Source: Nonlabens xiamenensis (GTDB taxonomy: Bacteria; Bacteroidota; Bacteroidia; Flavobacteriales; Flavobacteriaceae). Taken from it: a DNA stretch of 64,000 nucleotides. Positions within the stretch are counted from its first letter, which is position 1; each line of letters starts with the position of its first letter. Under the pieces are notes generated by a model that did no database searches, had not been told where the DNA came from, and saw only the letters and a list, made by a program, of their open reading frames with translations. Shown here piece by piece: positions 1-64,000 of the stretch. The translations under genes were made by a program, and so were the position numbers. Location: positions 248,001 to 312,000 of the forward strand of contig NZ_RMVE01000003.1 in the NCBI RefSeq assembly GCF_003865345.1, written 5' to 3'.

Positions 1-623
1 TATTTTTGCTGGTTACAGGCGTGTTGGTAGGTGTAGGCACTTCCCTACTCGACCCTGCGACGCAAAATGAAAACTTGATGTTTGTGTTTTTTTGCGGGAT
101 GGTCAGTATCTCAGGTATGACCTTACCAGGATTAAGTGGAAGTTTTATATTGATTCTTTTAGGCAATTACGTGCTTTTAATGGTAGATAGCATTAATGCT
201 TTTTTTGATACCATGGTATGGATTGTACAAGGTGATTTTTCCTGGTGGAATGATACAGCGAATATGGATATGTTGCTTATTCTCATCGTTTTTGTGCTGG
301 GATCAATAACAGGTCTGATCAGTTTATCACACTTGTTGGGCTGGACCATCAAACATTATCGCAATGAGACCAATGCCGTCATTATAGGTTTTATAACCGG
401 TTCGTTGGGTGTAGTTTGGCCCTGGAAAAAGGAGGTTTTTAAAAAAACACTGGATGGAAGTATCAGCGTGGATGCCTCAGGAGCTCCTATTCTTGAAAAT
501 TACAGCCGTTACTGGCCAGAAATTACAGATACCCACACTTGGATAGCCGTGGTCATGATTACCATAGGTTTTGCCAGTGTATATATTTTAGATCGTTATG
601 GAAACAAAGCAAATCCCGTCTAG
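1..623 (+). CDS. DUF368 family integral membrane protein (3' part only)
   Basis: The gene enters from the left edge, in frame from base 3; about 207 C-terminal residues are present of a family usually near 300. The diagnostic run GMTLPGLSGSF is visible near the start of the visible part, followed by a long hydrophobic segment (FILILLGNYVLLMV), a second around LILIVFVLGSITGLISL and a third near the C-terminus. It is a polytopic inner-membrane protein; members have been linked to polyprenyl-phosphate handling in other bacteria, but I cannot assign a substrate. It overlaps the start of aroE by 26 bp, so translation is probably coupled. The order DUF368, aroE, DUF349 is familiar from flavobacteria. 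Confidence 0.85.
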   Translation, partial: FLLVTGVLVGVGTSLLDPATQNENLMFVFFCGMVSISGMTLPGLSGSFILILLGNYVLLMVDSINAFFDTMVWIVQGDFSWWNDTANMDMLLILIVFVLGSITGLISLSHLLGWTIKHYRNETNAVIIGFITGSLGVVWPWKKEVFKKTLDGSISVDASGAPILENYSRYWPEITDTHTWIAVVMITIGFASVYILDRYGNKANPV

Positions 624-1389
624 TATATTCGGTCTGGTAGGCAAGCGTTTGGACTATAGTTTTTCGCGAGCCTACTTCTCAGAGAAATTTGAAAAACTTA
701 AGCTGACTGACCATGAGTACCGCAATTTTGAAATGGATCGAGAATATTTGTTAAGCCGCTTTCGCGAAAGCGTGACCTACGACCCTCAAACCCGTACAAC
801 AAACGGAAAGTCTGAAATTATCAGAGGGCTCAACGTTACTATTCCCTACAAAGAGGACATGTTGAAGGTGGTCGATCATATCAGCGAGGAAGCCAAAGCC
901 ATCGGTGCCATCAATACAGTGGTCATCGAGGATAATATCTGGACCGGACACAACACGGATTGCTATGGTTTTGCCAAAAGCCTAGAAAATTTACCTCCTA
1001 TTCAGAAAAATGCACTCATTCTGGGAACAGGAGGAGCCTCTAAAGCAATTGCCTATACCCTAGAAGCCTTACAGATACCCTACCTTTTTGTGAGCAGGAA
1101 TCCGCAGGATGAATACATTATAAGTTACACCGCTTTAAACAAGGAGGTAATGCAGAGTGTAGGATTGATCGTTAACACAACGCCGCTTGGTGTGACGCCA
1201 GAGGTACATTTACGTCCAGAAATCCCTTATGAATGTTTAAATGAATCCCATCTGTTATACGATCTCGTGTACAATCCAGCCCAAACCATGTTCATGAAAT
1301 TGGGACAGCGACATGGTGCCCAAGTGACCAATGGATACCAAATGCTTGTGCATCAAGCAGAAAAAGCCTGGGAACTTTGGAACAACTAA
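598..1389 (+). CDS. aroE: Shikimate dehydrogenase (NADP+)
   Basis: Reduces 3-dehydroshikimate to shikimate in aromatic amino acid synthesis, in the cytoplasm. The 263-residue protein has the shikimate-binding motif YSFSRAYF (residues 20-27), NVTIPYK with catalytic Lys85, NTDCYGF with Asp111, and the nucleotide-binding loop GTGGASKA (143-150). The start overlaps the DUF368 gene by 26 bp. Oddity: the perfect palindrome GCTTTCGCGAAAGC (758-771) encodes residues 54-58 (RFRES) in a stretch before NVTIPYK (about residues 50-77) that seems longer than in flavobacterial AroE proteins as I remember them, suggesting a local insertion. Function is clear; the insertion is an inference. Confidence 0.95.
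   Translation: METKQIPSSIFGLVGKRLDYSFSRAYFSEKFEKLKLTDHEYRNFEMDREYLLSRFRESVTYDPQTRTTNGKSEIIRGLNVTIPYKEDMLKVVDHISEEAKAIGAINTVVIEDNIWTGHNTDCYGFAKSLENLPPIQKNALILGTGGASKAIAYTLEALQIPYLFVSRNPQDEYIISYTALNKEVMQSVGLIVNTTPLGVTPEVHLRPEIPYECLNESHLLYDLVYNPAQTMFMKLGQRHGAQVTNGYQMLVHQAEKAWELWNN
758..771. repeat. Iterated palindrome copy 1 (in aroE)
   Basis: Perfect GCTTTCGCGAAAGC, extended by one base on each side to a 16-bp palindrome; read as RFRES. Confidence 0.95.
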
Positions 1390-1445
1390 ATGCCCGATAG
1401 ATTGTACTTCCTGCCGAATCTCTTTATCTTGCCATCCCATTAGAA

Positions 1446-3572
1446 ATGATTGATATGGAACAGAAGGACAACCTGCAGGATGCAGACGGAACAAAAGACA
1501 CCTTGGAAAATGCCATGGTAGAAGAATCACTACCCAAAAACCCTGAAACAGGTATGGAGACCGTTGCTGTTGATGGAAAGGATGAAGATGCGCTACGGGA
1601 AGGAACTAATAAACCGGCCGGGAGAAAGGAAGATGAATCCACAACACACGAGGATGCGATCGTAGAGGAGAAAACTACGGTTGAACAATCTGAAGATACC
1701 ATTGTTGACCTGGATGAGGACGAGGATGAAGATGAGGATCCGAATGACACCAGCGCCAATGAAATCCCTGAAAAAGATTACGATGCGATGGACATGCCCG
1801 AATTGATTAAAGAATTGAGGCATTTGATGCAAGAGTATCCGATCAATAGTTTCCGCAGTCAGGCCGAAGATATCAAGAAAGCTTTTGAAGCTGCTGATGC
1901 TGAAAACAAAAAAGAAGCCCAGGAAAAATTTCAGGAGGAGAATCCGCCGAGTGATGATCCATTGGCTCCCGAATTTGACTATAACAACCCGCTGGCATCA
2001 GAATTTAACGATCTTCATGCCTTATACCGCAAACAAAAAGGTCAATTTCAACGTGATCGTCGCAAACAACAGGAGAAGAATCTTGAAAAGCGTCGCGAAA
2101 TCATCGAAGGTATCAAACAGCTGATCGATGAAGAAGAGAATATTGGTACTACCTTCAAGAAGTTTCATGCTTTACAAGATGAATGGAAAGCTACCGGAAA
2201 TATTCCTCATGATGCCTATAATATCACTTGGGAAGACTACCGACTGGCTGTACAAAATTTCTATGACTATATTGACCTGAGCAAGGAATTAAGGGACAAG
2301 GATTTTGAACGCAATCTCGAGTTCCGTAAAAAGATAATTGCCAGGGCCGAAGAATTGGGTCAAGAAGAAAACATTCACAAAGCTTTACGTGAGTTACAAG
2401 AGCTTCACCGGATGTGGAAAGAAGACTCAGGGCCTGTTGCCAAGGAATTACGTGATCCTATCTGGGATGAATTCAGCGCTGCCACCAAAGTTATTCACGA
2501 CAAACGACAAGCCTATTATGAGGAGCGTGATAAACTGGCGGCCAAAAATCAGGTGGTCAAAGAAAATATCATTGCCGAAATAGCCAAAATCACCCAAGAA
2601 GGAGCTAAAAATCACAGGGAATGGCAAGAAAGATTGCAAGAGATGAAGGTACTGCGCGAACTCTTTACCACGACAGGACCTGCACCAAAGGCAGTTAATA
2701 ACGATCTGTGGAATAAGTTCAGGGCCGGTACGAGAGCCTTTAATAAAGCCAAGAACAATTATTACAAAGATTTAAAACGCGAGCAACAAGAGAATCTTGA
2801 AAAAAAGATGAAACTGATTGAAATCGCCGAAGAACATCAGGATAACGAGAACTTTGCAGAAGGTCTTGAAATCATGAAGCGTATTCAGGCCGATTGGAAA
2901 AAGATAGGTCATGTCCCTCGCAAAGACAGTGATAAAATCTGGAAGAGATTCCAAAAAGCATGTAATGCCTTTTTTGACAAGAAAAACGCCAAAAAGAAAG
3001 AGGATAGTAAGGAAGAGTTGGCCAATTACGAAGCCAAAATAAAAGTATATGACGCTTTAAAGGAAATGCTGCCACAAGATGATAAAAAAGCTATGCAGGC
3101 CGATATCCAAAAGCACATGGAAGAATGGGCGGCGATAGGTCGCGTTCCTTATAGCAAGAGACATATCCAGGATAAATTTGAAAAGTTATTGAAGGCAAAA
3201 CTTAAAGCGGCGGGTATGAACGCTGTTGATGCCGAAATGATGAAATATCAAAATAAACTATCCAGCCTGGAAAATGGTAGCGAAAGAGACTTTAAAAATG
3301 AGCGTTTCTACCTTTCCAAACGCAGAGATGAAATTCAGAAGGAAGCATTGCAATTGGAAAACAACCTACAATTCTTTAACGCAAAGGATGACAAGAATCC
3401 TTTATTAGTGGCCCAACGTAAAAACATTGAGGAGCTAAACAAAGAATTGGAGGTCATTAAGGAAAAACAAAAGCAACTCAATATTCTTCAACGACAGTTA
3501 GAGAGAGAAGAAAATGAAGCCCAAGCTGAAGAGGAAGATAACAAGCCTACTGAAGAGGATAGCAAGGATTGA
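1446..3572 (+). CDS. DUF349 repeat protein, acidic N-terminus and coiled coil
   Basis: A 708-residue cytoplasmic protein. Residues 1-110 are acidic and low-complexity (Asp/Glu runs around 89-98). Five DUF349 repeats follow at roughly 205-280, 290-360, 370-440, 450-512 and 525-587, each with a W/L-x-x-x-G-x-x-P pattern such as WKATGNIP and WKKIGHVP and a later aromatic-rich helix. Residues 600-690 are a charged coiled coil with a Glu-rich tail. The biochemical role of DUF349 is not established as far as I know. It lies 56 bp after aroE. Start at 1446; an in-frame ATG three codons later (1455) is equally possible. A hairpin about 100 bp downstream probably ends its transcript. Confidence 0.9.
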   Translation: MIDMEQKDNLQDADGTKDTLENAMVEESLPKNPETGMETVAVDGKDEDALREGTNKPAGRKEDESTTHEDAIVEEKTTVEQSEDTIVDLDEDEDEDEDPNDTSANEIPEKDYDAMDMPELIKELRHLMQEYPINSFRSQAEDIKKAFEAADAENKKEAQEKFQEENPPSDDPLAPEFDYNNPLASEFNDLHALYRKQKGQFQRDRRKQQEKNLEKRREIIEGIKQLIDEEENIGTTFKKFHALQDEWKATGNIPHDAYNITWEDYRLAVQNFYDYIDLSKELRDKDFERNLEFRKKIIARAEELGQEENIHKALRELQELHRMWKEDSGPVAKELRDPIWDEFSAATKVIHDKRQAYYEERDKLAAKNQVVKENIIAEIAKITQEGAKNHREWQERLQEMKVLRELFTTTGPAPKAVNNDLWNKFRAGTRAFNKAKNNYYKDLKREQQENLEKKMKLIEIAEEHQDNENFAEGLEIMKRIQADWKKIGHVPRKDSDKIWKRFQKACNAFFDKKNAKKKEDSKEELANYEAKIKVYDALKEMLPQDDKKAMQADIQKHMEEWAAIGRVPYSKRHIQDKFEKLLKAKLKAAGMNAVDAEMMKYQNKLSSLENGSERDFKNERFYLSKRRDEIQKEALQLENNLQFFNAKDDKNPLLVAQRKNIEELNKELEVIKEKQKQLNILQRQLEREENEAQAEEEDNKPTEEDSKD

Positions 3573-3668
3573 CACAAAGTGAGAGGTGAATTTTATTTTC
3601 AAGTGAAAGCTTGACATTGACTTGCTATTTGTCTCCCAACACCCATATCCTTTTCATTAAACTTTTAC

Positions 3669-3700
3669 AAAATGCACCGAAATTGATCGGTGCATTTTTT
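3669..3700 (+). terminator. Intrinsic terminator after the DUF349 gene
   Basis: Arms AAATGCACCGA and TCGGTGCATTT flank a 6-nt loop and are followed by a T run. A GTG codon at 3690 lies inside this hairpin, which argues against that codon as the start of the following gene. Confidence 0.8.
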
Positions 3701-3722
3701 ATTTTTAAAGAAAGTTCAGTTG

Positions 3723-4418
3723 ATGTTCAAATTTTTGGAAAGGGTTTTCGGCAAACCTATGCGTTATTATGAAAACCTCATGGAATCCAGAAAGGAGCAC
3801 TCAAATATCACTGCTGGACAAATAAATGAGGTAAAAAAGCTGTTAGAACCTTGTGTCCTTCAGGCGACCGCTTTCACGCCGATAGCTGAAACACCCGCCT
3901 CCATTGCTCTGAAAGCAACAGCGGAATTACCAACAGACCCAAAGGGAAATGCTTTGCCCTATTGGGGTCGATTTAAGCATAATTCAACAACTTGGGACTT
4001 TTTTGCAAAACCTGAAAAAATCACCCCTCGTCAATATGAAAATTTTTCTAGGTTGGTTCCTCAAATTGATGACCTTTCAGCTACGATATCCAAAGATTGG
4101 GAACAAAAAAGCGTGAACAGTTTACCTATTTGGGAGGAAATCATCCATCGTTTCCCAGAAATTCATCGCGAGATTGTCAGCTTACAGCCTAATCATCCTT
4201 GGACGCTTTACCGCAGAGCAAAAAAAACGATCGCTGACCTGGACTATCAGTTTGTTTTGGGAGGCTATCCGCAATGGAAGGTGAATAATGTAGATTTCAG
4301 AAAAATCAAGGATATTGAATTTATTGGAGAATTTAAGGTACCCTCTACTGATTACTCCCTTTATTATTTCAAAGATCCAGTAAACAATGTACTGGATATT
4401 AAAATACAAAGTTTTTAA
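3723..4418 (+). CDS. Hypothetical protein, unknown family
   Basis: I do not recognise this 231-residue protein. It begins MFKFLERVFGKP, has no signal peptide or membrane segment, and is moderately charged with many aromatic residues in the second half (WTLYRRAK, YSLYYFKDP). The ATG at 3723 is preferred because the upstream in-frame GTG at 3690 falls inside the terminator hairpin of the preceding gene. It stands alone between two terminators and shares no operon, so context gives no clue. Base composition resembles the neighbours and the frame is clean, so it is probably a real gene. Confidence 0.65.
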   Translation: MFKFLERVFGKPMRYYENLMESRKEHSNITAGQINEVKKLLEPCVLQATAFTPIAETPASIALKATAELPTDPKGNALPYWGRFKHNSTTWDFFAKPEKITPRQYENFSRLVPQIDDLSATISKDWEQKSVNSLPIWEEIIHRFPEIHREIVSLQPNHPWTLYRRAKKTIADLDYQFVLGGYPQWKVNNVDFRKIKDIEFIGEFKVPSTDYSLYYFKDPVNNVLDIKIQSF

Positions 4419-4565
4419 CAAAATAGTTGAATGTCCTGTGAACAATACATGGATTAGATATGTCGTTTGCCTTGTTTAAGTGGGCGATTGTCCATTATTA
4501 TTGTTATTCCTTTATTTATAAAGGGAATTTCCCTTAATTTAAACGAAAGCAAAAATCCCTAAATT

Positions 4566-5084
4566 ATGCTTAGTAAAACCATTAAGATTACCCCTGAAGA
4601 GATCAAGTTCGGGAGGCAGGAACTGCGCTATCAGTGGCTGCCCTTTGATGATAAGGTCACTGGTGGAAGATCCACAAGCATTGTGGAGCAACATGAAAAT
4701 CATACCACCTATAGTGGCGAGATCAGACATATCAACAATAGCGCATGGAGTTGCCTACGTTCCAATAAGGTCATTCAGGATTTGAGTAAATACACTTCGA
4801 TCGAAATCAAGTTAAAGACAGATGGTCGTCCGTATGCCTTTGAAATGGAGTACAATGAAGGTTGGCAACATGAAAAAATAGGATTCTTGATCCGTACATT
4901 GCCCAATGAATGGACCACTGTACATTTTCCTATCGCAGATTTTCAACACTCTATTTTTGGCGAAATTCAGGATAAACCAGTTGATTTATCGGTATTAGAT
5001 AATATACTGCGTTATAATTTCTATGTAGCCGAACGTATTACTGGCCCTTTTAGACTGGAAATAGAATACATCAAATTCTTTTGA
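4566..5084 (+). CDS. CIA30-like protein (NADH:ubiquinone oxidoreductase intermediate-associated family)
   Basis: A 172-residue protein with the family hallmark FDDKVTGGRSTS near residues 27-38, then a beta-rich jelly-roll: SGEIRHINNSAWSCLRS, a central LKTDGRPYAFEM strand pair and a C-terminal strand RLEIEYIKFF. In eukaryotes CIA30 assists complex I assembly; bacterial members are a galactose-binding-like fold of unclear role, so no function should be copied over. There is no signal peptide. The gene is monocistronic, ending at a strong bidirectional terminator. Confidence 0.8.
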   Translation: MLSKTIKITPEEIKFGRQELRYQWLPFDDKVTGGRSTSIVEQHENHTTYSGEIRHINNSAWSCLRSNKVIQDLSKYTSIEIKLKTDGRPYAFEMEYNEGWQHEKIGFLIRTLPNEWTTVHFPIADFQHSIFGEIQDKPVDLSVLDNILRYNFYVAERITGPFRLEIEYIKFF

Positions 5085-5093
5085 ATCTATCAC

Positions 5094-5130
5094 TAAAAAA
5101 GCCGTCTAAATCAATAGACGGCTTTTATTA
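5094..5130. terminator. Bidirectional intrinsic terminator
   Basis: Perfect arms GCCGTCTA (5101-5108) and TAGACGGC (5115-5122), with an A run on the left and TTTTATTA on the right. It serves the convergent CIA30-like gene (+) and the sugar kinase gene (-). Confidence 0.9.
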
Positions 5131-5150
5131 TTAGTTCAAATTAACTCCAA

Positions 5151-6014
5151 TCAAGAAGCCTTGAGTTTTTTGATGTGGTAGGCCACGACCCCTTCAATAG
5201 GTCTTCTGACGATGTTTCCGACTTCATAATCGTACTCATCAGCTACTTGTTTGATACGGCGCTCGGCAAAGTAAGCGATACTTCCGACAAAATGGACTTT
5301 ATATTGCTTGATCTCTTCATGGAATTGCAGGATCATATTTCGCGAGAATTTACGCAAGCCTCTGCGCAACACCTTTTTTATATAAGGTTCTTCCAGGTTT
5401 TGAAAGATAAACTCAGCATGGGTCGCCAAGAAAGCATTGGGATTGGGTTGCTTATACAGATTGTTCTTGATGTAATCAGATTCCAGATTGTAATTGGCCA
5501 CAAATCGCTCCCTTAATATTTCCGGCATACGCTTGAAATAATAATCTCGGATCAACTCCTTTCCATACCAGTTGCCACTGGCCTCATCCATAATGGTATA
5601 TCCCAGTGATGTCACTTTTTGATGGATCTCCTTACCGTCTGAAAAACAACAATTGGAACCCGTCCCCAAGATACAAACAACACCTGGTTTATCCCCTACT
5701 GCGGCGTACACAGCGGCGGCGGTATCTTCCTTTACCACCACTTCGTCAGCTTTGTCGAAATAAGCGGTCAACAGGGCTTCTAGTGCGGTACGAGGCTTTT
5801 CAGTACCACAACCCGCTCCATAAAAATAAAGTTTTTCAACCTGATCTTTGGCATTGACCAATTCCTCACATTCCAGGATACGCGTTTGGAGTTCATCCAC
5901 ACTCAGTATGGCTGGATTCATGCCTTTAGTGCGTGCTTTAAATAACTGCTCACCGTTGTTATCGATGGCAATCCAATCACATTTGGTCGAGCCACTATCC
6001 GTAATAAGAATCAT
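5151..6014 (-). CDS. BadF/BadG-type ATPase, probable N-acetylglucosamine kinase
   Basis: A 287-residue ASKHA-fold sugar kinase. Visible are the phosphate-1 loop TDSGSTKCDW at the N-terminus, phosphate-2 loop CILGTGSNCC in the middle, and the MDEASGNWYGKELI helix motif typical of the N-acetylglucosamine kinase branch of this family. I place the start at the ATG at 6014, which begins MILITDSGSTK; an upstream in-frame start would add 21 residues overlapping the repeat region. It is the third gene of a minus-strand block after pfkA and gapA, which fits a role in sugar phosphorylation or amino-sugar recycling. Substrate is inferred from family, not proven. Confidence 0.85.
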   Translation of the reverse strand: MILITDSGSTKCDWIAIDNNGEQLFKARTKGMNPAILSVDELQTRILECEELVNAKDQVEKLYFYGAGCGTEKPRTALEALLTAYFDKADEVVVKEDTAAAVYAAVGDKPGVVCILGTGSNCCFSDGKEIHQKVTSLGYTIMDEASGNWYGKELIRDYYFKRMPEILRERFVANYNLESDYIKNNLYKQPNPNAFLATHAEFIFQNLEEPYIKKVLRRGLRKFSRNMILQFHEEIKQYKVHFVGSIAYFAERRIKQVADEYDYEVGNIVRRPIEGVVAYHIKKLKAS

Positions 6015-6064
6015 AATGGGTGTTTTAATTGAATTTCCTAAGCTGGGAAAATAAAAAAGAGGTC

Positions 6065-6183
6065 GTCTAAAAAGCAACGTTTTAATGTCAAACTGAACCT
6101 GTCGAAGTTTTTAACTTTTTGATTTTCAAAACGTCTTCGACAAGCTTAGATTGATAACATTGTCATTGATGGGCTTTTTAGAC
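6065..6183. repeat. Nested inverted repeat (REP/MITE-like) between gapA and the sugar kinase
   Basis: Outer perfect 11-bp inverted arms GTCTAAAAAGC (6065-6075) and GCTTTTTAGAC (6173-6183). Inside them are imperfect arms TGTCAAACTGAACCTGTCGAAG-like (6086-6107) and CTTCGACAAGCTTAG-like (6135-6160). The inner sequence resembles the CTTCGACAAGCTCAG repeats that are common in Bacteroidota genomes. It occupies nearly the whole intergenic space. Confidence 0.7.
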
Positions 6184-6201
6184 AGCATCTTAGGTATAGA
6201 A

Positions 6202-7206
6202 TTAAAGAGAGTTGACTTTTTCGGCCAGATCAACCAACTTATTGGAGTACCCAAATTCGTTGTCGTACCAGCTGACCAACTTAAAGAAAGTTGGATTCAA
6301 CTGGATGGCAGCTTCGGCATCATATATACTTGTGCGGTCATCACTCACAAAGTCTTGGGACACTACAGCTTCATCGGTGTAACCTACGACACCTTTCATG
6401 TCTCCCTTAGCTGCTTTCGCGAAAGCGGCATTGATCTCCTCCAAACTGGTTTCCTTTTCCAATTTTACCGTAAGGTCTACCACAGAAACATCGACTGTAG
6501 GCACCCTAAAAGCCATTCCGGTCAGTTTACCTTTCAATTCCGGGATTACCTTAGTTACGGCTACGGCAGCACCAGTAGAAGTAGGTATGATGTTATTCAT
6601 AGCGCTACGGCCTAATCTATAGTTTTTCTTACTAGGTGCATCTACGGTCTGTTGAGTAGCGGTGGTAGCGTGCACAGTAGTCATCAATGCTTCCTGGATC
6701 CCAAAATTATCGTTCAGAATCTTGGCCATCGGTGCAAGACAGTTGGTCGTACAAGAGGCATTGGAAACGATATTGTGATCTGCGGTCAGTTCATTATCAT
6801 TTACCCCCATTACAAACATAGGAGCTGTTTTTGATGGAGCAGAAATCACTACTTTTTTGGCACCGGCATCCAAGTGAGCCTGTGCATTGTCTAGATCTGT
6901 AAAGATTCCGGTACAGTCGGCTACCACATCTACATCTACCTCATTCCATTTCAGGTTTTTGGGATCACGTTCAGAAGTTACGCGCACTTCTACACCATCT
7001 ATAACCAAGTTTCCGTTTTTGATCTCAATGCTTCCACCATATCTCCCGTGTACCGAGTCATATTCTAACAAGTAGGCCAATTGCTCTACATCTACCAAGT
7101 CGTTGATGGCAACTACTTCTACATTTTCTCTTTTTAGAGTCGCTCTAAACACAATACGACCTATACGACCGAATCCATTGATTCCTAATCTTAGTTTTTT
7201 ACTCAT
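6202..7206 (-). CDS. gapA: Type I glyceraldehyde-3-phosphate dehydrogenase
   Basis: Oxidises glyceraldehyde-3-phosphate to 1,3-bisphosphoglycerate in glycolysis. The 334-residue protein has the dinucleotide fold INGFGRIGR (residues 9-17), Asp36 in the INDLVD turn which favours NAD, and the active site SCTTNC with Cys152, plus His179 in TTVHAT. The palindrome GCTTTCGCGAAAGC (6413-6426) encodes AFAKA at residues 261-265. The usual sequence here is close to AAFKKAAEG, so the palindrome seems to have been built in place without changing the length. It is downstream of pfkA, in the same direction. Confidence 0.97.
6413..6426. repeat. Iterated palindrome copy 2 (in gapA)
   Basis: Perfect GCTTTCGCGAAAGC, read on the minus strand as AFAKA. 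Confidence 0.95.
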
Positions 7207-7298
7207 TTTTCTGTAATTTAATTAGTTGTTATTATGGGTCCCTTGAATTTGTCTTCGGGACAAGTTGACCATTGCTATCAATGGCAATTCATTTTTAA

Positions 7299-8285
7299 TT
7301 AGGTAGTCATGATATCACTTACCCTGAGTAATTCAAGATCGATATCGGTTTTTCCTTTTACCGCCTGATCGATCGGACAGAGCGTGATTTTAGAATCTTG
7401 TATACCGACCATATAGTTAGACTTCCCGTCTAAGAGGCTCTCAACTGCTTTGACCCCCATACGACTGGCCAGCACCCTGTCCCAACAGGATGGGCTACCG
7501 CCACGCTGCATATGACCCAACACAGAAACACGTACCTCATATTCAGGAAGGTTTTGCTCTACATAATCCTTAAGGTCAAATACATTTTCCCCAGTGGTAT
7601 CACCTTCTGCTACCACAACGATACTAGACGTTTTCCCAGATTCCCGAGAGCGCTTTAAACTTTCGAGCAAACGGTCCTTACCTAGATTTTCTTCTGGAAT
7701 CAAGATCTCTTCTGCACCTGCTCCTACTCCCGCATTTAAAGCGATATGACCGACATCACGACCCATCACCTCTACGAAAAACAAGCGGTTGTGCGAGCTG
7801 GCCGTATCCCTGATCTTATCAATGGCCTCGACTACTGTATTCAAAGCGGTATCATATCCCAAAGTTGAGCTAGTACCATAAATATCATTATCGATAGTGC
7901 CTGGAATACCCATGACAGGAAAATCAAATTCTTGGGAGAAAATCATGGCACCTGTAAAACTTCCGTCCCCTCCTATGACTACAAGAGCATCAAGTCCAGC
8001 TTCCATGGCATTGGAATGTGCCTTTTTTCTACCCTCTACAGTGCGGAATTCCTGGGATCTGGCACTTTTCAATATGGTACCTCCCTTGTTGACAATGTTG
8101 TTCACACTACGGGCATTCATCTCCTTAAAATCACCTTCTATCAATCCCTGATATCCTCTATAGATTCCTATACAATCTACTTTATGAAACGCACAGGTTC
8201 TTACCACCGCTCTGATGGCTGCATTCATTCCTGGAGAATCGCCCCCAGAGGTCATGACCCCAATCTTTTTAATCGATTTACTCAT
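7299..8285 (-). CDS. pfkA: ATP-dependent 6-phosphofructokinase
   Basis: Phosphorylates fructose-6-phosphate to the 1,6-bisphosphate, the committed step of glycolysis. The 328-residue protein has MTSGGDSPGMNAAIR at the N-terminus, GGDGSFTGA for ATP binding, and PGTIDND with the catalytic aspartate; VMGRDVGHIAL follows. The start at 8285 (MSKSIKKIG) is chosen over an upstream in-frame ATG that adds seven untypical residues. It heads a minus-strand block with gapA and a sugar kinase; gaps of about 90-190 bp allow separate transcripts as well as co-transcription. Confidence 0.97.
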   Translation of the reverse strand: MSKSIKKIGVMTSGGDSPGMNAAIRAVVRTCAFHKVDCIGIYRGYQGLIEGDFKEMNARSVNNIVNKGGTILKSARSQEFRTVEGRKKAHSNAMEAGLDALVVIGGDGSFTGAMIFSQEFDFPVMGIPGTIDNDIYGTSSTLGYDTALNTVVEAIDKIRDTASSHNRLFFVEVMGRDVGHIALNAGVGAGAEEILIPEENLGKDRLLESLKRSRESGKTSSIVVVAEGDTTGENVFDLKDYVEQNLPEYEVRVSVLGHMQRGGSPSCWDRVLASRMGVKAVESLLDGKSNYMVGIQDSKITLCPIDQAVKGKTDIDLELLRVSDIMTT

Positions 8286-8401
8286 TAATTTTTTGATAAT
8301 AAACACGCTAATCTATTAAAGTTTTATGATTGTAAATAGTGAATGTTTCTATATTTAGCTTTTTAATGAAATTCAAACGTTATCGTTAATAACTTTTGCC
8401 T

Positions 8402-10144
8402 ATGAAGCTGGAAATCATTGACATTTGTATCATCATCACCTTCTTTTTGATCTCTTTGGCCATAGGTATACTGGTGTCTAAAAAAAGTTCGCAAGACAGC
8501 TCGTCTTTTTTTCTTTCAAGTAGAAATATGCCATGGTGGCTGTTGGGTGTTTCCATGGTCGCCACTACATTTGCCGCAGACACCCCAAATCTTGTAGCTG
8601 GCCTCGTACGTTCAGATGGTGTAGCCGGGAACTGGGTCTGGTGGGCTTTTCTGATCACTGGTATGCTCACCGTCTTCTTTTATGCCAAGCTATGGCGACG
8701 CAGTGGCATCACCACGGATCTCGAATTTTATGAAATGAGATATAGCGGTAAAAGCGCTGCATTTCTCAGAGGCTTCAGGGCCATATACCTGGGCGTTGTC
8801 TTTAATATTATTATCATGGCCACTGTTTGTCTGGCAGCCATCAAAATCGGCCATGTGATGTTTGGCTTTAGCGCAGGTACCACCCTATTCTATGCCTCCG
8901 TCGTTACCCTGGCTTATTCTCTTTTAGGAGGTCTTAAAGGTGTTTTGTTGACGGACTTTGTGCAATTCATTATTGCGATGGTGGGATCCGTATGGGCGAC
9001 CTTGTATATATTAGATCTCCCTGAGATTGCAGGGATGAACTCACTGATGACACACCCGAATGTATCCGATAAATTAGCCTTGTTACCTGACTTCACCGAT
9101 ACAGATCTGGCGATGGGTATTTTTATTATTCCCATTGCTGTACAATGGTGGAGTACTTGGTATCCCGGTGCAGAACCTGGCGGCGGCGGATATATTGCCC
9201 AACGTATGCTGGCGGCCAAAAACGAAAAACATGCTACTTGGGCAGTTTTATTTTTTAATGTAGCTCATTATGCCTTGAGACCATGGCCCTGGATCATCAT
9301 CGGTCTGGCTTCACTGGTTATTTTCCCAGACCTCTCAGCATTGCAATCTGCCTTTCCAGAGCTGAATGAAAGTTTTATTAAAGATGACCTGAGTTATCCG
9401 GCCATGCTCACCTATCTCCCGGCTGGCTTGTTGGGATTGGTTGTGACTTCACTGGTCGCGGCTTTTATGAGTACGATATCAACCCATTTGAATTGGGGGT
9501 CCAGTTATGTCGTCAATGATTTTTACGCTAGGTTTTTTCAACCCCAGGCAACGGAAAAGGAAAAAGTGATCATAGGACGTGTTTCCATGGTATTTATGAT
9601 GGGGGCCGCAGCCCTATTGTCACTGGTATTGGAAGAAGCCAAATTTGCCTTTGACCTCATTATTCAAATTGGTGCTGGCTCTGGACTGCTCTTTATTTTG
9701 AGATGGTTCTGGTATCGCATCAATCCGTGGTCAGAAATTACGGCTATGATTTCCTCCTTCATCATGGCCCTCTTGTTTTTTGTCAACTCGAGTGAACGAC
9801 TGGGCTTTCAGCATCAATTATTTGGTGAAATAAAAGGCTGGGAAGCCATATGTTTGAATGTGTTGGTCACCAGTATCGCCTGGTTAGTTGTCACATTTAT
9901 CACTTCGCCCAGCAATACGGAAACCCTTGAAAAATTCCACCAAAGTATTTTTGGCACCCACTCAAAATTTCACCATTTCCAATTTAAAAGTCTTGGATTT
10001 ATGTTGGGCATCATTGGGATATATGCACTTCTCTTTGGAACTGGAAAGTTTTTCTACGGCCAGCATGTCTTCGGACTGTGCTTGATCAGCTTGTGCATAG
10101 GTTGCGGATTAGGAATTTATAGCCTGCGAAAAAAACTATTTTAA
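8402..10144 (+). CDS. Sodium:solute symporter family (SSF) transporter
   Basis: A 580-residue polytopic protein with roughly 13-14 hydrophobic segments. The N-terminus (CIIITFFLISLAIGILVSKK, then SSFFLSSRNMPWWLLGVSM) and the tract TTFAADTPNLVAGLVRSDG match the sodium/solute symporter fold; the GGLKGVLLTDFVQF stretch is also typical. Substrate cannot be read from sequence; flavobacterial members are often annotated as sugar or amino-acid transporters. The ATG at 8402 is preferred over a TTG two codons earlier. It is divergent from pfkA, sharing a promoter region of about 115 bp. Confidence 0.85.
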   Translation: MKLEIIDICIIITFFLISLAIGILVSKKSSQDSSSFFLSSRNMPWWLLGVSMVATTFAADTPNLVAGLVRSDGVAGNWVWWAFLITGMLTVFFYAKLWRRSGITTDLEFYEMRYSGKSAAFLRGFRAIYLGVVFNIIIMATVCLAAIKIGHVMFGFSAGTTLFYASVVTLAYSLLGGLKGVLLTDFVQFIIAMVGSVWATLYILDLPEIAGMNSLMTHPNVSDKLALLPDFTDTDLAMGIFIIPIAVQWWSTWYPGAEPGGGGYIAQRMLAAKNEKHATWAVLFFNVAHYALRPWPWIIIGLASLVIFPDLSALQSAFPELNESFIKDDLSYPAMLTYLPAGLLGLVVTSLVAAFMSTISTHLNWGSSYVVNDFYARFFQPQATEKEKVIIGRVSMVFMMGAAALLSLVLEEAKFAFDLIIQIGAGSGLLFILRWFWYRINPWSEITAMISSFIMALLFFVNSSERLGFQHQLFGEIKGWEAICLNVLVTSIAWLVVTFITSPSNTETLEKFHQSIFGTHSKFHHFQFKSLGFMLGIIGIYALLFGTGKFFYGQHVFGLCLISLCIGCGLGIYSLRKKLF

Positions 10145-10165
10145 TACATACAAGCTTCTAAGCAT

Positions 10166-10173
10166 TACATTTG
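10166..10173 (+). promoter_or_regulatory. Putative -7 box for the acyltransferase gene
   Basis: TACATTTG matches the Bacteroidota -7 consensus TAnnTTTG and ends 7 nt before the ATG at 10181, implying a very short or no leader. A matching -33 element is not clear. Confidence 0.4.
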
Positions 10174-10180
10174 CCTAGCT

Positions 10181-11251
10181 ATGGAAATCAAGCAACTCCA
10201 TCCACTTACCTCATTGAGGTTTGTATTTGCCTTGATGGTATTTTTTTCTCATTTGGCTTACCTAGAAGAAAGTCAAAATGAAGGACTGCAACAATTATAT
10301 ACACAAGTTTTTTCACAAGGATATATAGGTGTCGGGTTCTTCTTTATTTTGAGTGGATTTATCCTGACTCATGTGTATTCTGCCAGATGGCAAGAAAGGA
10401 AACAAGAACGCCGGAAGTTTTATATCCTTAGGATAGCAAGAATATATCCTTTACATCTATTGACCTTGTTGGTCGCGGCTCCCCTTATGTTGTACAACAT
10501 AGTTTGGGGCCCCGAATTGTTAGCCATCAGTGTGAGCAACTTGACTTTGACACAGGCATTTATTCCAGATATTGACTATAATTTTTCTTATAACGGAGTT
10601 TCTTGGAGCATCAGTTGCGAACTCTTCTTTTATTTATGTTTTCCTTTTTTATTGCTGTGGTGGCGTCAACTTAAAGCACTGAAGTACTTCCTATTTTTTA
10701 TTCTTACGGCCTTACTGTTAGTGCTGATGATCACCATCCCTGCCAGTTGGCATAACTCCTTGTTCTACGTGCACCCCTTATCCCGAATTCTTGATTTTAT
10801 TTTGGGTATATTTCTTTACGAATTGTATCGCTACATCAAACGTATCAACTTCAGTACGATGCAAGGCTCCTTCTTAGAGCTGGGAGGGATATCCTTATTG
10901 GTATTGTTTTTTTGCTTTCGCGAAAGCGTGCCCGACAGCTTTCTTCACTCCATCTATTATTGGATACCTATGTGCGTCATCATAGCCACATTTTCCTTGC
11001 AAAGAGGTTATATTTCCCAACTGCTGAGTAGGAAACCAGCCATCTGGTTAGGCGAAATTAGTTTTGGTTTCTATATGTGGCATCATCTGGTCCTTCGATA
11101 TTTTCATGCGATCAACCGTCGATTAAATTTTATGGAGAACGAAATTGTTATCGGGCTTACCTGTTTATTCTTCACCATACTCATTGCAGGGTGTAGTTTT
11201 CAATACTTTGAACGGCCTTCCAATAAATGGGTGAGGACTTTCTTAAAGTAG
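10181..11251 (+). CDS. Acyltransferase 3 family membrane protein (OafA-like)
   Basis: A 356-residue membrane O-acyltransferase-type protein with about ten hydrophobic helices. The N-terminal helix carries LRFVFALMVFFSHLAYLE with the conserved histidine (residue 24), followed by GYIGVGFFFILSGFILTHVY and RIARIYPLHL, the standard family signature. Such enzymes O-acetylate cell-surface glycans or exported sugars; the acceptor here is unknown. The palindrome at 10914-10927 encodes CFRES near residue 247, between transmembrane segments. It stands alone on its strand, 36 bp after the symporter gene. Confidence 0.9.
   Translation: MEIKQLHPLTSLRFVFALMVFFSHLAYLEESQNEGLQQLYTQVFSQGYIGVGFFFILSGFILTHVYSARWQERKQERRKFYILRIARIYPLHLLTLLVAAPLMLYNIVWGPELLAISVSNLTLTQAFIPDIDYNFSYNGVSWSISCELFFYLCFPFLLLWWRQLKALKYFLFFILTALLLVLMITIPASWHNSLFYVHPLSRILDFILGIFLYELYRYIKRINFSTMQGSFLELGGISLLVLFFCFRESVPDSFLHSIYYWIPMCVIIATFSLQRGYISQLLSRKPAIWLGEISFGFYMWHHLVLRYFHAINRRLNFMENEIVIGLTCLFFTILIAGCSFQYFERPSNKWVRTFLK
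10914..10927. repeat. Iterated palindrome copy 3 (in acyltransferase gene)
   Basis: Perfect GCTTTCGCGAAAGC, read as (C)FRES in a loop between hydrophobic helices. Confidence 0.95.
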
Positions 11252-11310
11252 AATGGACTCGGAGTCAACTCTTAGGCAATACTGAAAGATCAGAAATCCA
11301 AGTGAACTCA

Positions 11311-12483
11311 TTAACGCAACTTTTTCTTAAGCACCCTTGCTGCTTGGGTATAACCCCCATCCTCGCCATCTAAAAAGTGAATATGATAGTCATCTAAGGC
11401 CGTAACGTAGCAAGATAACACGCTGGTTTTACTACTATAAAAACCATATTTAATTTGGTCTTGGGACTCCAATTGGTCCAGATAGGCAATGAGCGATTCT
11501 CGCTGCTTGATCGTCCCTGTAATCACGGTGTTGATCGCCCCATCAATGAGCAAAGTTTCCGTAAGTTGGATCATATCTCGTACATAATCCTGACCCTTAC
11601 GGGTGCTTTTGAGGTAAATTCTTCCCATGATCGAACGCAGCCAGCTACGGGACAATTCCAACCCAGTAACCTTAGCGTATTTCATTTTCACCTCGTCTTT
11701 GATCCGATTGATGCGATGAACCATTTTCAAACGTTTTGGTGTCACTGGATGTCTTTTATGATCATCACCGTAAATCTCTTCAATCTTTTGAAGCACATCA
11801 GCATAAACCTCAAACTGTTGAGAGACAAAGGTGGCATAGATAATTAGAGACAATACCTCATTCTGATTTTTAGGAGGTCTGATCTTGTCCCATTTACATT
11901 CCATGCCTTCAAGGTTGAGGTTGTAGTTCATGGCTGCCGTATCAAGGTTGTTTTCATCATTATTTTTGATCTGCTTTTCCGCAATATGTAAGGCATCGCC
12001 TATAACAATAGGCATGGTATGAAGATTATTGCGTTTGAATTTCAGCAGCTCTAAAACTCCCGTTTGCACCCTTATATCCCCCACATTTCTTGCTCCTACA
12101 CGCAGATGAAACCCAAAGGATGAACTACATCGTTGCTGGTGTAATTGTAAGGCACTTAGACAGGCCAATCGTAAACTATCAGGCACGAGTAAAGTTGCGC
12201 CATCACCACCAAAAAAGAACGGAATATCTATTCCAGCATCACGGGCGATGTTGAGACAGGCAACTATACTGCCAGTAGCAGCCAGGTGGATCATTTGCTG
12301 TTTTCCTTGTTCAACGGCAATGGTCGAATTTTCCACATCGGTAACGATGATGTACCAATCACCTGGAACTTTATGATACAATTCAGGTCTGGCCATCACA
12401 TCATAAATTGGCCCAGAACGTAGTGGCAGATTAGAATAGAAGCTATCCGTTGGCGTATGCATCCCCAAACTTACCAACTTCAT
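11311..12483 (-). CDS. DUF3095 family protein, nucleotide-cyclase-like
   Basis: A 390-residue cytoplasmic protein. FYSNLPLRSG near the N-terminus, then DWYIIVTDVENSTIAVEQGK and FFFGGDGATLLVP are the family signature. The VTDVENST and GGDGATL motifs resemble the metal- and substrate-binding core of class III nucleotide cyclases, with aspartates in equivalent places. Whether it makes a cyclic nucleotide is not established; no accessory sensor domain is visible. Start is the ATG at 12483, not the TTG two codons upstream. It is convergent with the acyltransferase gene and divergent from the endonuclease gene. Confidence 0.8.
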   Translation of the reverse strand: MKLVSLGMHTPTDSFYSNLPLRSGPIYDVMARPELYHKVPGDWYIIVTDVENSTIAVEQGKQQMIHLAATGSIVACLNIARDAGIDIPFFFGGDGATLLVPDSLRLACLSALQLHQQRCSSSFGFHLRVGARNVGDIRVQTGVLELLKFKRNNLHTMPIVIGDALHIAEKQIKNNDENNLDTAAMNYNLNLEGMECKWDKIRPPKNQNEVLSLIIYATFVSQQFEVYADVLQKIEEIYGDDHKRHPVTPKRLKMVHRINRIKDEVKMKYAKVTGLELSRSWLRSIMGRIYLKSTRKGQDYVRDMIQLTETLLIDGAINTVITGTIKQRESLIAYLDQLESQDQIKYGFYSSKTSVLSCYVTALDDYHIHFLDGEDGGYTQAARVLKKKLR

Positions 12484-12588
12484 AGCCAAATGATGACAAG
12501 GAATTCATAAATATAAATAGTCGAAATTCATGAATTACGACATGCTAATCCTTAACAGTTTATTCATCTGCCCTCGGTTTTAATGCAG

Positions 12589-12596
12589 TACTTTTG
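12589..12596 (+). promoter_or_regulatory. Putative -7 box for the endonuclease gene
   Basis: TACTTTTG fits TAnnTTTG and ends 19 nt before the ATG at 12616. An earlier in-frame ATG at 12583 lies upstream of this box, supporting 12616 as the true start. Confidence 0.5.
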
Positions 12597-12615
12597 CAAA
12601 AATTTAAGCTCTCAA

Positions 12616-14580
12616 ATGCGCATACTTTTATTTTCTATTGCGGTTATTTTCGCTTTCGCGAAAGCACAATCCCAAGTTATCATTAACGAACTAGACGCCG
12701 ATACACCTGGTGTAGATACCGCCGAGTTTGTCGAATTAAAAACTCCGTCGCCATTTACGTCGCTCAACGGCTATGTGATGGTTCTTTTTAACGGTAGCAG
12801 TTCAAGCACCTCCGGAATGGGACGCAGCTACTTTGCCTTGGACCTGGATGGGGCAGTTACCGATGCCAACGGTCTATATGTGATTGGAGGAAATGACGTC
12901 GTACCCGTTCCAGACAGAGTATTTTCTCAAAACACCTTACAAAATGGGGCCGATGCGATCGCCATTTATCAGGGAAATGCGACCGACTGGCCAGATCGTA
13001 CTTTTGCGACTACGGTAAACTTAGTAGATGCGGTGATTTATGACACGGATGATGCAGACAACGCCGATTTAATGAACTTGCTCAATATTTCCAGTCAGTG
13101 GAATGAAAATGAGAATGGTCTTAAAACTACTGAATCGCTTCAACGGAAGTCAGATGGTACTCTTGAAGCCAAAACCCCGACACCGCATTCACTTAACGAT
13201 GCTATGTCTCCAACCTATACTGGAGTCGATTTTGCGATCAGCACCAGCGAATTAAATGAACCAGATACCTTTAATATTGTGTTTTCGTTGACCCAAAGCA
13301 TTTCTAGTGATTTTAATTTGGGCTTTTCTCTTAACAACGGTAATTTCAATACGGCCGACTATACAGGAGCTACTTCTTTTACCATTCCCGCAGGTCAGAC
13401 CAGTGTGAATCTTTCCTTCAGCATCGTAGATGATATGATTGATGAAGGTGATGAAACCATGCGTATTAATATAGGAAACAACCTTCCCGCTGGATTTAAA
13501 CGAATCAAGGACAATCAGGAAGTCTTTGTCATCGATAATGATTTTCAGGTTGCCGGTTATGGAACCCCACTCGCTCCTACCTACGGAAACGTGGCCAGTA
13601 CGGCACCGACCAATTACTACAATAGCCTCAATGGATTATCTGGTGCAGCCTTGGAAGAAGCGATCACAGCAATCATCGCAGAAGAAAATGTGGTCCGTAT
13701 CCATACTTATGATGATGTCACCGAAATACTCAAGGATGCCGATGTTTCTCCATTGAACTCTAACAAAGTATGGTTGTTCTATACCGAACAAGAACGTAGA
13801 ATCATTGATTTTCAGACGACGAGCGACAATACGGGGAAATGGAATCGCGAACATATTTACTCACGATCTCGAGGAGGATTCTTTGATATAGAATACGATC
13901 GTGTGAATGACGGTATTGCGGTTTGGACAGAAACTAATGCGGATAGCTTGAGGCATGGTCAAAGTGACGCTCATCACCTAAGGGCAGTTGACGGTCCTGA
14001 AAATAGTTCCAGAGGGAACAGCGACTATCCCGAATACAATGGACCAAGCGGCTCCCAAGGAAGTTGGCAAGGCGATGTAGCCAGGGCACTTTTCTATATG
14101 GACCTCAGGTACAATAACCTAGGTCTGGTGAATGGAAATCCACCCAATACTACAGTTGGACAGTTAGGCGATCTTGCCACCTTGATCCAATGGCATCGCA
14201 ACGATCCACCAGACGATTTTGAAATGAACAGAAACAATGTCATTTATACCTGGCAAATCAACCGTAACCCATTTATCGACCTTCCAGACCTTGCAGAATA
14301 TATCTATGGAAATCAAATAGGACAGAACTACACGCTTTCGGAAGATCGGGATTCATTAAATTCAGTTGTTGTCGCTCCTAATCCCTCTAATAGTTACTTT
14401 TTCGTAAGAAATATTCTGTATCCCACCCAACTCGCCATCTATGATATGATGGGAAGACTGGCCTTGCAAAGAGACCTGGATAGAGATACGAATATCATAC
14501 ACGACCTGGCTCCTGGGACCTATGTAATCCGTTTGACCGCCATGGATCTAAGTACTACCAAAAAACTGATCGTACAATAA
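12616..14580 (+). CDS. Secreted endonuclease I family nuclease with lamin-tail-like and Calx-beta domains and T9SS tail
   Basis: A 654-residue exported nuclease. Order: signal peptide (1-18); lamin-tail-like domain beginning VIINELDADTPG (about 20-190); Calx-beta-like domain (about 205-310, ending DEGDETMRINIG); endonuclease I domain with NREHIYSRSRGG and SDAHHLRAVDG giving the His/Asn catalytic features; and a C-terminal T9SS sorting domain (VAPNPSNSYFF, YDMMGR, PGTYVIRL, KKLIVQ). It probably degrades extracellular DNA for nutrients or biofilm turnover. The palindrome at 12652-12665 encodes AFAKA at the end of the signal peptide, creating the AKA|Q cleavage motif. Start 12616 gives a standard signal peptide, whereas the earlier ATG does not. 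Confidence 0.9.
   Translation: MRILLFSIAVIFAFAKAQSQVIINELDADTPGVDTAEFVELKTPSPFTSLNGYVMVLFNGSSSSTSGMGRSYFALDLDGAVTDANGLYVIGGNDVVPVPDRVFSQNTLQNGADAIAIYQGNATDWPDRTFATTVNLVDAVIYDTDDADNADLMNLLNISSQWNENENGLKTTESLQRKSDGTLEAKTPTPHSLNDAMSPTYTGVDFAISTSELNEPDTFNIVFSLTQSISSDFNLGFSLNNGNFNTADYTGATSFTIPAGQTSVNLSFSIVDDMIDEGDETMRINIGNNLPAGFKRIKDNQEVFVIDNDFQVAGYGTPLAPTYGNVASTAPTNYYNSLNGLSGAALEEAITAIIAEENVVRIHTYDDVTEILKDADVSPLNSNKVWLFYTEQERRIIDFQTTSDNTGKWNREHIYSRSRGGFFDIEYDRVNDGIAVWTETNADSLRHGQSDAHHLRAVDGPENSSRGNSDYPEYNGPSGSQGSWQGDVARALFYMDLRYNNLGLVNGNPPNTTVGQLGDLATLIQWHRNDPPDDFEMNRNNVIYTWQINRNPFIDLPDLAEYIYGNQIGQNYTLSEDRDSLNSVVVAPNPSNSYFFVRNILYPTQLAIYDMMGRLALQRDLDRDTNIIHDLAPGTYVIRLTAMDLSTTKKLIVQ
12652..12665. 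repeat. Iterated palindrome copy 4 (in endonuclease signal peptide)
   Basis: Perfect GCTTTCGCGAAAGC encoding AFAKA; the final A-K-A is a signal peptidase I motif. Confidence 0.95.
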
Positions 14581-14677
14581 CATTTCCACAGAAATTTATA
14601 GGATATCTAATTTGTTTTGACTCCTTCTCCCATCTGATTAATTCTATTTATTCTGTGGGTAATAAAAGTAAAACCTA

Positions 14678-14709
14678 AAAAAACCCTTCTGTTGAAAGAA
14701 GGGTTTTTT
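14678..14709. terminator. Bidirectional intrinsic terminator
   Basis: Perfect 13-nt arms AAAAAACCCTTCT and AGAAGGGTTTTTT around a 6-nt loop, between the convergent endonuclease and helicase genes. Confidence 0.92.
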
Positions 14710-14732
14710 AGTTGAGATGTAAAATAATAGAA

Positions 14733-16625
14733 TCAGTCCCATTTTGAACCAAAGAATTTGGATCTTCCTTTGGCTTGGTTACCTTTCTTTTTACCCTTTT
14801 TGCTCTTTCCTCCTTTAGGACCAGACTCGGTGTTCTTCGTTTTCCGGTTTTTAAATCCGCCAGAGTTCTCCTGAGTATCCTTAGCGGGACGTCCTTTAAA
14901 TCCTGATTTGGAATCGGAAGTTTCACCGTGTCTACTTCTTCCTTTAAAGCCTCCTTTTCTATCCTTATGACGACCGCCACCTCTTTCGCGGTTCTCTTTT
15001 ACCGCTCCTTGATGCTCATTAGCTCTCAATTCGCGACCATTGCGTTCGGCTCCATTGAGTTTGTCCATTTTTTGAGCCACTTCTTCCTTTACATCCATAA
15101 ATGAATGTGCACCGTCAAGGACAATTCGCCCTATATCATTTCCAGTAAGTCCGGTGACATCACAAACAAAACCAAGTAAGGACCCTTTATTCATATCATC
15201 TTTACGGCCCAAGTTGATGAAATAAGTCTTCATCCCTTCTTCCCGTCCTCTACTCCTGCGGCCTCTTTCATTAAAGCCTCCTTTTTCCTCCCGCATTTTT
15301 GAGCGATCGTTAAGGTCGGTAATAGAATTGCGCTGATAAATTTTATTATATTCTCTACTCAGGAATTTTCCTATGAGCTGATCTTTGGTAAGATCCTCTA
15401 GACTCTGCTGGACTTCATAGAATAATTCATCGCTGATTTTATCATTGACTTCCTGTTTTTTCAGGTTTTCGGTCCAACGCGAAATGCGTTTTTGCGTGAT
15501 GGCTTCAAGGGCTGGGATCTCTCCTTTTTCAAATTTAATCCCCAATTTGTTTTCCATGTAACGCAGTTTGCGCACGTCTCCCTTTGTGATCAAAGCAATG
15601 GATCGACCGGATTTACCTGCCCGCGCCGTACGACCGGAACGGTGGGTGTAAAATTCTGGATCATCAGGCAGGGCAAAATGAATGACATGAGTAATATCCT
15701 CTACATCAATTCCCCTAGCGGCTACATCGGTAGCGATAAGCAGAGTAAGGTTTTTATTACGGAAACGTTTCATAGCCGCATCTCGCTGCGCCTGGGACAT
15801 ATCACCATGGAGGGCTTCCGTAGAATAACCATTATTGTTGAGCTCGTCGGCCACATTTTGTGTATCGCGTTTGGTGCGACAGAAAACCACACCAAATATA
15901 TCTTGATCAAAATCCAACATTCTTCTCAAGGCTTCAGTTTTATCCCTGGCCTTCAATTGGACGTACTCGTGAGTAATATTTGTATTAACGATATGCTCCC
16001 GATTGATTTTCACCTCTTCGGGTTGCACCATATAAGTATCGACAATCTTTTTGATCTCTTTGGCCATGGTGGCAGAGAACAACCATATATTTCGGCCTAC
16101 GTCAGTTTTGGAAAGAATATAGTCAATATCATCACGAAAGCCCATATTGAGCATCTCATCTGCCTCATCCAGGATAAGATATTTCAAGGCATCGAGTTTT
16201 ACTTCCTTCCGCTTCATCAAATCCATCAATCTTCCTGGAGTAGCTACAATAACTTGCGCTCCTCTTCTGATGTCTTTAATTTGGCCCATGATGTTTGCTC
16301 CTCCAAAAACAGGTACAACGTTGAGTTTTCCCAATTTCTGAGACATCAAATCAATCTGTCGGCAAATTTGTTGTGCGAGTTCGCGTGTTGGCGCTAGTAT
16401 CAGCGCCTGCGTTTCTTTTGAGCTGGTATCCATCAGTTCGAGCAATGGAAGACCAAAAGCTGCTGTTTTCCCTGTACCGGTCTGCGCCAGACCTATAAAA
16501 TCTCCATCATGCTTAAGCAGGATGGGAATTGCTTGCTGTTGAATCTCTGTTGGATTCTCAAACCCCATTTCAGCAAGGCCGTCCAATAACGGCTGTGATA
16601 GCCCTAAGGCTTCAAAATTTTTCAA
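14733..16625 (-). CDS. DEAD-box RNA helicase with DbpA-type RNA-binding domain
   Basis: A 630-residue ATP-dependent RNA helicase, probably acting in ribosome assembly or RNA turnover. Motifs in order: Q motif (FENPTEIQQQAIP), AQTGTGKTA (47-55), PTRELA, DEAD, SAT, RGIDVEDI and HRSGRTARAG. A DbpA-like RNA-binding domain follows around 475-545 (KTYFINLGRKDDMNKGSLLGF), then a long Lys/Arg/Gly-rich disordered tail ending near FFGSKWD. Such tails are common in the cold-adaptation helicases of Bacteroidota. It is monocistronic, with a promoter box 22 nt upstream of the ATG. Confidence 0.95.
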   Translation of the reverse strand: MKNFEALGLSQPLLDGLAEMGFENPTEIQQQAIPILLKHDGDFIGLAQTGTGKTAAFGLPLLELMDTSSKETQALILAPTRELAQQICRQIDLMSQKLGKLNVVPVFGGANIMGQIKDIRRGAQVIVATPGRLMDLMKRKEVKLDALKYLILDEADEMLNMGFRDDIDYILSKTDVGRNIWLFSATMAKEIKKIVDTYMVQPEEVKINREHIVNTNITHEYVQLKARDKTEALRRMLDFDQDIFGVVFCRTKRDTQNVADELNNNGYSTEALHGDMSQAQRDAAMKRFRNKNLTLLIATDVAARGIDVEDITHVIHFALPDDPEFYTHRSGRTARAGKSGRSIALITKGDVRKLRYMENKLGIKFEKGEIPALEAITQKRISRWTENLKKQEVNDKISDELFYEVQQSLEDLTKDQLIGKFLSREYNKIYQRNSITDLNDRSKMREEKGGFNERGRRSRGREEGMKTYFINLGRKDDMNKGSLLGFVCDVTGLTGNDIGRIVLDGAHSFMDVKEEVAQKMDKLNGAERNGRELRANEHQGAVKENRERGGGRHKDRKGGFKGRSRHGETSDSKSGFKGRPAKDTQENSGGFKNRKTKNTESGPKGGKSKKGKKKGNQAKGRSKFFGSKWD

Positions 16626-16647
16626 ATAACTGTGTTTAAATATTTTG

Positions 16648-16655
16648 CAAAAGTA
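16648..16655 (-). promoter_or_regulatory. Putative -7 box for the helicase gene
   Basis: On the minus strand TACTTTTG, a match to TAnnTTTG, lies 22 nt upstream of the ATG at 16625. The rest of the 288-bp gap up to 16913 shows no gene or repeat I can support. Confidence 0.45.
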
Positions 16656-16913
16656 CGATTAATAAATGGATTTGACTGATCTAGACATGCTTAGTTAAGC
16701 CGTGTACTTGGTTGTTAACTTTGAATGATCAGGTATTTCAACAATTAGGATTAGCGTTCATGTTTATACTGACTTGAATTTCCACACGCTGGTACTTAAG
16801 TTCAACCTACAAAAGGAACATCCTATTCGTCAGGTCCTATTTTTATGATTATCCATTTATTAGGCTGATCTGCTGTTGCCTTACTTCACAAATTGCACAA
16901 TTTCATCCAATGG

Positions 16914-17456
16914 CTATCGTGCAGGAAGTTGATGATCAGGTGCTTCATCAAATGTGCCTAGAAAGAAAAATCCGAGAAAACGTTCCCGATCGTCTACTGA
17001 GATGCGATCATATTGGGACATATCTGCATAGGATTTGGGGCTGCTCCAATAACAACCGTGTCCCAGCGCATGGCAGGTCAGCCACATGTTCTGAACGCTC
17101 ATTGCGGTGGCCGCCACTTCTTCCCATTCAGGGACCGCCTCTTGCTCGTCCCGATGCATGAAGATCAAGCATACAGCACTACTTGCTTCAAGGTTGGTTT
17201 TCAGCTTCTTGATTTTATAGGAAGTCGGCTTTCCTGTGCTAGCCATGAACTGCTCTTCCATGAAGTCACCAAGCGAGGTCAGCGCCTCTCCCTGAAGAAC
17301 TTTGTAGCGCCAGGGTTCAGTTTTGCGGTGATTAGGTGCCCATCTCGCACTTTCAAGTATTTTATGTAAATCTGAAGATGAAATCTCTCCTTGGGTATAT
17401 TGTGCAGGAAAAACACTGCGACGAGTCTGTATGAGTTGCAATAGGTCGTTTATCAT
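16914..17456 (-). CDS. Nitroreductase family protein
   Basis: A 180-residue FMN-dependent oxidoreductase. The N-terminal LIQTRRSVFPAQYT provides the conserved Arg-Arg-Ser FMN phosphate contact, APNHRKTEPWRY is the second FMN-contact region, and the C-terminal GHGCYWSSPKSY through FLGFFFLG completes the fold. The family reduces nitro compounds, quinones or other electron acceptors with NAD(P)H; the physiological substrate is unknown. It lacks close neighbours on its strand: about 100 bp separates it from the next upstream gene's region and about 290 bp from the helicase start. Confidence 0.88.
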   Translation of the reverse strand: MINDLLQLIQTRRSVFPAQYTQGEISSSDLHKILESARWAPNHRKTEPWRYKVLQGEALTSLGDFMEEQFMASTGKPTSYKIKKLKTNLEASSAVCLIFMHRDEQEAVPEWEEVAATAMSVQNMWLTCHALGHGCYWSSPKSYADMSQYDRISVDDRERFLGFFFLGTFDEAPDHQLPAR

Positions 17457-17554
17457 GACCTAAAGATACTGATTGGATGTTCGATGATCAAAAAAATAAG
17501 CTAAACGCTAACGGAGCTAGTTACAAATACGGATGAATTTATCTTAAGGTTGAG

Positions 17555-17827
17555 TCAACCAAAACAACTGCTGAAACCCAGAATCAGAATCAATAACCCA
17601 CTCACTCCAAAGCCCTGAGCCAGTCTTTTCCCGTTATTGATAAAAGCAAAAACCGTAGCCATAAGAAAACAAAAAATCCAATGGGGAATGGACAAGAAAA
17701 AAATACCGGCTAAATCTGGCGTATAAGGTCCACTATTGCCTCCATCAGAATAAATAATGATCGAATAGATTAAGAAAACTAGCAGATTAACTCCTACGGT
17801 AATACCAAAAACTTTCTTTGAATTCAT
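17555..17827 (-). CDS. Small three-helix membrane protein of the radical SAM operon
   Basis: A 90-residue protein with three hydrophobic segments (about 8-27, 41-62 and 72-88) separated by short polar loops; the first loop contains SDGGNSGPYTPD. I do not recognise a family. Its ATG overlaps the stop codon of the radical SAM gene by 4 nt (ATGA), so it is translationally coupled and very likely works with the radical SAM and Lgt-like proteins at the membrane. It is the last gene of that operon. Confidence 0.75.
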   Translation of the reverse strand: MNSKKVFGITVGVNLLVFLIYSIIIYSDGGNSGPYTPDLAGIFFLSIPHWIFCFLMATVFAFINNGKRLAQGFGVSGLLILILGFSSCFG

Positions 17828-19221
17828 AGGGACTGTGATTTTAAATGTTCGAGTTTTTCCTTGAATTCGTCTCTATAAAATAGATTCATGGTTTCAAAAG
17901 GAATGATGGTACCATTGGGTTGGGCGATGTGTACGCATGATTTCTTGATCGCCCTAACGTCAAAATCATAAGCGTCCATAAAGTTCATAACTATGATCCT
18001 AAAGATATTATCATAGCCCATATCAGGGGCAACGATTTCTGGTAAACAGCACAGTAACTCGTGCACATCTTCCCGCACCGCATCAACAGAAATACCCGTG
18101 CTAAACATTTGCAACATATGTTGCTTTAATCGCTCATCTTGTTCATAAACAATGGTGTTTTTTGAATTGTTGAGCAAATCCTCAGGGTTGATGTACCTAG
18201 TGAGCGGTTGTACCTCCCCCTCTACCTTGAGGGCGTAAGCCATCAATAAAGCATCGGGATTACAGGGTACTGGAATGATATCGTCATACGTAAAAATATT
18301 ACTTTGCTCTACAATTAATCGGCGTACCTCTGAATTGGTCAAGCGATCCATGGCGGGATCAAAATGCTCCAAACGGCCACTGATGCTGGTAGGCTGAAAA
18401 GTCACCCCACGCACACACGGCTGTTGCATCGCGTATTCCAGGATTGTACCAATCTCCTGATCATTTTCACCTTTTTGAAGAGTGACTACCAGTGTGGTAC
18501 TTAGGTTCAGCTGATTGAGCTTTTGTAATGCTTTTTTCCTAATATCAAGCAAGTCCTTACCTCGCATTCGCTCCAGCACTGCGGCGTCAAAAGAATCAAA
18601 CTGAAGATAAATCTCAAAATCAGGCGTATATGTCGCCAATCGCTCTGCAAATCCAGGGTCATTGGCGATTCGCACACCATTGGTATTAAGCATCAAATGC
18701 TTGATGGGATAGGTCTTGGCCAAATCCAGGATCTCAAAAAATTGCGGATGTATGGTCGGCTCCCCACCACTGAGCTGGACTACATCGGGCTCACCTTCAC
18801 TGAGTACTACCGTTTCAAACATCGAGCGAATTTCTTCTAAACTGCGGTGTCTGCCATGGGTTGGCGAGCTACTCGCATAGCAGGTAGGACAAGTTAGATT
18901 GCAACGATCGGTGACTTCGATCAAAGTCAGACAACTGTGTTGTTCGTGATCCGGACAAATACCGCAATCTAGCGGGCATCCATAATCAGTTGTTGTATGT
19001 GGTTTACGCGGATACTCACTGGCCTTGTTGAAATTGCGGATGTTTTTATAGAATTCGACATCATCAGCGATCAATACCTTTTGAAACCCGTGGTCTTTGC
19101 AGGTTTTCATGATATATACATTTTCCTTCTCAAAGATAATTTTGGCAGCTATAGGTCGGTGACACTCATTGCAGAGACTGGTCGTGGCATCGTAGTAAAT
19201 GTAATTCTTATTTCTGGTCAT
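17824..19221 (-). CDS. Radical SAM enzyme of the tetraether-lipid-synthase/MJ0619-like group
   Basis: A 465-residue, cysteine-rich radical SAM enzyme. The SAM cluster motif is CNLTCPTC (Cys107, 111, 114), followed by SGGEPTIHP (151-159). A second CX3CX2C, CPLDCGIC (Cys82, 86, 89), precedes it with Cys97 close by. An N-terminal pair CNEC (17, 20) with Cys41 looks rubredoxin- or zinc-ribbon-like, and Cys269, 320, 391, 392 and 429 could ligate further clusters. The C-terminal SCVHIAQPNGTIIPFETMN matches the family ending. Known relatives include an archaeal enzyme joining lipid tails. The start overlaps the Lgt-like gene by 14 bp. Substrate in this organism is unknown; lipid is an inference from family and neighbours. 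Confidence 0.82.
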   Translation of the reverse strand: MTRNKNYIYYDATTSLCNECHRPIAAKIIFEKENVYIMKTCKDHGFQKVLIADDVEFYKNIRNFNKASEYPRKPHTTTDYGCPLDCGICPDHEQHSCLTLIEVTDRCNLTCPTCYASSSPTHGRHRSLEEIRSMFETVVLSEGEPDVVQLSGGEPTIHPQFFEILDLAKTYPIKHLMLNTNGVRIANDPGFAERLATYTPDFEIYLQFDSFDAAVLERMRGKDLLDIRKKALQKLNQLNLSTTLVVTLQKGENDQEIGTILEYAMQQPCVRGVTFQPTSISGRLEHFDPAMDRLTNSEVRRLIVEQSNIFTYDDIIPVPCNPDALLMAYALKVEGEVQPLTRYINPEDLLNNSKNTIVYEQDERLKQHMLQMFSTGISVDAVREDVHELLCCLPEIVAPDMGYDNIFRIIVMNFMDAYDFDVRAIKKSCVHIAQPNGTIIPFETMNLFYRDEFKEKLEHLKSQSL

Positions 19222-19978
19222 GTAGCAGTTGGTGTGGAGCGATGAATAAAGATAGAATAGTTTTGTGATAGTAAGCCAAAACTGCCAGACAAACCCATTG
19301 GATAGAGCTAAGCCCTATAATATCATACGTCCAAACAGGTTTGATGAATTCTTGTAAAAAACGATAAACCACATAGGCGATCATAAAAAACTGAAACAAC
19401 TTGCCTGACTGTAACGACCATCTTCTGCTTATCCAGTTGAGACATATCCAGAGCAACGCTAAAAAAATGAGTTCATACAACACCACAGGATGCCTTCTGA
19501 TACCATCTCCCAAATCCATAGCCCAAGGCAGGTTGGAAGCCATCCCGTAGGTTTCCTCTCCCACACCCATACTAAAACAACCCAAGCGACCTATCATCAG
19601 GGCTAGGATTATGGGAAACACAAATAAATCCCCAGAAGACTGTCGAATTCCATAAGCCTTTTTCATCAGTTCAACCCCTATCAATCCGCCGACAAATCCG
19701 CCGACCACGGTTTTATTTTTATATAAATACAACCAGAAATCAGCCGCTGTCCACCAATCCAGCGGACGCTCCATGGCACCCAAAACCCGTGATCCGATTA
19801 ATGCGCCCAGAGCTGCACCTATAATGATCAGGATACGTTGTGAGTTGCTAAGAGGATCAGTTTGGTATTTACGTAAATAGCTATAATAGCGGTAACCAAG
19901 ACTAAAAGCCAGCACTTCAAATAAGAGATGGAGAGGCACATGAACTCCAAAAATGGTCCACTGAATAGGAAATTCCAT
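19208..19978 (-). CDS. Divergent Lgt-like (prolipoprotein diacylglyceryl transferase family) membrane protein
   Basis: A 256-residue membrane protein with about seven hydrophobic helices. It keeps the Lgt landmarks GRLGCF (Arg131) and RRHPVVLYE (161-169) and a VVGGFVGGLIG segment (91-101). Where canonical Lgt has the essential histidine of the HGG motif this protein has Val92, and where Lgt has GRxGN the Asn is Cys134. So it may bind phosphatidylglycerol-type lipid but is unlikely to be the housekeeping lipoprotein enzyme. It heads a coupled operon: it overlaps the radical SAM gene by 14 bp, which in turn overlaps a small membrane protein gene by 4 bp. Annotation as lgt would be misleading. 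Confidence 0.8.
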   Translation of the reverse strand: MEFPIQWTIFGVHVPLHLLFEVLAFSLGYRYYSYLRKYQTDPLSNSQRILIIIGAALGALIGSRVLGAMERPLDWWTAADFWLYLYKNKTVVGGFVGGLIGVELMKKAYGIRQSSGDLFVFPIILALMIGRLGCFSMGVGEETYGMASNLPWAMDLGDGIRRHPVVLYELIFLALLWICLNWISRRWSLQSGKLFQFFMIAYVVYRFLQEFIKPVWTYDIIGLSSIQWVCLAVLAYYHKTILSLFIAPHQLLHDQK

Positions 19979-20133
19979 GAGTGAAATATACAGTTAAAAA
20001 TGATGGCGGCTATAAATTTTCATCACCTCTTAGCTAGACGTATTACTCTTTGAAAAACAAAACCCTCAAAAGCGGTGGTATAAAAAGTATTCAAATTTTA
20101 GCGTAACTTTAGAGTCGCTAAAACCAATACATC

Positions 20134-21672
20134 ATGCTTACAAAAGTCTATGGCAGCGCCGTCTTTGGCGTGGAAGCCACTACAATTACCGTAGAAGTCA
20201 ATGCCGATACTGGAATAGGATACCACCTGGTGGGACTACCCGATAAAGCCATCAGTGAGAGTTCCTTCCGCATCACGGCGGCTTTGAAAAATGTGGGCTA
20301 TAAAATGCCTGGCAAAAAACTCATCCTTAACCTATCCCCTGCCGATTTACGTAAAGAAGGAAGTGCTTATGACCTCCCCCTAGCTCTTGGGATTCTCAAT
20401 GCCTCCCACCAGATCAATACAGATAGGTTTGGCGAATTCGTTATTATGGGCGAGCTTTCCCTGGATGGAAATCTGCAACCCATCAAAGGTGCCCTACCTA
20501 TAGCTATCAAAGCCAGGGAAGAAGGTTTTAAAGGCTTTATCTTACCTGCACCAAATGCTCGAGAAGCTGCCATTGTCGATGGACTGGACGTATATGGTGC
20601 TGAAAATATTCTAGAGGTAATTGAATTTTTTACCGGCGAGCGACAATTGGAACCCACGCTAGTAGATACCCGAGAAGAATTTTTTCACGCCCTGGAACAT
20701 CCTGAATTTGATTTTGCCGATGTAAAAGGACAGGAATCCATTAAGCGTTGTATGGAAATTGCGGCAGCCGGTGGCCACAATATCATACTGATAGGACCAC
20801 CTGGAGCTGGAAAAACCATGCTGGCTAAACGGCTGCCTTCCATCCTACCCCCGATGACCTTGCACGAAGCCCTCGAGACTACCAAAATTCATAGCGTTGC
20901 CGGACGCACGCTGGAAAAGTCAGGACTCATGGCCCAACGCCCGTTTAGGAGTCCGCATCACACCATATCTGATGTCGCCTTGGTCGGCGGTGGGGCCTAT
21001 CCGCAACCTGGTGAGATCTCCCTGAGTCATAATGGGGTGCTGTTTTTGGACGAATTACCCGAATTTAAACGCAGTGTGTTGGAGGTGATGCGGCAGCCGC
21101 TAGAAGATCGCGAAGTGACCATTTCCCGGGCCAAGTTCACCGTCACCTACCCTTCTAGCTTTATGCTGGTCGCCAGTATGAATCCTAGCCCAGGAGGTTA
21201 TTTCAATGATCCGGAGGCACCAGTGCAAAGCAGCCCAGCAGAGATGCAACGCTATTTGGGCAAAATCTCTGGTCCATTACTGGATAGGATCGATATCCAT
21301 ATCGAAGTCACCCCAGTACCTTTCGAAAAATTAACCGAAGAACGACCGGCAGAGCGATCCACAGCTATCCGCCAACGGGTCACTGCGGCTAGGGATCTTC
21401 AAACTTCACGCTTTCGCGAAAGCGACAACACCCACTACAACGCACAGATGAGCGTCAAGGAAATACGAAAACATTGTGCCCTTGATCAGGTGAGCAAAGA
21501 CTTGCTGAAGAACGCGATGGAACGATTGAATCTGAGCGCACGCGCCTATGATCGAATTCTAAAGGTAGCCCGCACCATTGCCGATCTGGAAGGACAAACA
21601 GATATTCATTCCCATCACGTGACAGAAGCGATTCAATACCGCAGTTTGGATCGGGATGGATGGTTGGGGTAG
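20134..21672 (+). CDS. comM: YifB/ComM-type Mg-chelatase-like AAA ATPase
   Basis: A 512-residue AAA+ ATPase. The N-terminal domain begins LTKVYGSAVFGVEA and includes IVGLPDKA-type sequence (LVGLPDKAISES), the Walker A is GPPGAGKTMLAKR, Walker B is VLFLDELPEF, and the C-terminal helicase-lid region contains NLSARAYDRILKVARTIADL. In naturally competent bacteria ComM is a hexameric helicase that extends heteroduplex during transformation; in others the role is unknown. The palindrome at 21410-21423 encodes RFRES at about residues 426-430, in the stretch between the last lid motif and the NAQM motif. Monocistronic. Confidence 0.92.
   Translation: MLTKVYGSAVFGVEATTITVEVNADTGIGYHLVGLPDKAISESSFRITAALKNVGYKMPGKKLILNLSPADLRKEGSAYDLPLALGILNASHQINTDRFGEFVIMGELSLDGNLQPIKGALPIAIKAREEGFKGFILPAPNAREAAIVDGLDVYGAENILEVIEFFTGERQLEPTLVDTREEFFHALEHPEFDFADVKGQESIKRCMEIAAAGGHNIILIGPPGAGKTMLAKRLPSILPPMTLHEALETTKIHSVAGRTLEKSGLMAQRPFRSPHHTISDVALVGGGAYPQPGEISLSHNGVLFLDELPEFKRSVLEVMRQPLEDREVTISRAKFTVTYPSSFMLVASMNPSPGGYFNDPEAPVQSSPAEMQRYLGKISGPLLDRIDIHIEVTPVPFEKLTEERPAERSTAIRQRVTAARDLQTSRFRESDNTHYNAQMSVKEIRKHCALDQVSKDLLKNAMERLNLSARAYDRILKVARTIADLEGQTDIHSHHVTEAIQYRSLDRDGWLG
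21410..21423. repeat. Iterated palindrome copy 5 (in comM)
   Basis: Perfect GCTTTCGCGAAAGC, read as RFRES. Confidence 0.95.
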
Positions 21673-22159
21673 GTCTTTATCAGTCATTATTCTCGTACTT
21701 TATCAATGTTGGAATATGGTTAGTGTAATCAAATACGGTTGATTGGTTCTACCAGAAATATTAGTTTTTTCGAGCATATGGATCATGAATCCAGAAATAC
21801 CCGATATAGGCTATTTTTAATAATACACCGTCTACCACATTTAGGCGAAACAATCAACAACCAACCTCCAAAGAAAAAAACTTATTCTTAGGATTAGAAA
21901 TTTTATACCCGAGCGCAAATAAAAAACAGTAATGACAAGGGTGCAAGCTTCCTCTATTTTATAGACCTATATTTGTTCTTTCTACATTCATTTTTTGCCT
22001 GGAAGTAACCCGCCTATTTTTTTCGTGGTGATGAGGCTATAACCTGAAAAGATGAATGCAGAATAAAGATAAAATTCATCTTTTTTCGATGAACGTAGGA
22101 TTCTGACTAAAGTTTTTGCTATTTTTAATTTTTGATCACCAATAGCTTTTGAGTATCGT
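21673..22159. other. 487-bp intergenic region with a hairpin near the Hpt gene
   Basis: No open frame here has gene-like features. The main structure is an inverted repeat, AAAAGATGAAT (22047-22057) and ATTCATCTTTTTT (22074-22086), a hairpin with a 16-nt loop and a T tract, which could be a terminator of a short RNA or attenuator. The A+T-rich rest shows nothing I can name. Confidence 0.5.
22047..22086 (+). terminator. Putative terminator hairpin upstream of the Hpt gene
   Basis: AAAAGATGAAT pairs with ATTCATCTTTT across a 16-nt loop and is followed by T residues. It lies 375 bp past comM and 73 bp before the Hpt start, so it may end a short transcript or regulate the Hpt gene. Confidence 0.4.
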
Positions 22160-22519
22160 ATGGAAAAAACTACTAATTCAATCCTACCTTTAACGGATTT
22201 GCGCAACTCATTTGACAATGACACTGATATTATCGTGTCTATTCTGGACATGTTTTTGGAAGAGGTTCCTCAAGATTATATGCAGCTCCAACAATACATA
22301 GGCAGCGGGAATTACGAGGCAGCTGGCCTACAAGCGCACAAAGTAAAATCCAGTTATCGCACTTTGGGAATTCAACATATGGCAAGTATTCTGGAAAAAA
22401 TTGAACATCAGGCCAAAAACAACGAAAACACACAGGAAATCCCCGAACTCTTGGCTGTCTTTGATGCTAAATACCAAGATGTTCAGGCGCAGGTGATCAA
22501 GACCAAAGATCAAATTTAA
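22160..22519 (+). CDS. Stand-alone Hpt (histidine phosphotransfer) protein
   Basis: A 119-residue four-helix phosphotransfer protein. The phosphorylation motif AHKVKSSYRTLG places the acceptor at His60, with the conserved Lys and Ser-Ser following. It would relay phosphate between a hybrid histidine kinase and a response regulator. No kinase or regulator gene is adjacent; the nearest regulator (LytTR type) is over 20 kb away. Its 3' end overlaps the convergent DUF4268 gene by 4 bp. ATG at 22160 is the only sensible start. Confidence 0.88.
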   Translation: MEKTTNSILPLTDLRNSFDNDTDIIVSILDMFLEEVPQDYMQLQQYIGSGNYEAAGLQAHKVKSSYRTLGIQHMASILEKIEHQAKNNENTQEIPELLAVFDAKYQDVQAQVIKTKDQI

Positions 22520-22944
22520 GCGTCGATCAAATCTTTATAGGTTTTAAAAAATTCTTCTAGCCGATCCATATAGGTATGGAAGAACTCGTAAACCATTGGC
22601 CAATCCGTCTGTTTTTGAATTTTTACCCCATCCAGACTGATATATATCCGCGCAATTTCATTGCCTGAAACGGTGGTGTAATGAGGATCAAAAATAAGAT
22701 ATTGAGAAACTTCCTCCTTCATCAACGACTTAAGGGACTCCAATTTCTCAAAATAATAGGCACGATAGAAAGCATCGTCATGCGTCAGGTCCAATGCCAC
22801 TATGGCTCGTTTATCCTCAAAGTCAAACTTGAGCACCACGTCCTTCATCTTGGTGTCATATAACATCCATTTGCGCTGATAACGCTTCCCAAACATTGTC
22901 CAAAACAATTGGCGACGCTCCTTGGCCTCTTCCTTTGAAAACAT
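22516..22944 (-). CDS. DUF4268 domain protein
   Basis: A 142-residue cytoplasmic protein beginning MFSKEEAKERRQLFWTMFGK, the usual opening of flavobacterial DUF4268 proteins, with the later segment DWPMVYEFFHTYMDRLEEFF. Its fold is thought to be nuclease-like in some fusions, but there is no clear catalytic motif here and the role is unknown. It ends convergently on the Hpt gene with a 4-bp overlap, so transcripts of the two genes are antisense at their ends. Confidence 0.8.
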   Translation of the reverse strand: MFSKEEAKERRQLFWTMFGKRYQRKWMLYDTKMKDVVLKFDFEDKRAIVALDLTHDDAFYRAYYFEKLESLKSLMKEEVSQYLIFDPHYTTVSGNEIARIYISLDGVKIQKQTDWPMVYEFFHTYMDRLEEFFKTYKDLIDA

Positions 22945-23115
22945 ATACTTATTTATCTATCAAAACTACAAAGAAAAGCAACAAACCGGTGGCCGATTTG
23001 ACTACCGTTAATGATCGCACACCAGACATTTGATCAAATAAAGGTGCTTGATCGAGCTCTACAAGCATCTTTTTATAAATGTGAAATTTCTAGGCCTTTT
23101 ACAACTACGCAGACC

Positions 23116-25587
23116 CTACTCCTCGCCTTTCATTTTTCCGTCGGCAGCATGATCCATAGCTGGTTCGGTTTTGTTTTTTACATATTTCTCCAGCCATTGG
23201 TCTTGTTCCCATAACACGTGTAATATTGACTCCTTGGCGCGGTAGCCGTGACTTTCTTTAGGTAACATCACCAATCTGGCCGTGGCACCAAGACCTTTCA
23301 AAGCATTGAAATAACGCTCGCTTTGTAAAGGGTAAGTACCAGAATTATTATCGGCTTGACCATGAATCAATAGAATAGGCTCGTTAACTTTTTCGGCATT
23401 CATAAACGGAGACATCGTGTTGTAGATCTCAGGAGCCTCCCAGTAATTACGCTCTTCGCTTTGGAACCCAAATGGTGTCAAAGTACGGTTGTAAGCCCCA
23501 GACCTGGCGATTCCTGCCGCAAATAAATCAGAGTGCGCCAGCAGATTGGCGGTCATAAAGGCGCCGTAACTATGGCCTCCGACACCCACTCTATTTCTGT
23601 CGATATAGCCCATGGCGTCCACCGCATCGATCGCTGCTTTGCCGTTGGCCACCAATTGGGGTATAAAGGTGTCGTTAGGCTCCTCCTCACCTTCACCTAC
23701 AATAGGAAAGGCGGCATCATCCAACACAGCATAGCCTTTCATTACCCAATACACAAAGCTTCCGTAATAGGGATATATAAATTCGTTAGGGTTTTGCGTA
23801 TTCTGCCCGGCACTGGCTTTGTCCTTATACTCTCTAGGATAGGCCCAAAGCAACATCGGCAATTTTTCTTTTTTATTTCGGTCGTAATTGGGAGGTAAAT
23901 ACAAGGTAGCACTAAGGTCTAAACCATCATCACGTTGATAGGTGATAACCTCCTTATGCACCTTTTGCAAACCCTCAAATGGATTTTCAAAAAAAGTAAT
24001 CTGTTCGAGATTGTTAGAGTTCAGGTCCCTTAAATAATAGTTGGGGTATGTTGTGGGCGATTCTATACGAACCAACAATTGTCTTTTGTCCATATCAATA
24101 GCTTCCAGCAGACTCTCTTTTTTATCAGTATACAAACTGGTATATAGGCGTTTGGATTTTTGTTTTTTCAGATTGTATTGATCCACAAAAGGAAACTGAC
24201 CCTCTTCTGTAAATCCATCGCCTATCAAATAGGCATTGGAACCATCCAGTTTCAACACGGACCTTTTCCATTTATTTTTGGTCGTGACAAAACTTCCTGG
24301 ATCGGAATAGGCATCTTGATAATTGCGGTCAAAAAGTACTTTGTGAGTTGATTTGTTATCGCTGGGGTCAAATACATAGGTACGTTGGTTCCTGGTATTC
24401 CACCAGTAATCATAAGCAATAGCCGTATGCTCATCCCCATAGAGCACACCGCTGAATCTGTCTTTGGTACGTAAGATTTCTTCTCCATTACCAGGCTTAA
24501 AAGGTGCCTTCCAGGTATACAAGGCATCTCTATGCGCAACTTCTCTCTCTGGGTCACCACCGTCCAAAGCCATCACATAATGCAATTCATGCGGTCGATC
24601 CGCGCGCCAACCCATGGACCGTTTACCTTCACGGGTGGCCATAAATCCTTTAGGCATCTCCTCAATTAATGGGACATCGTTGACCAGGGCCACCAGATCA
24701 CCACCAGCGGTATAAACATGGGTTTTTTCTGGGAATCTGCCGTATGTCACCAAATAAGAAAATGGTTTTTGTAATTGTCTCACGAGTACATGTGTGCCAT
24801 CTGGTGAAAAGGAAACACCTGTGTACATCGCACCGGGCAAGAAATCGCTTTGTGTTCCGTCTAGATTCACCTTGACCAAGCGGCTTAAAGCCAATTGTTC
24901 AAAATTATGCTCGTCTGACGGGTTTTTCAATAAATCCTGATAGGTTCTATTCTGAGCTTTGGAACCATCACTGGTAGAGATGGTTGGCCCGGTAGGAACC
25001 TCAACGCTGGTATCAATCAAGGGTTGACGATCATTGGTAAGCATCTTCACCAGCAGGGATTTCCCATCTTTGAACCAGTCGATAGGACTTCCCATATTAG
25101 CATTGACACTGGCCGTGGTGAGTCGTTTGGCGGTCGCCTTTTCTACATCGAGCACCCATACTTCTGTACCGTTTGAAGTAGTATGCGTCATGGCTACCAT
25201 GGTTTGATCAGGTGACCAGCTGATATTGGAAAGTTGAGGTTGTCCAGGTAGTCCAGTTACGGGTTTTGGTGTTTTGCTGCCTACCGCCTGAACTGCTACC
25301 TTATCGTAAAAAGTGGTACGACTTCCAATATTGGTTTTGGGATTGATACGCAATCCGCCCAGTCGCATTTCCTCTTCAGAGAGTTGCGAGATTGACTTAT
25401 AGGTGTCTCGGTACATCAACACCATGTATTGGGCATCATCATCAATCAATGTCCATGGTGGCCGGTCATAATCGACCAGTTTCATTATTTCTTCAGAGGG
25501 TTTTTGGTAGGTCAATTTTTCCTGTGGGTACGCTTTCGCGAAAGCGAACAAAGTCATACCGAGTAAATAAAAAGACAGGTTTTTCAT
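23116..25587 (-). CDS. Secreted S9 family (prolyl oligopeptidase-like) peptidase
   Basis: An 823-residue exported serine peptidase. A signal peptide (MKNLSFYLLGMTLFAFAKA, about 1-19) is followed by a long beta-propeller region and a C-terminal alpha/beta hydrolase domain. The nucleophile is Ser673 in GGHSYGAF; the acid is in HGQADNNSG and the base in PKESHGY. It likely trims oligopeptides in the periplasm or at the surface. The palindrome at 25532-25545 encodes AFAKA at the end of the signal peptide, giving an AKA|Y processing site. Monocistronic and divergent from mnmE; the C-terminal end is acidic and charged with no T9SS tail. Confidence 0.92.
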   Translation of the reverse strand: MKNLSFYLLGMTLFAFAKAYPQEKLTYQKPSEEIMKLVDYDRPPWTLIDDDAQYMVLMYRDTYKSISQLSEEEMRLGGLRINPKTNIGSRTTFYDKVAVQAVGSKTPKPVTGLPGQPQLSNISWSPDQTMVAMTHTTSNGTEVWVLDVEKATAKRLTTASVNANMGSPIDWFKDGKSLLVKMLTNDRQPLIDTSVEVPTGPTISTSDGSKAQNRTYQDLLKNPSDEHNFEQLALSRLVKVNLDGTQSDFLPGAMYTGVSFSPDGTHVLVRQLQKPFSYLVTYGRFPEKTHVYTAGGDLVALVNDVPLIEEMPKGFMATREGKRSMGWRADRPHELHYVMALDGGDPEREVAHRDALYTWKAPFKPGNGEEILRTKDRFSGVLYGDEHTAIAYDYWWNTRNQRTYVFDPSDNKSTHKVLFDRNYQDAYSDPGSFVTTKNKWKRSVLKLDGSNAYLIGDGFTEEGQFPFVDQYNLKKQKSKRLYTSLYTDKKESLLEAIDMDKRQLLVRIESPTTYPNYYLRDLNSNNLEQITFFENPFEGLQKVHKEVITYQRDDGLDLSATLYLPPNYDRNKKEKLPMLLWAYPREYKDKASAGQNTQNPNEFIYPYYGSFVYWVMKGYAVLDDAAFPIVGEGEEEPNDTFIPQLVANGKAAIDAVDAMGYIDRNRVGVGGHSYGAFMTANLLAHSDLFAAGIARSGAYNRTLTPFGFQSEERNYWEAPEIYNTMSPFMNAEKVNEPILLIHGQADNNSGTYPLQSERYFNALKGLGATARLVMLPKESHGYRAKESILHVLWEQDQWLEKYVKNKTEPAMDHAADGKMKGEE
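25532..25545. repeat. Iterated palindrome copy 6 (in S9 peptidase signal peptide)
   Basis: Perfect GCTTTCGCGAAAGC encoding AFAKA at a predicted signal peptidase I site. Confidence 0.95.
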
Positions 25588-25724
25588 GATTCACGATTTT
25601 CTTTAAAGATAATCCGTATTTGACAAAAATACCAGCCGAAAGCACCCACATTGATGAATTCCATGCAAATTATCTACCTCCCCTTATTCTGACCTCTGGA
25701 CTTTTATAGGCCAGACAATCCGAT

Positions 25725-25732
25725 TACCTTTG
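25725..25732 (+). promoter_or_regulatory. Putative -7 box for mnmE
   Basis: TACCTTTG fits TAnnTTTG and ends 4 nt before the ATG at 25737, which would place the transcription start at or next to the start codon (leaderless mRNA). Confidence 0.5.
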
Positions 25733-25736
25733 CATT

Positions 25737-27191
25737 ATGTATAAGAATGATACCATCGTTGCTTTGGCAACACCGGCAGGAACTGGAGCCATCGCAGTGG
25801 TCCGCCTTTCTGGTCCGGCTTCCCACGAAATTGCCTCTCGCCTCTTTCTTCCCGCGAGCATTTCCCGTAAGGAAGTCAATATTGAGCAGGAATTGGTACA
25901 CGGCCAGCATTATCATAAGTTGGCCGCCAATACGGTGACACTAGGTCATATTTACCAAGGAGACCGCATCGTGGACGAAGTATTGCTCACTAAATTTGAG
26001 GCACCCAGATCTTATACAGGCGAACATGTGGTAGAAATTTCCTGTCATGGATCAATTTATATTCAGCAGGAATTGATCGCCCTGTGCCTACAACAAGGCG
26101 CACGTATGGCCGAGGCTGGCGAATTCACCCTTCAGGCATTTCTCAATGCTAAAATGGACCTGTCTCAAGCTGAGGCGGTGGCCGATTTAATCTCTAGCGA
26201 AAGTGAGACGGCGCATCAAATTGCGATCCAGCAAATGCGTGGTGGGTTTTCTGGCGAATTAAAAGAGCTGCGCTCGCAATTACTCAACTTTGCTAGTTTA
26301 ATCGAGTTGGAACTGGATTTCAGTGAGGAAGATGTGGCTTTTGCCAATCGTGACGACTTGCGTCAACTGCTGACGGAAAGTCAGCAAACCCTGCGTAAAT
26401 TGATTGATTCCTTTGCGCTGGGAAATGTTTTAAAATCAGGGATACCAGTCGCCATTGTGGGTGAACCTAATGTAGGGAAGTCCACGCTGCTGAATGCTTT
26501 ACTTAATGAGGAAAAAGCAATTGTCAGTGACATAGCAGGTACTACCAGAGACAGTATTGAAGACGAAATCAACATTGAGGGCGTCCGTTTTAGGTTGATC
26601 GATACCGCCGGATTACGTGAAACTACGGATACCATTGAGGGAATGGGGATTCAGCGATCCTATGCCAAGGCTGAACAATCAAAGCTCGTGTTGTATCTAC
26701 TGGATGCCACCCAACTCAATACGCCTCCAAGAATTATTCACTGTCTGATGCGCATCCAGATCATGCGTGAAAAATTTCCGGACAAACCTTTGGTGGTAGT
26801 TTTAAATAAAATTGATCAAATCTCAGGTCTTGAGCACGCCGAAATTACCAAACAAATCCATAAGAAGTCCCCAGAGACCATACTGATCTCTCTGAGCGCC
26901 AAATCTAAGGCAGGTGTAGACGAACTTAAATCGGCATTGGTCCAGAGTTTCAATAGCGGTGCTTTATCACAAGATGATTCTATTGTAAGCAACGCGCGTC
27001 ACTATGATGCCCTCCAAAAAGCCTATGCAAGCCTGTTGGAAGTACAGGAAGGTATTGAAAACGATATCTCCAGCGAATTTCTCGCCATTGATATCAAAGC
27101 TACCGCAGAAGCCCTGGGAGTCATTACCGGAGAAATCACCAACGATGAATTGTTGGGGAACATTTTTAGTCAGTTTTGTATCGGAAAGTAG
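25737..27191 (+). CDS. mnmE: tRNA uridine-5-carboxymethylaminomethyl modification GTPase
   Basis: With MnmG, modifies the wobble uridine of certain tRNAs. The 484-residue protein begins DTIVALATPAGTGAIAVVRLSG; the GTPase domain carries Walker A GEPNVGKST, DIAGTTRD, DTAGLRE and NKID; and the C-terminus is CIGK, matching the conserved CIGK ending with the cysteine needed for the reaction. Slightly longer than the enterobacterial enzyme (about 454), with extra residues in the N-terminal domain and GTPase region. Likely leaderless, given the promoter box directly before the ATG. Convergent with the HupE gene. Confidence 0.97.
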   Translation: MYKNDTIVALATPAGTGAIAVVRLSGPASHEIASRLFLPASISRKEVNIEQELVHGQHYHKLAANTVTLGHIYQGDRIVDEVLLTKFEAPRSYTGEHVVEISCHGSIYIQQELIALCLQQGARMAEAGEFTLQAFLNAKMDLSQAEAVADLISSESETAHQIAIQQMRGGFSGELKELRSQLLNFASLIELELDFSEEDVAFANRDDLRQLLTESQQTLRKLIDSFALGNVLKSGIPVAIVGEPNVGKSTLLNALLNEEKAIVSDIAGTTRDSIEDEINIEGVRFRLIDTAGLRETTDTIEGMGIQRSYAKAEQSKLVLYLLDATQLNTPPRIIHCLMRIQIMREKFPDKPLVVVLNKIDQISGLEHAEITKQIHKKSPETILISLSAKSKAGVDELKSALVQSFNSGALSQDDSIVSNARHYDALQKAYASLLEVQEGIENDISSEFLAIDIKATAEALGVITGEITNDELLGNIFSQFCIGK

Positions 27192-27228
27192 AAGTAGTGA
27201 AAATGATCTGCCATACTTGTAAAGTGGT

Positions 27229-27906
27229 TTATGATGTCAGAAAATATTGATATATCTGATAAAGAAATAATCCCAAACCAGCGATAACCAGGTACCAGTT
27301 GACGGCTTTATAAAAAGCTTGGTATTGGGTCCGCTTTCGCGAAAGCGAGATCATAAAAACTATCGGAATCAACGCCAGCACCTGGCCTATTTCCACTCCT
27401 AGATTAAAGCACAAGATTTTTGACAGAAATTCATCACTACCAGTTTCAAAGGATTGTAGCCGTGTGGATAATCCAAAGCCGTGAATCAAGCCAAAAAAGC
27501 CAACCATTAAAAGAAGATTTGGCGTTTTAATACCTATACGTTGAAAGCTATCTAAATTTTCCAGCCCTTTGTACAACACACTTAGTGCAATGACAGCGTC
27601 CACCAGATATTCGTTGGCACTAATGCCCAAATAAGTAGCGCCAATTAAGGTCACACAATGCCCTAGGGTAAAAACACTGATGAACTTAAGGATATCCTTA
27701 AAGCTTCTTAAATAAAAAACTACACCGGTCAGAAATAACAAATGGTCGTAACCGGTGAGCATATGTGTCGCTCCTACCCTAATGTATGCCATCAGACCTC
27801 CTTGCGACAATAGTGCCTGATCTGCGCTGGTCACATCATGGGCAAATGACAAGAAGGGTAATAAGATCAAGACCGCAGCAAGCGTCATTTGCCTGGATTT
27901 AGGCAT
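27229..27906 (-). CDS. HupE/UreJ family metal permease-like protein
   Basis: A 225-residue protein with a signal peptide (residues 1-22, mature end HDVTSADQ) and six hydrophobic segments. Conserved histidines sit in GYDHLLFLTG (His55), LGHCVTLIG (His83) and FFGLIHGFGLS (His142), typical of HupE/UreJ proteins, thought to take up nickel or cobalt. Its start overlaps the His-rich DUF4198 gene by 8 bp, so the two are coupled and likely handle one metal. The palindrome at 27333-27346 encodes LSRKR in the last cytoplasmic loop. Metal identity is an inference. Confidence 0.85.
   Translation of the reverse strand: MPKSRQMTLAAVLILLPFLSFAHDVTSADQALLSQGGLMAYIRVGATHMLTGYDHLLFLTGVVFYLRSFKDILKFISVFTLGHCVTLIGATYLGISANEYLVDAVIALSVLYKGLENLDSFQRIGIKTPNLLLMVGFFGLIHGFGLSTRLQSFETGSDEFLSKILCFNLGVEIGQVLALIPIVFMISLSRKRTQYQAFYKAVNWYLVIAGLGLFLYQIYQYFLTS
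27333..27346. repeat. Iterated palindrome copy 7 (in HupE-like gene)
   Basis: Perfect GCTTTCGCGAAAGC, read in the third frame as LSRKR in a basic loop before the last helix. Confidence 0.95.
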
Positions 27907-28975
27907 TGGTAGATTTTTTACTGAATAGCATAAATAGAAGGAGGATCGCCACTATACTTCCCACGACAAACCACCAGGTGGGAATACCTTCATCCTCATG
28001 GTTATGGTCATGATCATGTGTGGTATCGTCATGGCGATGGGTAGTTTCAAAAGTCAGCGTGGCCCATTTAGATCGATGGGTCAGGCTATCCACATCCTTT
28101 GCCTCTGTCATATAAATCGTGCGGAGGTAATAAATACCATCATGAGGTAAATGAAGACTGAGCATTCCCTCTGCATCTGTACGTAGCTGCTGACCTTCAG
28201 TATGGGTGTGGTTGGAGTTTTCATCTTCCATGTTCTCATGTGAATGGCCATGTTGTCCAGCGTCCCCAACATGATCATGGTGATGATCTCCTAGCTCATT
28301 GTTGTGGGTGTGATCATGATTCTCCCCCGATTTCTCCTGATGCTGATGTCCAGACGGTACGTAATCTGCATAGACTAATTGGTCAGGCAAGGCTTGTCCC
28401 TCATGCAACAGCTGAATCCTTATATGGTCTCCTGTATAGGCATCATATGGATTGGATTGTGGTACAAATTCAATGGGATAGCCCAACTTAGTTTTCCAAT
28501 CGTCGGTGCGCTTCTCTCCTACCTGATAAATAGCCTTGACGTGTTTTTGATAACTTTCTACCGCGTCTTGTTTCATTTTACCTGCCTGCTTTCGGGCAGC
28601 CAACATATCCAATACACCATCGTGGGTAAGGTAGTCATTAAATTTATCGGCGCTGAGCTTAATATTACGGGCTTTAGTGGATACCCCAGCCACATAAGTT
28701 CCTGATTCACCTGTATTAAAGTTGACTTGGGTAATCGTACTGTCCAAATCTTGCCAGGCGGAAGAAATGATAGCTTTACGCTCTCCATGAGATACTATGG
28801 AGGCATCAAGCATACGATCTCTGGTGATCGTGTTTTCACTTTTCTCAAAAGTACCGTTGTATAATTGAAGGCTAACCGCTGATTGCTCTGGAACAAAATA
28901 AGTTTCCATTTTTAAATAGAGATCATGGCTGCATAAAAGTAGAACCAATAAAAGTAGAATGCAGGGTCGACGCAT
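27899..28975 (-). CDS. DUF4198 family metal-binding protein with His-rich insert and C-terminal anchor
   Basis: A 358-residue exported protein. Signal peptide (1-15), then mature SHDLYLKMETYFV, the start typical of DUF4198, a periplasmic domain linked to nickel uptake. A His-rich insert at 210-258 contains 14 histidines in HDH/HHHDH patterns; a second cluster of six histidines (313-326) precedes a C-terminal transmembrane helix (about 333-350) with a KK end, so it is anchored with the domain outside. It is followed by the HupE-like permease gene (8-bp overlap), which suggests it buffers or delivers a metal such as nickel, cobalt or zinc. Which metal is not visible. Confidence 0.8.
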   Translation of the reverse strand: MRRPCILLLLVLLLCSHDLYLKMETYFVPEQSAVSLQLYNGTFEKSENTITRDRMLDASIVSHGERKAIISSAWQDLDSTITQVNFNTGESGTYVAGVSTKARNIKLSADKFNDYLTHDGVLDMLAARKQAGKMKQDAVESYQKHVKAIYQVGEKRTDDWKTKLGYPIEFVPQSNPYDAYTGDHIRIQLLHEGQALPDQLVYADYVPSGHQHQEKSGENHDHTHNNELGDHHHDHVGDAGQHGHSHENMEDENSNHTHTEGQQLRTDAEGMLSLHLPHDGIYYLRTIYMTEAKDVDSLTHRSKWATLTFETTHRHDDTTHDHDHNHEDEGIPTWWFVVGSIVAILLLFMLFSKKSTNA

Positions 28976-29140
28976 AAATGATATTTTAGGTTCAAAGATA
29001 CGTTACAACAGAGTTCTTGGTTTTATATGCCCTTAAATTATTGGAATTTCATATGCCCATATCGGCACCTCCCTGTGACCTATCAGGAACTGCTCATTCT
29101 GATAAAAAAACTTTATATTTCCAAAACAGCAATCAGCTGC

Positions 29141-29635
29141 CTAGCATCCGAATTGTTGGTCCCAGTCTTTTTTCTTTTTAGAAAAATATCTACTGCCCAT
29201 ATAGCCGGTAAAACCGCTGGAAACACCTATCAAAGCATAAAAAACAATGTAATTCTCAGAGATTCCCAGTATATGGGGAAGTCTTGTAAAAATCTCTGCA
29301 GCAAATGCACAGTACAATCCAATCACCGACCAATACATCCATGAAAGATGCAGAGTTAGTGGTTGCCTAAACCACTTTTTAAAATACAGGGGAAACATCC
29401 CAAGCAACAAAGTAGCGCTGCTTATAGCGGCAAAAAAATGAAGAATACCTAATCCCTGATGCACGCGGTAAATCATAAAGGCGGTAATGCAAACTACAAG
29501 CATGCAGATTCCATACAATCGACCTATGCGTCGGTGGACCAAATCTCCTTTGGTTCGCGTTAGTATGATCGTTCCAAAAATCAAAGCGAATACAGCTGCC
29601 AAGGTATGCAGCCAACCGGTGAAATCATGAGGCAT
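29141..29635 (-). CDS. DUF2306-like small membrane protein
   Basis: A 164-residue membrane protein with four or five hydrophobic segments. The start MPHDFTGWLHTLAAVFALIFGT, followed by HRRIGRLYGICMLV and LHFFAAISSATLLLG, matches the DUF2306 pattern of membrane histidines and an HRxxGR loop, possibly for heme or quinone binding, but the function is unknown. The ATG at 29635 was chosen because sequence before it (to 29839) is not hydrophobic in the right way and lacks family similarity. The C-terminus is basic and then acidic (KKKKDWDQQ). Divergent from the secreted protein gene to the right. Confidence 0.65.
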   Translation of the reverse strand: MPHDFTGWLHTLAAVFALIFGTIILTRTKGDLVHRRIGRLYGICMLVVCITAFMIYRVHQGLGILHFFAAISSATLLLGMFPLYFKKWFRQPLTLHLSWMYWSVIGLYCAFAAEIFTRLPHILGISENYIVFYALIGVSSGFTGYMGSRYFSKKKKDWDQQFGC

Positions 29636-30148
29636 AATTCTAATTTTGGAAGAAAAGTAGCTGAAGATCCGATATTCAGTAAAATAAAATGACCGAACTG
29701 TAATTCTCGGTGTCTGAATTGTCATCCGCAAACAGACCGACAAATTCCTGAACACCATAGGGAGATAGTATGCAATCGCTGGAAGAAATAGAAATCGATA
29801 CCAATACATGCCCAAGAAAATGGTATAAGCCCGGAACAACGGTCCAATTATTTTTCACATCGCAGTGAAGACATGAAATAAGCTGAAAATTCAGAAACGA
29901 TTACCTAGACGAATTGAACAAGTAGTCTCCAATGGATGAGTAAATTCAACCCATCTATTCTCAGAGAGTTGTTTTGACCGAACAAATTGAGCATCTTATC
30001 TAAATCACTGATTACAAAGGTTATTAGACAAACAACAATGCACATTTGTCTCATAAAATCTTTAATTTTCGACCGTAGAATCTGAGACAGAAAATCTTCA
30101 TCTGAAGATGAGGAAGTACGCGTCAGACTTAAAGTTAAATACGGCCTT
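29636..30148. other. 513-bp intergenic region
   Basis: No gene I can support lies here; open frames on the minus strand (29676-29858 and 29905-30168) lack features of real genes. A short palindrome TCATCTGAAGATGA (30098-30111) sits 38 bp before the next start and could be an operator. Confidence 0.4.
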
Positions 30149-31198
30149 ATGAAACAAATTACATGCACATTCCTGATAATGATCAGCCTTCACCTGTATG
30201 CACAAGTAGGTATAAATACAGATGATCCCAGGGATGGCGCTGTTTTGGACATTGTCGGAGATGGTACTCAGGGGATCGTACTTCCCGAAGTAGCATTGAC
30301 CTCGCTTACCAGCTTAAGTCCCGTTTTAGGCACTGGAATATCTGGTATGTTGGTTTATAATACCAATGCAGCTTTGCCAGGAGGAACTGGGGTATACTTG
30401 TGGAATGGAACCGCCTGGAGCAATGTACAAAGTAGTGGAGGTACGGCAGCCTGGGAGCTCACTGGGAACACTGGAACTTTGCCCACCCATTATATTGGAA
30501 CAGCAGATGCTACAGATCTGGTATTACGCACCAATGGGGTTGAACGTGTGAGAATTGAGGATACAGGAAGTATAGATATCAATTATTCCGGCACGGAAAA
30601 CGTTCTGGAAGTTAACGGTACCAGCACCGCAGCAGGTCCAGCACTTACCATAGGCCAATTTTCCTATACGGGCACCTTTGTGGACGACCATATAGGTGTT
30701 GCTGGAACTTCAAATCCAGCTGCGGGTTGGGGAGTTGGAGTGTATGGAGATGGAGGCTTTTATGGTGTGTACTCTGATGGTGACTTGGGCGCTACGGGTA
30801 CCAAAACTTTTATTATCGATCATCCTGCGGATCCAGAAAACCTTTATTTAAGGCATTTTAGTATGGAAAGTAATGAGGTCCTGAATCATTATCGTGGTGT
30901 AGTGACACTGGATGCTTCTGGAAACGCGGTTATTTCCATGCCTGAATACTATGAATTGATCAACAAATCTCCTAGTTATCAACTCACTCCTGTAGGAGCA
31001 GCTATGCCAAATCTGCATGTTTCAGAAGAAATCCAACATGGCAGTTTCCGTATTTCAGGAGGTGTTCCTTTTAAAAAGGTTTCTTGGAATGTCACAGCCG
31101 TGCGCAATGATCCTTATCTGCAGAAAAATCCAGAGAAAAGAGCTGTAGAATTAGACAAAAAGCAGCACAAAATTCCAACATTTAAATCCCACAACTGA
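30149..31198 (+). CDS. Secreted protein with a common flavobacterial surface N-region and conserved C-terminal domain
   Basis: A 349-residue exported protein. The signal peptide ends at YAQ (about residue 19), followed by VGINTDDPRDGAVLDI, a motif found at the start of many flavobacterial surface and tail-fibre-like proteins. A Gly/Thr-rich beta region follows to about 220. The C-terminal part, TFIIDHPADPENLYLRH through VRNDPYLQK, belongs to a family I recall from Bacteroidota and other bacteria in many otherwise different proteins. No T9SS tail is obvious. Function unknown. It stands alone, with a long upstream region. Confidence 0.7.
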   Translation: MKQITCTFLIMISLHLYAQVGINTDDPRDGAVLDIVGDGTQGIVLPEVALTSLTSLSPVLGTGISGMLVYNTNAALPGGTGVYLWNGTAWSNVQSSGGTAAWELTGNTGTLPTHYIGTADATDLVLRTNGVERVRIEDTGSIDINYSGTENVLEVNGTSTAAGPALTIGQFSYTGTFVDDHIGVAGTSNPAAGWGVGVYGDGGFYGVYSDGDLGATGTKTFIIDHPADPENLYLRHFSMESNEVLNHYRGVVTLDASGNAVISMPEYYELINKSPSYQLTPVGAAMPNLHVSEEIQHGSFRISGGVPFKKVSWNVTAVRNDPYLQKNPEKRAVELDKKQHKIPTFKSHN

Positions 31199-31334
31199 CG
31201 CTCAACATGATGGGCTGATCAAATAGATGATGCTACTGTAAATCTGTTAGAAATAAATCGTAGAGAAGTTCTGCGGGAAAAATCTTATCTTTTCCTTAGC
31301 ACAATTCAGCTGTCTTTGGTAGCATCTTTACCCC

Positions 31335-32231
31335 ATGGCGACTAGTTTAAAAAAAACAAAGATCATCACTATCGTGTTGATCGTCATGAGTTCGATCGGA
31401 CTTTATCTGGCTTTTGCCCTTAAAGCACAAGCCCCTGCTAAAGTTTCCAATGAACATTTTGAAGTTGTAAAACGCTGGAATCTTCCCGCTAAGCTCAACG
31501 AGATAAGCGGCATCGCTTGGTTAAGTAATGATCAAATCGCTTGCGTAGAAGATGAAGACGGGATCATATTTATTTATGATCTACAACAAAACAAAATAAT
31601 TCAATCCGTTGATTTTGCTGGTAAGGGTGATTTTGAGGGTCTCGCATTAAATCAAGGCGATGCCTATGCCATACGTAGCGACGGACTTCTTTTTGAAATA
31701 CCTCGCTTTCGCGAAAGCGATCCAAAAAGCATTCCGCATAAAACCGTTTTTTCTTCCTATAATAATATCGAAAGTCTTTTTTATGATGCTGCCAACCATA
31801 GGCTATTGACCATGCCCAAAGACAAAGATCTTTCCCAAACAGAAAAAAAAGGGATTTATGTGGTTGAATTGCCTAGTTTTCATATGGACAATACGCCAAA
31901 GATTAGCGTTGATTTCAACCATCCAGATTTAACCGCGGAGCAAATTCGACTGCTTAAGAGTAATTTTAATCCGTCTGATATTGCGATTCATCCGAAAACT
32001 AAAGAAATTCTCATCCTGCAGGGAAAAACACCTTTCCTCTATTTCCTGGAATCTGACGGCCGATTTAAAAAAGGATTACCGCTTCCAATCGCTGGTTTTC
32101 CGCAGCCTGAAGGTATATGTTTCAGTCCAGAGGGAAGACTTTTTATTTCTAATGAATCCACCACTTCAGGTCCTAATATTATAGAAATCCGACTTAAAAA
32201 TCCTGAAACAATGGATGAGTTGTCAGAATGA
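31335..32231 (+). CDS. SdiA-regulated-type beta-propeller protein, membrane-anchored
   Basis: A 298-residue protein with an N-terminal membrane segment (about 10-28) and then a propeller-like domain opening with WNLPAKLNEISGIAWLSND and DFEGLALNQGDAYAIRSDG, characteristic of the SdiA-regulated family, named from quorum-sensing regulated genes in enterobacteria; no such regulation is implied here. The palindrome at 31705-31718 encodes RFRES at about residues 124-128, just after a blade turn. It may be co-transcribed with the DUF3810 gene 15 bp downstream. Biochemical role unknown. Confidence 0.8.
   Translation: MATSLKKTKIITIVLIVMSSIGLYLAFALKAQAPAKVSNEHFEVVKRWNLPAKLNEISGIAWLSNDQIACVEDEDGIIFIYDLQQNKIIQSVDFAGKGDFEGLALNQGDAYAIRSDGLLFEIPRFRESDPKSIPHKTVFSSYNNIESLFYDAANHRLLTMPKDKDLSQTEKKGIYVVELPSFHMDNTPKISVDFNHPDLTAEQIRLLKSNFNPSDIAIHPKTKEILILQGKTPFLYFLESDGRFKKGLPLPIAGFPQPEGICFSPEGRLFISNESTTSGPNIIEIRLKNPETMDELSE
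31705..31718. repeat. Iterated palindrome copy 8 (in SdiA-regulated-type gene)
   Basis: Perfect GCTTTCGCGAAAGC, read as RFRES. Confidence 0.95.
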
Positions 32232-32246
32232 TAGTATTTTAGTGTC

Positions 32247-33338
32247 ATGAATAAATCAGCCTACCTGATTTTTGCATCAGGACTGTTATTGTTACAGCTC
32301 TTCTTCTATTATAGTCTGCGCTGGATACCTGAAATTGTAGAGGAATATTATAGCACAGGCATTTATCCTTACATCTCCAAAGCCATGCGTTTTGGTTTAG
32401 GTTGGATACCTTTCTCCTTTGGCGATTTGGTCTACTCAATTGGAATCATCATGATCATCAGATGGTTAATTTTATACGTCAGGAGCTGGATACCGCTTCC
32501 CGCTGGTCGCGAAAGAAAACCACCATATTCAGCAATGCATCGGCATACCCAATTGGTGGTAGGACTGAATGTCATTCTCGGACTCTTCCACATGATGTGG
32601 GGATTTAATTATTACAGATTACCACTCCATCAGGTGCTGGAAATAGAAGCAGAATACACCACAGAAGAATTGCAACTCGTAATAGACCAGTTGATCATTA
32701 CCAGCAACCAACTTCATACCCAACTACAGCCTATTGATAGTTTAGCAGTTGCGTTTGAGGAGAACCAGGCCACGCTCTTTAATCAAGCACCAGAGGCTTT
32801 TGACCGCATTGACCATGTATATCCAGCCCTAGATTATGGCATAGCCAGCATCAAGAAGTCCATGTTGACCATGCCACTTTCACACATGGGATATTCGGGT
32901 TATTTGAACCCCATTACCGGTGAGGCTCAAACCAACGCCTGGATCAATAACTATAAGACACCAGTTTTAATTCTTCACGAAATGTCCCATCAATTGGGAT
33001 TTGCCAAAGAAAACGAGGCCAATTTCATCGCTATCATTGCAGGAATGAATCACAGCGACCCCTATTTTCAATACAGTGCTAGTATTTTTGCCCTGCGGTA
33101 TTGTCTTTCGGATTTAAGTAGACGGGATCCTGAGGTTTACCAACAACTCAAAGGGAAGATACGCCCAGGCATCTTTGCCAATTACCAAGAACTCAGGGAT
33201 TTTTGGATCCAGTATGAAGGCATCATCGAGGAAGTCTCTCAAGTTACCTATAATACCTACCTCAAAGCCAATAACCAACCCGATGGCATGCAAACCTATA
33301 GCTATGTAGTGGCCTTGCTGGTGAATTATTTTAAATAG
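32247..33338 (+). CDS. DUF3810 family membrane protein with HExxH motif
   Basis: A 363-residue protein with two to three N-terminal transmembrane segments (about 5-25, 50-70 and 95-115) and an outward domain. LHEMSHQLGFAKENEANF contains HExSH followed by a Glu about ten residues later, a gluzincin-like zinc site, so it may be a membrane metallopeptidase. The family is frequent in flavobacteria and uncharacterised. It follows the SdiA-regulated-type gene by 15 bp, so the two are likely one transcript. Confidence 0.82.
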   Translation: MNKSAYLIFASGLLLLQLFFYYSLRWIPEIVEEYYSTGIYPYISKAMRFGLGWIPFSFGDLVYSIGIIMIIRWLILYVRSWIPLPAGRERKPPYSAMHRHTQLVVGLNVILGLFHMMWGFNYYRLPLHQVLEIEAEYTTEELQLVIDQLIITSNQLHTQLQPIDSLAVAFEENQATLFNQAPEAFDRIDHVYPALDYGIASIKKSMLTMPLSHMGYSGYLNPITGEAQTNAWINNYKTPVLILHEMSHQLGFAKENEANFIAIIAGMNHSDPYFQYSASIFALRYCLSDLSRRDPEVYQQLKGKIRPGIFANYQELRDFWIQYEGIIEEVSQVTYNTYLKANNQPDGMQTYSYVVALLVNYFK

Positions 33339-33413
33339 CCAGTCAATGAATTATCTAATGTGAATATTCATTTTAGATTTGGTTATATTTAGGCCTCGTA
33401 AATAAAAGCTTAA

Positions 33414-36368
33414 ATGAACAAATTTCTATTACTCCTGCTGCTGGTCTGCGGATCACTCTACGCACAGGATTATTTCCCCAATAACGACGACATCAGCGCA
33501 GTAAGCGATGTGACTCGCGTCATCACCAATGCCCATGTAACCACAAAACCTGGTGTACAGATTAAGAACGCCACTATCGTCATCAAGGATGGTAAAATCC
33601 AGGCGATTGGGAAAAATATTGATATTCCCAGTGATGCTGTAATAGAGGACGCTCAAGGTAATTATATCTATGCTTCCTTTATTGAGCCGTACGCCGATTT
33701 TGGGATGCGTGAACCCAAGAAAGCCCCTAGTAGTCGAACCTCCCAATATGATGAGGGAAGAAAAGGCTTTTACTGGAACGATCATATTCGCCCTGAGCAA
33801 CGTGCCATGGACTTTTACGAATTTGACAAAAAAGCGGCCGAAAAATTCAATAAAGCAGGTTACGGTACTGTACAAACCCATCTACATGATGGTATTGCCA
33901 GAGGAAATGGCATGTTGGTGACCATGAACCTGGAAGGAAGTGATGCTGACCGAATACTTCAACAAGTGAGCGGTAACTTTTATTCGCTGAGCAAAAGCCG
34001 TCAGTCTAATCAGGCCTACCCTACCTCATTAATGGGAGCATTGGCATTGCTGCGACAAACCCACTTTGATGCCGACTGGTACGCTGGCGGGCACGCAAAA
34101 ACTAAAGATTTGTCCCTTGAAGCACTGAATGATAATAAAGATTTGGTGCAAATCATTGAGGCAGGCGACAAGAAAAACCTGCTGCGCGTTGATAAACTTG
34201 GCGATCGTATCGGTAAGCAATTTATTATCGTGGGTGGCGCAGACGCCTATGAAATGATCGATGATGTACAAGCCACCAATGCGGCATTAATCGTCCCGGT
34301 AAATTTCCCGAAAGCCTATGATGTAGAAAATCCCAACCTGGAGTGGTTTGTAGATCTTTCGGATATGCGGGACTGGAAACAAGCCCCCGGTAATCTGATG
34401 AGCCTCTCTAATAAAGGAATCACCTATGCCATTACCACCAATGGCCTCAAGTCTCCTGACGAGCTCATGGAGCAGTTGAGAAGAGCTATGCAATATGGTT
34501 TGAAAGAAGAACAAGCCTTGGCGGCACTTACCACCACTCCTGCCCGATTGCTTAAAATTGATAATCAGTTGGGGACATTGGAAAAAGGCAAATGGGCCAA
34601 CTTTATCATGACCTCAGGCCAGCTTTTTGAAAAGGAAACTGACCTATTAGAAAATTGGGTTCAAGGAGCCAAGCATGTCATCAAAGACAGAAATAAGAGA
34701 GATATTGATGGATCATATACCATGACCCTTGATGGCAACGACTACGACCTCGATATCAAGGGCAATGGGAAAAAATTAACTGTCAAGGTGGACAGCACCA
34801 AATTGAAATCTAAAATCAGTTATGATGGTGATTGGATCAATATCGTTAGTGCAGATAGAGAGGAGAAGAACTCTTTTATTAGATTACTAGCCCAACTGGA
34901 TAAGGATGAGCAAGGAATTTCAGGCACTGCCTACCTTTTCAACGGAAATGAGGTTGCCTTTAAAGCCAAACGTCAAGAAAACAAGGACAAGGGTGAGGAC
35001 GACGAAGAGCAAGATGAAAGTGACGTCAGCATCAATATGGGCCGCATTACTTATCCCAACGTTGGTTTTGGGAGCGAGGAACTGCCGCAACAAGAAACTA
35101 TTTTATACCGTAACGCTACTGTATGGACCAATGAGACCGAAGGTATATTAAAGAATACCGATGTTCTGGTGAAGAATGGGAAAATCAGCAATATTGGAAA
35201 TGATCTCAAGGCTGGAAATGCTCGGGTAATTGATGCAACTGGAAAACACTTGACTAGCGGAATTGTAGATGAACATAGCCACATCGCTATAGATAATGGT
35301 GTAAATGAGGCAGGCCATAACTCTACTGCCGAGGTGACCATTGAAGATGTAGTAGATCATGAAGATATTAATCTTTACCGCAATCTGGCCGGAGGAGTTA
35401 CCAGTGCACAACTTTTGCACGGAAGCGCCAACCCCATCGGCGGACGTAGCGCGATCATTAAATTGAAATGGGGATATAAAGATGATGAAATGATTTATGA
35501 CGATACCCCAAAATTTATCAAATTTGCCCTGGGTGAAAATGTTAAACAATCCCGTTACCAAAATGGGGTTCGGTTCCCGCAGTCGCGTATGGGAGTAGAA
35601 CAAGTATTTGAAGATTATTTCTCTAGAGCCAGGGCCTATGCCGATTCCAGAGAGGATGCAGACTTTAGATACGATGAGGAAATGGAAACACTGTTGGAGA
35701 TTTTGGAAAGCGAGCGATTTGTGTCCTGTCATTCTTATGTACAGAGCGAAATCAATATGCTGATGAAGGTAGCTGAGCGCCACGGATTCCGTATCAATAC
35801 TTTTACCCACATTCTCGAAGGTTACAAAGTCGCCGATAAAATGGCCGAGCACGGTGCTGGAGGCTCCACCTTCAGCGACTGGTGGGCTTATAAGTATGAA
35901 GTAAATGACGCCATACCTTACAACGGAGCAATCATGCATTCCCAAGGAGTGACCGTTGCTTTTAACTCTGATGATGCAGAAATGTCCAGACGCTTGAATC
36001 AAGAAGCAGCCAAAGCTGTTAAATATGGAGGTGTGAGTGAAGAAGAGGCCTGGAAGTTTGTAACACTGAATCCTGCCAAATTGTTACATATTGACGACCG
36101 CACCGGAAGTATCAAAGAAGGAAAGGATGCTGACCTGGTGTTGTGGAACGACCACCCACTTAGCGTCACCGCAAGACCAGAAATCACGATGGTCGATGGT
36201 ATCGTATTTTTTGATATGGAACGCGATGCCCGCTTTCGCGAAAGCATAAAAAAAGAAAGGCAACAGTTGATTAACGAGATGCTGGTTGCTAAAAATAAGG
36301 GGCTAAAAACCCAAGAACCGAAGAAAAAGGAGAAAACGCTCTATGAATGCGAAACCATACACTGGTAA
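33414..36368 (+). CDS. Secreted two-module amidohydrolase
   Basis: A 984-residue exported protein with a signal peptide (MNKFLLLLLLVCGSLYAQ). It holds two amidohydrolase modules. In the first (about 30-430) the metal-binding HxH after the first strand is missing (it reads IYASFIEPYADFG), suggesting a non-catalytic copy. In the second (about 560-960) the motif is present (GIVDEHSHIAID), with later HSYVQSE, FTHILEGYK and NSDDAEMSRRL supplying the remaining ligands and the catalytic Asp. A linker with Asp/Glu-rich KGEDDEEQDESD joins them. The palindrome at 36232-36245 encodes RFRES near residues 940-944. It is followed 10 bp later by another amidohydrolase-like gene. Confidence 0.85.
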   Translation: MNKFLLLLLLVCGSLYAQDYFPNNDDISAVSDVTRVITNAHVTTKPGVQIKNATIVIKDGKIQAIGKNIDIPSDAVIEDAQGNYIYASFIEPYADFGMREPKKAPSSRTSQYDEGRKGFYWNDHIRPEQRAMDFYEFDKKAAEKFNKAGYGTVQTHLHDGIARGNGMLVTMNLEGSDADRILQQVSGNFYSLSKSRQSNQAYPTSLMGALALLRQTHFDADWYAGGHAKTKDLSLEALNDNKDLVQIIEAGDKKNLLRVDKLGDRIGKQFIIVGGADAYEMIDDVQATNAALIVPVNFPKAYDVENPNLEWFVDLSDMRDWKQAPGNLMSLSNKGITYAITTNGLKSPDELMEQLRRAMQYGLKEEQALAALTTTPARLLKIDNQLGTLEKGKWANFIMTSGQLFEKETDLLENWVQGAKHVIKDRNKRDIDGSYTMTLDGNDYDLDIKGNGKKLTVKVDSTKLKSKISYDGDWINIVSADREEKNSFIRLLAQLDKDEQGISGTAYLFNGNEVAFKAKRQENKDKGEDDEEQDESDVSINMGRITYPNVGFGSEELPQQETILYRNATVWTNETEGILKNTDVLVKNGKISNIGNDLKAGNARVIDATGKHLTSGIVDEHSHIAIDNGVNEAGHNSTAEVTIEDVVDHEDINLYRNLAGGVTSAQLLHGSANPIGGRSAIIKLKWGYKDDEMIYDDTPKFIKFALGENVKQSRYQNGVRFPQSRMGVEQVFEDYFSRARAYADSREDADFRYDEEMETLLEILESERFVSCHSYVQSEINMLMKVAERHGFRINTFTHILEGYKVADKMAEHGAGGSTFSDWWAYKYEVNDAIPYNGAIMHSQGVTVAFNSDDAEMSRRLNQEAAKAVKYGGVSEEEAWKFVTLNPAKLLHIDDRTGSIKEGKDADLVLWNDHPLSVTARPEITMVDGIVFFDMERDARFRESIKKERQQLINEMLVAKNKGLKTQEPKKKEKTLYECETIHW
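36232..36245. repeat. Iterated palindrome copy 9 (in two-module amidohydrolase gene)
   Basis: Perfect GCTTTCGCGAAAGC, read as RFRES in the last helix region. Confidence 0.95.
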
Positions 36369-36378
36369 TATAAATACC

Positions 36379-37683
36379 ATGAAAAAATTATTATTGATCA
36401 TCTGCTGCTGGACTGTCACTTTTGCCAGCGCACAACAAACGCCCGCTCCAGAGCAATCCGGGACTTACACTATTATGAACGCTACTGCGCACATAGGAAA
36501 TGGTGAGATCATTGAGAATTCTGTGATTGTTATTGAGAACGGAAAAATTTCTGCGATAGCAGATGCTACGACCGTTCGCATGGATATACGCGGAGAAAAA
36601 ATTGATGCCTACGGGATGCATGTTTATCCGGGTATTATTGCCATGAACACCACCCTGGGGTTGGTTGAAGTTGATGCGGTAAAGGCAAGCGATGACGAAC
36701 GGGAAATGGGAACATACAACCCACATATACGCTCTCTGATTGCTTACAATGCCGAAAGCCGGGTGGTGGAATCCATGAGACCCAATGGCGTCTTAATGGC
36801 ACAGGTAGCCCCTCGTGGAGGTAGAATTTCTGGAATGTCTAGTGTAGTTCAGTTGGACGCCTGGAACTGGGAGGATGCGGTAATCCGTGAAGATGACGGT
36901 GTGCATATCAACTGGCCTAGTAGTTTTAGGAGAACTGGTACTTGGTACAATCCTGGACCCATTGAACCTAGCAAGAATTACCAAAAGCAGGTACAAGAGC
37001 TCACTGACTTTTTGCGTTCAGCCAAAGCTTATAATACCAGTACGTCCAACCAGGAATTAGACCTGAAATTTCAAGCTTTGGCACCAGTTGTCAAGGGAGA
37101 AAAAAACACTTACTTCCATGTGAACGGAGAGAAATCTATTAGAGATGTACTCAATTTTATCGATGAGCATGGTATTTCAAAACCTGTATTGGTAGGTGCG
37201 CGTGAGGCACAACATTTGGGTAGCGAACTCGCCCGTAGACAGATACCAGTATTAGCCGGGCGCGTACATGATCTGCCTGCACGGGAAGATGAAGACTATG
37301 ACATGCCCTATAAGTTCCCAAAGCTTTTGGCCGATCAAGGTGTGATGGTAGCTTTAGAAAATGCTGGTGATATGGAACGCCACCAGACCAGAAACTTTCC
37401 ATTTTATGCGGGAACCGTAGCGGGTCATGGAATGGACATGGAAAAAGCCTTGATGATGATTACCTTGACTCCTGCTAAAATTTTGGGGATTGACAAAGAC
37501 TATGGTTCGCTGGAACAAGGTAAGAGTGCGACACTCTTTATCTCGCGAGGCAATGCATTGGACATGCGAGGTAATCAATTGATCCGTGCATTCATTGACG
37601 GTAGGGACATCTCGCTGGAAAGTCACCAAACTGAGTTGTACGAGCGCTACATGAACAAATACGGCGAAGAGATCAAGGATTGA
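36379..37683 (+). CDS. Secreted amidohydrolase-like protein lacking the HxH motif
   Basis: A 434-residue protein with a signal peptide (MKKLLLIICCWTVTFASAQ) and one amidohydrolase fold: IVIENGKISAIAD beta-sandwich start, then VYPGIIAMNTTLGL where active enzymes have a DxHxH; the histidines are absent. The C-terminal part has MITLTPAKILGIDKDYGSLEQGK typical of the family. It resembles the first, degenerate module of the preceding gene and lies 10 bp after it, so it may form a complex with the larger protein as a non-catalytic partner. The ATG at 36379 is preferred over 36343, which overlaps the preceding gene and lacks a signal peptide. Confidence 0.82.
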   Translation: MKKLLLIICCWTVTFASAQQTPAPEQSGTYTIMNATAHIGNGEIIENSVIVIENGKISAIADATTVRMDIRGEKIDAYGMHVYPGIIAMNTTLGLVEVDAVKASDDEREMGTYNPHIRSLIAYNAESRVVESMRPNGVLMAQVAPRGGRISGMSSVVQLDAWNWEDAVIREDDGVHINWPSSFRRTGTWYNPGPIEPSKNYQKQVQELTDFLRSAKAYNTSTSNQELDLKFQALAPVVKGEKNTYFHVNGEKSIRDVLNFIDEHGISKPVLVGAREAQHLGSELARRQIPVLAGRVHDLPAREDEDYDMPYKFPKLLADQGVMVALENAGDMERHQTRNFPFYAGTVAGHGMDMEKALMMITLTPAKILGIDKDYGSLEQGKSATLFISRGNALDMRGNQLIRAFIDGRDISLESHQTELYERYMNKYGEEIKD

Positions 37684-37711
37684 TACAAGACCAATCATCA
37701 GATTTCAAAGG

Positions 37712-37746
37712 AAAACAGCCAGAACAATAAAGTTCTGGCTGTTTTG
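37712..37746. terminator. Bidirectional intrinsic terminator
   Basis: Perfect 14-nt arms AAAACAGCCAGAAC and GTTCTGGCTGTTTT around an AATAAA loop, between the amidohydrolase gene and the convergent transglutaminase gene. Confidence 0.92.
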
Positions 37747-37822
37747 TTTTACGAATAAACATTCATAGCTCAAGTGGTACTCATACTGAAAATAAGTATC
37801 CCCTATAGTCTTACTTTGCTTG

Positions 37823-38800
37823 CTATTGTTGTTGTTGCTGTTGTTGCCATTTCAAATAGGACGGATTGGAAAATCGGTTTTCCAAATCCCTTTTTACTTC
37901 TGCAAAATCTTCTGCCCGGTATTCCTGCTGAGTTCTTTCTTTGAACTCCTTTACTTCCTTTACCCTGACAGTATATTCTGTTTTGTTGTTTCCTGAACCG
38001 GTAAGATAAATCACACCCTTCAATGGAGCGCAGTCTTGATAATCCCTTCCATGGGTGACTTTGATATGATGGGTCGCCGCCAATAAATTATTGGTAGGAT
38101 CGAATCCTACCCAACCCGTTCCGGGAATATAACACTCTACCCAGGCATGCATCTGAAGGTCTCCCACCATGGTATTATTTTGATGCAGGTAACCTGAAAC
38201 ATACCTAGCAGGAACGCCATTCAAGCGAGCGAGTCCGCAGAATACGTGAGTAAAATCCTGGCAAACTCCTTTGCGCTGGTCCAATATCTCTGTAATACTG
38301 GATTCTGTTGTAGTGACTTCTGTTTTAAAGGTAAAGTATTCAAAACTCCATTGATTGAGGTGACATAAATTTGAAAAAATAGTCTCCTTACGATCAAAAA
38401 CAAACAATTTTTGGAACTGCTGGGGTATGCTTGTTAAAGCCGTAGGGAATAAAAACTTTTCATGATCTACCTTAAAAACCAGATCATCAATCATTTTAAA
38501 ATCCTGACCAGGTGTTGAGTTTTTAATATTTTGAAAAGGGTTGATTTCTTTCTTCTCCACATCCATATGGGCGGTAAATGTTATTTCCCTAAGCGCCTTT
38601 TTAGTAACTAACTTGATGGTAGAGTTGAGAAATCCATCTACCGATTGATCGTAGGGAATGTTTTCAGAATTAGAAAACTGAAAAAACCGGAGTTTTTGGG
38701 TATCGTTGTCTTCCGGTAAAATGATGAATTGCCAAACAGCCTCTCTCAAAGGTACCTCATAGGTATTGACGGCTTCATAGAAAATCTGATATTTTAACAT
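37823..38800 (-). CDS. Transglutaminase-like cysteine peptidase of the ATP-grasp/alpha-E operon
   Basis: A 325-residue cytoplasmic protein with the transglutaminase-like triad Cys180 in RKGVCQDFTHVF, His218 in MHAWVECY and Asp234 in VGFDPTNN; N-terminal beta domain before it. It is the third gene of an operon with a circularly permuted ATP-grasp and an alpha-E protein, a set predicted by comparative genomics to make or trim a peptide or peptide-modified product. Oddity: seven consecutive glutamines (CAA/CAG codons, 37826-37846) form the extreme C-terminus just before the stop. The reaction and product are unknown. Confidence 0.9.
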   Translation of the reverse strand: MLKYQIFYEAVNTYEVPLREAVWQFIILPEDNDTQKLRFFQFSNSENIPYDQSVDGFLNSTIKLVTKKALREITFTAHMDVEKKEINPFQNIKNSTPGQDFKMIDDLVFKVDHEKFLFPTALTSIPQQFQKLFVFDRKETIFSNLCHLNQWSFEYFTFKTEVTTTESSITEILDQRKGVCQDFTHVFCGLARLNGVPARYVSGYLHQNNTMVGDLQMHAWVECYIPGTGWVGFDPTNNLLAATHHIKVTHGRDYQDCAPLKGVIYLTGSGNNKTEYTVRVKEVKEFKERTQQEYRAEDFAEVKRDLENRFSNPSYLKWQQQQQQQ

Positions 38801-38823
38801 GTGGCAAAGGTGATAAGAACCTA

Positions 38824-39777
38824 TTAATTATATAAAAAATACTCCTTTTCAATGGAAGAAGCGATCGTGTACAGGGTTTCCCTGATCTGGGTAAGATGGC
38901 CTTGAATGTCTTCCTCTATAGTTTCTATGGAAAGATAGGCCATATGAGCTTGGGTCTTTCCGACCAAATAGGCGGTAGAGTTTTTGGACGGGAGCTTTTC
39001 CATGGACAGACTCAAGATATGTTTGTTTAATCGATTGATGCTGTTCATGATGGATCTCGGACAATCCGGGTGAAGCACCAAAAACTCCAGTACATTGCTA
39101 CTATCGGGGGTTTTCTTATAAAAACGGCGCATCATATCATGGGATTCAATACATTTAAGCAAGGTGATCCATTCATAGCTGCGTTCAAATAGTTCATCGT
39201 TAGGTGTAGACTCCAAGGCATCCGTATATTTTGTTTGAATGATATGACTGACCTGAATCGCACGCTCAACACTTATTCCCAGCATAATAATGGCGTACAC
39301 CTCGTCGTGAAATAAGGTCCCTCTGATTTTCTCTCTCAAAATGGCGGTTGATTCTGTCACCAAGGTGGTGAACTCAAAAAGTCCTTTAACCTTAAAGTGA
39401 TTGGGGTCATACCTCAATACCGCGTGATAAAATTTATTCAGCGCTTCATAAAATTCTGTCGAAAGCACATCTCGGGCGCTATTGGCATTTTCTCTAGCAT
39501 TTCGCACCGCATTGATGATGGAGTACGGTTCATCAATATTTAGAGCAATATTGAAAAGCACTTCCTGTTCATCGAGAAGGTGGTCTACGGAAGTCGTCAC
39601 CGTATTGGTCATAAAAAGTGAGGATCTGAGCACTCGTTGTCTGGATTGTGATTCAGTAGTGGGCGCATCCAGGGATGAAAAATAATTGACATTTAGAAAT
39701 CTAGCGATATGTTCTGAACGTTCTATATATCGACCCATCCAAAATAGGTTATTGGCTACTCTTGCTAACATATGCAA
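38824..39777 (-). CDS. Alpha-E domain protein (DUF403)
   Basis: A 317-residue all-helical cytoplasmic protein starting MLARVANNLFWMGRYIERSEHIARFLNV, the standard beginning of alpha-E proteins, with RNARENANSARDVLSTEFYEALN later. It always travels with the permuted ATP-grasp and transglutaminase genes, as here, and is thought to be a helper or carrier in that pathway. It starts 22 bp after the ATP-grasp gene and ends 23 bp before the transglutaminase gene. Its biochemical job is not known. Confidence 0.9.
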   Translation of the reverse strand: MHMLARVANNLFWMGRYIERSEHIARFLNVNYFSSLDAPTTESQSRQRVLRSSLFMTNTVTTSVDHLLDEQEVLFNIALNIDEPYSIINAVRNARENANSARDVLSTEFYEALNKFYHAVLRYDPNHFKVKGLFEFTTLVTESTAILREKIRGTLFHDEVYAIIMLGISVERAIQVSHIIQTKYTDALESTPNDELFERSYEWITLLKCIESHDMMRRFYKKTPDSSNVLEFLVLHPDCPRSIMNSINRLNKHILSLSMEKLPSKNSTAYLVGKTQAHMAYLSIETIEEDIQGHLTQIRETLYTIASSIEKEYFLYN

Positions 39778-39799
39778 TATTAAATAAGATGATTAATGA

Positions 39800-41263
39800 T
39801 TAAGATTTGAGAACCCAGGTATCCTTGGATCCGCCACCTTGTGATGAGTTGACGATCAGATTGCCTTTTTGAAGAGCAACTCGCGTCAATCCGCCTTTCA
39901 GCACAAAATCCTTGTCTTTACCCAAAATGGTATAGGTTCTCAAATCCACATGTCGTGGTTCAAAGGAGTTGGACTCTTCGATATAGGTAGCATGAACGGA
40001 CAGTGACATGATAGGTTGGGCGATATATTTACGTGGACTGGCAGCAATCGTTTTCTTGACCTCTTCTATTTCGTCCTTTGTCAGTCTATTTCCTATGGAA
40101 ATTCCATAACCTCCCGCTTCATCAACTGGTTTAATCACCAATTTGTCAATGTTGTTCAGCACATATTTCAATTCGTCGGGCCTGCTGCAATGGTAAGTGT
40201 GAACGTTATTCAGTATGGGTTCTTCATTGAGGTAATATTTGATGATATCTGGCATATAGGTATAGATCGCCTTATCATCTGCTACTCCAGTTCCGGGAGC
40301 ATTTACCAACGTCACATTGCCTTTCGCGTAAGCGGAAAAAAGACCAGGAACTCCGAGCGTCGAATCTGGTTTAAATTCCATGGGATCTATAAACTGGTCG
40401 TCAATACGCCTGTATATGACATGTACTCTTTGGGCGCCATTGATGGATTGCATATATACCTTATCTTTTTCTACATATAAATCTCTTCCTTCTACCAGCT
40501 CCACTCCCATGGCTTTTGCCAAATAGGAATGTTCGTAATAAGCTGAATTATAAATCCCTGGTGTAATGACCACACAATTGGGTTGGTCTACGCCTTCTGG
40601 TTTGACCGTTTGCATAATCTCCAGTAAATTTTGTGCGTAATCGGTAACCGTAAATGTTTTATAGGCGTCAAAAACTCCGAATAGAGCCTTTTTCAAAGCT
40701 GTGCGATTACAAATAACGTAGCTTACCCCGGAAGGGCATCGTATGTTGTCTTCCAAGACATAATATTTGCCGTCACTGTGCTTGATCAGATCTGTGCCCG
40801 AGATATGATTATAGATGCCGCCAGGTGGCTCCAGTCCATTCATTTGACTCAGATAATTGGCACTCGAATTGATCAATTCTATGGGCACAATTCCATCCTT
40901 GATAATTTTCTTGTCGTGATACACATCATGTAGAAAATGGTTAAGGGCCTTGCTGCGTTGCAAAACTCCTTTTTCAATATGATCCCACTCACTTGAATCT
41001 ATAATGCGGGGAAATAGATCAAAGGGGAATATTTTTTCCTTGATTTCTTGATCACCATATACTTGAAAAGTGATACCTTGATTAAAGAAGGATGATTTTG
41101 CATTGTTATTGAGGCTGGCAAAATCTTCCACCGTATGGCCGCTGTAGATTTCAAATAATTTCTTGTAGACTTCTTTTACATTTCCATCTTCTTCAAAAAT
41201 TTCATCAAAAAATTCCGAATGTTGTTGATAACAAGAAAAAATGGGGTGTTCGGATACATTCAT
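39800..41263 (-). CDS. Circularly permuted type 2 ATP-grasp protein
   Basis: A 487-residue protein with motifs YVLEDNIRCPSGVSYVI (ADP/Mg region), CVVITPGIYNSAYYEH, RRIDDQFIDPMEF and VIKPVDEAGGYGISIG, as in the DUF404/DUF407 ATP-grasp family. It probably ligates a carboxylate to an amine, such as an amino acid or peptide, using ATP. It is the first gene of the operon with alpha-E and transglutaminase genes. Near 40320-40333 there is a two-mismatch version of the iterated palindrome (read as AYAKG), possibly a decayed copy or chance. Substrate unknown. Confidence 0.9.
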   Translation of the reverse strand: MNVSEHPIFSCYQQHSEFFDEIFEEDGNVKEVYKKLFEIYSGHTVEDFASLNNNAKSSFFNQGITFQVYGDQEIKEKIFPFDLFPRIIDSSEWDHIEKGVLQRSKALNHFLHDVYHDKKIIKDGIVPIELINSSANYLSQMNGLEPPGGIYNHISGTDLIKHSDGKYYVLEDNIRCPSGVSYVICNRTALKKALFGVFDAYKTFTVTDYAQNLLEIMQTVKPEGVDQPNCVVITPGIYNSAYYEHSYLAKAMGVELVEGRDLYVEKDKVYMQSINGAQRVHVIYRRIDDQFIDPMEFKPDSTLGVPGLFSAYAKGNVTLVNAPGTGVADDKAIYTYMPDIIKYYLNEEPILNNVHTYHCSRPDELKYVLNNIDKLVIKPVDEAGGYGISIGNRLTKDEIEEVKKTIAASPRKYIAQPIMSLSVHATYIEESNSFEPRHVDLRTYTILGKDKDFVLKGGLTRVALQKGNLIVNSSQGGGSKDTWVLKS

Positions 41264-41437
41264 TGGTTGGAATTTGTGCCTTAAGTTAACACATCTTCCT
41301 TTTGATCTATTCCAAAGAAATGATAAACTCTAAAGAATTATCATGTAGATATTATTTTTTACCTAAAATTACAAATTTGACGTACAAGCTGCTCAAAGGA
41401 TAAACATTTTACAATCTAAATCCATCTCATCCACCCT

Positions 41438-42010
41438 ATGAAATATCAAATCTTAGAAGAACAAATCATATTGGACAAGTTTCTCAAAGTATATGAGGCC
41501 CGAGTGTCCTATGACACCTATACTGGCAATGAACCGTTAGAAGCTACCCGACAAGCATTGGATCGTGGAAATGCAGTAGCTGTTCTTTTGTACGAAAAGG
41601 ACACACAACAATTTTTATTTGTCGAACAGTATCGCTATCCTGCCGCCAGGCATGATGAACCATGGCTTTTGGAAATCCCTGCCGGACACGTAGATGATGG
41701 AGAAGACCCCAAACAAGCCGCTATTCGTGAGGTTAGAGAAGAAATAGGTTTTGAGATTGAGAAGTTAGAACTGATTAATCAATATTTCCCGTCACCTGGA
41801 ATGTTGTCAGAACAGATTAGCTTGTATTATGGAGAAGTCTGCTCCAACGACCAAATCCACCAAGGTGGTGGTAAAGAAGATGAGCAAGAAGACATTTTAT
41901 TGGTAAAAATGCATAGGGATGAGGCAAAGAGAAAATTAGCTCAGGGAATGTTCAACACATCGGTATGTCTGATCAGCCTGCAATGGTATTTCTTAAACCA
42001 TGCTGATTAG
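41438..42010 (+). CDS. NUDIX hydrolase, ADP-ribose pyrophosphatase-like
   Basis: A 190-residue hydrolase. The NUDIX box runs GHVDDGEDPKQAAIREVREE followed by IGF, matching Gx5Ex7REUxEExGU. The preceding VEQYRYPAARHDEPWLLEIPAG is typical of the ADP-ribose/GDP-mannose type NUDIX enzymes, which also supply the Pro-rich loop after it (FPSPGMLSEQISLYYG). It probably breaks down ADP-ribose or another nucleoside diphosphate sugar. It stands alone between the ATP-grasp operon (divergent) and a convergent gene 14 bp downstream. Confidence 0.92.
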   Translation: MKYQILEEQIILDKFLKVYEARVSYDTYTGNEPLEATRQALDRGNAVAVLLYEKDTQQFLFVEQYRYPAARHDEPWLLEIPAGHVDDGEDPKQAAIREVREEIGFEIEKLELINQYFPSPGMLSEQISLYYGEVCSNDQIHQGGGKEDEQEDILLVKMHRDEAKRKLAQGMFNTSVCLISLQWYFLNHAD

Positions 42011-42023
42011 GCTTTTTATTGGA

Positions 42024-42518
42024 TTAAAAGCCATTGGTTTCCTTACCCAGTTCCATCAAATCATCAAAATAATTGAACAACTGACCTTTGGTGATCACGG
42101 CACCAGTTTCAATCAGCTTGAATTTATCTGCGTTGGGATCCTCGCTATATTCTTTTGTGGCGGTAAATATTTTAACCGATTCATCCAAGAGGTTCTTCTG
42201 CAACCATTTATATCCTGAATCGGTAGTGATATCGATCAGTTCATCCCCTACCATAATAGAGATGAGTTCCATTTGATCCACCCCCAACTTGAACAAGTTC
42301 ATGGTGCTAGGTGAAATGTGTTCGAGATATTCTGCCTTATTGAGCACACCTTCCCAGACCAAATCAGAAAACACATCAATCTCCTGCTCTGCTACTTCTG
42401 GTTTATTGGCTTTAATCTCTTTCCATTCCTCTCCAGTAATGGACTGAGTAGCAAGGAAGTTAATAAATTCCTGTTGCATCTCTTCCAACTGTTCTTTGGT
42501 AAGTCTTCTGTATTTCAT
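42024..42518 (-). CDS. Conserved flavobacterial protein of unknown function (DUF6495-like)
   Basis: A 164-residue cytoplasmic protein beginning MKYRRLTKEQLEEMQQEF and rich in acidic helices. It contains the stretch EIDVFSDLVWEGVLNKAEYLEHIS. I recall this family next to the ribosomal rpsF-rpsR-rplI genes in flavobacteria, as here, where it follows rplI on the same strand beyond a terminator. No catalytic motif is visible and no function is known; the family name is from memory. Confidence 0.7.
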   Translation of the reverse strand: MKYRRLTKEQLEEMQQEFINFLATQSITGEEWKEIKANKPEVAEQEIDVFSDLVWEGVLNKAEYLEHISPSTMNLFKLGVDQMELISIMVGDELIDITTDSGYKWLQKNLLDESVKIFTATKEYSEDPNADKFKLIETGAVITKGQLFNYFDDLMELGKETNGF

Positions 42519-42528
42519 GCCTAGTGAT

Positions 42529-42559
42529 AAAAAAAGCCGTTTCAGATGATTGAAACGGC
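42529..42559 (-). terminator. Terminator after rplI
   Basis: Arms GCCGTTTCA (42536-42544) and TGAAACGGC (42551-42559) with an A run on the left (a U tract on the minus strand). It ends the rpsF-rpsR-rplI transcript just before the DUF6495-like gene. Confidence 0.85.
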
Positions 42560-42582
42560 TTAGGATTTATGTGAAGTAGGGA

Positions 42583-43032
42583 TTATTTCTCCTCTACAAC
42601 ATTGAAAGTCAACTGAGCATTTACTTCTCTATGGAAGCGTATGTCAGCGTCATATTGACCTAATCTTTTGATGTTTCCACCCAAGATGGAAATAAACTTC
42701 TTGTCAATTTCTACACCATTCTTGGCCAACGCGTCAGATACATCAGCAGTGGTCACAGATCCAAAAAGCTTATCAGCATCACCAGTTTTGGCAGAAATTT
42801 TAAGATCCAATTCAGCCATTTTATCGGCTTGCGCCTTGGCAGCCTTGATATTTGACTCTTCTTTGTGGGCGCGTTGCTTTAGGGTTTCAGCCAATTGCTT
42901 TTTTGCCCCAGCGGTAGCCATCACAGCTAGTCCATTAGGGATCAAATAATTACGACCATAACCAGGCTTAACCGTCACTACATCATCAGTAAAACCTAAA
43001 TGTTCTACATCTTTCTTTAATATAAGTTCCAT
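42583..43032 (-). CDS. rplI: 50S ribosomal protein L9
   Basis: A 149-residue large-subunit protein: MELILKKDVEHLGFTDDVVTVKPGYGRNYLIP opening, the central long helix, and a C-terminal domain with SAKTGDADKLFGSVT. It binds 23S rRNA domain V. Third gene of the rpsF-rpsR-rplI operon; 18 bp after rpsR, followed by a strong terminator. Length and sequence are ordinary. Confidence 0.98.
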   Translation of the reverse strand: MELILKKDVEHLGFTDDVVTVKPGYGRNYLIPNGLAVMATAGAKKQLAETLKQRAHKEESNIKAAKAQADKMAELDLKISAKTGDADKLFGSVTTADVSDALAKNGVEIDKKFISILGGNIKRLGQYDADIRFHREVNAQLTFNVVEEK

Positions 43033-43050
43033 ATCTTGATTCAGGTTTAA

Positions 43051-43347
43051 TTATTTAAGGTTATCCACAACATAAGGAAGTAGGCCCAAGTGTCTTGCGC
43101 GCTTTACAGCTACAGCCACTTTACGCTGATACTTCAAGGAAGTTCCAGTAAGACGACGTGGAAGGATTTTTCCTTGCTCGTTCAATAGTCCCAATAGGAA
43201 GTCAGGATCCTTATAATCGATGTATTTAATTCCACTGCGTTGGAAACGACAATATTTTTTTCTCTCTTGTGTCTCTATCTTTAAAGGAGACAGGTAACGA
43301 ATGTCACCGTCTTTTTTTCCTTTAGCTTGTTGTTGTAATGTTGCCAT
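43051..43347 (-). CDS. rpsR: 30S ribosomal protein S18
   Basis: A 98-residue small-subunit protein with the S18 core [28 protein letters not shown] and [14 protein letters not shown]. The N-terminal extension ([22 protein letters not shown]) is usual for Bacteroidota. It pairs with S6 in the ribosome and sits directly after rpsF (2-bp gap), so translation is coupled. Confidence 0.98.
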
Positions 43348-43349
43348 GA

Positions 43350-43694
43350 TTAAGCTTTGGATTTTTTAGACATTCTACTTCTTCTCTTCTCTGCCCACTC
43401 TACTGCATACTTGTCAAGTTTTACAGTTAGGTATCGCATGATGCGCTCATCACGACGGAATTCTACTTCATAGTCGTTGATCACCTCACCAGGAGCTTCA
43501 AATTGGAATAAGTGATAAAAACCACTCTTTTTGTTTTCGATTGTGTAAGCTAATTTTTTAAGCCCCCAATCTTCTTTGGCTACCATTTTGGCACCTCTCT
43601 GCGTAAGGAAATCCTCAAACTTCTTTACTGCTTCCTTTACCTGATCATCAGATAAAACGGGATTCAAAATGAAAACAGTTTCGTATTGATTCAT
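43350..43694 (-). CDS. rpsF: 30S ribosomal protein S6
   Basis: A 114-residue small-subunit protein: [23 protein letters not shown], the central [19 protein letters not shown] and [19 protein letters not shown]. The ATG at 43694 is preferred; nine upstream residues in frame would extend past the promoter-proximal leader. First gene of the operon with rpsR and rplI. A TATTTTTG box lies 24 nt upstream. Confidence 0.98.
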
Positions 43695-43718
43695 AATTAA
43701 TATTGTTTTAAACGGCTG

Positions 43719-43726
43719 CAAAAATA
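43719..43726 (-). promoter_or_regulatory. Putative -7 box of the rpsF operon
   Basis: On the minus strand TATTTTTG fits TAnnTTTG; a TTGTTG segment about 20 nt upstream could be the -33 element. Confidence 0.55.
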
Positions 43727-44243
43727 CTTCTTTTAAGTCTTACCTGCAACAAATTAAACTCTAAGTTGATTAGCTGTATGTTTTTCATTCAAGGCCTTTA
43801 TAATAATTTAGGGTGTAAAAGAAACTTGAATATTGGCACTTCATTGCTACAGAACGATATTTTTCAACCCGTTGACCCAATTCTAACTGGAAAGATCAGC
43901 TCTATTATTTAATATCCCTGATGGAAATGGTTATTTTGCCTGTATCTAACTTTGTGAAAAACGTATTTCGCGCACAATATTTATCACATTGGTTAATAAA
44001 AACTATTATTCAATGCATTGTATCTCAGCTAAATGTGTTTTGTTAACAATTTTTTTATAGATAAACTGCATTTTTAAATTCGATGAAATGCACTCTTAAC
44101 TAGCTACAAACGAATTATTTATGCTCAAAATTTACTACAGGTGAATTCGTTAAGTCGCCAAAAAAGTCCGTTCAAAGGACTGGTATTCTTGTATTTCATC
44201 AGAAAAGAACGTAGTATTGCTCAGTAAACCATTAATTATTTCG
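43727..44243. other. About 520-bp region between the rpsF promoter and the LytTR regulator
   Basis: No gene is evident. There is a TAACTTTG box on the plus strand at 43947-43954, nearly 290 nt before the regulator start, and a small hairpin AGTCC-N7-GGACT at 44165-44181 that could sit in its 5' leader. The rest is A+T-rich and without recognisable sites. Confidence 0.35.
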
Positions 44244-44948
44244 ATGAGCAACATTATTTTAAATTGTTATGTGGTGGACGACTCTAGTATACAGAGGTTG
44301 GCCATCGTTAAAATGATTGAAAGCCACCCTAATCTTAAACTCGTAGGGGAGTTTAGCAATGCGGTCGAAACTAAAGCTGCTATCAAGGAACAAAATGTTG
44401 ACTTGATCTTTCTCGATATCGAGATGCCTATCCTTACCGGATTTGATCTTTTGGATGACATCGTGGAAAAACCAGGTGTCATATTCGTGACCGGACAAAC
44501 TAAATATGCTTTCAAGGCATTTGACTATGCAGCTATCGATTACCTCCAAAAACCTATCAAAAAGGATCGATTTCTGTATGCTGTAGAAAGGGCTTTGCTT
44601 GCCCATAAGATGAAAACCGAAATGATCGAGGATCGTGGCGAATTTATCTTTGTCAAAAGCAACCTTAAGAAACGCAAGGTTTATCTCAAAGAATTAAAAT
44701 ATATCCAGGCCTTGGGAGATTATGTCAAGTTGATCACTGATGAAGATAGCCTTGTTGTACTTTCAACCATGAAGTCATTTGAAGGACTTCTGCCTGAGGA
44801 AGACTTTTTACGTATCCATAAGTCCTATATCGTTAACCTTAGAAGAGTGGAAAAATTCAACTCCAAAGCGGTAGAGCTAGATGCAGAAGTGCTTCCATTA
44901 AGTCGAAACAGAAAATCACAATTGGTTGAAGCGCTTTCCCAATTCTGA
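44244..44948 (+). CDS. LytTR-type response regulator
   Basis: A 234-residue cytoplasmic transcription factor. The receiver domain starts NCYVVDDSSIQRLA with acidic residues 12-13, the phosphoacceptor is Asp58 in LIFLDIEMP, and KPIKKDRF has the conserved Lys. A LytTR DNA-binding domain follows (FIFVKSNLKKRKVYLKELKY to HKSYIVNLRRVEKF). The usual partner, a histidine kinase, is not next to it. Start is the ATG at 44244; an upstream in-frame start adds nine unrelated residues. Followed by a bidirectional terminator. Confidence 0.92.
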   Translation: MSNIILNCYVVDDSSIQRLAIVKMIESHPNLKLVGEFSNAVETKAAIKEQNVDLIFLDIEMPILTGFDLLDDIVEKPGVIFVTGQTKYAFKAFDYAAIDYLQKPIKKDRFLYAVERALLAHKMKTEMIEDRGEFIFVKSNLKKRKVYLKELKYIQALGDYVKLITDEDSLVVLSTMKSFEGLLPEEDFLRIHKSYIVNLRRVEKFNSKAVELDAEVLPLSRNRKSQLVEALSQF

Positions 44949-44967
44949 CACCATTACTAATTCCCTC

Positions 44968-45000
44968 AAAAAAGCCACTTCCAATTAGGAGTGGCTTTTT
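44968..45000. terminator. Bidirectional intrinsic terminator
   Basis: Arms AAAAAGCCACT and AGTGGCTTTTT around a 10-nt loop, between the LytTR regulator gene and the convergent priA. Confidence 0.9.
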
Positions 45001-45039
45001 GTTTTCTTTATCATGCTTATTTAAGCAGAAAAAGTCACA

Positions 45040-47493
45040 TTAATAACAGTCTACATCAACATTACAACGCACACTGCGATAGCTTTTGATGGATTCAAAG
45101 CTTCTTTTCACTTTCCTAATGTATCTTTTGATTTGTTCAGGCTGATGTTGCTTATTAAGCTTGATGATGATGTGTATGATATACAAATTCCGAATCCTGG
45201 ATACAGGTGGGAATTCAGGCCCCAGCACCTCTACCCCATGCTTGATTTGATGTAAGGCATCCACAAACCATTTACTTGATTCTAATGTCGTGTTGTAATC
45301 TCTATGTTTAAAGGTGATACGTATCAGTCGTTGGAAAGGTGGATATTTAAACTGGTAACGTTCCTCGAGTTGCTCCTCGTACATTTTGCGGTAGTTGTAG
45401 GTACTAACTTCTTGTAATATAACATGATCTGGATTATAGCTTTGGATGAGCACCTTACCTCTTTCGCTGGTTCTACCAGCTCTTCCCGCCACTTGAGTAA
45501 GCAACTGGAAACAACGCTCATGTGCTCTAAAATCAGGAAAATTGAGCATGCTATCGGCATTCATCACCCCTACCAATATAACATTTCTGAAATCAAGTCC
45601 TTTGGTAAGCATTTGGGTTCCTACTAAACAATCAACTTTTCCACCTTCTACTTGCTGGATCAACTTTTCATAGGAATGCTTCCCCCTGGTTGTATCTAGA
45701 TCCATTCGCGCAATTTTTTGCTCAGGAAACAAGCTTATAAATTCTTGCTCGATTTGTTCTGTACCAAATCCTTTGGTGTCCAATGCTGTACTACTGCAGG
45801 AAGGGCACTCTTTATAAACAACACTGTGGTAGCCACAATAATGACAGCGTAATTGTGCTTTGTATTGATGGTAAGTGAGACTCACGTCACAATTGGGACA
45901 TTGGGGCGCATTACCACAAGTGGCACACTCCATTATGGGGGCATATCCTCTTCTATTTTGAAATAAGATCACCTGCTTTCCATCGGCAAACGCCTCTTGC
46001 ATTTTCTCGATCAATGTATCAGAGAAATGACCTGACATTTTTTTGCGCTTATATTTCTCCCTGAGATCCACCATGTTAATTTCTGGCATCAACACCTGAC
46101 CATGACGTTTGTCCAATTCCACCAACGCATACTTACCTATACTGGCATTGTAATAGCTCTCTAATGAGGGGGTAGCGCTGCCTAAAATAACATTCGCTTG
46201 CTTAATTCGTCCCAAAACGAGAGCAGCATCTCTGGCATGATATCTTGGAGCAGGATCAAATTGCTTAAAACTTGTCTCATGCTCTTCATCAACGACGATC
46301 AAACCCAACTTCTGATAAGGTAGCCAAACCGCACTGCGAGCTCCGATAACTACAAAGGGTTCATTTGCCTGAAGCACATGGTTCCAAACTTCTAGTCGCT
46401 CGTTGAGGTTGTATTTGGAATGATACACCAATACCTGGTGTTTGAAAAAACTTTTTAATCTACCTATCAATTGGGTAGTTAACGCAATCTCTGGAAGCAA
46501 ATAAAGTGCCTGATGTCCTTTATCCAATTGCTCTTTGATCAGGCGGACATACAGTTGAGTTTTACCGCTCGAAGTGACACCGTGAAGTAAAACAGTCTTA
46601 TCTTCTAAAAATTCGCTGCTAATTTTTTGATAAGCCAACTGTTGATCCTCGCTAAGCTCATATAATTTAGCGCCACTTGCTCGTTCCTCCAGCACTCTGT
46701 CGATTTCTTTCTCCTCCTCAATAAATATTTCTTTATCTACTAAAGACTTTACCACGCTTGAACTCACCTGCGCTCGTTGTAAAAATTGCGTCTTAGCAAT
46801 GGATTGTCTATTTCCCGCCAGCATCATAAATAGCGTCATTACAGCATCCCGCTGCTTTGGCGCTCTGGTCATTTCATCCAACAGTAATTTTAATTCTTCC
46901 TCGTCTTTATAACGTTCATGAAAGCGCAGGTACTTGCTGGTTTTAGGTTTATAGATCGAGTATAATTCCTCTTGGAGAACGATCAAGGACTTATCCAGCA
47001 TATGTCGTAATAGCGGTAAGACGGTCTTTCGATCCAGGATTTCCATAACCTCATGGACTTTAAGGGAGTCTCGATTTTCCAATGCCTCCATGATCAAAAA
47101 CTCACGATCGTCCAACTCAGCTTCATCCACCTGAGTTGATTCATTGGCCAAAATAATAGTTTCGCTCTCCAGCAATAAGGATTTTGGTATCGCAGCACGC
47201 ATCACCTCCCCTACGCTACATACGTAATAAGAGGCAATCCATTCCCAAAACTTCAATTGATCCCGAGTCACCACAGGCTCATCGTCCACGATAAATTCGA
47301 TATCCTTAATCTCAAATGGGCTATCAGAATTGTGATGCAGCTGTTGAACGATAGCGGTATAGATTCGGGATTTCCCAAATGGAACGGCGATTCGCATACC
47401 AACTTGCAGATAATCAAATTCTGCCTCGGTAACACGATAGGTAAAATAACGCTCAAGCGCCAAGGGTAAGATGACATTCACAAAATGGCCCAT
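45040..47493 (-). CDS. priA: Primosomal protein N' (replication restart helicase)
   Basis: An 817-residue helicase that reloads the replisome at stalled forks. Visible: N-terminal 3'-DNA-binding domain; Walker A LLHGVTSSGKTQLY; DEEH; zinc-binding cysteines CATCGNAPQCPNCD and CHYCGYHS with CPSC; and motif VI-like VAGRAGRTSERGKV. A full-length, ordinary PriA. Its start is at 47493; it is divergent from an uncharacterised conserved gene and convergent with the LytTR regulator. Confidence 0.96.
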   Translation of the reverse strand: MGHFVNVILPLALERYFTYRVTEAEFDYLQVGMRIAVPFGKSRIYTAIVQQLHHNSDSPFEIKDIEFIVDDEPVVTRDQLKFWEWIASYYVCSVGEVMRAAIPKSLLLESETIILANESTQVDEAELDDREFLIMEALENRDSLKVHEVMEILDRKTVLPLLRHMLDKSLIVLQEELYSIYKPKTSKYLRFHERYKDEEELKLLLDEMTRAPKQRDAVMTLFMMLAGNRQSIAKTQFLQRAQVSSSVVKSLVDKEIFIEEEKEIDRVLEERASGAKLYELSEDQQLAYQKISSEFLEDKTVLLHGVTSSGKTQLYVRLIKEQLDKGHQALYLLPEIALTTQLIGRLKSFFKHQVLVYHSKYNLNERLEVWNHVLQANEPFVVIGARSAVWLPYQKLGLIVVDEEHETSFKQFDPAPRYHARDAALVLGRIKQANVILGSATPSLESYYNASIGKYALVELDKRHGQVLMPEINMVDLREKYKRKKMSGHFSDTLIEKMQEAFADGKQVILFQNRRGYAPIMECATCGNAPQCPNCDVSLTYHQYKAQLRCHYCGYHSVVYKECPSCSSTALDTKGFGTEQIEQEFISLFPEQKIARMDLDTTRGKHSYEKLIQQVEGGKVDCLVGTQMLTKGLDFRNVILVGVMNADSMLNFPDFRAHERCFQLLTQVAGRAGRTSERGKVLIQSYNPDHVILQEVSTYNYRKMYEEQLEERYQFKYPPFQRLIRITFKHRDYNTTLESSKWFVDALHQIKHGVEVLGPEFPPVSRIRNLYIIHIIIKLNKQHQPEQIKRYIRKVKRSFESIKSYRSVRCNVDVDCY

Positions 47494-47676
47494 AAGGTAA
47501 AAATAAGCAGCCTTAGTCAGTCAATCCACATACCGAACAGAAACTTATCCGATTTTTTCATGCTTCTAACACTTGCATATTGAACAGCCCAATTTGTTCA
47601 TAAGCTTGTTAAGAACAGAATCTAATTTATGGCTTGAGATTTGAATTGAGTTTTAACTTTATTCAAACACTATATC

Positions 47677-48087
47677 ATGGATAGCAGAGACGAATACCTA
47701 ATTGCACTCCGACCTGAAATTCCCAGCGCTACAATCAGGGAAAACATGAGCGAAGATGAGCGTTTTCAAAACAAAACTTTGCGACCGGTTGCAAAATTAC
47801 AGCACGATCTTCTTGTCGCCGTTTTTCGAAATTATATTGCAAAGCACAAAAACGTATTCTACGGACTCACCGCCCATAAGCGTATTGATTATATAGAAAA
47901 TGCCGTCAATCGAGACCAGAAGTTTCGCAATTCTCTTAAAGGAATCATGATCGGCCAATTTACCTTGGAAGAATATCAGCGATATATCCAAAACTCTAGT
48001 GCGTTAAATAAACGCATGATGAATATTGTAAGAGAAAGATTGATCAGTGCCATTCAGTTGTTTGAACGACCAGCGGTCGATTTATAA
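47677..48087 (+). CDS. Conserved flavobacterial protein of unknown function
   Basis: A 136-residue cytoplasmic helical protein beginning MDSRDEYLIALRPEIPSA with the strongly conserved-looking LRPVAKLQHDLLVAVFRNYI and FRNSLKGIMIGQFTLEEY. Proteins like this are common in flavobacteria and are sometimes labelled glyoxalase, which the sequence does not support: there is no metal-binding pattern. It overlaps the convergent DUF2461 gene by 6 bp. No function can be inferred. Confidence 0.75.
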   Translation: MDSRDEYLIALRPEIPSATIRENMSEDERFQNKTLRPVAKLQHDLLVAVFRNYIAKHKNVFYGLTAHKRIDYIENAVNRDQKFRNSLKGIMIGQFTLEEYQRYIQNSSALNKRMMNIVRERLISAIQLFERPAVDL

Positions 48088-48765
48088 AATGGATTCTCCA
48101 TTGAGGTCCGTGGTCAGCACTTCACTCATATAATTTAAAAATGGCATAGCTGCCTTGAAATTTTGTGCAATTTCAAACTCAAAATCAGTGCTTTGAATTT
48201 GCTCATCAGTAAAGCTATGTTCAAAAAAGAAAGATTTGAATCTAATGATATCGATATGGTCGTGAGCGCTGTCAAAGTTTCTAGGTGAAGTTTTTAAACG
48301 TTCCCCTTGCAATTTACCCCATATAGATTGAAAACCTAGATCACTAGTGATGGTTTTAAATGAATCCCCATCGACCTCAAATTCCTGACGAATACGCAGT
48401 AAATCATCTTTATTTGGACCAAAGAAACCTACCGCCATGTAACTTCTGTCCCCTGGTTGAATTTTCAAATAATAACCACCTCTTCTTTGACTTCCTGCTC
48501 TTTTCCAATAGGCACTGCGATGGGGTTTAAAAGGTGTTTTATCTTTTGAAAATCTGATATCGCGATATATGCGATAAGCCTTATATTTTTCAATGATATC
48601 AAACTGATTCAAACGGTTAGCTATGCTGCTGATCGTTGCTTTGAAACCCTCCTCTAAACTTAGAAATTGCGGTTTGTGTGCTTCAAACCAGGCTCGATCA
48701 TTATTTCTTTCCAACTGATTTAAAAACTCCAAAAGTTGAGCGTTACACCCCATATGATTCGGCAT
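48082..48765 (-). CDS. DUF2461 family protein
   Basis: A 227-residue cytoplasmic protein with NDRAWFEAHKPQF near the N-terminus, YRIYRDIRFSKDKTPFKPH and GGYYLKIQPGDRSYMAVGF, the features of DUF2461 (TIGR02453). Function unknown. Two starts are possible, at 48765 and 48753; the first lies right at the upstream terminator, the second loses four residues only. It overlaps the preceding conserved gene by 6 bp at its 3' end, with opposite orientation. Confidence 0.88.
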   Translation of the reverse strand: MPNHMGCNAQLLEFLNQLERNNDRAWFEAHKPQFLSLEEGFKATISSIANRLNQFDIIEKYKAYRIYRDIRFSKDKTPFKPHRSAYWKRAGSQRRGGYYLKIQPGDRSYMAVGFFGPNKDDLLRIRQEFEVDGDSFKTITSDLGFQSIWGKLQGERLKTSPRNFDSAHDHIDIIRFKSFFFEHSFTDEQIQSTDFEFEIAQNFKAAMPFLNYMSEVLTTDLNGESIL

Positions 48766-48767
48766 AA

Positions 48768-48799
48768 AAAAACCTCCAGTAAGGTATCTGGAGGTTTTT
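48768..48799 (-). terminator. Terminator after the subtilase gene
   Basis: Arms AAAAACCTCCAG and CTGGAGGTTTTT around an 8-nt loop, on the minus strand just downstream of the subtilase stop and upstream of the DUF2461 start. Confidence 0.88.
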
Positions 48800-48816
48800 A
48801 TAAATGATGGAAAAAA

Positions 48817-50709
48817 TTATTTAACCACTAATTTCTTTGTTGTGGCAGTCAGGCCATTTCCAACCTTGACAATATACATTCCTGATTGTAAGCTAGTGAT
48901 ATCGATCGATTTTTCAAAACGCCCACTATTTTCATAGGATTGAGACATCACCTGCTTTCCTAATACGTCATAGATGTCAACAAAAATTTTATCCCCTGTG
49001 AGTTGGTTGTTAAATCCAATCTTTACGCTGGACTGTGCAGGGTTAGGATATAACACAAAGTCTTCCAACACCACTTCAGTATTGGATAATGTCCCTGGAT
49101 CTGCTCCAAATACAATCAAAGCATAATCTTGCGCATTGCCAGTCAAGCTACCTTTATGTGAGACGGTAATGGTGTAAGTTCCAGCTGGAGCATTCACTTC
49201 TACGATCTCAACGTTATCAACGTTATTTACACCTTTGGTTGCAGGATTATTGGGAAAAGCTGGATCAAGTTTCCAAGGGAAAAATTCATTACCATTGCTA
49301 TCCGTAACTTTTACGTCCAAATCATTAATTAGTGAAGGTGTAGGATCATCAGTTGATGCTGTATTAGGAGACCCTGAACGTTCGGTCCAAGATATACCAA
49401 CTTTTAACACTGGTTGGTTAGAGGTCACCGTAGTAGAATAAGTTGCATTATTGGCAAGATTACGCTCTTCTAAAAGCGTGCTATTATCCATTTCAAGAAT
49501 CAACTCTGCAGCAGCTTTGACATCCATCAATCCCCATCCAAACTGCGCATCAGGACCATCTGCAACTCCAGCTTCTCTAGCCGTAAGAAGTACTAAACCT
49601 TTAGCAGTTGCAGCTCTCATAAATCTATTTTGCTCTTGGTTATGTAATTCTTGTAATAACATCAAACCTCCAGAAACCATGGGTGCAGACATTGAGGTAC
49701 CTTGTCTTGTCGCATACGCAGTATCGGAACTTCCGCTCAAGCTGCGAACTCCAACTCCTTTGGCAACAATATCAGGTTTGATCCGACCATCATCAGCAGG
49801 CCCCCATGAACTAAAGTTTGACATAGTTACTGAACTAGGACCACTGTAGGGAAAAACATTATTTACAGCACCTACGGTAATAACATTTTTAGCCAGACTT
49901 ATATCTGTTAAAAGATCATAACCATTTTTACTAGTATTCAACCCGTCATTTCTATCATTTCCAGCGCTTACGACAGGCAAATAATAAGGATTAATCGAAG
50001 TTATTACATCAAATCCGCTGGACCTACCATCATATTTACCATAAACAGATGTTGGCGTATTACTTGTGACTTCTCTACCATAACTGTGGTTAGAAATTAG
50101 CATCCCTGCAGATGCCTCAATCAACATTTCCTGTTGATCAGAATCAAAACGGTATGAGGTTAAAGTACCTCGAAAGGCAACACCTCTATTAGGTAATCCA
50201 CCTGTACCATCACCGATCATTGTTCCTCCCACATGACTTGCATGACCACTAACATTTGTATTAGTTTCACCATAGGTGACCCTTCCGACTATGTCCTGAT
50301 GAGTTTGTCTTGCATAACCTCCATCCCAGATTCCAGCATTAATTCCAGATCCTTCTATACTAAGACCAAGGGATTCCCCTGTGTACAAATGATTGGCATT
50401 GATGGTTAATGCACCTACAAAATTATTGGTCGTCCTATAAACAGGTTGCCCATTAGGATCAATTGAAACCAACAATCGCTCATTACCTTGCTCGTCAACT
50501 GAAAAAATAGGCACATTATTTCTTTGCGCATAAAGAGTAACTTCATTAAGAGCGCGTTGCTCTTCTCTTTGGAATTGCAAGAGAATTTCCCGATTTTGCT
50601 CTTGATCATAGTCGGCGATAATTTGCTTTCTTTGTTCGGGAGTTTGCGCCCATGACAACATGCTTGTCGCCATAAGTAGGACCAAAAGTGAAGTGTATTT
50701 CTTTGACAT
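48817..50709 (-). CDS. Secreted S8 family subtilisin-like protease with T9SS tail
   Basis: A 630-residue exported serine protease. Signal peptide (1-21, ending WAQ), a propeptide-like region, then the catalytic domain with Asp129 (GIWDGGY), His156 (GHASHVGG) and Ser339 (GTSMSAP). A P-domain-like beta region follows (about 415-535), then a T9SS C-terminal sorting domain (YPNPAQSSVKIGF, YDVLGKQV, SGMYIVKV, KKLVVK). It is likely exported across the outer membrane for protein degradation. Monocistronic with its own terminator. Confidence 0.93.
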   Translation of the reverse strand: MSKKYTSLLVLLMATSMLSWAQTPEQRKQIIADYDQEQNREILLQFQREEQRALNEVTLYAQRNNVPIFSVDEQGNERLLVSIDPNGQPVYRTTNNFVGALTINANHLYTGESLGLSIEGSGINAGIWDGGYARQTHQDIVGRVTYGETNTNVSGHASHVGGTMIGDGTGGLPNRGVAFRGTLTSYRFDSDQQEMLIEASAGMLISNHSYGREVTSNTPTSVYGKYDGRSSGFDVITSINPYYLPVVSAGNDRNDGLNTSKNGYDLLTDISLAKNVITVGAVNNVFPYSGPSSVTMSNFSSWGPADDGRIKPDIVAKGVGVRSLSGSSDTAYATRQGTSMSAPMVSGGLMLLQELHNQEQNRFMRAATAKGLVLLTAREAGVADGPDAQFGWGLMDVKAAAELILEMDNSTLLEERNLANNATYSTTVTSNQPVLKVGISWTERSGSPNTASTDDPTPSLINDLDVKVTDSNGNEFFPWKLDPAFPNNPATKGVNNVDNVEIVEVNAPAGTYTITVSHKGSLTGNAQDYALIVFGADPGTLSNTEVVLEDFVLYPNPAQSSVKIGFNNQLTGDKIFVDIYDVLGKQVMSQSYENSGRFEKSIDITSLQSGMYIVKVGNGLTATTKKLVVK

Positions 50710-50907
50710 AAAATTAATTTGAATAACTAAGTAATAATTGTTGATAAGTAACTATTCTGACCATTGAGTCACAACAGATATATCAAATATCTTTGTGTAT
50801 CCCAATTGTGGCGAGCAATTTAGGTCATAAAAATCATAAAACCAGATAATTTTTATTTAAATCCTCTGCAATTTAGGTCGCTACATTCACAAAAACATAA
50901 CAGAAGT

Positions 50908-52023
50908 ATGAAATTTATTGTATCCAGCTCTTATCTTCAAAAAAATCTTCAACTGTTGGGTGGTGTCATTAATAACAACAATACCCTCCCCATATTAGAC
51001 AATTTCCTGTTGGAGCTCTCTGGAAACGAACTTAAGGTTTCTGCAAGTGATATGGAAACAACCATCGTTAGTAAACTGGAAGTCGAGAGTCAAGACGATG
51101 GAAGTACAGCCCTACCTGCTAAATTATTATTGGATACCTTAAAAACCTTTCCTGAGCAACCGCTGACTTTCCATGCCGAAAACAATATCATGACGGTAAG
51201 CCATGACAAGGGTAAATCAGAAATCGCCTGTGCAGCTGCCGAGGAATTCCCGAAAGCGGTGAATATCTCTGACCCCAGCAGCACGAGTATCATGGGTGAT
51301 ACACTTGCAACTGCTGTTAATAAAACCATCTTTGCGGCAGGTAATGACGACTTAAGACCAGTCATGAGTGGTGTATTTTTCCAATTCAATTCTGATTCAC
51401 TCACTTTTGTAGCTACTGACGCCCATAAATTAGTACGTTATAGACGTGAGGATTTAAGCGCTTCCCAGACCGCAGAGTTTATCATGCCAAAAAAGCCGTT
51501 GAATTTGCTCAAATCCATGTTGGCAGGAAGCGAGTCAGAAGTCTTGATTGAGTACAATGAGAGCAATGCACAATTCAGCTTTGACAACACGACCATCATC
51601 TGTAGATTAATTGACGGGAAGTACCCTAATTACGAAGCGGTTATCCCTAAAGAGAATCCAAATAAACTAACGATTTCCAGAACTCAGTTCTTAAACTCGG
51701 TCAGACGTGTGAGTATTTTTTCTAATAAGACCACGCACCAGATCCGATTAAAAATGGCTGGTGCAGAGCTGAATATTAGCGCCGAGGATTTAGACTACAG
51801 CAATAAAGCTGATGAGCGCCTCACTTGTGATTATCAGGGGGACGACATGCAAATAGGTTTTAATAGCCGTTTTTTAATCGAAATGTTGAATAATCTCACC
51901 TGTGATGATGTTTCCATCGAAATGTCTTTACCTAACCGGGCTGGAATTCTGACACCCATCGATGGACTTGATGAAGGAGAAGAAGTCACTATGCTGGTTA
52001 TGCCAGTCATGTTGAATCAATAG
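50908..52023 (+). CDS. dnaN: DNA polymerase III beta subunit (sliding clamp)
   Basis: A 371-residue ring-forming processivity clamp of replication, starting MKFIVSSSYLQKNLQLLGGVI with the later VRRVSIFSNKTTHQIRLKM and a C-terminus ending VTMLVMPVMLNQ that matches the clamp's peptide-binding pocket strand. Three clamp domains are present at normal length. It is not next to dnaA here, as is usual for Bacteroidota, so it does not mark the replication origin. A long hairpin follows. Confidence 0.97.
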   Translation: MKFIVSSSYLQKNLQLLGGVINNNNTLPILDNFLLELSGNELKVSASDMETTIVSKLEVESQDDGSTALPAKLLLDTLKTFPEQPLTFHAENNIMTVSHDKGKSEIACAAAEEFPKAVNISDPSSTSIMGDTLATAVNKTIFAAGNDDLRPVMSGVFFQFNSDSLTFVATDAHKLVRYRREDLSASQTAEFIMPKKPLNLLKSMLAGSESEVLIEYNESNAQFSFDNTTIICRLIDGKYPNYEAVIPKENPNKLTISRTQFLNSVRRVSIFSNKTTHQIRLKMAGAELNISAEDLDYSNKADERLTCDYQGDDMQIGFNSRFLIEMLNNLTCDDVSIEMSLPNRAGILTPIDGLDEGEEVTMLVMPVMLNQ

Positions 52024-52030
52024 AATAAAA

Positions 52031-52058
52031 AAAGGCCTGTTTTTAAAAACCGGCCTTT
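52031..52058. terminator. Terminator after dnaN
   Basis: AAAGGCC pairs with GGCCTTT, with inner GTTTTT/AAAAAC pairing, forming a long hairpin with flanking A and T runs between convergent dnaN and the PfpI-type gene. Confidence 0.75.
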
Positions 52059-52085
52059 GACATATCATTTCTGATCTTTAACGAA

Positions 52086-52634
52086 TTATGCGTGTTGCAA
52101 TTCGTGTTTACCTTCACGCACCTCTTCTACCAATTTTGCATTAAAGGCATCTAGATCATCTGGTGTACGACTTGTTGTGAATCCTTCGTCAACGACTACT
52201 TCTTCATCTACCCAAGTTCCACCTGCGTTTTCAACATCTTTTCTAAGAGAAGGATAAGAGGTCAAAGTACGACCTTTTAATACATCCGCATCAATCAATG
52301 GTTGGATCCCGTGGCAAATAGCACTTACTGGCTTTTTCTGTTTAAAGAAGTCTTTAATAAAGGATACTGACTCCTTATTTTGACGCAATTGATCTGGATT
52401 CATCACACCACCTGGTAACATTAAAGAATCATAATCATCTGCAGACACCTCGCTAATGTGCTTGTCGACGCTATAAGATTCGGACCAATGATCTTTATCC
52501 CAAGCTTTGATACTTTCTTTTTCAGGACTGATGATATGCGCATCAATTCCAGCATCTTTTAACGCTTTCATTGGACTGGTTAATTCAATTTCTTCAAATC
52601 CGTTTGTGGCTAATATGGCTACTTTCTTTTTCAT
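52086..52634 (-). CDS. DJ-1/PfpI family protein (class I glutamine amidotransferase-like)
   Basis: A 182-residue cytoplasmic protein with the family nucleophile Cys107 in SAICHG, a Glu in the N-terminal NGFEEIEL and LMLPGG in the middle. Relatives act as general stress proteins, glyoxalase III-like or deglycase-like enzymes; which applies here is unclear. It lies on the minus strand between dnaN's terminator and the terminator of the DinB/Lrp operon. Confidence 0.88.
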   Translation of the reverse strand: MKKKVAILATNGFEEIELTSPMKALKDAGIDAHIISPEKESIKAWDKDHWSESYSVDKHISEVSADDYDSLMLPGGVMNPDQLRQNKESVSFIKDFFKQKKPVSAICHGIQPLIDADVLKGRTLTSYPSLRKDVENAGGTWVDEEVVVDEGFTTSRTPDDLDAFNAKLVEEVREGKHELQHA

Positions 52635-52697
52635 GGTATATATATTTCGATTAATAATTCACACCAAAGATGAAAGTTTCATTCGTCATAATGTAAT

Positions 52698-52730
52698 AAG
52701 AGCCTACTAATTCTTTCTTAGTAGGCTCTT
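52698..52730 (-). terminator. Terminator after the Lrp-DinB operon
   Basis: Perfect arms AAGAGCCTACTAA and TTAGTAGGCTCTT around a 7-nt loop. Confidence 0.85.
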
Positions 52731-52758
52731 AAACAATACTCCATTGCGTTAAATTAAC

Positions 52759-53271
52759 TTAATAACGCGTTGCAATTACGTTTTCATGATGCTTATAATG
52801 ACCGGCAATAATGAAAGGGATCACTCGAGCACTCATTGAATGACCACTGGCGCTCCCCATTCTACTCAACCATTCTTCTGGGACTCCCTGAAAAAGGGAT
52901 CTGGTAGCAGCTCTGGTAACTTTCAGTGATTCTGTGAGATCCGCTTTCGCGAAAGCGTGTCCCACCAATGCTTCAGAAAAGATATCTTGATCAAATCCCG
53001 AAAGCGAAGTTTGATCGCCACGCATAAAGCGTAATGCTCTATATGCAAAAATGCGCTCCGTATCAATGTTGTGCATGATCACTTGTCCTACAGTCCATTT
53101 ATCAGGGGCGTAGGAATGATCTAGTGGCAGCTGAAGTTTATCCAGAAACAACAAACTACGCTCCAAAGAATCGTTCAACACCTGATCTATGGAAAGATGA
53201 TCTGGCGACATGGACAGATACTTCTCAAAATAAGGCGCGTATTCAGAGGAATCAATATCTGCTTTAGTCAT
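52759..53271 (-). CDS. DinB superfamily protein
   Basis: A 170-residue four-helix protein of the DinB/YfiT type. Putative metal ligands are the His in VIMHNIDTERIFAYR and those in AGHYKHHENVI near the C-terminus. Members act as thiol-dependent S-transferases or stress proteins, and the activity here is unknown. It is adjacent to the Lrp/AsnC regulator gene (no bases between the stop of one and the start of the other), so the two form an operon. The palindrome at 52943-52956 encodes AFAKA at about residues 106-110. Confidence 0.82.
   Translation of the reverse strand: MTKADIDSSEYAPYFEKYLSMSPDHLSIDQVLNDSLERSLLFLDKLQLPLDHSYAPDKWTVGQVIMHNIDTERIFAYRALRFMRGDQTSLSGFDQDIFSEALVGHAFAKADLTESLKVTRAATRSLFQGVPEEWLSRMGSASGHSMSARVIPFIIAGHYKHHENVIATRY
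52943..52956. repeat. Iterated palindrome copy 10 (in DinB-like gene)
   Basis: Perfect GCTTTCGCGAAAGC, read as AFAKA. Confidence 0.95.
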
Positions 53272-53745
53272 TTACAGGTCTTGGAATACTTTATGCAACA
53301 ATCTCTTTTTGTCATTGATGCTCTCTTCCAGACTGATCATGGTTTCGGTGCGACTTACCCCATCAATATCATCCAACATGAAGATAATTTTTTTAGCGTG
53401 GGTAGTGTCTTTAGCCCGTATTTTACAGAAAATATTGAACTTTCCGGTAGTGATGTGGGCTACGGTAACGTATGGGATTTCTTGTATTCGACTTAAAACG
53501 AACTGAGTTGTACTGGTTTTTTCCAAAAACACACCGATATAAGCGATGAAAGTATATCCTAATTGATGGTAATCTACGGTCAGAGAAGAACCATGAATAA
53601 TTCCAGATTCTTCCATTTTTTTCACACGCACATGCACGGTACCCGCACTGATGTTGAGCCTCTTGGCAATGTCCGTGAATGGAGTTCTGGTATTTTCAAT
53701 CAGGACATCCAATATTTGCTTATCTATTTCATCAATCTTAGCCAT
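53272..53745 (-). CDS. Lrp/AsnC family transcriptional regulator
   Basis: A 157-residue regulator with an N-terminal helix-turn-helix (TDIAKRLNISAGTVHVRVKKM) and a C-terminal ligand-sensing RAM domain (VAHITTGKFNIFCKIRA to MISLEESI). Such proteins usually sense amino acids. The downstream DinB-like gene is in the same operon, so it may be a target or a passenger. Upstream the promoter region faces the M14 peptidase gene at 53818, which is on the same strand and ends 73 bp before it. Confidence 0.93.
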   Translation of the reverse strand: MAKIDEIDKQILDVLIENTRTPFTDIAKRLNISAGTVHVRVKKMEESGIIHGSSLTVDYHQLGYTFIAYIGVFLEKTSTTQFVLSRIQEIPYVTVAHITTGKFNIFCKIRAKDTTHAKKIIFMLDDIDGVSRTETMISLEESINDKKRLLHKVFQDL

Positions 53746-53817
53746 AATGGTTTTTTCTTAGCGATTTTTTGCAAAATAAAGATAAATACTAATAATAAAC
53801 TAACACAAACAGTGATT

Positions 53818-54930
53818 TTAGAATTTATTGGCAAAAATATTTATCCCCAATGACTCGCTGGTCAATACCAACGAGGCAGATATTTCTATATCTTTTTGGT
53901 AATCAGAATCTTTGGATAGGTCAATCACCCTATGCCCATTGAGTATATCATTGCGATTAACGCCAATAAGGATTGGGACGAAATACAATTCCCCTTCCAC
54001 CACCTGCTCATGAAAACTGACCTGGAGATTCTGAAAATCACTTTTAGCGTCCTTATGATTCTTGATGAGTATATCACAATAATTAGTAGCAATGTTTGGA
54101 ATAGCTGTATAAGCGTCAATAATGCTTGTCTTATCATTAAGGACTGGCATGCGATTTATAAATATCAAAGACGCATGCAGCAGATCTGTCATCACGGCTG
54201 TGATCTCATCCCTAGCGTAGTCATCCCCTGCATGACCAGCCTCAAAAAGCACTACAGCAGCCTGATGTAAGGTCATCCAATCTCCCCAGCAATTAGGATT
54301 GAAATCATCCTTATAACGGCCGACCAGTCCAGAAAGCCTCGTTTCTGCAATGGAGTAAAGATGATTAATGATCTGCATGGCGAGGAGGCGCTGCGGTCCA
54401 ATGGTCTTTTCAATGTCACCAGCAGGAGAAAGAAATGAGGCCTGCACAGGCATTGTACCTTCTTTATTACCGTAAATCGTGCGTTGGTCATGAAGATTCA
54501 AACAAAAGTTTGGCTGAAAATCATGGAATACCTTATGTAACAATTGGCTTTCCGGCTGACTCAACTCCAGGGCATCTCTATTAAGGTCGACATTATTGGC
54601 ATTGTTCCTGGTCCAGGCCGTAGCACCGTCCGGATTTAAAACAGGAATAATATACAATGATAAATTAGATAGATTTTGCACTAGTTTCCCAGAAGCCAAC
54701 AAAAAAAGAAGTGCTCGGGTGAGCGTGGATTCGTTCCCGTGCATTTGCGACCATAGCAACACTTTAGTATCTCCCGAACCTATTTGAAGTCCATAGATAG
54801 GTTGTTTTAACACAGAGCTGCCGATGACGTCCAAACGATAAGAACCTGAGGGAAGGGATTTGCAAAGCTGTTTAAACAGTTGCTCAAAATCGGTATAGCT
54901 AAAGTATCTAGGTAAGGTAGTGAAGCTCAT
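53818..54930 (-). CDS. M14 family metallopeptidase
   Basis: A 370-residue zinc carboxypeptidase-like enzyme without signal peptide, probably cytoplasmic. Zinc ligands are His64 and Glu67 (MHGNEST) and His147 (LNLHDQ); Arg108 and Asn-Asp around NPDGATAWTRNN (98-110) bind substrate; Glu230 in VVLFEAGH is the catalytic glutamate. It may cleave amino-acid-containing peptides or peptidoglycan fragments. It starts 46 bp from the first of three operator-like repeats shared with the divergent XRE gene, so it may be controlled by that repressor. Confidence 0.88.
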   Translation of the reverse strand: MSFTTLPRYFSYTDFEQLFKQLCKSLPSGSYRLDVIGSSVLKQPIYGLQIGSGDTKVLLWSQMHGNESTLTRALLFLLASGKLVQNLSNLSLYIIPVLNPDGATAWTRNNANNVDLNRDALELSQPESQLLHKVFHDFQPNFCLNLHDQRTIYGNKEGTMPVQASFLSPAGDIEKTIGPQRLLAMQIINHLYSIAETRLSGLVGRYKDDFNPNCWGDWMTLHQAAVVLFEAGHAGDDYARDEITAVMTDLLHASLIFINRMPVLNDKTSIIDAYTAIPNIATNYCDILIKNHKDAKSDFQNLQVSFHEQVVEGELYFVPILIGVNRNDILNGHRVIDLSKDSDYQKDIEISASLVLTSESLGINIFANKF

Positions 54931-54976
54931 AAAGAAGAAAATACTAGTAACCGACCAAAAGCAGCAGATTACACTA

Positions 54977-55289
54977 GTTACAAATGTAACCGTAACAATG
55001 TTTACATACGTAAACAGCTAAGTATTTACATTTGTAAACAATAAGACATCGCTTGATTTTTCCAATTGTAAACAAAATGTATCAAGGGTCAACCTGCACA
55101 GACCTTACATTTTAACAAATCAGATGTTTGATATAGTTTAAAAACTTGTTTTCAGAGCTTTATATTCTTTTAATTAAAGTTTTTATTTACAACTATTAAG
55201 GTAGATATTAAACGATGTCCAATCAAATTTTTGGTTTGTTTCCAAAAGTAAACACCAAATATGTTCAGTTTTTGTATACCTTTGTAAAC
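54977..55289. promoter_or_regulatory. Cluster of six GTTTAC-N4-GTAAAC operator-like sites
   Basis: In the divergent promoter region of the M14 peptidase and XRE genes. Sites: 54977-54990 (GTTAC/GTAAC), 55000-55015 (GTTTAC/GTAAAC), 55024-55039, 55058-55073 (left half weak), 55238-55253 (GTTTCC/GTAAAC) and 55274-55289 (GTATAC/GTAAAC). Spacer is 4 nt in each. The last overlaps the putative -7 box and ends one base before the XRE start codon, a classical autorepression position. The 360-bp gap 54931-55290 otherwise holds no gene. Confidence 0.7.
55277..55284 (+). promoter_or_regulatory. Putative -7 box for the XRE gene
   Basis: TACCTTTG fits TAnnTTTG, ends 6 nt before the ATG at 55291, and overlaps the last operator-like site. 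Confidence 0.5.
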
Positions 55290-55290
55290 A

Positions 55291-55755
55291 ATGGTAGATT
55301 CAACTAAATTTTCAAAAAGACTGCAAAAAATCATGGATCACAATGATCTAAATGCTTCTTCATTTGCAGAAAAGATAGATGTAGGACGCAGTACGATTTC
55401 TCATATCATCTCTGGGAGAAACAAACCCAGTTTGGATTTTGTGATGGGTATCGTCAAAGAATTTCCAGAAGTCGATTGGTATTGGCTCTTACACGGAACT
55501 GGTGATTATCCCAAAAATACCTCTGCTCCACCACAACAAGAGACGATGAATACAACGCCATCTGAATTACCAAAACCAATAAAAAATAAGGAGGTACCCC
55601 ACCAACAACCGGCAGAACTTACGGATTTATTTACGGGCATACCACCGGCAGATTCAACAAACACGTCAAAAGTGAGTTCCAACAAAACAAGGAAGAATTT
55701 ACAAAAAGTAATTTTGCTGTATGACGATGGAAGTTTTGAATACTTTATCAATTAA
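55291..55755 (+). CDS. XRE-family transcriptional regulator
   Basis: A 154-residue regulator with an N-terminal helix-turn-helix (about 10-65: ASSFAEKIDVGRSTISHIISG and NKPSLDFV), then WYWLLHGTGDYP. A Pro/Thr/Ser-rich linker follows, then a short beta-like end (KVILLYDDGSFEYFIN). No peptidase domain for LexA-like cleavage is seen. Six operator-like sites lie upstream, one touching its start codon, so it very likely represses itself. A possible target is the divergent M14 peptidase. The next gene, a lipoprotein, begins 30 bp later with its own promoter box. Confidence 0.85.
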   Translation: MVDSTKFSKRLQKIMDHNDLNASSFAEKIDVGRSTISHIISGRNKPSLDFVMGIVKEFPEVDWYWLLHGTGDYPKNTSAPPQQETMNTTPSELPKPIKNKEVPHQQPAELTDLFTGIPPADSTNTSKVSSNKTRKNLQKVILLYDDGSFEYFIN

Positions 55756-55771
55756 AACCAGTTTCTGTTTT

Positions 55772-55779
55772 TACATTTG
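55772..55779 (+). promoter_or_regulatory. Putative -7 box for the lipoprotein gene
   Basis: TACATTTG, a TAnnTTTG match, ends 6 nt before the ATG at 55786. Confidence 0.4.
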
Positions 55780-55785
55780 CGAGTC

Positions 55786-56166
55786 ATGAAGGATTCGACT
55801 AGACTCATATATTTGGGAAGCTTAATTTTCTTTTTAACTGGTTGTTATGAAAACCGACCTAATTGTTCTGCATTTCATGAAGGAACATTTATCTGGGAAC
55901 AGGAAAGTGGTGGTAAATTACTGACAACCGAGTTTACCCGTAAAGGTGACTTACAGATCGAGCGATTTGAAAATCAGGTCGACAGCGCTAAAATTGAATG
56001 GATCAATGATTGTGAATGGCGGGTAATCCCCATAGATCCCAAAACCAATGCCGAGAGCAGAGCTTATCTCTTTAGAATCTTGAACACTACAGAAGATTCT
56101 TATACCTTTGAGTTTAACCAGTCTGGCCGAGATCAGGTATATACAGGAACCGCTATAAAACAATAA
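55786..56166 (+). CDS. Small lipoprotein
   Basis: A 126-residue lipoprotein of unknown family. The N-terminal hydrophobic stretch ends in the lipobox FLTGCYEN with Cys20 as the lipid-modified residue. The rest is beta-rich with several tryptophans (TFIWEQESGG, DCEWRVIP). The preceding TTG would add three residues only. It is 3 bp before the TerC gene, so these two may be co-transcribed. I cannot assign a function. Confidence 0.75.
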   Translation: MKDSTRLIYLGSLIFFLTGCYENRPNCSAFHEGTFIWEQESGGKLLTTEFTRKGDLQIERFENQVDSAKIEWINDCEWRVIPIDPKTNAESRAYLFRILNTTEDSYTFEFNQSGRDQVYTGTAIKQ

Positions 56167-56169
56167 ATC

Positions 56170-57006
56170 ATGTTTGAAATTTTTGCCAGCGCAGATGCCT
56201 GGATCGCACTTCTCACCCTTACTTTTTTGGAAATTGTTCTGGGAATAGATAACATCATCTTTATTTCCCTTGCAGCAGATAAACTGCCAGACCACCAGCG
56301 CAAAAGAGCCACCAATATAGGGTTAGTACTTGCGATGGTGTTGAGAATAGTTTTATTGTTTGGTATTAGCGTACTGATCTCGCTTCAAGGTAGCTTCTAT
56401 GATTTTGATTGGGGATGGGCCAGCGGTGGAATTTCTGGACAATCATTAATTCTAATTGCCGGCGGATTGTTTTTGCTCTATAAGTCCACGCAAGAGATCT
56501 ATGAAAAAGTAGAAGATATAGGTCATGATCAGCGACAGATCAAAAAAAAACGCAGCAGTACGCTCTCTAAAGTGATTCTTGAGATTACAATGATCAATAT
56601 TGTCTTCTCATTTGACAGTATCCTGACGGCGGTAGGTATGACCAACGGGTTAAGTGATGATCCAGATGGTGCCTTGCTGTTGATGATTATCGCGGTGGTT
56701 ATATCTGTAGTCATTATGCTCCTATTTGCACATCCTGTGGGGAAATTTGTCAATAAACACCCATCAGTGCAGGTTTTGGGACTGGCTTTTTTACTCTTAA
56801 TAGGATTTATGCTGATCGCAGAAGGTGCTCATCTAGCTGATCTTGAATTTTTTGGATCGCATACCGGAGTTATTCCCAAAGGCTATCTTTATTTTGCCAT
56901 CTTCTTTTCCATGTTTGTGGAATTTCTCAACTTTAAATTGCGCAGTAAAAACAAGTCGCACAAGAAAACCACAGATTTACTGGAGGAAGATGAAAAGTTG
57001 GGTTGA
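56170..57006 (+). CDS. TerC family membrane protein
   Basis: A 278-residue protein with seven to eight hydrophobic segments, with the TerC hallmarks FLEIVLGIDNIIFISLAADKLP at the N-terminus and SFDSILTAVG in the middle. The acidic residues inside the helices (GIDN, SFDS) would bind metal. Family members are associated with metal, especially manganese, export and with tellurium resistance. It follows a small lipoprotein gene by 3 bp. No terminator is evident before the convergent mscL. Confidence 0.92.
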   Translation: MFEIFASADAWIALLTLTFLEIVLGIDNIIFISLAADKLPDHQRKRATNIGLVLAMVLRIVLLFGISVLISLQGSFYDFDWGWASGGISGQSLILIAGGLFLLYKSTQEIYEKVEDIGHDQRQIKKKRSSTLSKVILEITMINIVFSFDSILTAVGMTNGLSDDPDGALLLMIIAVVISVVIMLLFAHPVGKFVNKHPSVQVLGLAFLLLIGFMLIAEGAHLADLEFFGSHTGVIPKGYLYFAIFFSMFVEFLNFKLRSKNKSHKKTTDLLEEDEKLG

Positions 57007-57119
57007 TCCATCTTGACAAGAAACAACACAGATTAACGTCTTTTTAAGTAAATTGATACTTAAATGATGAATAAGGTAGAAATGTAAAATTGTATATTCT
57101 CTACTTTGCGATAAACGGA

Positions 57120-57563
57120 TCATCCTTGTTTGGACTTGAGCCACTCATTCTGCTCTTGCATTAACTCCTTGAGATCATTGAGCAATTCGATGTCTTTGGG
57201 AGTTACCACCTTTTTGTTTTTAGGATCCTCAGCATTGTTTCTTAAACGGTTCATTAGCTTGACCACAATAAAAACCGTGAAACCAATGACCAAAAAATCC
57301 AGCGTAACATTAAAGAGTTCACCGTAATGTATCGCAATTTCCTTAGCCTTGTCCCCTGTTCCGCCCTCGATAGCTTCCCGTAAGACATATTTTTTGTCTT
57401 CATAATTAACGCCGTCGGTTAAAAATGACAAAGGTGGTAGGATGACCTTTTTCACCATGGTTTGAACGACATTATTGAAGGCAGTACCAATAATAATCCC
57501 TACGGCCATATCGATCATATTACCTTTGACCGCAAACTCCTTGAATTCTTTTAACAATCCCAT
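57120..57563 (-). CDS. mscL: Large-conductance mechanosensitive channel
   Basis: A 147-residue channel subunit opening with membrane tension to release solutes on osmotic downshock. The N-terminal FKEFAVKGNMIDMAVGIIIGTAFNNVVQ is the pore helix with the usual Gly/Ala spacing, followed by a second helix (LDFLVIGFTVFIVVKLMN) and a charged C-terminal bundle. Slightly extended periplasmic loop but otherwise standard. Monocistronic, between terC and parC. Confidence 0.96.
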   Translation of the reverse strand: MGLLKEFKEFAVKGNMIDMAVGIIIGTAFNNVVQTMVKKVILPPLSFLTDGVNYEDKKYVLREAIEGGTGDKAKEIAIHYGELFNVTLDFLVIGFTVFIVVKLMNRLRNNAEDPKNKKVVTPKDIELLNDLKELMQEQNEWLKSKQG

Positions 57564-57614
57564 GAATAGGTTTTTCTATTTAATCTTTACAACCAACGAT
57601 TTTCAATTTCCTTA

Positions 57615-60293
57615 TTAAAATAGGCTGGACTGCCCGGTATCATCTATATTAGGATCGGGCTCATCTGTTGAAGCTTTGGTGGAATTATCGGCCTTTGCTT
57701 GTGTTTCAGACGATTCATGTTGGTTCACATCTTCTTCATCGTTGACATCTATATCTTGAGCGGGAACGTTTTCCTCTGGTTCATAGGGCAATGGATCCAG
57801 CAGGTTGATTTGCTTGACCTTGCTTTTTGTCAGCATATTCCCCTGGGCACCAATGCCTTTAACAGCAATAAATTCTTCCAGATCAATCTCATCGTTAGGG
57901 GGTTGTTCCTTCCCTCTGGGTTTTACATGAACCAATTCGGCTACAGGGCGATAGTCGGTAGATACTACTTCAAGATAAGAATCCTTATGGTCGGTGATAA
58001 ACGACTCTTCCTTTTCCTCATTCTCTACCAAAAACCTCTTGATATAAAACAGCTCACGATCTCCATTGTAATAAATGGCAGTAATCGGTTTTTTAGGGAT
58101 CCATTTTTCCAGTACAATCATGTCCTCATCAAATCTTGCGGTCACCTCAGGAATGATAGTTTTAACTAATCCCTTCTGGTTGATGATTAACAATCGGTCC
58201 TCGCCCCTGAATTCGCCCAAAAGTTCGCCTCTACCATCGACATTAAGACGTTGTACCACTTCATCAAACCAAATTTTCCTTGGTTTGAGCGTGGAAACAC
58301 CTTCCTCCTTAAGTTCGACGCGTTTGACGTTGTATTTGGTCACCAAATTACCTTTAGCTCCTCTTCCTTTGATCAAAATCTCGGAAAAGTCGATATCCCA
58401 TTTTAGTTTTTTAATACTGCCCTGCTGGCGCAGGTGCACGGTGACCACTTCGGCCTCGCCATTTGGATTGGCACTGAAGTAATGAATCAAACTTCCTTTA
58501 TCTGCTTTACCCATGGTGTATTCCCGATCTCTGGTAATACTGGTTACCGCAAAACGCTTGATGTAGCTGGGTCCTGATTTTCCATCGCGGTAAATGACAT
58601 TGTAAATCGTACGCTTATCTTTTTTCTTAAAAATGGCAACGTGAATGATGTTTTTACCCACAAAAGTTTTGGCGTCCACTTTGGTTACCATCATGGTACC
58701 GTCTTTCGTAAAAACGATGATATCATCAATATCAGAACAGTCACAGACATACTCATCTCGCTTAAGGGAGGTACCCACAAAGCCTTCTTCTCTATTGACA
58801 TAGAGCTTTGTATTTCTAATCACCACCTTGCTCGCAACGATATCTTCAAAATTCTTCAGCTCTGTCTGCCGCTCCTTGCCTTTACCATAATCTTTTTTGA
58901 GATTTTCAAAGTAGTTGATAGCATATTCGATCAAGTGATCCAGGTGATGTTTTAATTCTTTGATACGATCTTCCAGCGCCTCTATCTTTTGTTGCGCCTT
59001 GTCAATATCAAATTTTGAGATACGTTTGATGCGTATTTCTGTCAAGCGTACAATATCATCCTCGGTAATTTCACGTCTCAAATGACCTATATGTGGTTGC
59101 AGGCCTTTATCAATCGCACTAATCACTCCTTCCCAGGTCTCCTCTTCCTCGATGTCCCTATAGATTCGATTTTCGATAAAGATTCGTTCCAGCGAGGCAA
59201 AATGCCACTGCTCTTCTACTTCATTGAGAAGGATCTCCAATTCTGCCTTCAACAGTGCTACGGTATGATCGGCACTCCTTCTGAGCATTTCAGACACCCC
59301 AATAAATAATGGCTTATTGTCCTCAATCACACAACCCAGAGGTGAAATACTCACCTCACAATTGGTAAAAGCATAGAGCGCATCCATGGTTTTGTCAGGA
59401 GACATTCCAGATGGAAGGTGAATCATGATTTCAACTTCAGCAGCCGTATTGTCTTCAATTTTTTTGATCTTGATCTTCCCCTTATCGTTGGCTTTTAAGA
59501 TGGAGTCAATCAGCGAACTCGTGGTTGTACTATACGGGATCTCGGTGATGACGATGCTGTTTTTGTCAGGGGAATGCATCTTGGCGCGCACTCGCACCTT
59601 ACCACCCCTTATTCCATCGTTATAATTGGAGATATCAGCTTCTCCTCCTGTAGGAAAATCCGGGTAAAGCTTAAATCGTTTGCCTTGTAAATGCTTGATG
59701 GAAGCATCGATCAATTCGACAAAATTATGCGGTAAAACTTTGGTGCTCAACCCCACGGCTATACCTTCTGCTCCTTGGGCCAACAACAACGGAAACTTCA
59801 CGGGAAGATTCACGGGTTCCTTACGTCTCCCATCATAACTGGCCTGCCATTCAGTGATCTTTGGATTAAATAGAACCTCCAGACCGAATTTGGATAAACG
59901 TGCCTCAATGTATCGGGAGGCCGCTGCGGGATCACCTGTCAGGATATTCCCCCAGTTTCCCTGCATATCAATCAGCAAATCTTTCTGTCCTATTTGCACC
60001 ATCGCATCTCCTATACTCGCATCACCGTGTGGGTGATATTGCATACAGTGTCCTACGATATTGGCGACCTTATTGTAACGCCCGTCATCCAGGTCCTTCA
60101 TGGACTGCATGATGCGTCGTTGTACGGGTTTAAATCCGTCCTCAATAGCTGGAACCGCACGTTCCAGAATCACATAACTCGCGTAGTCCAGGAACCATTC
60201 TTTATACATTCCCGTTACCCGGGTGATGGTTTCAGTGGATTGCTCCCCAGCTCCTTCGTTCAGGTTATCAAGTTCTTCGTTTTCTTCACTCAT
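57615..60293 (-). CDS. parC: DNA topoisomerase IV subunit A
   Basis: An 892-residue DNA cleavage subunit acting with ParE to decatenate chromosomes. The catalytic tyrosine is Tyr128 in AAASRYIEARL; the region HPHGDASIGDAMV (quinolone-determining, Ser93) is intact. The C-terminal beta-pinwheel is present but the gyrase box is not obvious, fitting topoisomerase IV. An acidic, Thr/Ser-rich tail ends in DDTGQSSLF. It follows parE by about 100 bp, with one copy of the iterated palindrome in between. The name gyrA would be wrong given the parE neighbour. Confidence 0.92.
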   Translation of the reverse strand: MSEENEELDNLNEGAGEQSTETITRVTGMYKEWFLDYASYVILERAVPAIEDGFKPVQRRIMQSMKDLDDGRYNKVANIVGHCMQYHPHGDASIGDAMVQIGQKDLLIDMQGNWGNILTGDPAAASRYIEARLSKFGLEVLFNPKITEWQASYDGRRKEPVNLPVKFPLLLAQGAEGIAVGLSTKVLPHNFVELIDASIKHLQGKRFKLYPDFPTGGEADISNYNDGIRGGKVRVRAKMHSPDKNSIVITEIPYSTTTSSLIDSILKANDKGKIKIKKIEDNTAAEVEIMIHLPSGMSPDKTMDALYAFTNCEVSISPLGCVIEDNKPLFIGVSEMLRRSADHTVALLKAELEILLNEVEEQWHFASLERIFIENRIYRDIEEEETWEGVISAIDKGLQPHIGHLRREITEDDIVRLTEIRIKRISKFDIDKAQQKIEALEDRIKELKHHLDHLIEYAINYFENLKKDYGKGKERQTELKNFEDIVASKVVIRNTKLYVNREEGFVGTSLKRDEYVCDCSDIDDIIVFTKDGTMMVTKVDAKTFVGKNIIHVAIFKKKDKRTIYNVIYRDGKSGPSYIKRFAVTSITRDREYTMGKADKGSLIHYFSANPNGEAEVVTVHLRQQGSIKKLKWDIDFSEILIKGRGAKGNLVTKYNVKRVELKEEGVSTLKPRKIWFDEVVQRLNVDGRGELLGEFRGEDRLLIINQKGLVKTIIPEVTARFDEDMIVLEKWIPKKPITAIYYNGDRELFYIKRFLVENEEKEESFITDHKDSYLEVVSTDYRPVAELVHVKPRGKEQPPNDEIDLEEFIAVKGIGAQGNMLTKSKVKQINLLDPLPYEPEENVPAQDIDVNDEEDVNQHESSETQAKADNSTKASTDEPDPNIDDTGQSSLF

Positions 60294-60356
60294 ACACCAA
60301 ATTCCGATTGAGGTTTAAGAATTGTCTGTTTATTTATTTTGAATGAGGCAGTTATC

Positions 60357-60370
60357 GCTTTCGCGAAAGC
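60357..60370. repeat. Iterated palindrome copy 11 (parE-parC intergenic)
   Basis: Perfect GCTTTCGCGAAAGC, the only one of the eleven copies outside a protein-coding gene. Confidence 0.95.
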
Positions 60371-60395
60371 GGACACCTCATAGTTCTATTTAGTT

Positions 60396-62273
60396 TTATA
60401 TCACCGTGCCATCTTCTACCACATCCAACTCTACCTTAAGGTTATCGATGATAAACTCTTGGCGGTCTGGCGTGTTTTTACCCATGTAGAACTCGAGCAA
60501 TTCGTCTATACTCATGCCATCGTCCAGCATGATGGGGTCCAATCGCATGTCCTCTCCTATGAAATGAACAAATTCGTCTGGACTGATTTCACCCAATCCT
60601 TTAAACCTTGTGATTTCTGGGTTTTTGCCCAGTTCCTCCAAGGCTTTAGCGCGTTCCTCTGGCGTATAGCAATAACGGGTTTCCTTTTTATTTCTCACTC
60701 TAAACAAAGGAGTTTGCAGGATATACAGATGGCCTTTTTTAATCAATTCTGGGAAAAACTGAAGGAAAAACGTGATGAGCAGCAGGCGTATATGCATTCC
60801 GTCCACATCGGCATCCGTTGCAATGACTATTTTATTATATCTCAAGTCTTCCAAGCTGTCCTCGATATTCAATGCTGCCTGGAGCAAATTGAATTCCTCG
60901 TTTTCATAAACAATTTTTTTGCTCATGTTGTAAGAATTCAAGGGTTTACCTCTCAGTGAAAATACCGCTTGGGTATTGACATCTCTGGACTTGGTAATTG
61001 ATCCACTCGCACTATCTCCCTCGGTAATGAAAAGTGTACTTTCCAGGTTATTCTCCTTTTTAGTATCTCCCAGGTGTACTCTACAGTCCCTAAGTTTCTT
61101 GTTGTGCAAACTCGCCTTTTTTGCACGGTCCCTGGCTAGCTTGCGTATACCACTCAATTCCTTACGTTCCCTTTCTGCCTGAATGATCTTCTTTTGAAGC
61201 GCCTCAGCAGTTTTGGGATTCTTGTGAAGGAAATTGTCCAGCTTGGTTTTAATAAAGTCGTTGATAAAGGTGCGCACTGTAGGCAAATCGCCTCCCATCT
61301 CGGTAGAACCCAGCTTGGTTTTAGTTTGCGATTCAAAAACCGGATCCATGACCTTGATGGCTACCGCACTCACAATAGATTTACGTATATCGCTGGCGTC
61401 GTAATTCTTGTTGTAAAATTCGCGTATGGTTTTAACCACCGATTCCCTAAAGGCAGCCTGGTGGGTACCTCCTTGGGTCGTATTCTGACCATTGGCAAAA
61501 GAGTGATATTCTTCAGAATATTGGGTACGGCTATGGGTCATGGCGACCTCGATATCCTCACCTCTTAAGTGAATGATTGGATACAAACGGTCGGTCTCGT
61601 TGATCTTTTCACTGAGTAGATCCTTAAGTCCGTTTTCCGAAAAGTACTTTTCACCATTAAAAATAATGGTGAGCCCAGGGTTCAGGTAAACGTAGTTTTT
61701 CAACATACGTGAAACGTACTCTGGACGGTACTTGAAGTTTTTAAAGATATCGGCATCTGGGACAAAAGTCATCTTGGTACCGCGACGTCTGGAGGTTTCA
61801 TCCAAAAATTCCTTTCCGGTAAGTTCGCCGCGTTCAAATTCAGCACTGGCGCTTTGTCCATCCCTGCTCGACTCTACCCGGAAATAGGTCGAGAGCGCAT
61901 TCACCGCCTTGGTCCCCACTCCGTTCAGACCCACTGATTTCTTAAAGGCTTTGGAATCGTATTTCCCACCTGTATTCATCTTGGAGACCACATCTACCAC
62001 TTTGCCCAAAGGAATACCTCTACCATAATCACGCACGATGACGCGCTCACCTTGGATAGAAACTTCTATCGTCTTTCCAGCGCCCATTACGTATTCATCA
62101 ATAGAGTTATCGATGACTTCTTTTAAAAGAATATAGATACCGTCATCGGCACTAGATCCGTCTCCCAGCTTACCTATATACATCCCAGGACGCATTCTGA
62201 TGTGCTCTTTCCAATCGAGCGAGCGGATATTTTCTTCGGTATATTTAGTAGTTCCGTCCATGAATTCTTCCAT
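60396..62273 (-). CDS. parE: DNA topoisomerase IV subunit B
   Basis: A 625-residue ATPase subunit. GHKL ATP-binding motifs are [16 protein letters not shown] and [11 protein letters not shown], then [14 protein letters not shown]; the TOPRIM domain has [11 protein letters not shown] and [13 protein letters not shown]. It pairs with ParC encoded just downstream. Start at 62273 or four residues later (62261); both fit. A 517-bp region separates it from the M43 protease gene on the opposite strand. Confidence 0.96.
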
Positions 62274-62791
62274 CTGTCGTAGCTTGAAATATAAGTATTG
62301 TTGCCTCCTTTCCCATTCAGCTTTTTTGTTTTTTAATTAACAGGTTTAAACCTTCAATTGTGAATAAAATCAATCATTGTTTATGATTTTTCTGCACCTC
62401 TGGTCTTAACTCGTGTTTTGTAGCAAAGCTGTATGACTTCCTACCCACCAGGATCAACAATATTTAATTCTACCGGAGATGGATATCAATGCCCAAATAG
62501 CTATTAACCCCTTTAAACATTACAAACATCGACAAACTACATCATAATTACTTTTTAAAATAAAGTGCTAAATCATTAACATTTGGGAAGAATAGCGTGT
62601 TTTGATTTCGAGATTAAGTTTTTGAAAATAAACCAATTACCCTAGTAGCTGACTGGGTTTTATGCGGATTATCAAACTAGCAAAAATTGGAGCTTCCCAC
62701 TGATTGATTCGCAATATAACGCGTGTGAATACTTGGTTTTTAACAATAAATTATATTTTCGGCTGACCATTTTTAATATTAAAACAAAAGA
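62274..62791. other. 518-bp divergent intergenic region
   Basis: Between parE (-) and the M43 protease gene (+). A+T-rich; I see no gene, no repeat related to those listed, and no clear TAnnTTTG box close to either start. Confidence 0.35.
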
Positions 62792-64000
62792 ATGAAAAAA
62801 ACCCTTACTTCTCTACTGGTTCTAGGTGCAGTGTTATTGTCTTCCATGGCACTCGCTCAACGTACCTGTTCCGCACATGACGATTTGGAATTGGCCAAAT
62901 CTCAAAATCCAACCTTGGCGCGCAACATGCAACGCATCGAACAATTTACCCAGCGCAGGGCCAATGAATTGATGATCCAAAAAGCGATCGACGGTTCAAT
63001 CATTACTATCCCTGTAGTTGTTCATGTATTGTATGGCAACTCTACCCAAAACATCAGTGATGCGCAAATACAATCACAAATCGATGTATTGAATGAAGAC
63101 TTTAGACGCCTCAATGCCGACCGTGATAATACCTGGTCTCAAGCAGCAGATATGCAAATTGAATTTTGTTTGGCTCAACAGGATCCCAACGGCAACCCTA
63201 CCAACGGTATCACCAGAAAGGCATCTAACGTTACCACTTGGAACACGGTAGAAAACAGAATGAAAAGTTCGGCAACAGGAGGTATCGATCCATGGGATAC
63301 CACCCAGTACCTGAACATGTGGACGGTAAGTGCACTGAATAGTAATGGACGACCAGGAATTCTTGGATACGCACAGTTTCCTGGAGGTAATCGCGCCACC
63401 GATGGTGTGGTAATGGGTTACAACTATTTTGGTCGCACCGGCGCGGTTTCTGCACCTTTCAATGGTGGTAGAACAACCACCCATGAGGTAGGACACTTCT
63501 TGAACCTGCGCCACATTTGGGGTGATGGTCCTTGTGGAGCCGATGATTTTGTAAGCGATACGCCTGAATCAGATGCCGCCAATGCAGGATGCCAGGTAGG
63601 AAGCATCTCTTGTGGTTCTTCTGATATGGTACAGAACTATATGGATTACTCAGATGACGCTTGTATGAATCTGTTTACCACAGGTCAAAAAGCAAGAATG
63701 AGAGCTACCCTACTTAACGGAGGTTTTCATTCTGGATTAGCACAGTCGACTAAATGTACTCCTCCATCAGGTGGTGGAAACGGAACTGGATGTAATTCAA
63801 CCATCGACAGCTTCCCTTATAACAACGGATTTGAAAACGGATTGAGCGGATTTACTCAAGACACCAGTGATTCCCATGATTGGACGCTGCGTTCAGGAGG
63901 TACTCCTTCTTCGAGTACTGGACCGTCTGGTGCAGATCAAGGTTCTTTCTATGTGTATGTAGAAGCTTCTGATCCTAATTTTAATAAAACCGCGATTTTA
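62792..64000 (+). CDS. Secreted M43 (pappalysin-like) metalloprotease with MAM-like domain, 5' part
   Basis: The gene runs off the right edge; 403 residues are visible with no stop. Signal peptide (MKKTLTSLLVLGAVLLSSMALAQ, 1-23), a propeptide to about 65, then the M43 domain with zinc motif HEVGHFLNLRHIWG (His231, Glu232, His235, His241) and a Met-turn near YMDYSDDACMNLF. After a Gly-rich linker (about 325-335) a MAM-like beta domain starts (SFPYNNGFENGL). Such proteins are usually T9SS cargo with sorting tails, which would lie beyond the window. Likely a surface or extracellular protease. Confidence 0.9.
   Translation, partial: MKKTLTSLLVLGAVLLSSMALAQRTCSAHDDLELAKSQNPTLARNMQRIEQFTQRRANELMIQKAIDGSIITIPVVVHVLYGNSTQNISDAQIQSQIDVLNEDFRRLNADRDNTWSQAADMQIEFCLAQQDPNGNPTNGITRKASNVTTWNTVENRMKSSATGGIDPWDTTQYLNMWTVSALNSNGRPGILGYAQFPGGNRATDGVVMGYNYFGRTGAVSAPFNGGRTTTHEVGHFLNLRHIWGDGPCGADDFVSDTPESDAANAGCQVGSISCGSSDMVQNYMDYSDDACMNLFTTGQKARMRATLLNGGFHSGLAQSTKCTPPSGGGNGTGCNSTIDSFPYNNGFENGLSGFTQDTSDSHDWTLRSGGTPSSSTGPSGADQGSFYVYVEASDPNFNKTAIL

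Follow-up and report, generated by a model that had tools for sequence, protein, structure and literature searches.

Why a genome should carry the same palindrome many times over, mostly inside its genes, is the question raised by the window analysed here, a 64,000-nt stretch of the Nonlabens xiamenensis genome. The window contains 11 exact copies of the 14-bp palindrome GCTTTCGCGAAAGC; all 11 coordinates reported in a first-pass annotation of this DNA were confirmed, as was its observation that ten of these perfect copies lie within genes in three reading frames. Five copies are read in the frame RFRES and are located at 758..771 (ORF 598-1389, plus strand), 10914..10927 (ORF 10181-11251, plus), 21410..21423 (3′ portion of a YifB/ComM-type ORF, 20134-21672, plus), 31705..31718 (ORF 31335-32231, plus), and 36232..36245 (3′ portion of an amidohydrolase-type ORF, 33414-36368, plus; one mismatch in genus member G010 and lost in G019). 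Four further copies are read as AFAKA, at 6413..6426 (ORF 6202-7206, minus; four mismatches where G019 aligns), 12652..12665 (close to the start of ORF 12583-14580, plus, whose product includes a T9SS sorting domain), 25532..25545 (close to the start of ORF 23116-25587, minus), and 52943..52956 (ORF 52759-53271, minus), and one is read as LSRK, at 27333..27346 (ORF 27229-27906, minus). The 11th copy, at 60357..60370, is intergenic and lies between a topoisomerase IV subunit A-type gene (57615-60293) and a GyrB/ParE-type gene (60396-62273). A copy was found within approximately 100 bp upstream of the topoisomerase IV subunit A-type gene in 9 of 20 other loci of the genus (two of these 20 start inside the gene); no copy was present at this locus in nine outgroup loci. 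When up to two mismatches were allowed, the window presented 12 matches (11 exact, none with one mismatch, and one with two), as compared to a mean of 0.14 across 100 dinucleotide shuffles of the window.

Abundance and clade distribution

The source genome contains 553 exact copies per strand, as compared to none for the reversed control, and 681 versus 24 matches with up to two mismatches, in agreement with the hundreds of genomic copies expected from the window. Markov models of order 2 to 5, built with the copies masked, predicted 0.00005-0.0005 exact copies for the window (11 observed) and 0.0007-0.003 for a 980-kb part of one contig (161 observed); without masking, the largest expectation (order 5) was 0.03 for the window and 0.32 for the 980 kb. 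The comparison with a Markov background that the first-pass annotation had proposed thus places the observed number far above expectation.

All 22 other sampled Nonlabens genomes carry the palindrome (288-857 copies each), as do two further genus-level lineages of the same family (408 and 857 copies); the density in these carriers is approximately one copy per 4-9 kb. A 23-mer that supports the genus name matched an uncultured Nonlabens record at two places, BBFL7, and Dokdonia sinensis. The remaining genomes among the 397 sampled from the family presented a maximum of 19 copies, and those outside the family a maximum of one. One Nonlabens chromosome (G019) presented sites in all 17 stretches sampled (4-9 per 20 kb), with no site-free void across these 340 kb of its 2.9 Mb. 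Among nine neighbouring non-carrier genera sampled, one has its own strongly iterated motif, and a weak trace was seen in another; as a strong motif appeared in only one of the nine, these data hardly point to "dialects" of the signal in neighbouring genera. As a string, the 14-mer was not found in the literature searched, whose coverage excluded most subscription journals.

Structure, spacing, and conservation of the site

While the first-pass description was right about the copies and their number, it missed a longer site, its even spacing, and its restriction to this clade. The 14-mer GCTTTCGCGAAAGC lies in the middle of a DNA signal with two-fold symmetry that extends beyond 14 bp; this signal consists of a 16-bp core, CGCTTTCGCGAAAGCG, and outward flanks of about 15-18 bp on each side that are G-poor and A/C-rich, and it was seen in 133 intergenic sites and, to the left and right alike, in 229 coding sites. 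The site is also strict, as the 980 kb with 161 exact sites contained 25 one-mismatch sites, and two-mismatch sites were at background level (7 versus 7 for the reversed control in 800 kb); since these counts match, the two-mismatch neighbour at 40320..40333 in the window probably represents chance. The two flanks did not covary consistently with each other (z of at most 2.5 over 20 positions in 219 sites), and an extended hairpin was rejected on this basis. A mini-hairpin, GCGAAAGC, acting as a single-strand signal was rejected as well, because it does not fit the one-mismatch spectrum, in which 13 of 32 changes fall at one loop position and none at the adjacent loop position. We infer with high confidence that the palindrome is recognised on duplex DNA and has very probably been selected for this.

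Sites are evenly dispersed. In stretches of seven genomes (382 sites summed), three gaps of <1 kb were observed versus 66.3 expected, and the pair correlation was 0 for distances of <1 kb, rose to 0.26 between 1 and 2 kb, and was about 1 further out; one-mismatch sites avoid exact sites (median distance 2969 versus 1573 bp, p = 4e-4, n = 25). Based on gene calls from a simple codon-usage caller built for this analysis, 244 of the 382 sites are intragenic, with all reading frames used and with indifference to transcription. Intergenic densities were 0.74 sites per kb in divergent gaps (35 sites in 47.6 kb), 0.64 in convergent gaps (23 sites in 36.0 kb), and 0.58 and 0.64 in the two codirectional kinds. 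An RNA-level element (e.g., a hairpin, terminator, or processing site), palindromic so that either transcript would carry it, is very improbable given that sites are no scarcer in divergent than in convergent gaps, that flanks do not covary, and that so many sites are inside genes, although the sequence can, on inspection, be folded as a short hairpin and one site gain in G010 falls where G005 has a different inverted repeat. Foreign DNA was rejected as an account of the longest site-free gaps, six of which were inspected by eye; the longest contained ordinary-looking genes and one of the six had lower GC. Inspection by eye of close site pairs (109 bp in G002 and 270 bp in G004) for an autoregulated reader gene revealed housekeeping-type genes only.

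Among genus members, 102 ordered site comparisons could be aligned, and 82 of them showed the exact palindrome at the corresponding position, a figure in which each pair counts twice, the 254 unaligned of 356 comparisons are dropped, and exact sites may themselves have seeded alignments. The aligned DNA of these members is 71-74% identical to the window, and background 14-mer identity was 1.6-4.9% (25% for one close pair). At orthologous loci, copies are thus mostly present where the DNA aligns. Maintenance at the DNA level, to which the earlier argument that protein selection alone does not explain the sequence had pointed, is supported. All 20 non-exact cases had another copy 0.9-4.3 kb away; however, this does not demonstrate that lost sites are replaced nearby, because spacing alone gives about the same distances (random points have a median distance of 1.6 kb to a site). 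One case scored as gone (G019 61738, as compared to the source genome, G000) aligned only to another copy.

Methylation, mobile DNA, and candidate readers

A methylation role for the palindrome, one of those suggested by the first-pass annotation, was not borne out. Among 13 carriers, PF00145 was found in six, PF01555 in eight (including a fragment with a stop in G002), and PF02086 in four, and G008 and G010 presented none of these three methyltransferase families; a methyltransferase basis was rejected and methylation is disfavoured, since no tested family occurs in all 13 carriers and the three are jointly absent from two of them. To our knowledge, a methyltransferase site would also be shorter than a 16-bp core plus flanks, and all 11 occurrences of TTCGCGAA in the window are inside the 14-mer, with none elsewhere. 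It is therefore quite unlikely that the palindrome is a by-product in which a methyltransferase and nicking repair would ratchet a methylated core (TCGCGA or CGCG) into a longer palindrome, even though excerpts of Elhai 2015 (PMC4390886) tie cyanobacterial HIPs to cognate methyltransferases, in a model where HIPs become saturated near one site per 1000 nt. The likeness to HIP1 holds as a situation, as both are highly iterated palindromes far above Markov expectation and the function of HIP1 is described there as unsettled (PMC4390886, excerpt); HIP1 differs in being an 8-bp sequence, GCGATCGC, with cognate methyltransferases, while the palindrome has 14-16 bp plus flanks and none of the three families is universal among its carriers.

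The palindrome is also present in mobile islands and in phage contigs, with 40 copies in 299 kb over 11 viral contigs, some of temperate type (one Mu-like and one with an integrase); these contigs were picked among the matches listed (80 loci of at least 120 stretches) because of low GC, more than one copy, or flanks of the typical kind, their hosts are inferred, and several represent variants of one phage by ORF lengths. This makes the palindrome a tracer for phages and islands that lived in this clade. It is absent from the Nonlabens phages P12024S and P12024L, whose records give Persicivirga as host, with Nonlabens in the organism field, and whose host may itself lack sites. Density near that of Escherichia coli Chi and carriage by mobile DNA would suit a Chi-type marker of self versus non-self or of recombination, read by a nuclease or recombination complex and protecting resident DNA. 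However, Chi sites are short, single-strand, and direction-dependent, and a palindrome of 14-16 bp, together with its absence from these two phages (subject to the same caveat on their host), makes such a marker unlikely.

ParB_N presented a single match in 20 of the 23 genus genomes, including the source genome (the count covers the genus, not the further carriers G264 and G280), with extra matches in G015, G018, and G019; a second, Noc-like ParB as the reader was rejected, as none was found in these 20 genomes. Canonical parS-like sites are present in the source genome (two in stretch L023), and no reader protein was found in the approximately 29% of this genome that was read. The Noc sites of Bacillus subtilis are likewise palindromes of ~16 bp scattered on the chromosome (PMC4331003 and PMC8429893, excerpts), but they number ~70 and are absent near the terminus (PMC4331003, excerpt), whereas the palindrome has >500 copies, no void in the stretches sampled, and one ParB in 20 of 23 genomes.

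Uptake signal and chromosome organisation as competing readings

Weighing these analyses, we tentatively favour a role of the palindrome in natural transformation, as a signal for the uptake of self DNA and a palindromic equivalent of USS and DUS. A DNA receptor would read the palindrome as a dimer or in either orientation, and site-bearing fragments would be preferentially taken up and recombined, which would let newly arisen sites spread. Local exclusion would follow if little were gained from a second site within about 1.5 kb, and phages and islands, once integrated, would pick up sites like other resident DNA. The uptake role suggested in the first-pass annotation is thus the best single reading; the ComM gene to which it pointed carries little weight in itself, because sites are everywhere. 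The source genome encodes a protein of YifB/ComM type and one resembling ComF, which scored below curated cut-offs, while ComEC and DprA were not seen in the ~29% of the genome searched with regular expressions. According to excerpts of PMC8459023, Riemerella, placed in Flavobacteriaceae by that paper, presents natural transformation with ComEC, DprA, and ComF, and a YifB mutant shows lowered transformation. Literature on Nonlabens palindromes or phages contained nothing on competence among the matches listed, and no work joining DNA uptake sequences, Flavobacteri-, and palindromes was found in the literature searched.

Several features of known uptake sequences are shared by the palindrome. 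USS in Haemophilus influenzae has many exact, relatively evenly spaced copies (~1 kb apart) with a core and AT-rich flanking tracts (PMC7811141, excerpt), and it is carried by temperate phages, as HP1 and HP2 each contain 17 USS cores (in 32.0 and 31.0 kb, respectively) versus 3 reversed controls each. USS differs in its asymmetric 9-bp core at ~1 per kb, while the palindrome is strict, has 14-16 bp and symmetric flanks, and is ~4-9 times sparser. DUS in Neisseriaceae is clade-specific and a tracer of foreign islands, but it has 12 bp, is asymmetric, and occurs roughly once per 400-1100 bp, whereas the palindrome is one sequence throughout its clade with few signs of dialects; Neisseria genomic islands are often DUS-poor (PMC7371117, excerpts, for DUS and islands), unlike the Nonlabens phages and islands that carry the palindrome, which counts against the uptake reading. 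REP elements are dispersed palindromes too, but usually extragenic by definition (PMC12306157, excerpt), in contrast to the many intragenic sites here. As for features of uptake sequences, dispersed even copies and a core with flanks were found, and an asymmetric core was not. Uptake sequences known to us are not palindromes; strict palindromy would rather suggest an intracellular protein that binds as a symmetric dimer, against the uptake reading. The lower density than that of USS, the strictness of the site, the failure to see ComEC and DprA in the part of the genome searched, and the scarcity of dialects also weigh against it.

Because this strict palindromy is the chief objection to an uptake signal, a chromosome-organising protein is a close rival. 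A clade-specific nucleoid protein that, as a symmetric dimer at ~300-860 sites, would contact or bend ~50 bp and organise or anchor the chromosome every few kb is a possibility that we consider somewhat doubtful; prophages and islands would carry sites because they are resident in that chromosome. Two-fold symmetry with flanks that do not covary is expected of two independent half-site contacts, and the sharp mismatch threshold, the largely exact sites at 71-74% aligned identity, the uniform distribution, and the indifference to transcription are all consistent with such a protein. However, we know of no nucleoid protein with so many strict long sites, the ParB_N counts and the search for a reader provided no candidate, and HP1 and HP2, which carry USS in a like manner, show that temperate phages can bear such sites without a nucleoid protein of this kind.

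The chromosome is probably addressed by >500 strict operator-like copies and a symmetric reader, serving either DNA uptake or the organisation of the nucleoid; neither a palindromic, sequence-specific uptake system in Bacteroidota nor nucleoid organisation through hundreds of strict sites is known to us from an earlier case. Few bacterial groups are known to have iterated species-specific DNA signals, and the Nonlabens palindrome represents a longer, stricter, and clearly delimited example than HIP1 in another phylum, restricted in the samples searched to this genus and two other lineages of its family. Because core, flanks, exclusion, and clade limits are defined, why genomes carry one palindrome hundreds of times becomes a directly testable question. 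If this reading is true, the palindrome would also mark this clade as the origin of resident phages and travelling islands.

Sequence and copy number of the site

The 11 copies of the 14-bp palindrome GCTTTCGCGAAAGC listed by the first-pass annotation are all exact and correctly placed, and its exclusion of chance was upheld by Markov models (order 2–5, copies masked) that predict ≤0.0005 copies in the window. Allowing up to two mismatches added one site, none of the one-mismatch neighbours occurs in the 64-kb window, and all 11 occurrences there of the octamer TTCGCGAA lie within GCTTTCGCGAAAGC. The window also encodes a T9SS sorting domain, which fits Bacteroidota. The hundreds of genomic copies foreseen by the annotation were indeed present; across 13 contigs totalling 3.68 Mb, the complete assembly holds 553 exact copies and none of the reversed 14-mer used as control, and at ≤2 mismatches there are 681 sites versus 24 control sites. 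In 800 kb of one contig, sites with 0, 1, 2, and 3 mismatches numbered 130, 21, 7, and 41 for GCTTTCGCGAAAGC and 0, 0, 7, and 33 for the control; because the 2- and 3-mismatch counts resemble the control, only exact and one-mismatch sites are clearly above background.

A G directly follows GCTTTCGCGAAAGC in 86–89% of sites; with the C that symmetry places in front, the core becomes CGCTTTCGCGAAAGCG. Outward from CGCTTTCGCGAAAGCG on either strand, G falls to 5–9% at positions 4–7 while A and C rise, and the bias has faded by about position 18. This flank signal is present at 133 intergenic sites (G at +1 in 95%, A at +2 and +3 in 68%) and, alike on the upstream and downstream sides, at 229 coding sites; it is therefore a DNA signal, and a coding effect can be ruled out as its source. 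No consistent covariation between the two halves was found among 219 sites, a result more in keeping with independent contacts at two half-sites than with an extended hairpin. Of the 32 one-mismatch sites, 12 are changed at the outermost pair and 13 at a single inner pair, where A to G accounts for 10; these are the main places at which change is tolerated. We regard GCTTTCGCGAAAGC as almost certainly a selected, symmetric recognition site in duplex DNA.

Placement, spacing, and conservation

In stretches of seven carrier genomes (i.e., genomes rich in the 14-mer), 244 of 382 sites lie within genes; outside genes the number of sites per kb is 1.6- to 14-fold higher than inside. Divergent, convergent, and codirectional gaps show similar densities, and transcription is therefore not what matters for placement. 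The three reading frames claimed previously are borne out, all three codon phases being used (53, 30, and 23 of 106 genic sites). Genic sites within 150 bases of a start numbered 27 of 106, versus 14.6 expected (800 kb); the window copies at 12652 and 25532, both in the AFAKA frame, are close to protein starts, as if fitted into signal peptides.

Only 3 gaps of <1 kb separate the 382 sites, versus 66.3 expected. In a separate pair-correlation analysis, values were 0 at distances of <1 kb, 0.26 at 1–2 kb, and about 1 at greater distances; the spacing is thus one of short-range exclusion without periodicity. The exclusion is not absolute, as one pair in a same-genus genome (G002) is just 109 bp apart. 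One-mismatch sites likewise keep away from exact copies, behaving as if functional. Around the chromosome of another genus member (G019), each of 17 sampled 20-kb stretches contained 4–9 sites.

At orthologous places in five genus members, where aligned DNA is 71–74% identical to the window, copies are mostly kept: the exact site is retained in 82 of 102 alignable ordered comparisons, a figure that leaves out 254 unalignable ones (356 in total) and is biased upward if exact sites seed alignments. Other 14-mers in these alignments are identical in 1.6–4.9% (25% in the close pair G005/G010). Where the site is not exact (20 cases), the closest alternative copy is 0.9–4.3 kb away, which is not evidence for nearby replacement of lost sites, since random points in the source genome lie a median of 1.6 kb from a site. 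Among 13 site differences inspected, 11 were usably aligned; nine involve substitutions only and two have gaps, G005 carrying a different inverted repeat at one of the latter. Upstream of a topoisomerase subunit gene, a copy is found within about 100 bp in 9 of 20 other genus loci, and no copy occurs anywhere in nine outgroup loci. In two assemblies (G017:C14 and G001:C24), a topoisomerase IV subunit A-type gene is in at least two pieces with stops between, perhaps through assembly errors.

Distribution among genomes and mobile DNA

Absence from close relatives, which the first-pass annotation would have held against its proposal, was not observed: all 22 same-genus genomes in the relatives sample hold 288–857 copies, while six of the 76 others have 1–6 and 70 have none. 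A 23-mer extension of the site was matched twice in a single uncultured Nonlabens record (478 copies of the 14-mer) and once each in Flavobacteria bacterium BBFL7 (551) and Dokdonia sinensis SH27 (857), four places in all. Among 397 genomes of the family, 80 have at least one copy, and the only rich ones are the genus (4/4 sampled), G264 (408 copies), and G280 (857, at the same listed places as in D. sinensis SH27); the next highest has 19. In the phylum sample (395 genomes), the maximum outside the family is one copy, in eight genomes. The trait is common to Nonlabens and two lineages assigned by the database to other genera, which may have acquired it by common descent or by transfer.

In samples of 80 kb from each of nine non-carrier genera, one (G033) showed its own strong iterated octamer, TTCCGAAG, with 77 copies versus 8.7 expected, on both strands (46/31) and unevenly spaced (CV 0.85); G360 shows a weak excess of TTCCGAAG (12 versus 1.6). 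Mild 10-mer excesses were seen in G047 (TGGGATTTTG, 12 versus 0.3) and G048 (TTTTCTGAAA, 13 versus 2.0), and nothing comparable in the remaining genera sampled. With one strong and one weak case among nine genera, iterated signals are not general in the family. A 20-kb stretch of G033 that carries Nonlabens palindromes (L230, G033:C18) has none of that genome's own CTTCCGAAG nonamers, which number 24 in 80 kb of other G033 sequence; close to this stretch is a ParB_N reading frame of 616 aa.

At least 80 viral loci contain the 14-mer. Eleven contigs selected from these have 2–7 copies each (40 in 299 kb); one is Mu-like, its transposase sharing 51% identity with the transposase of Winogradskyella phage Peternella, another encodes an integrase, and another weakly resembles Cellulophaga phage Ingeline (66% over 12% of the query). 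In a less selected 18-mer scan, 12 of 13 viral contigs, several of them variants of one phage, had at least two copies in the sequence analysed. Two named Nonlabens phages with no annotated integrase (P12024S and P12024L) have no site within two mismatches. For comparison, HP1 and HP2, two temperate phages of Haemophilus, have 17 cores of the Haemophilus uptake sequence (USS) each (0.53–0.55 per kb; reversed controls, 3 each), and this carriage follows the same pattern as the palindrome in phage contigs.

Candidate readers and possible roles

The suggested methylation role found no support: of 13 carriers, 6, 8, and 4 have the three methyltransferase families tested, respectively, and none of the three is present in G008 or G010, so that no family is universal and all were rejected as the reader, the protein presumed to recognise the site. 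A second ParB was likewise rejected for the 20 of 23 genus genomes that lack one; no reader was found. As claimed, the window encodes a YifB/ComM-type protein; a ComF-like protein (L036) scored below curated cut-offs. Regular-expression searches alone, covering about 29% of the genome, gave no match for ComEC or DprA.

The site could be a self-DNA uptake signal, a reading that we prefer tentatively because its copy number, even spacing, core and flanks, temperate-type phage carriage, and clade restriction match USS and the uptake sequences of Neisseriaceae (DUS). This much of the annotation's uptake proposal stands; however, the known cases are asymmetric and the palindrome is not, and therefore it cannot be classed as USS or DUS. 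Nor can it be classed as HIP1, the cyanobacterial iterated palindrome, or as the Noc-binding sites of Bacillus subtilis (NBS). The palindromic form, the strictness of the site, and a density lower than that of USS/DUS point instead to binding by a nucleoid protein, a reading that we consider somewhat less likely.

Low counts in other genera are often clustered. In both G289 and G234, one element has four copies with the same spacing, and a 933-bp copy pair is also present in G175, G152, and G161; the products of the G289 element are of metal efflux and copper resistance type (L292–L296). Neisseria islands are often DUS-poor and DUS dialects have been used to trace islands (PMC7371117), a use that parallels these palindrome-bearing elements; on such a metal/copper resistance-type island in other genera, the palindrome may be a tracer of a past host.
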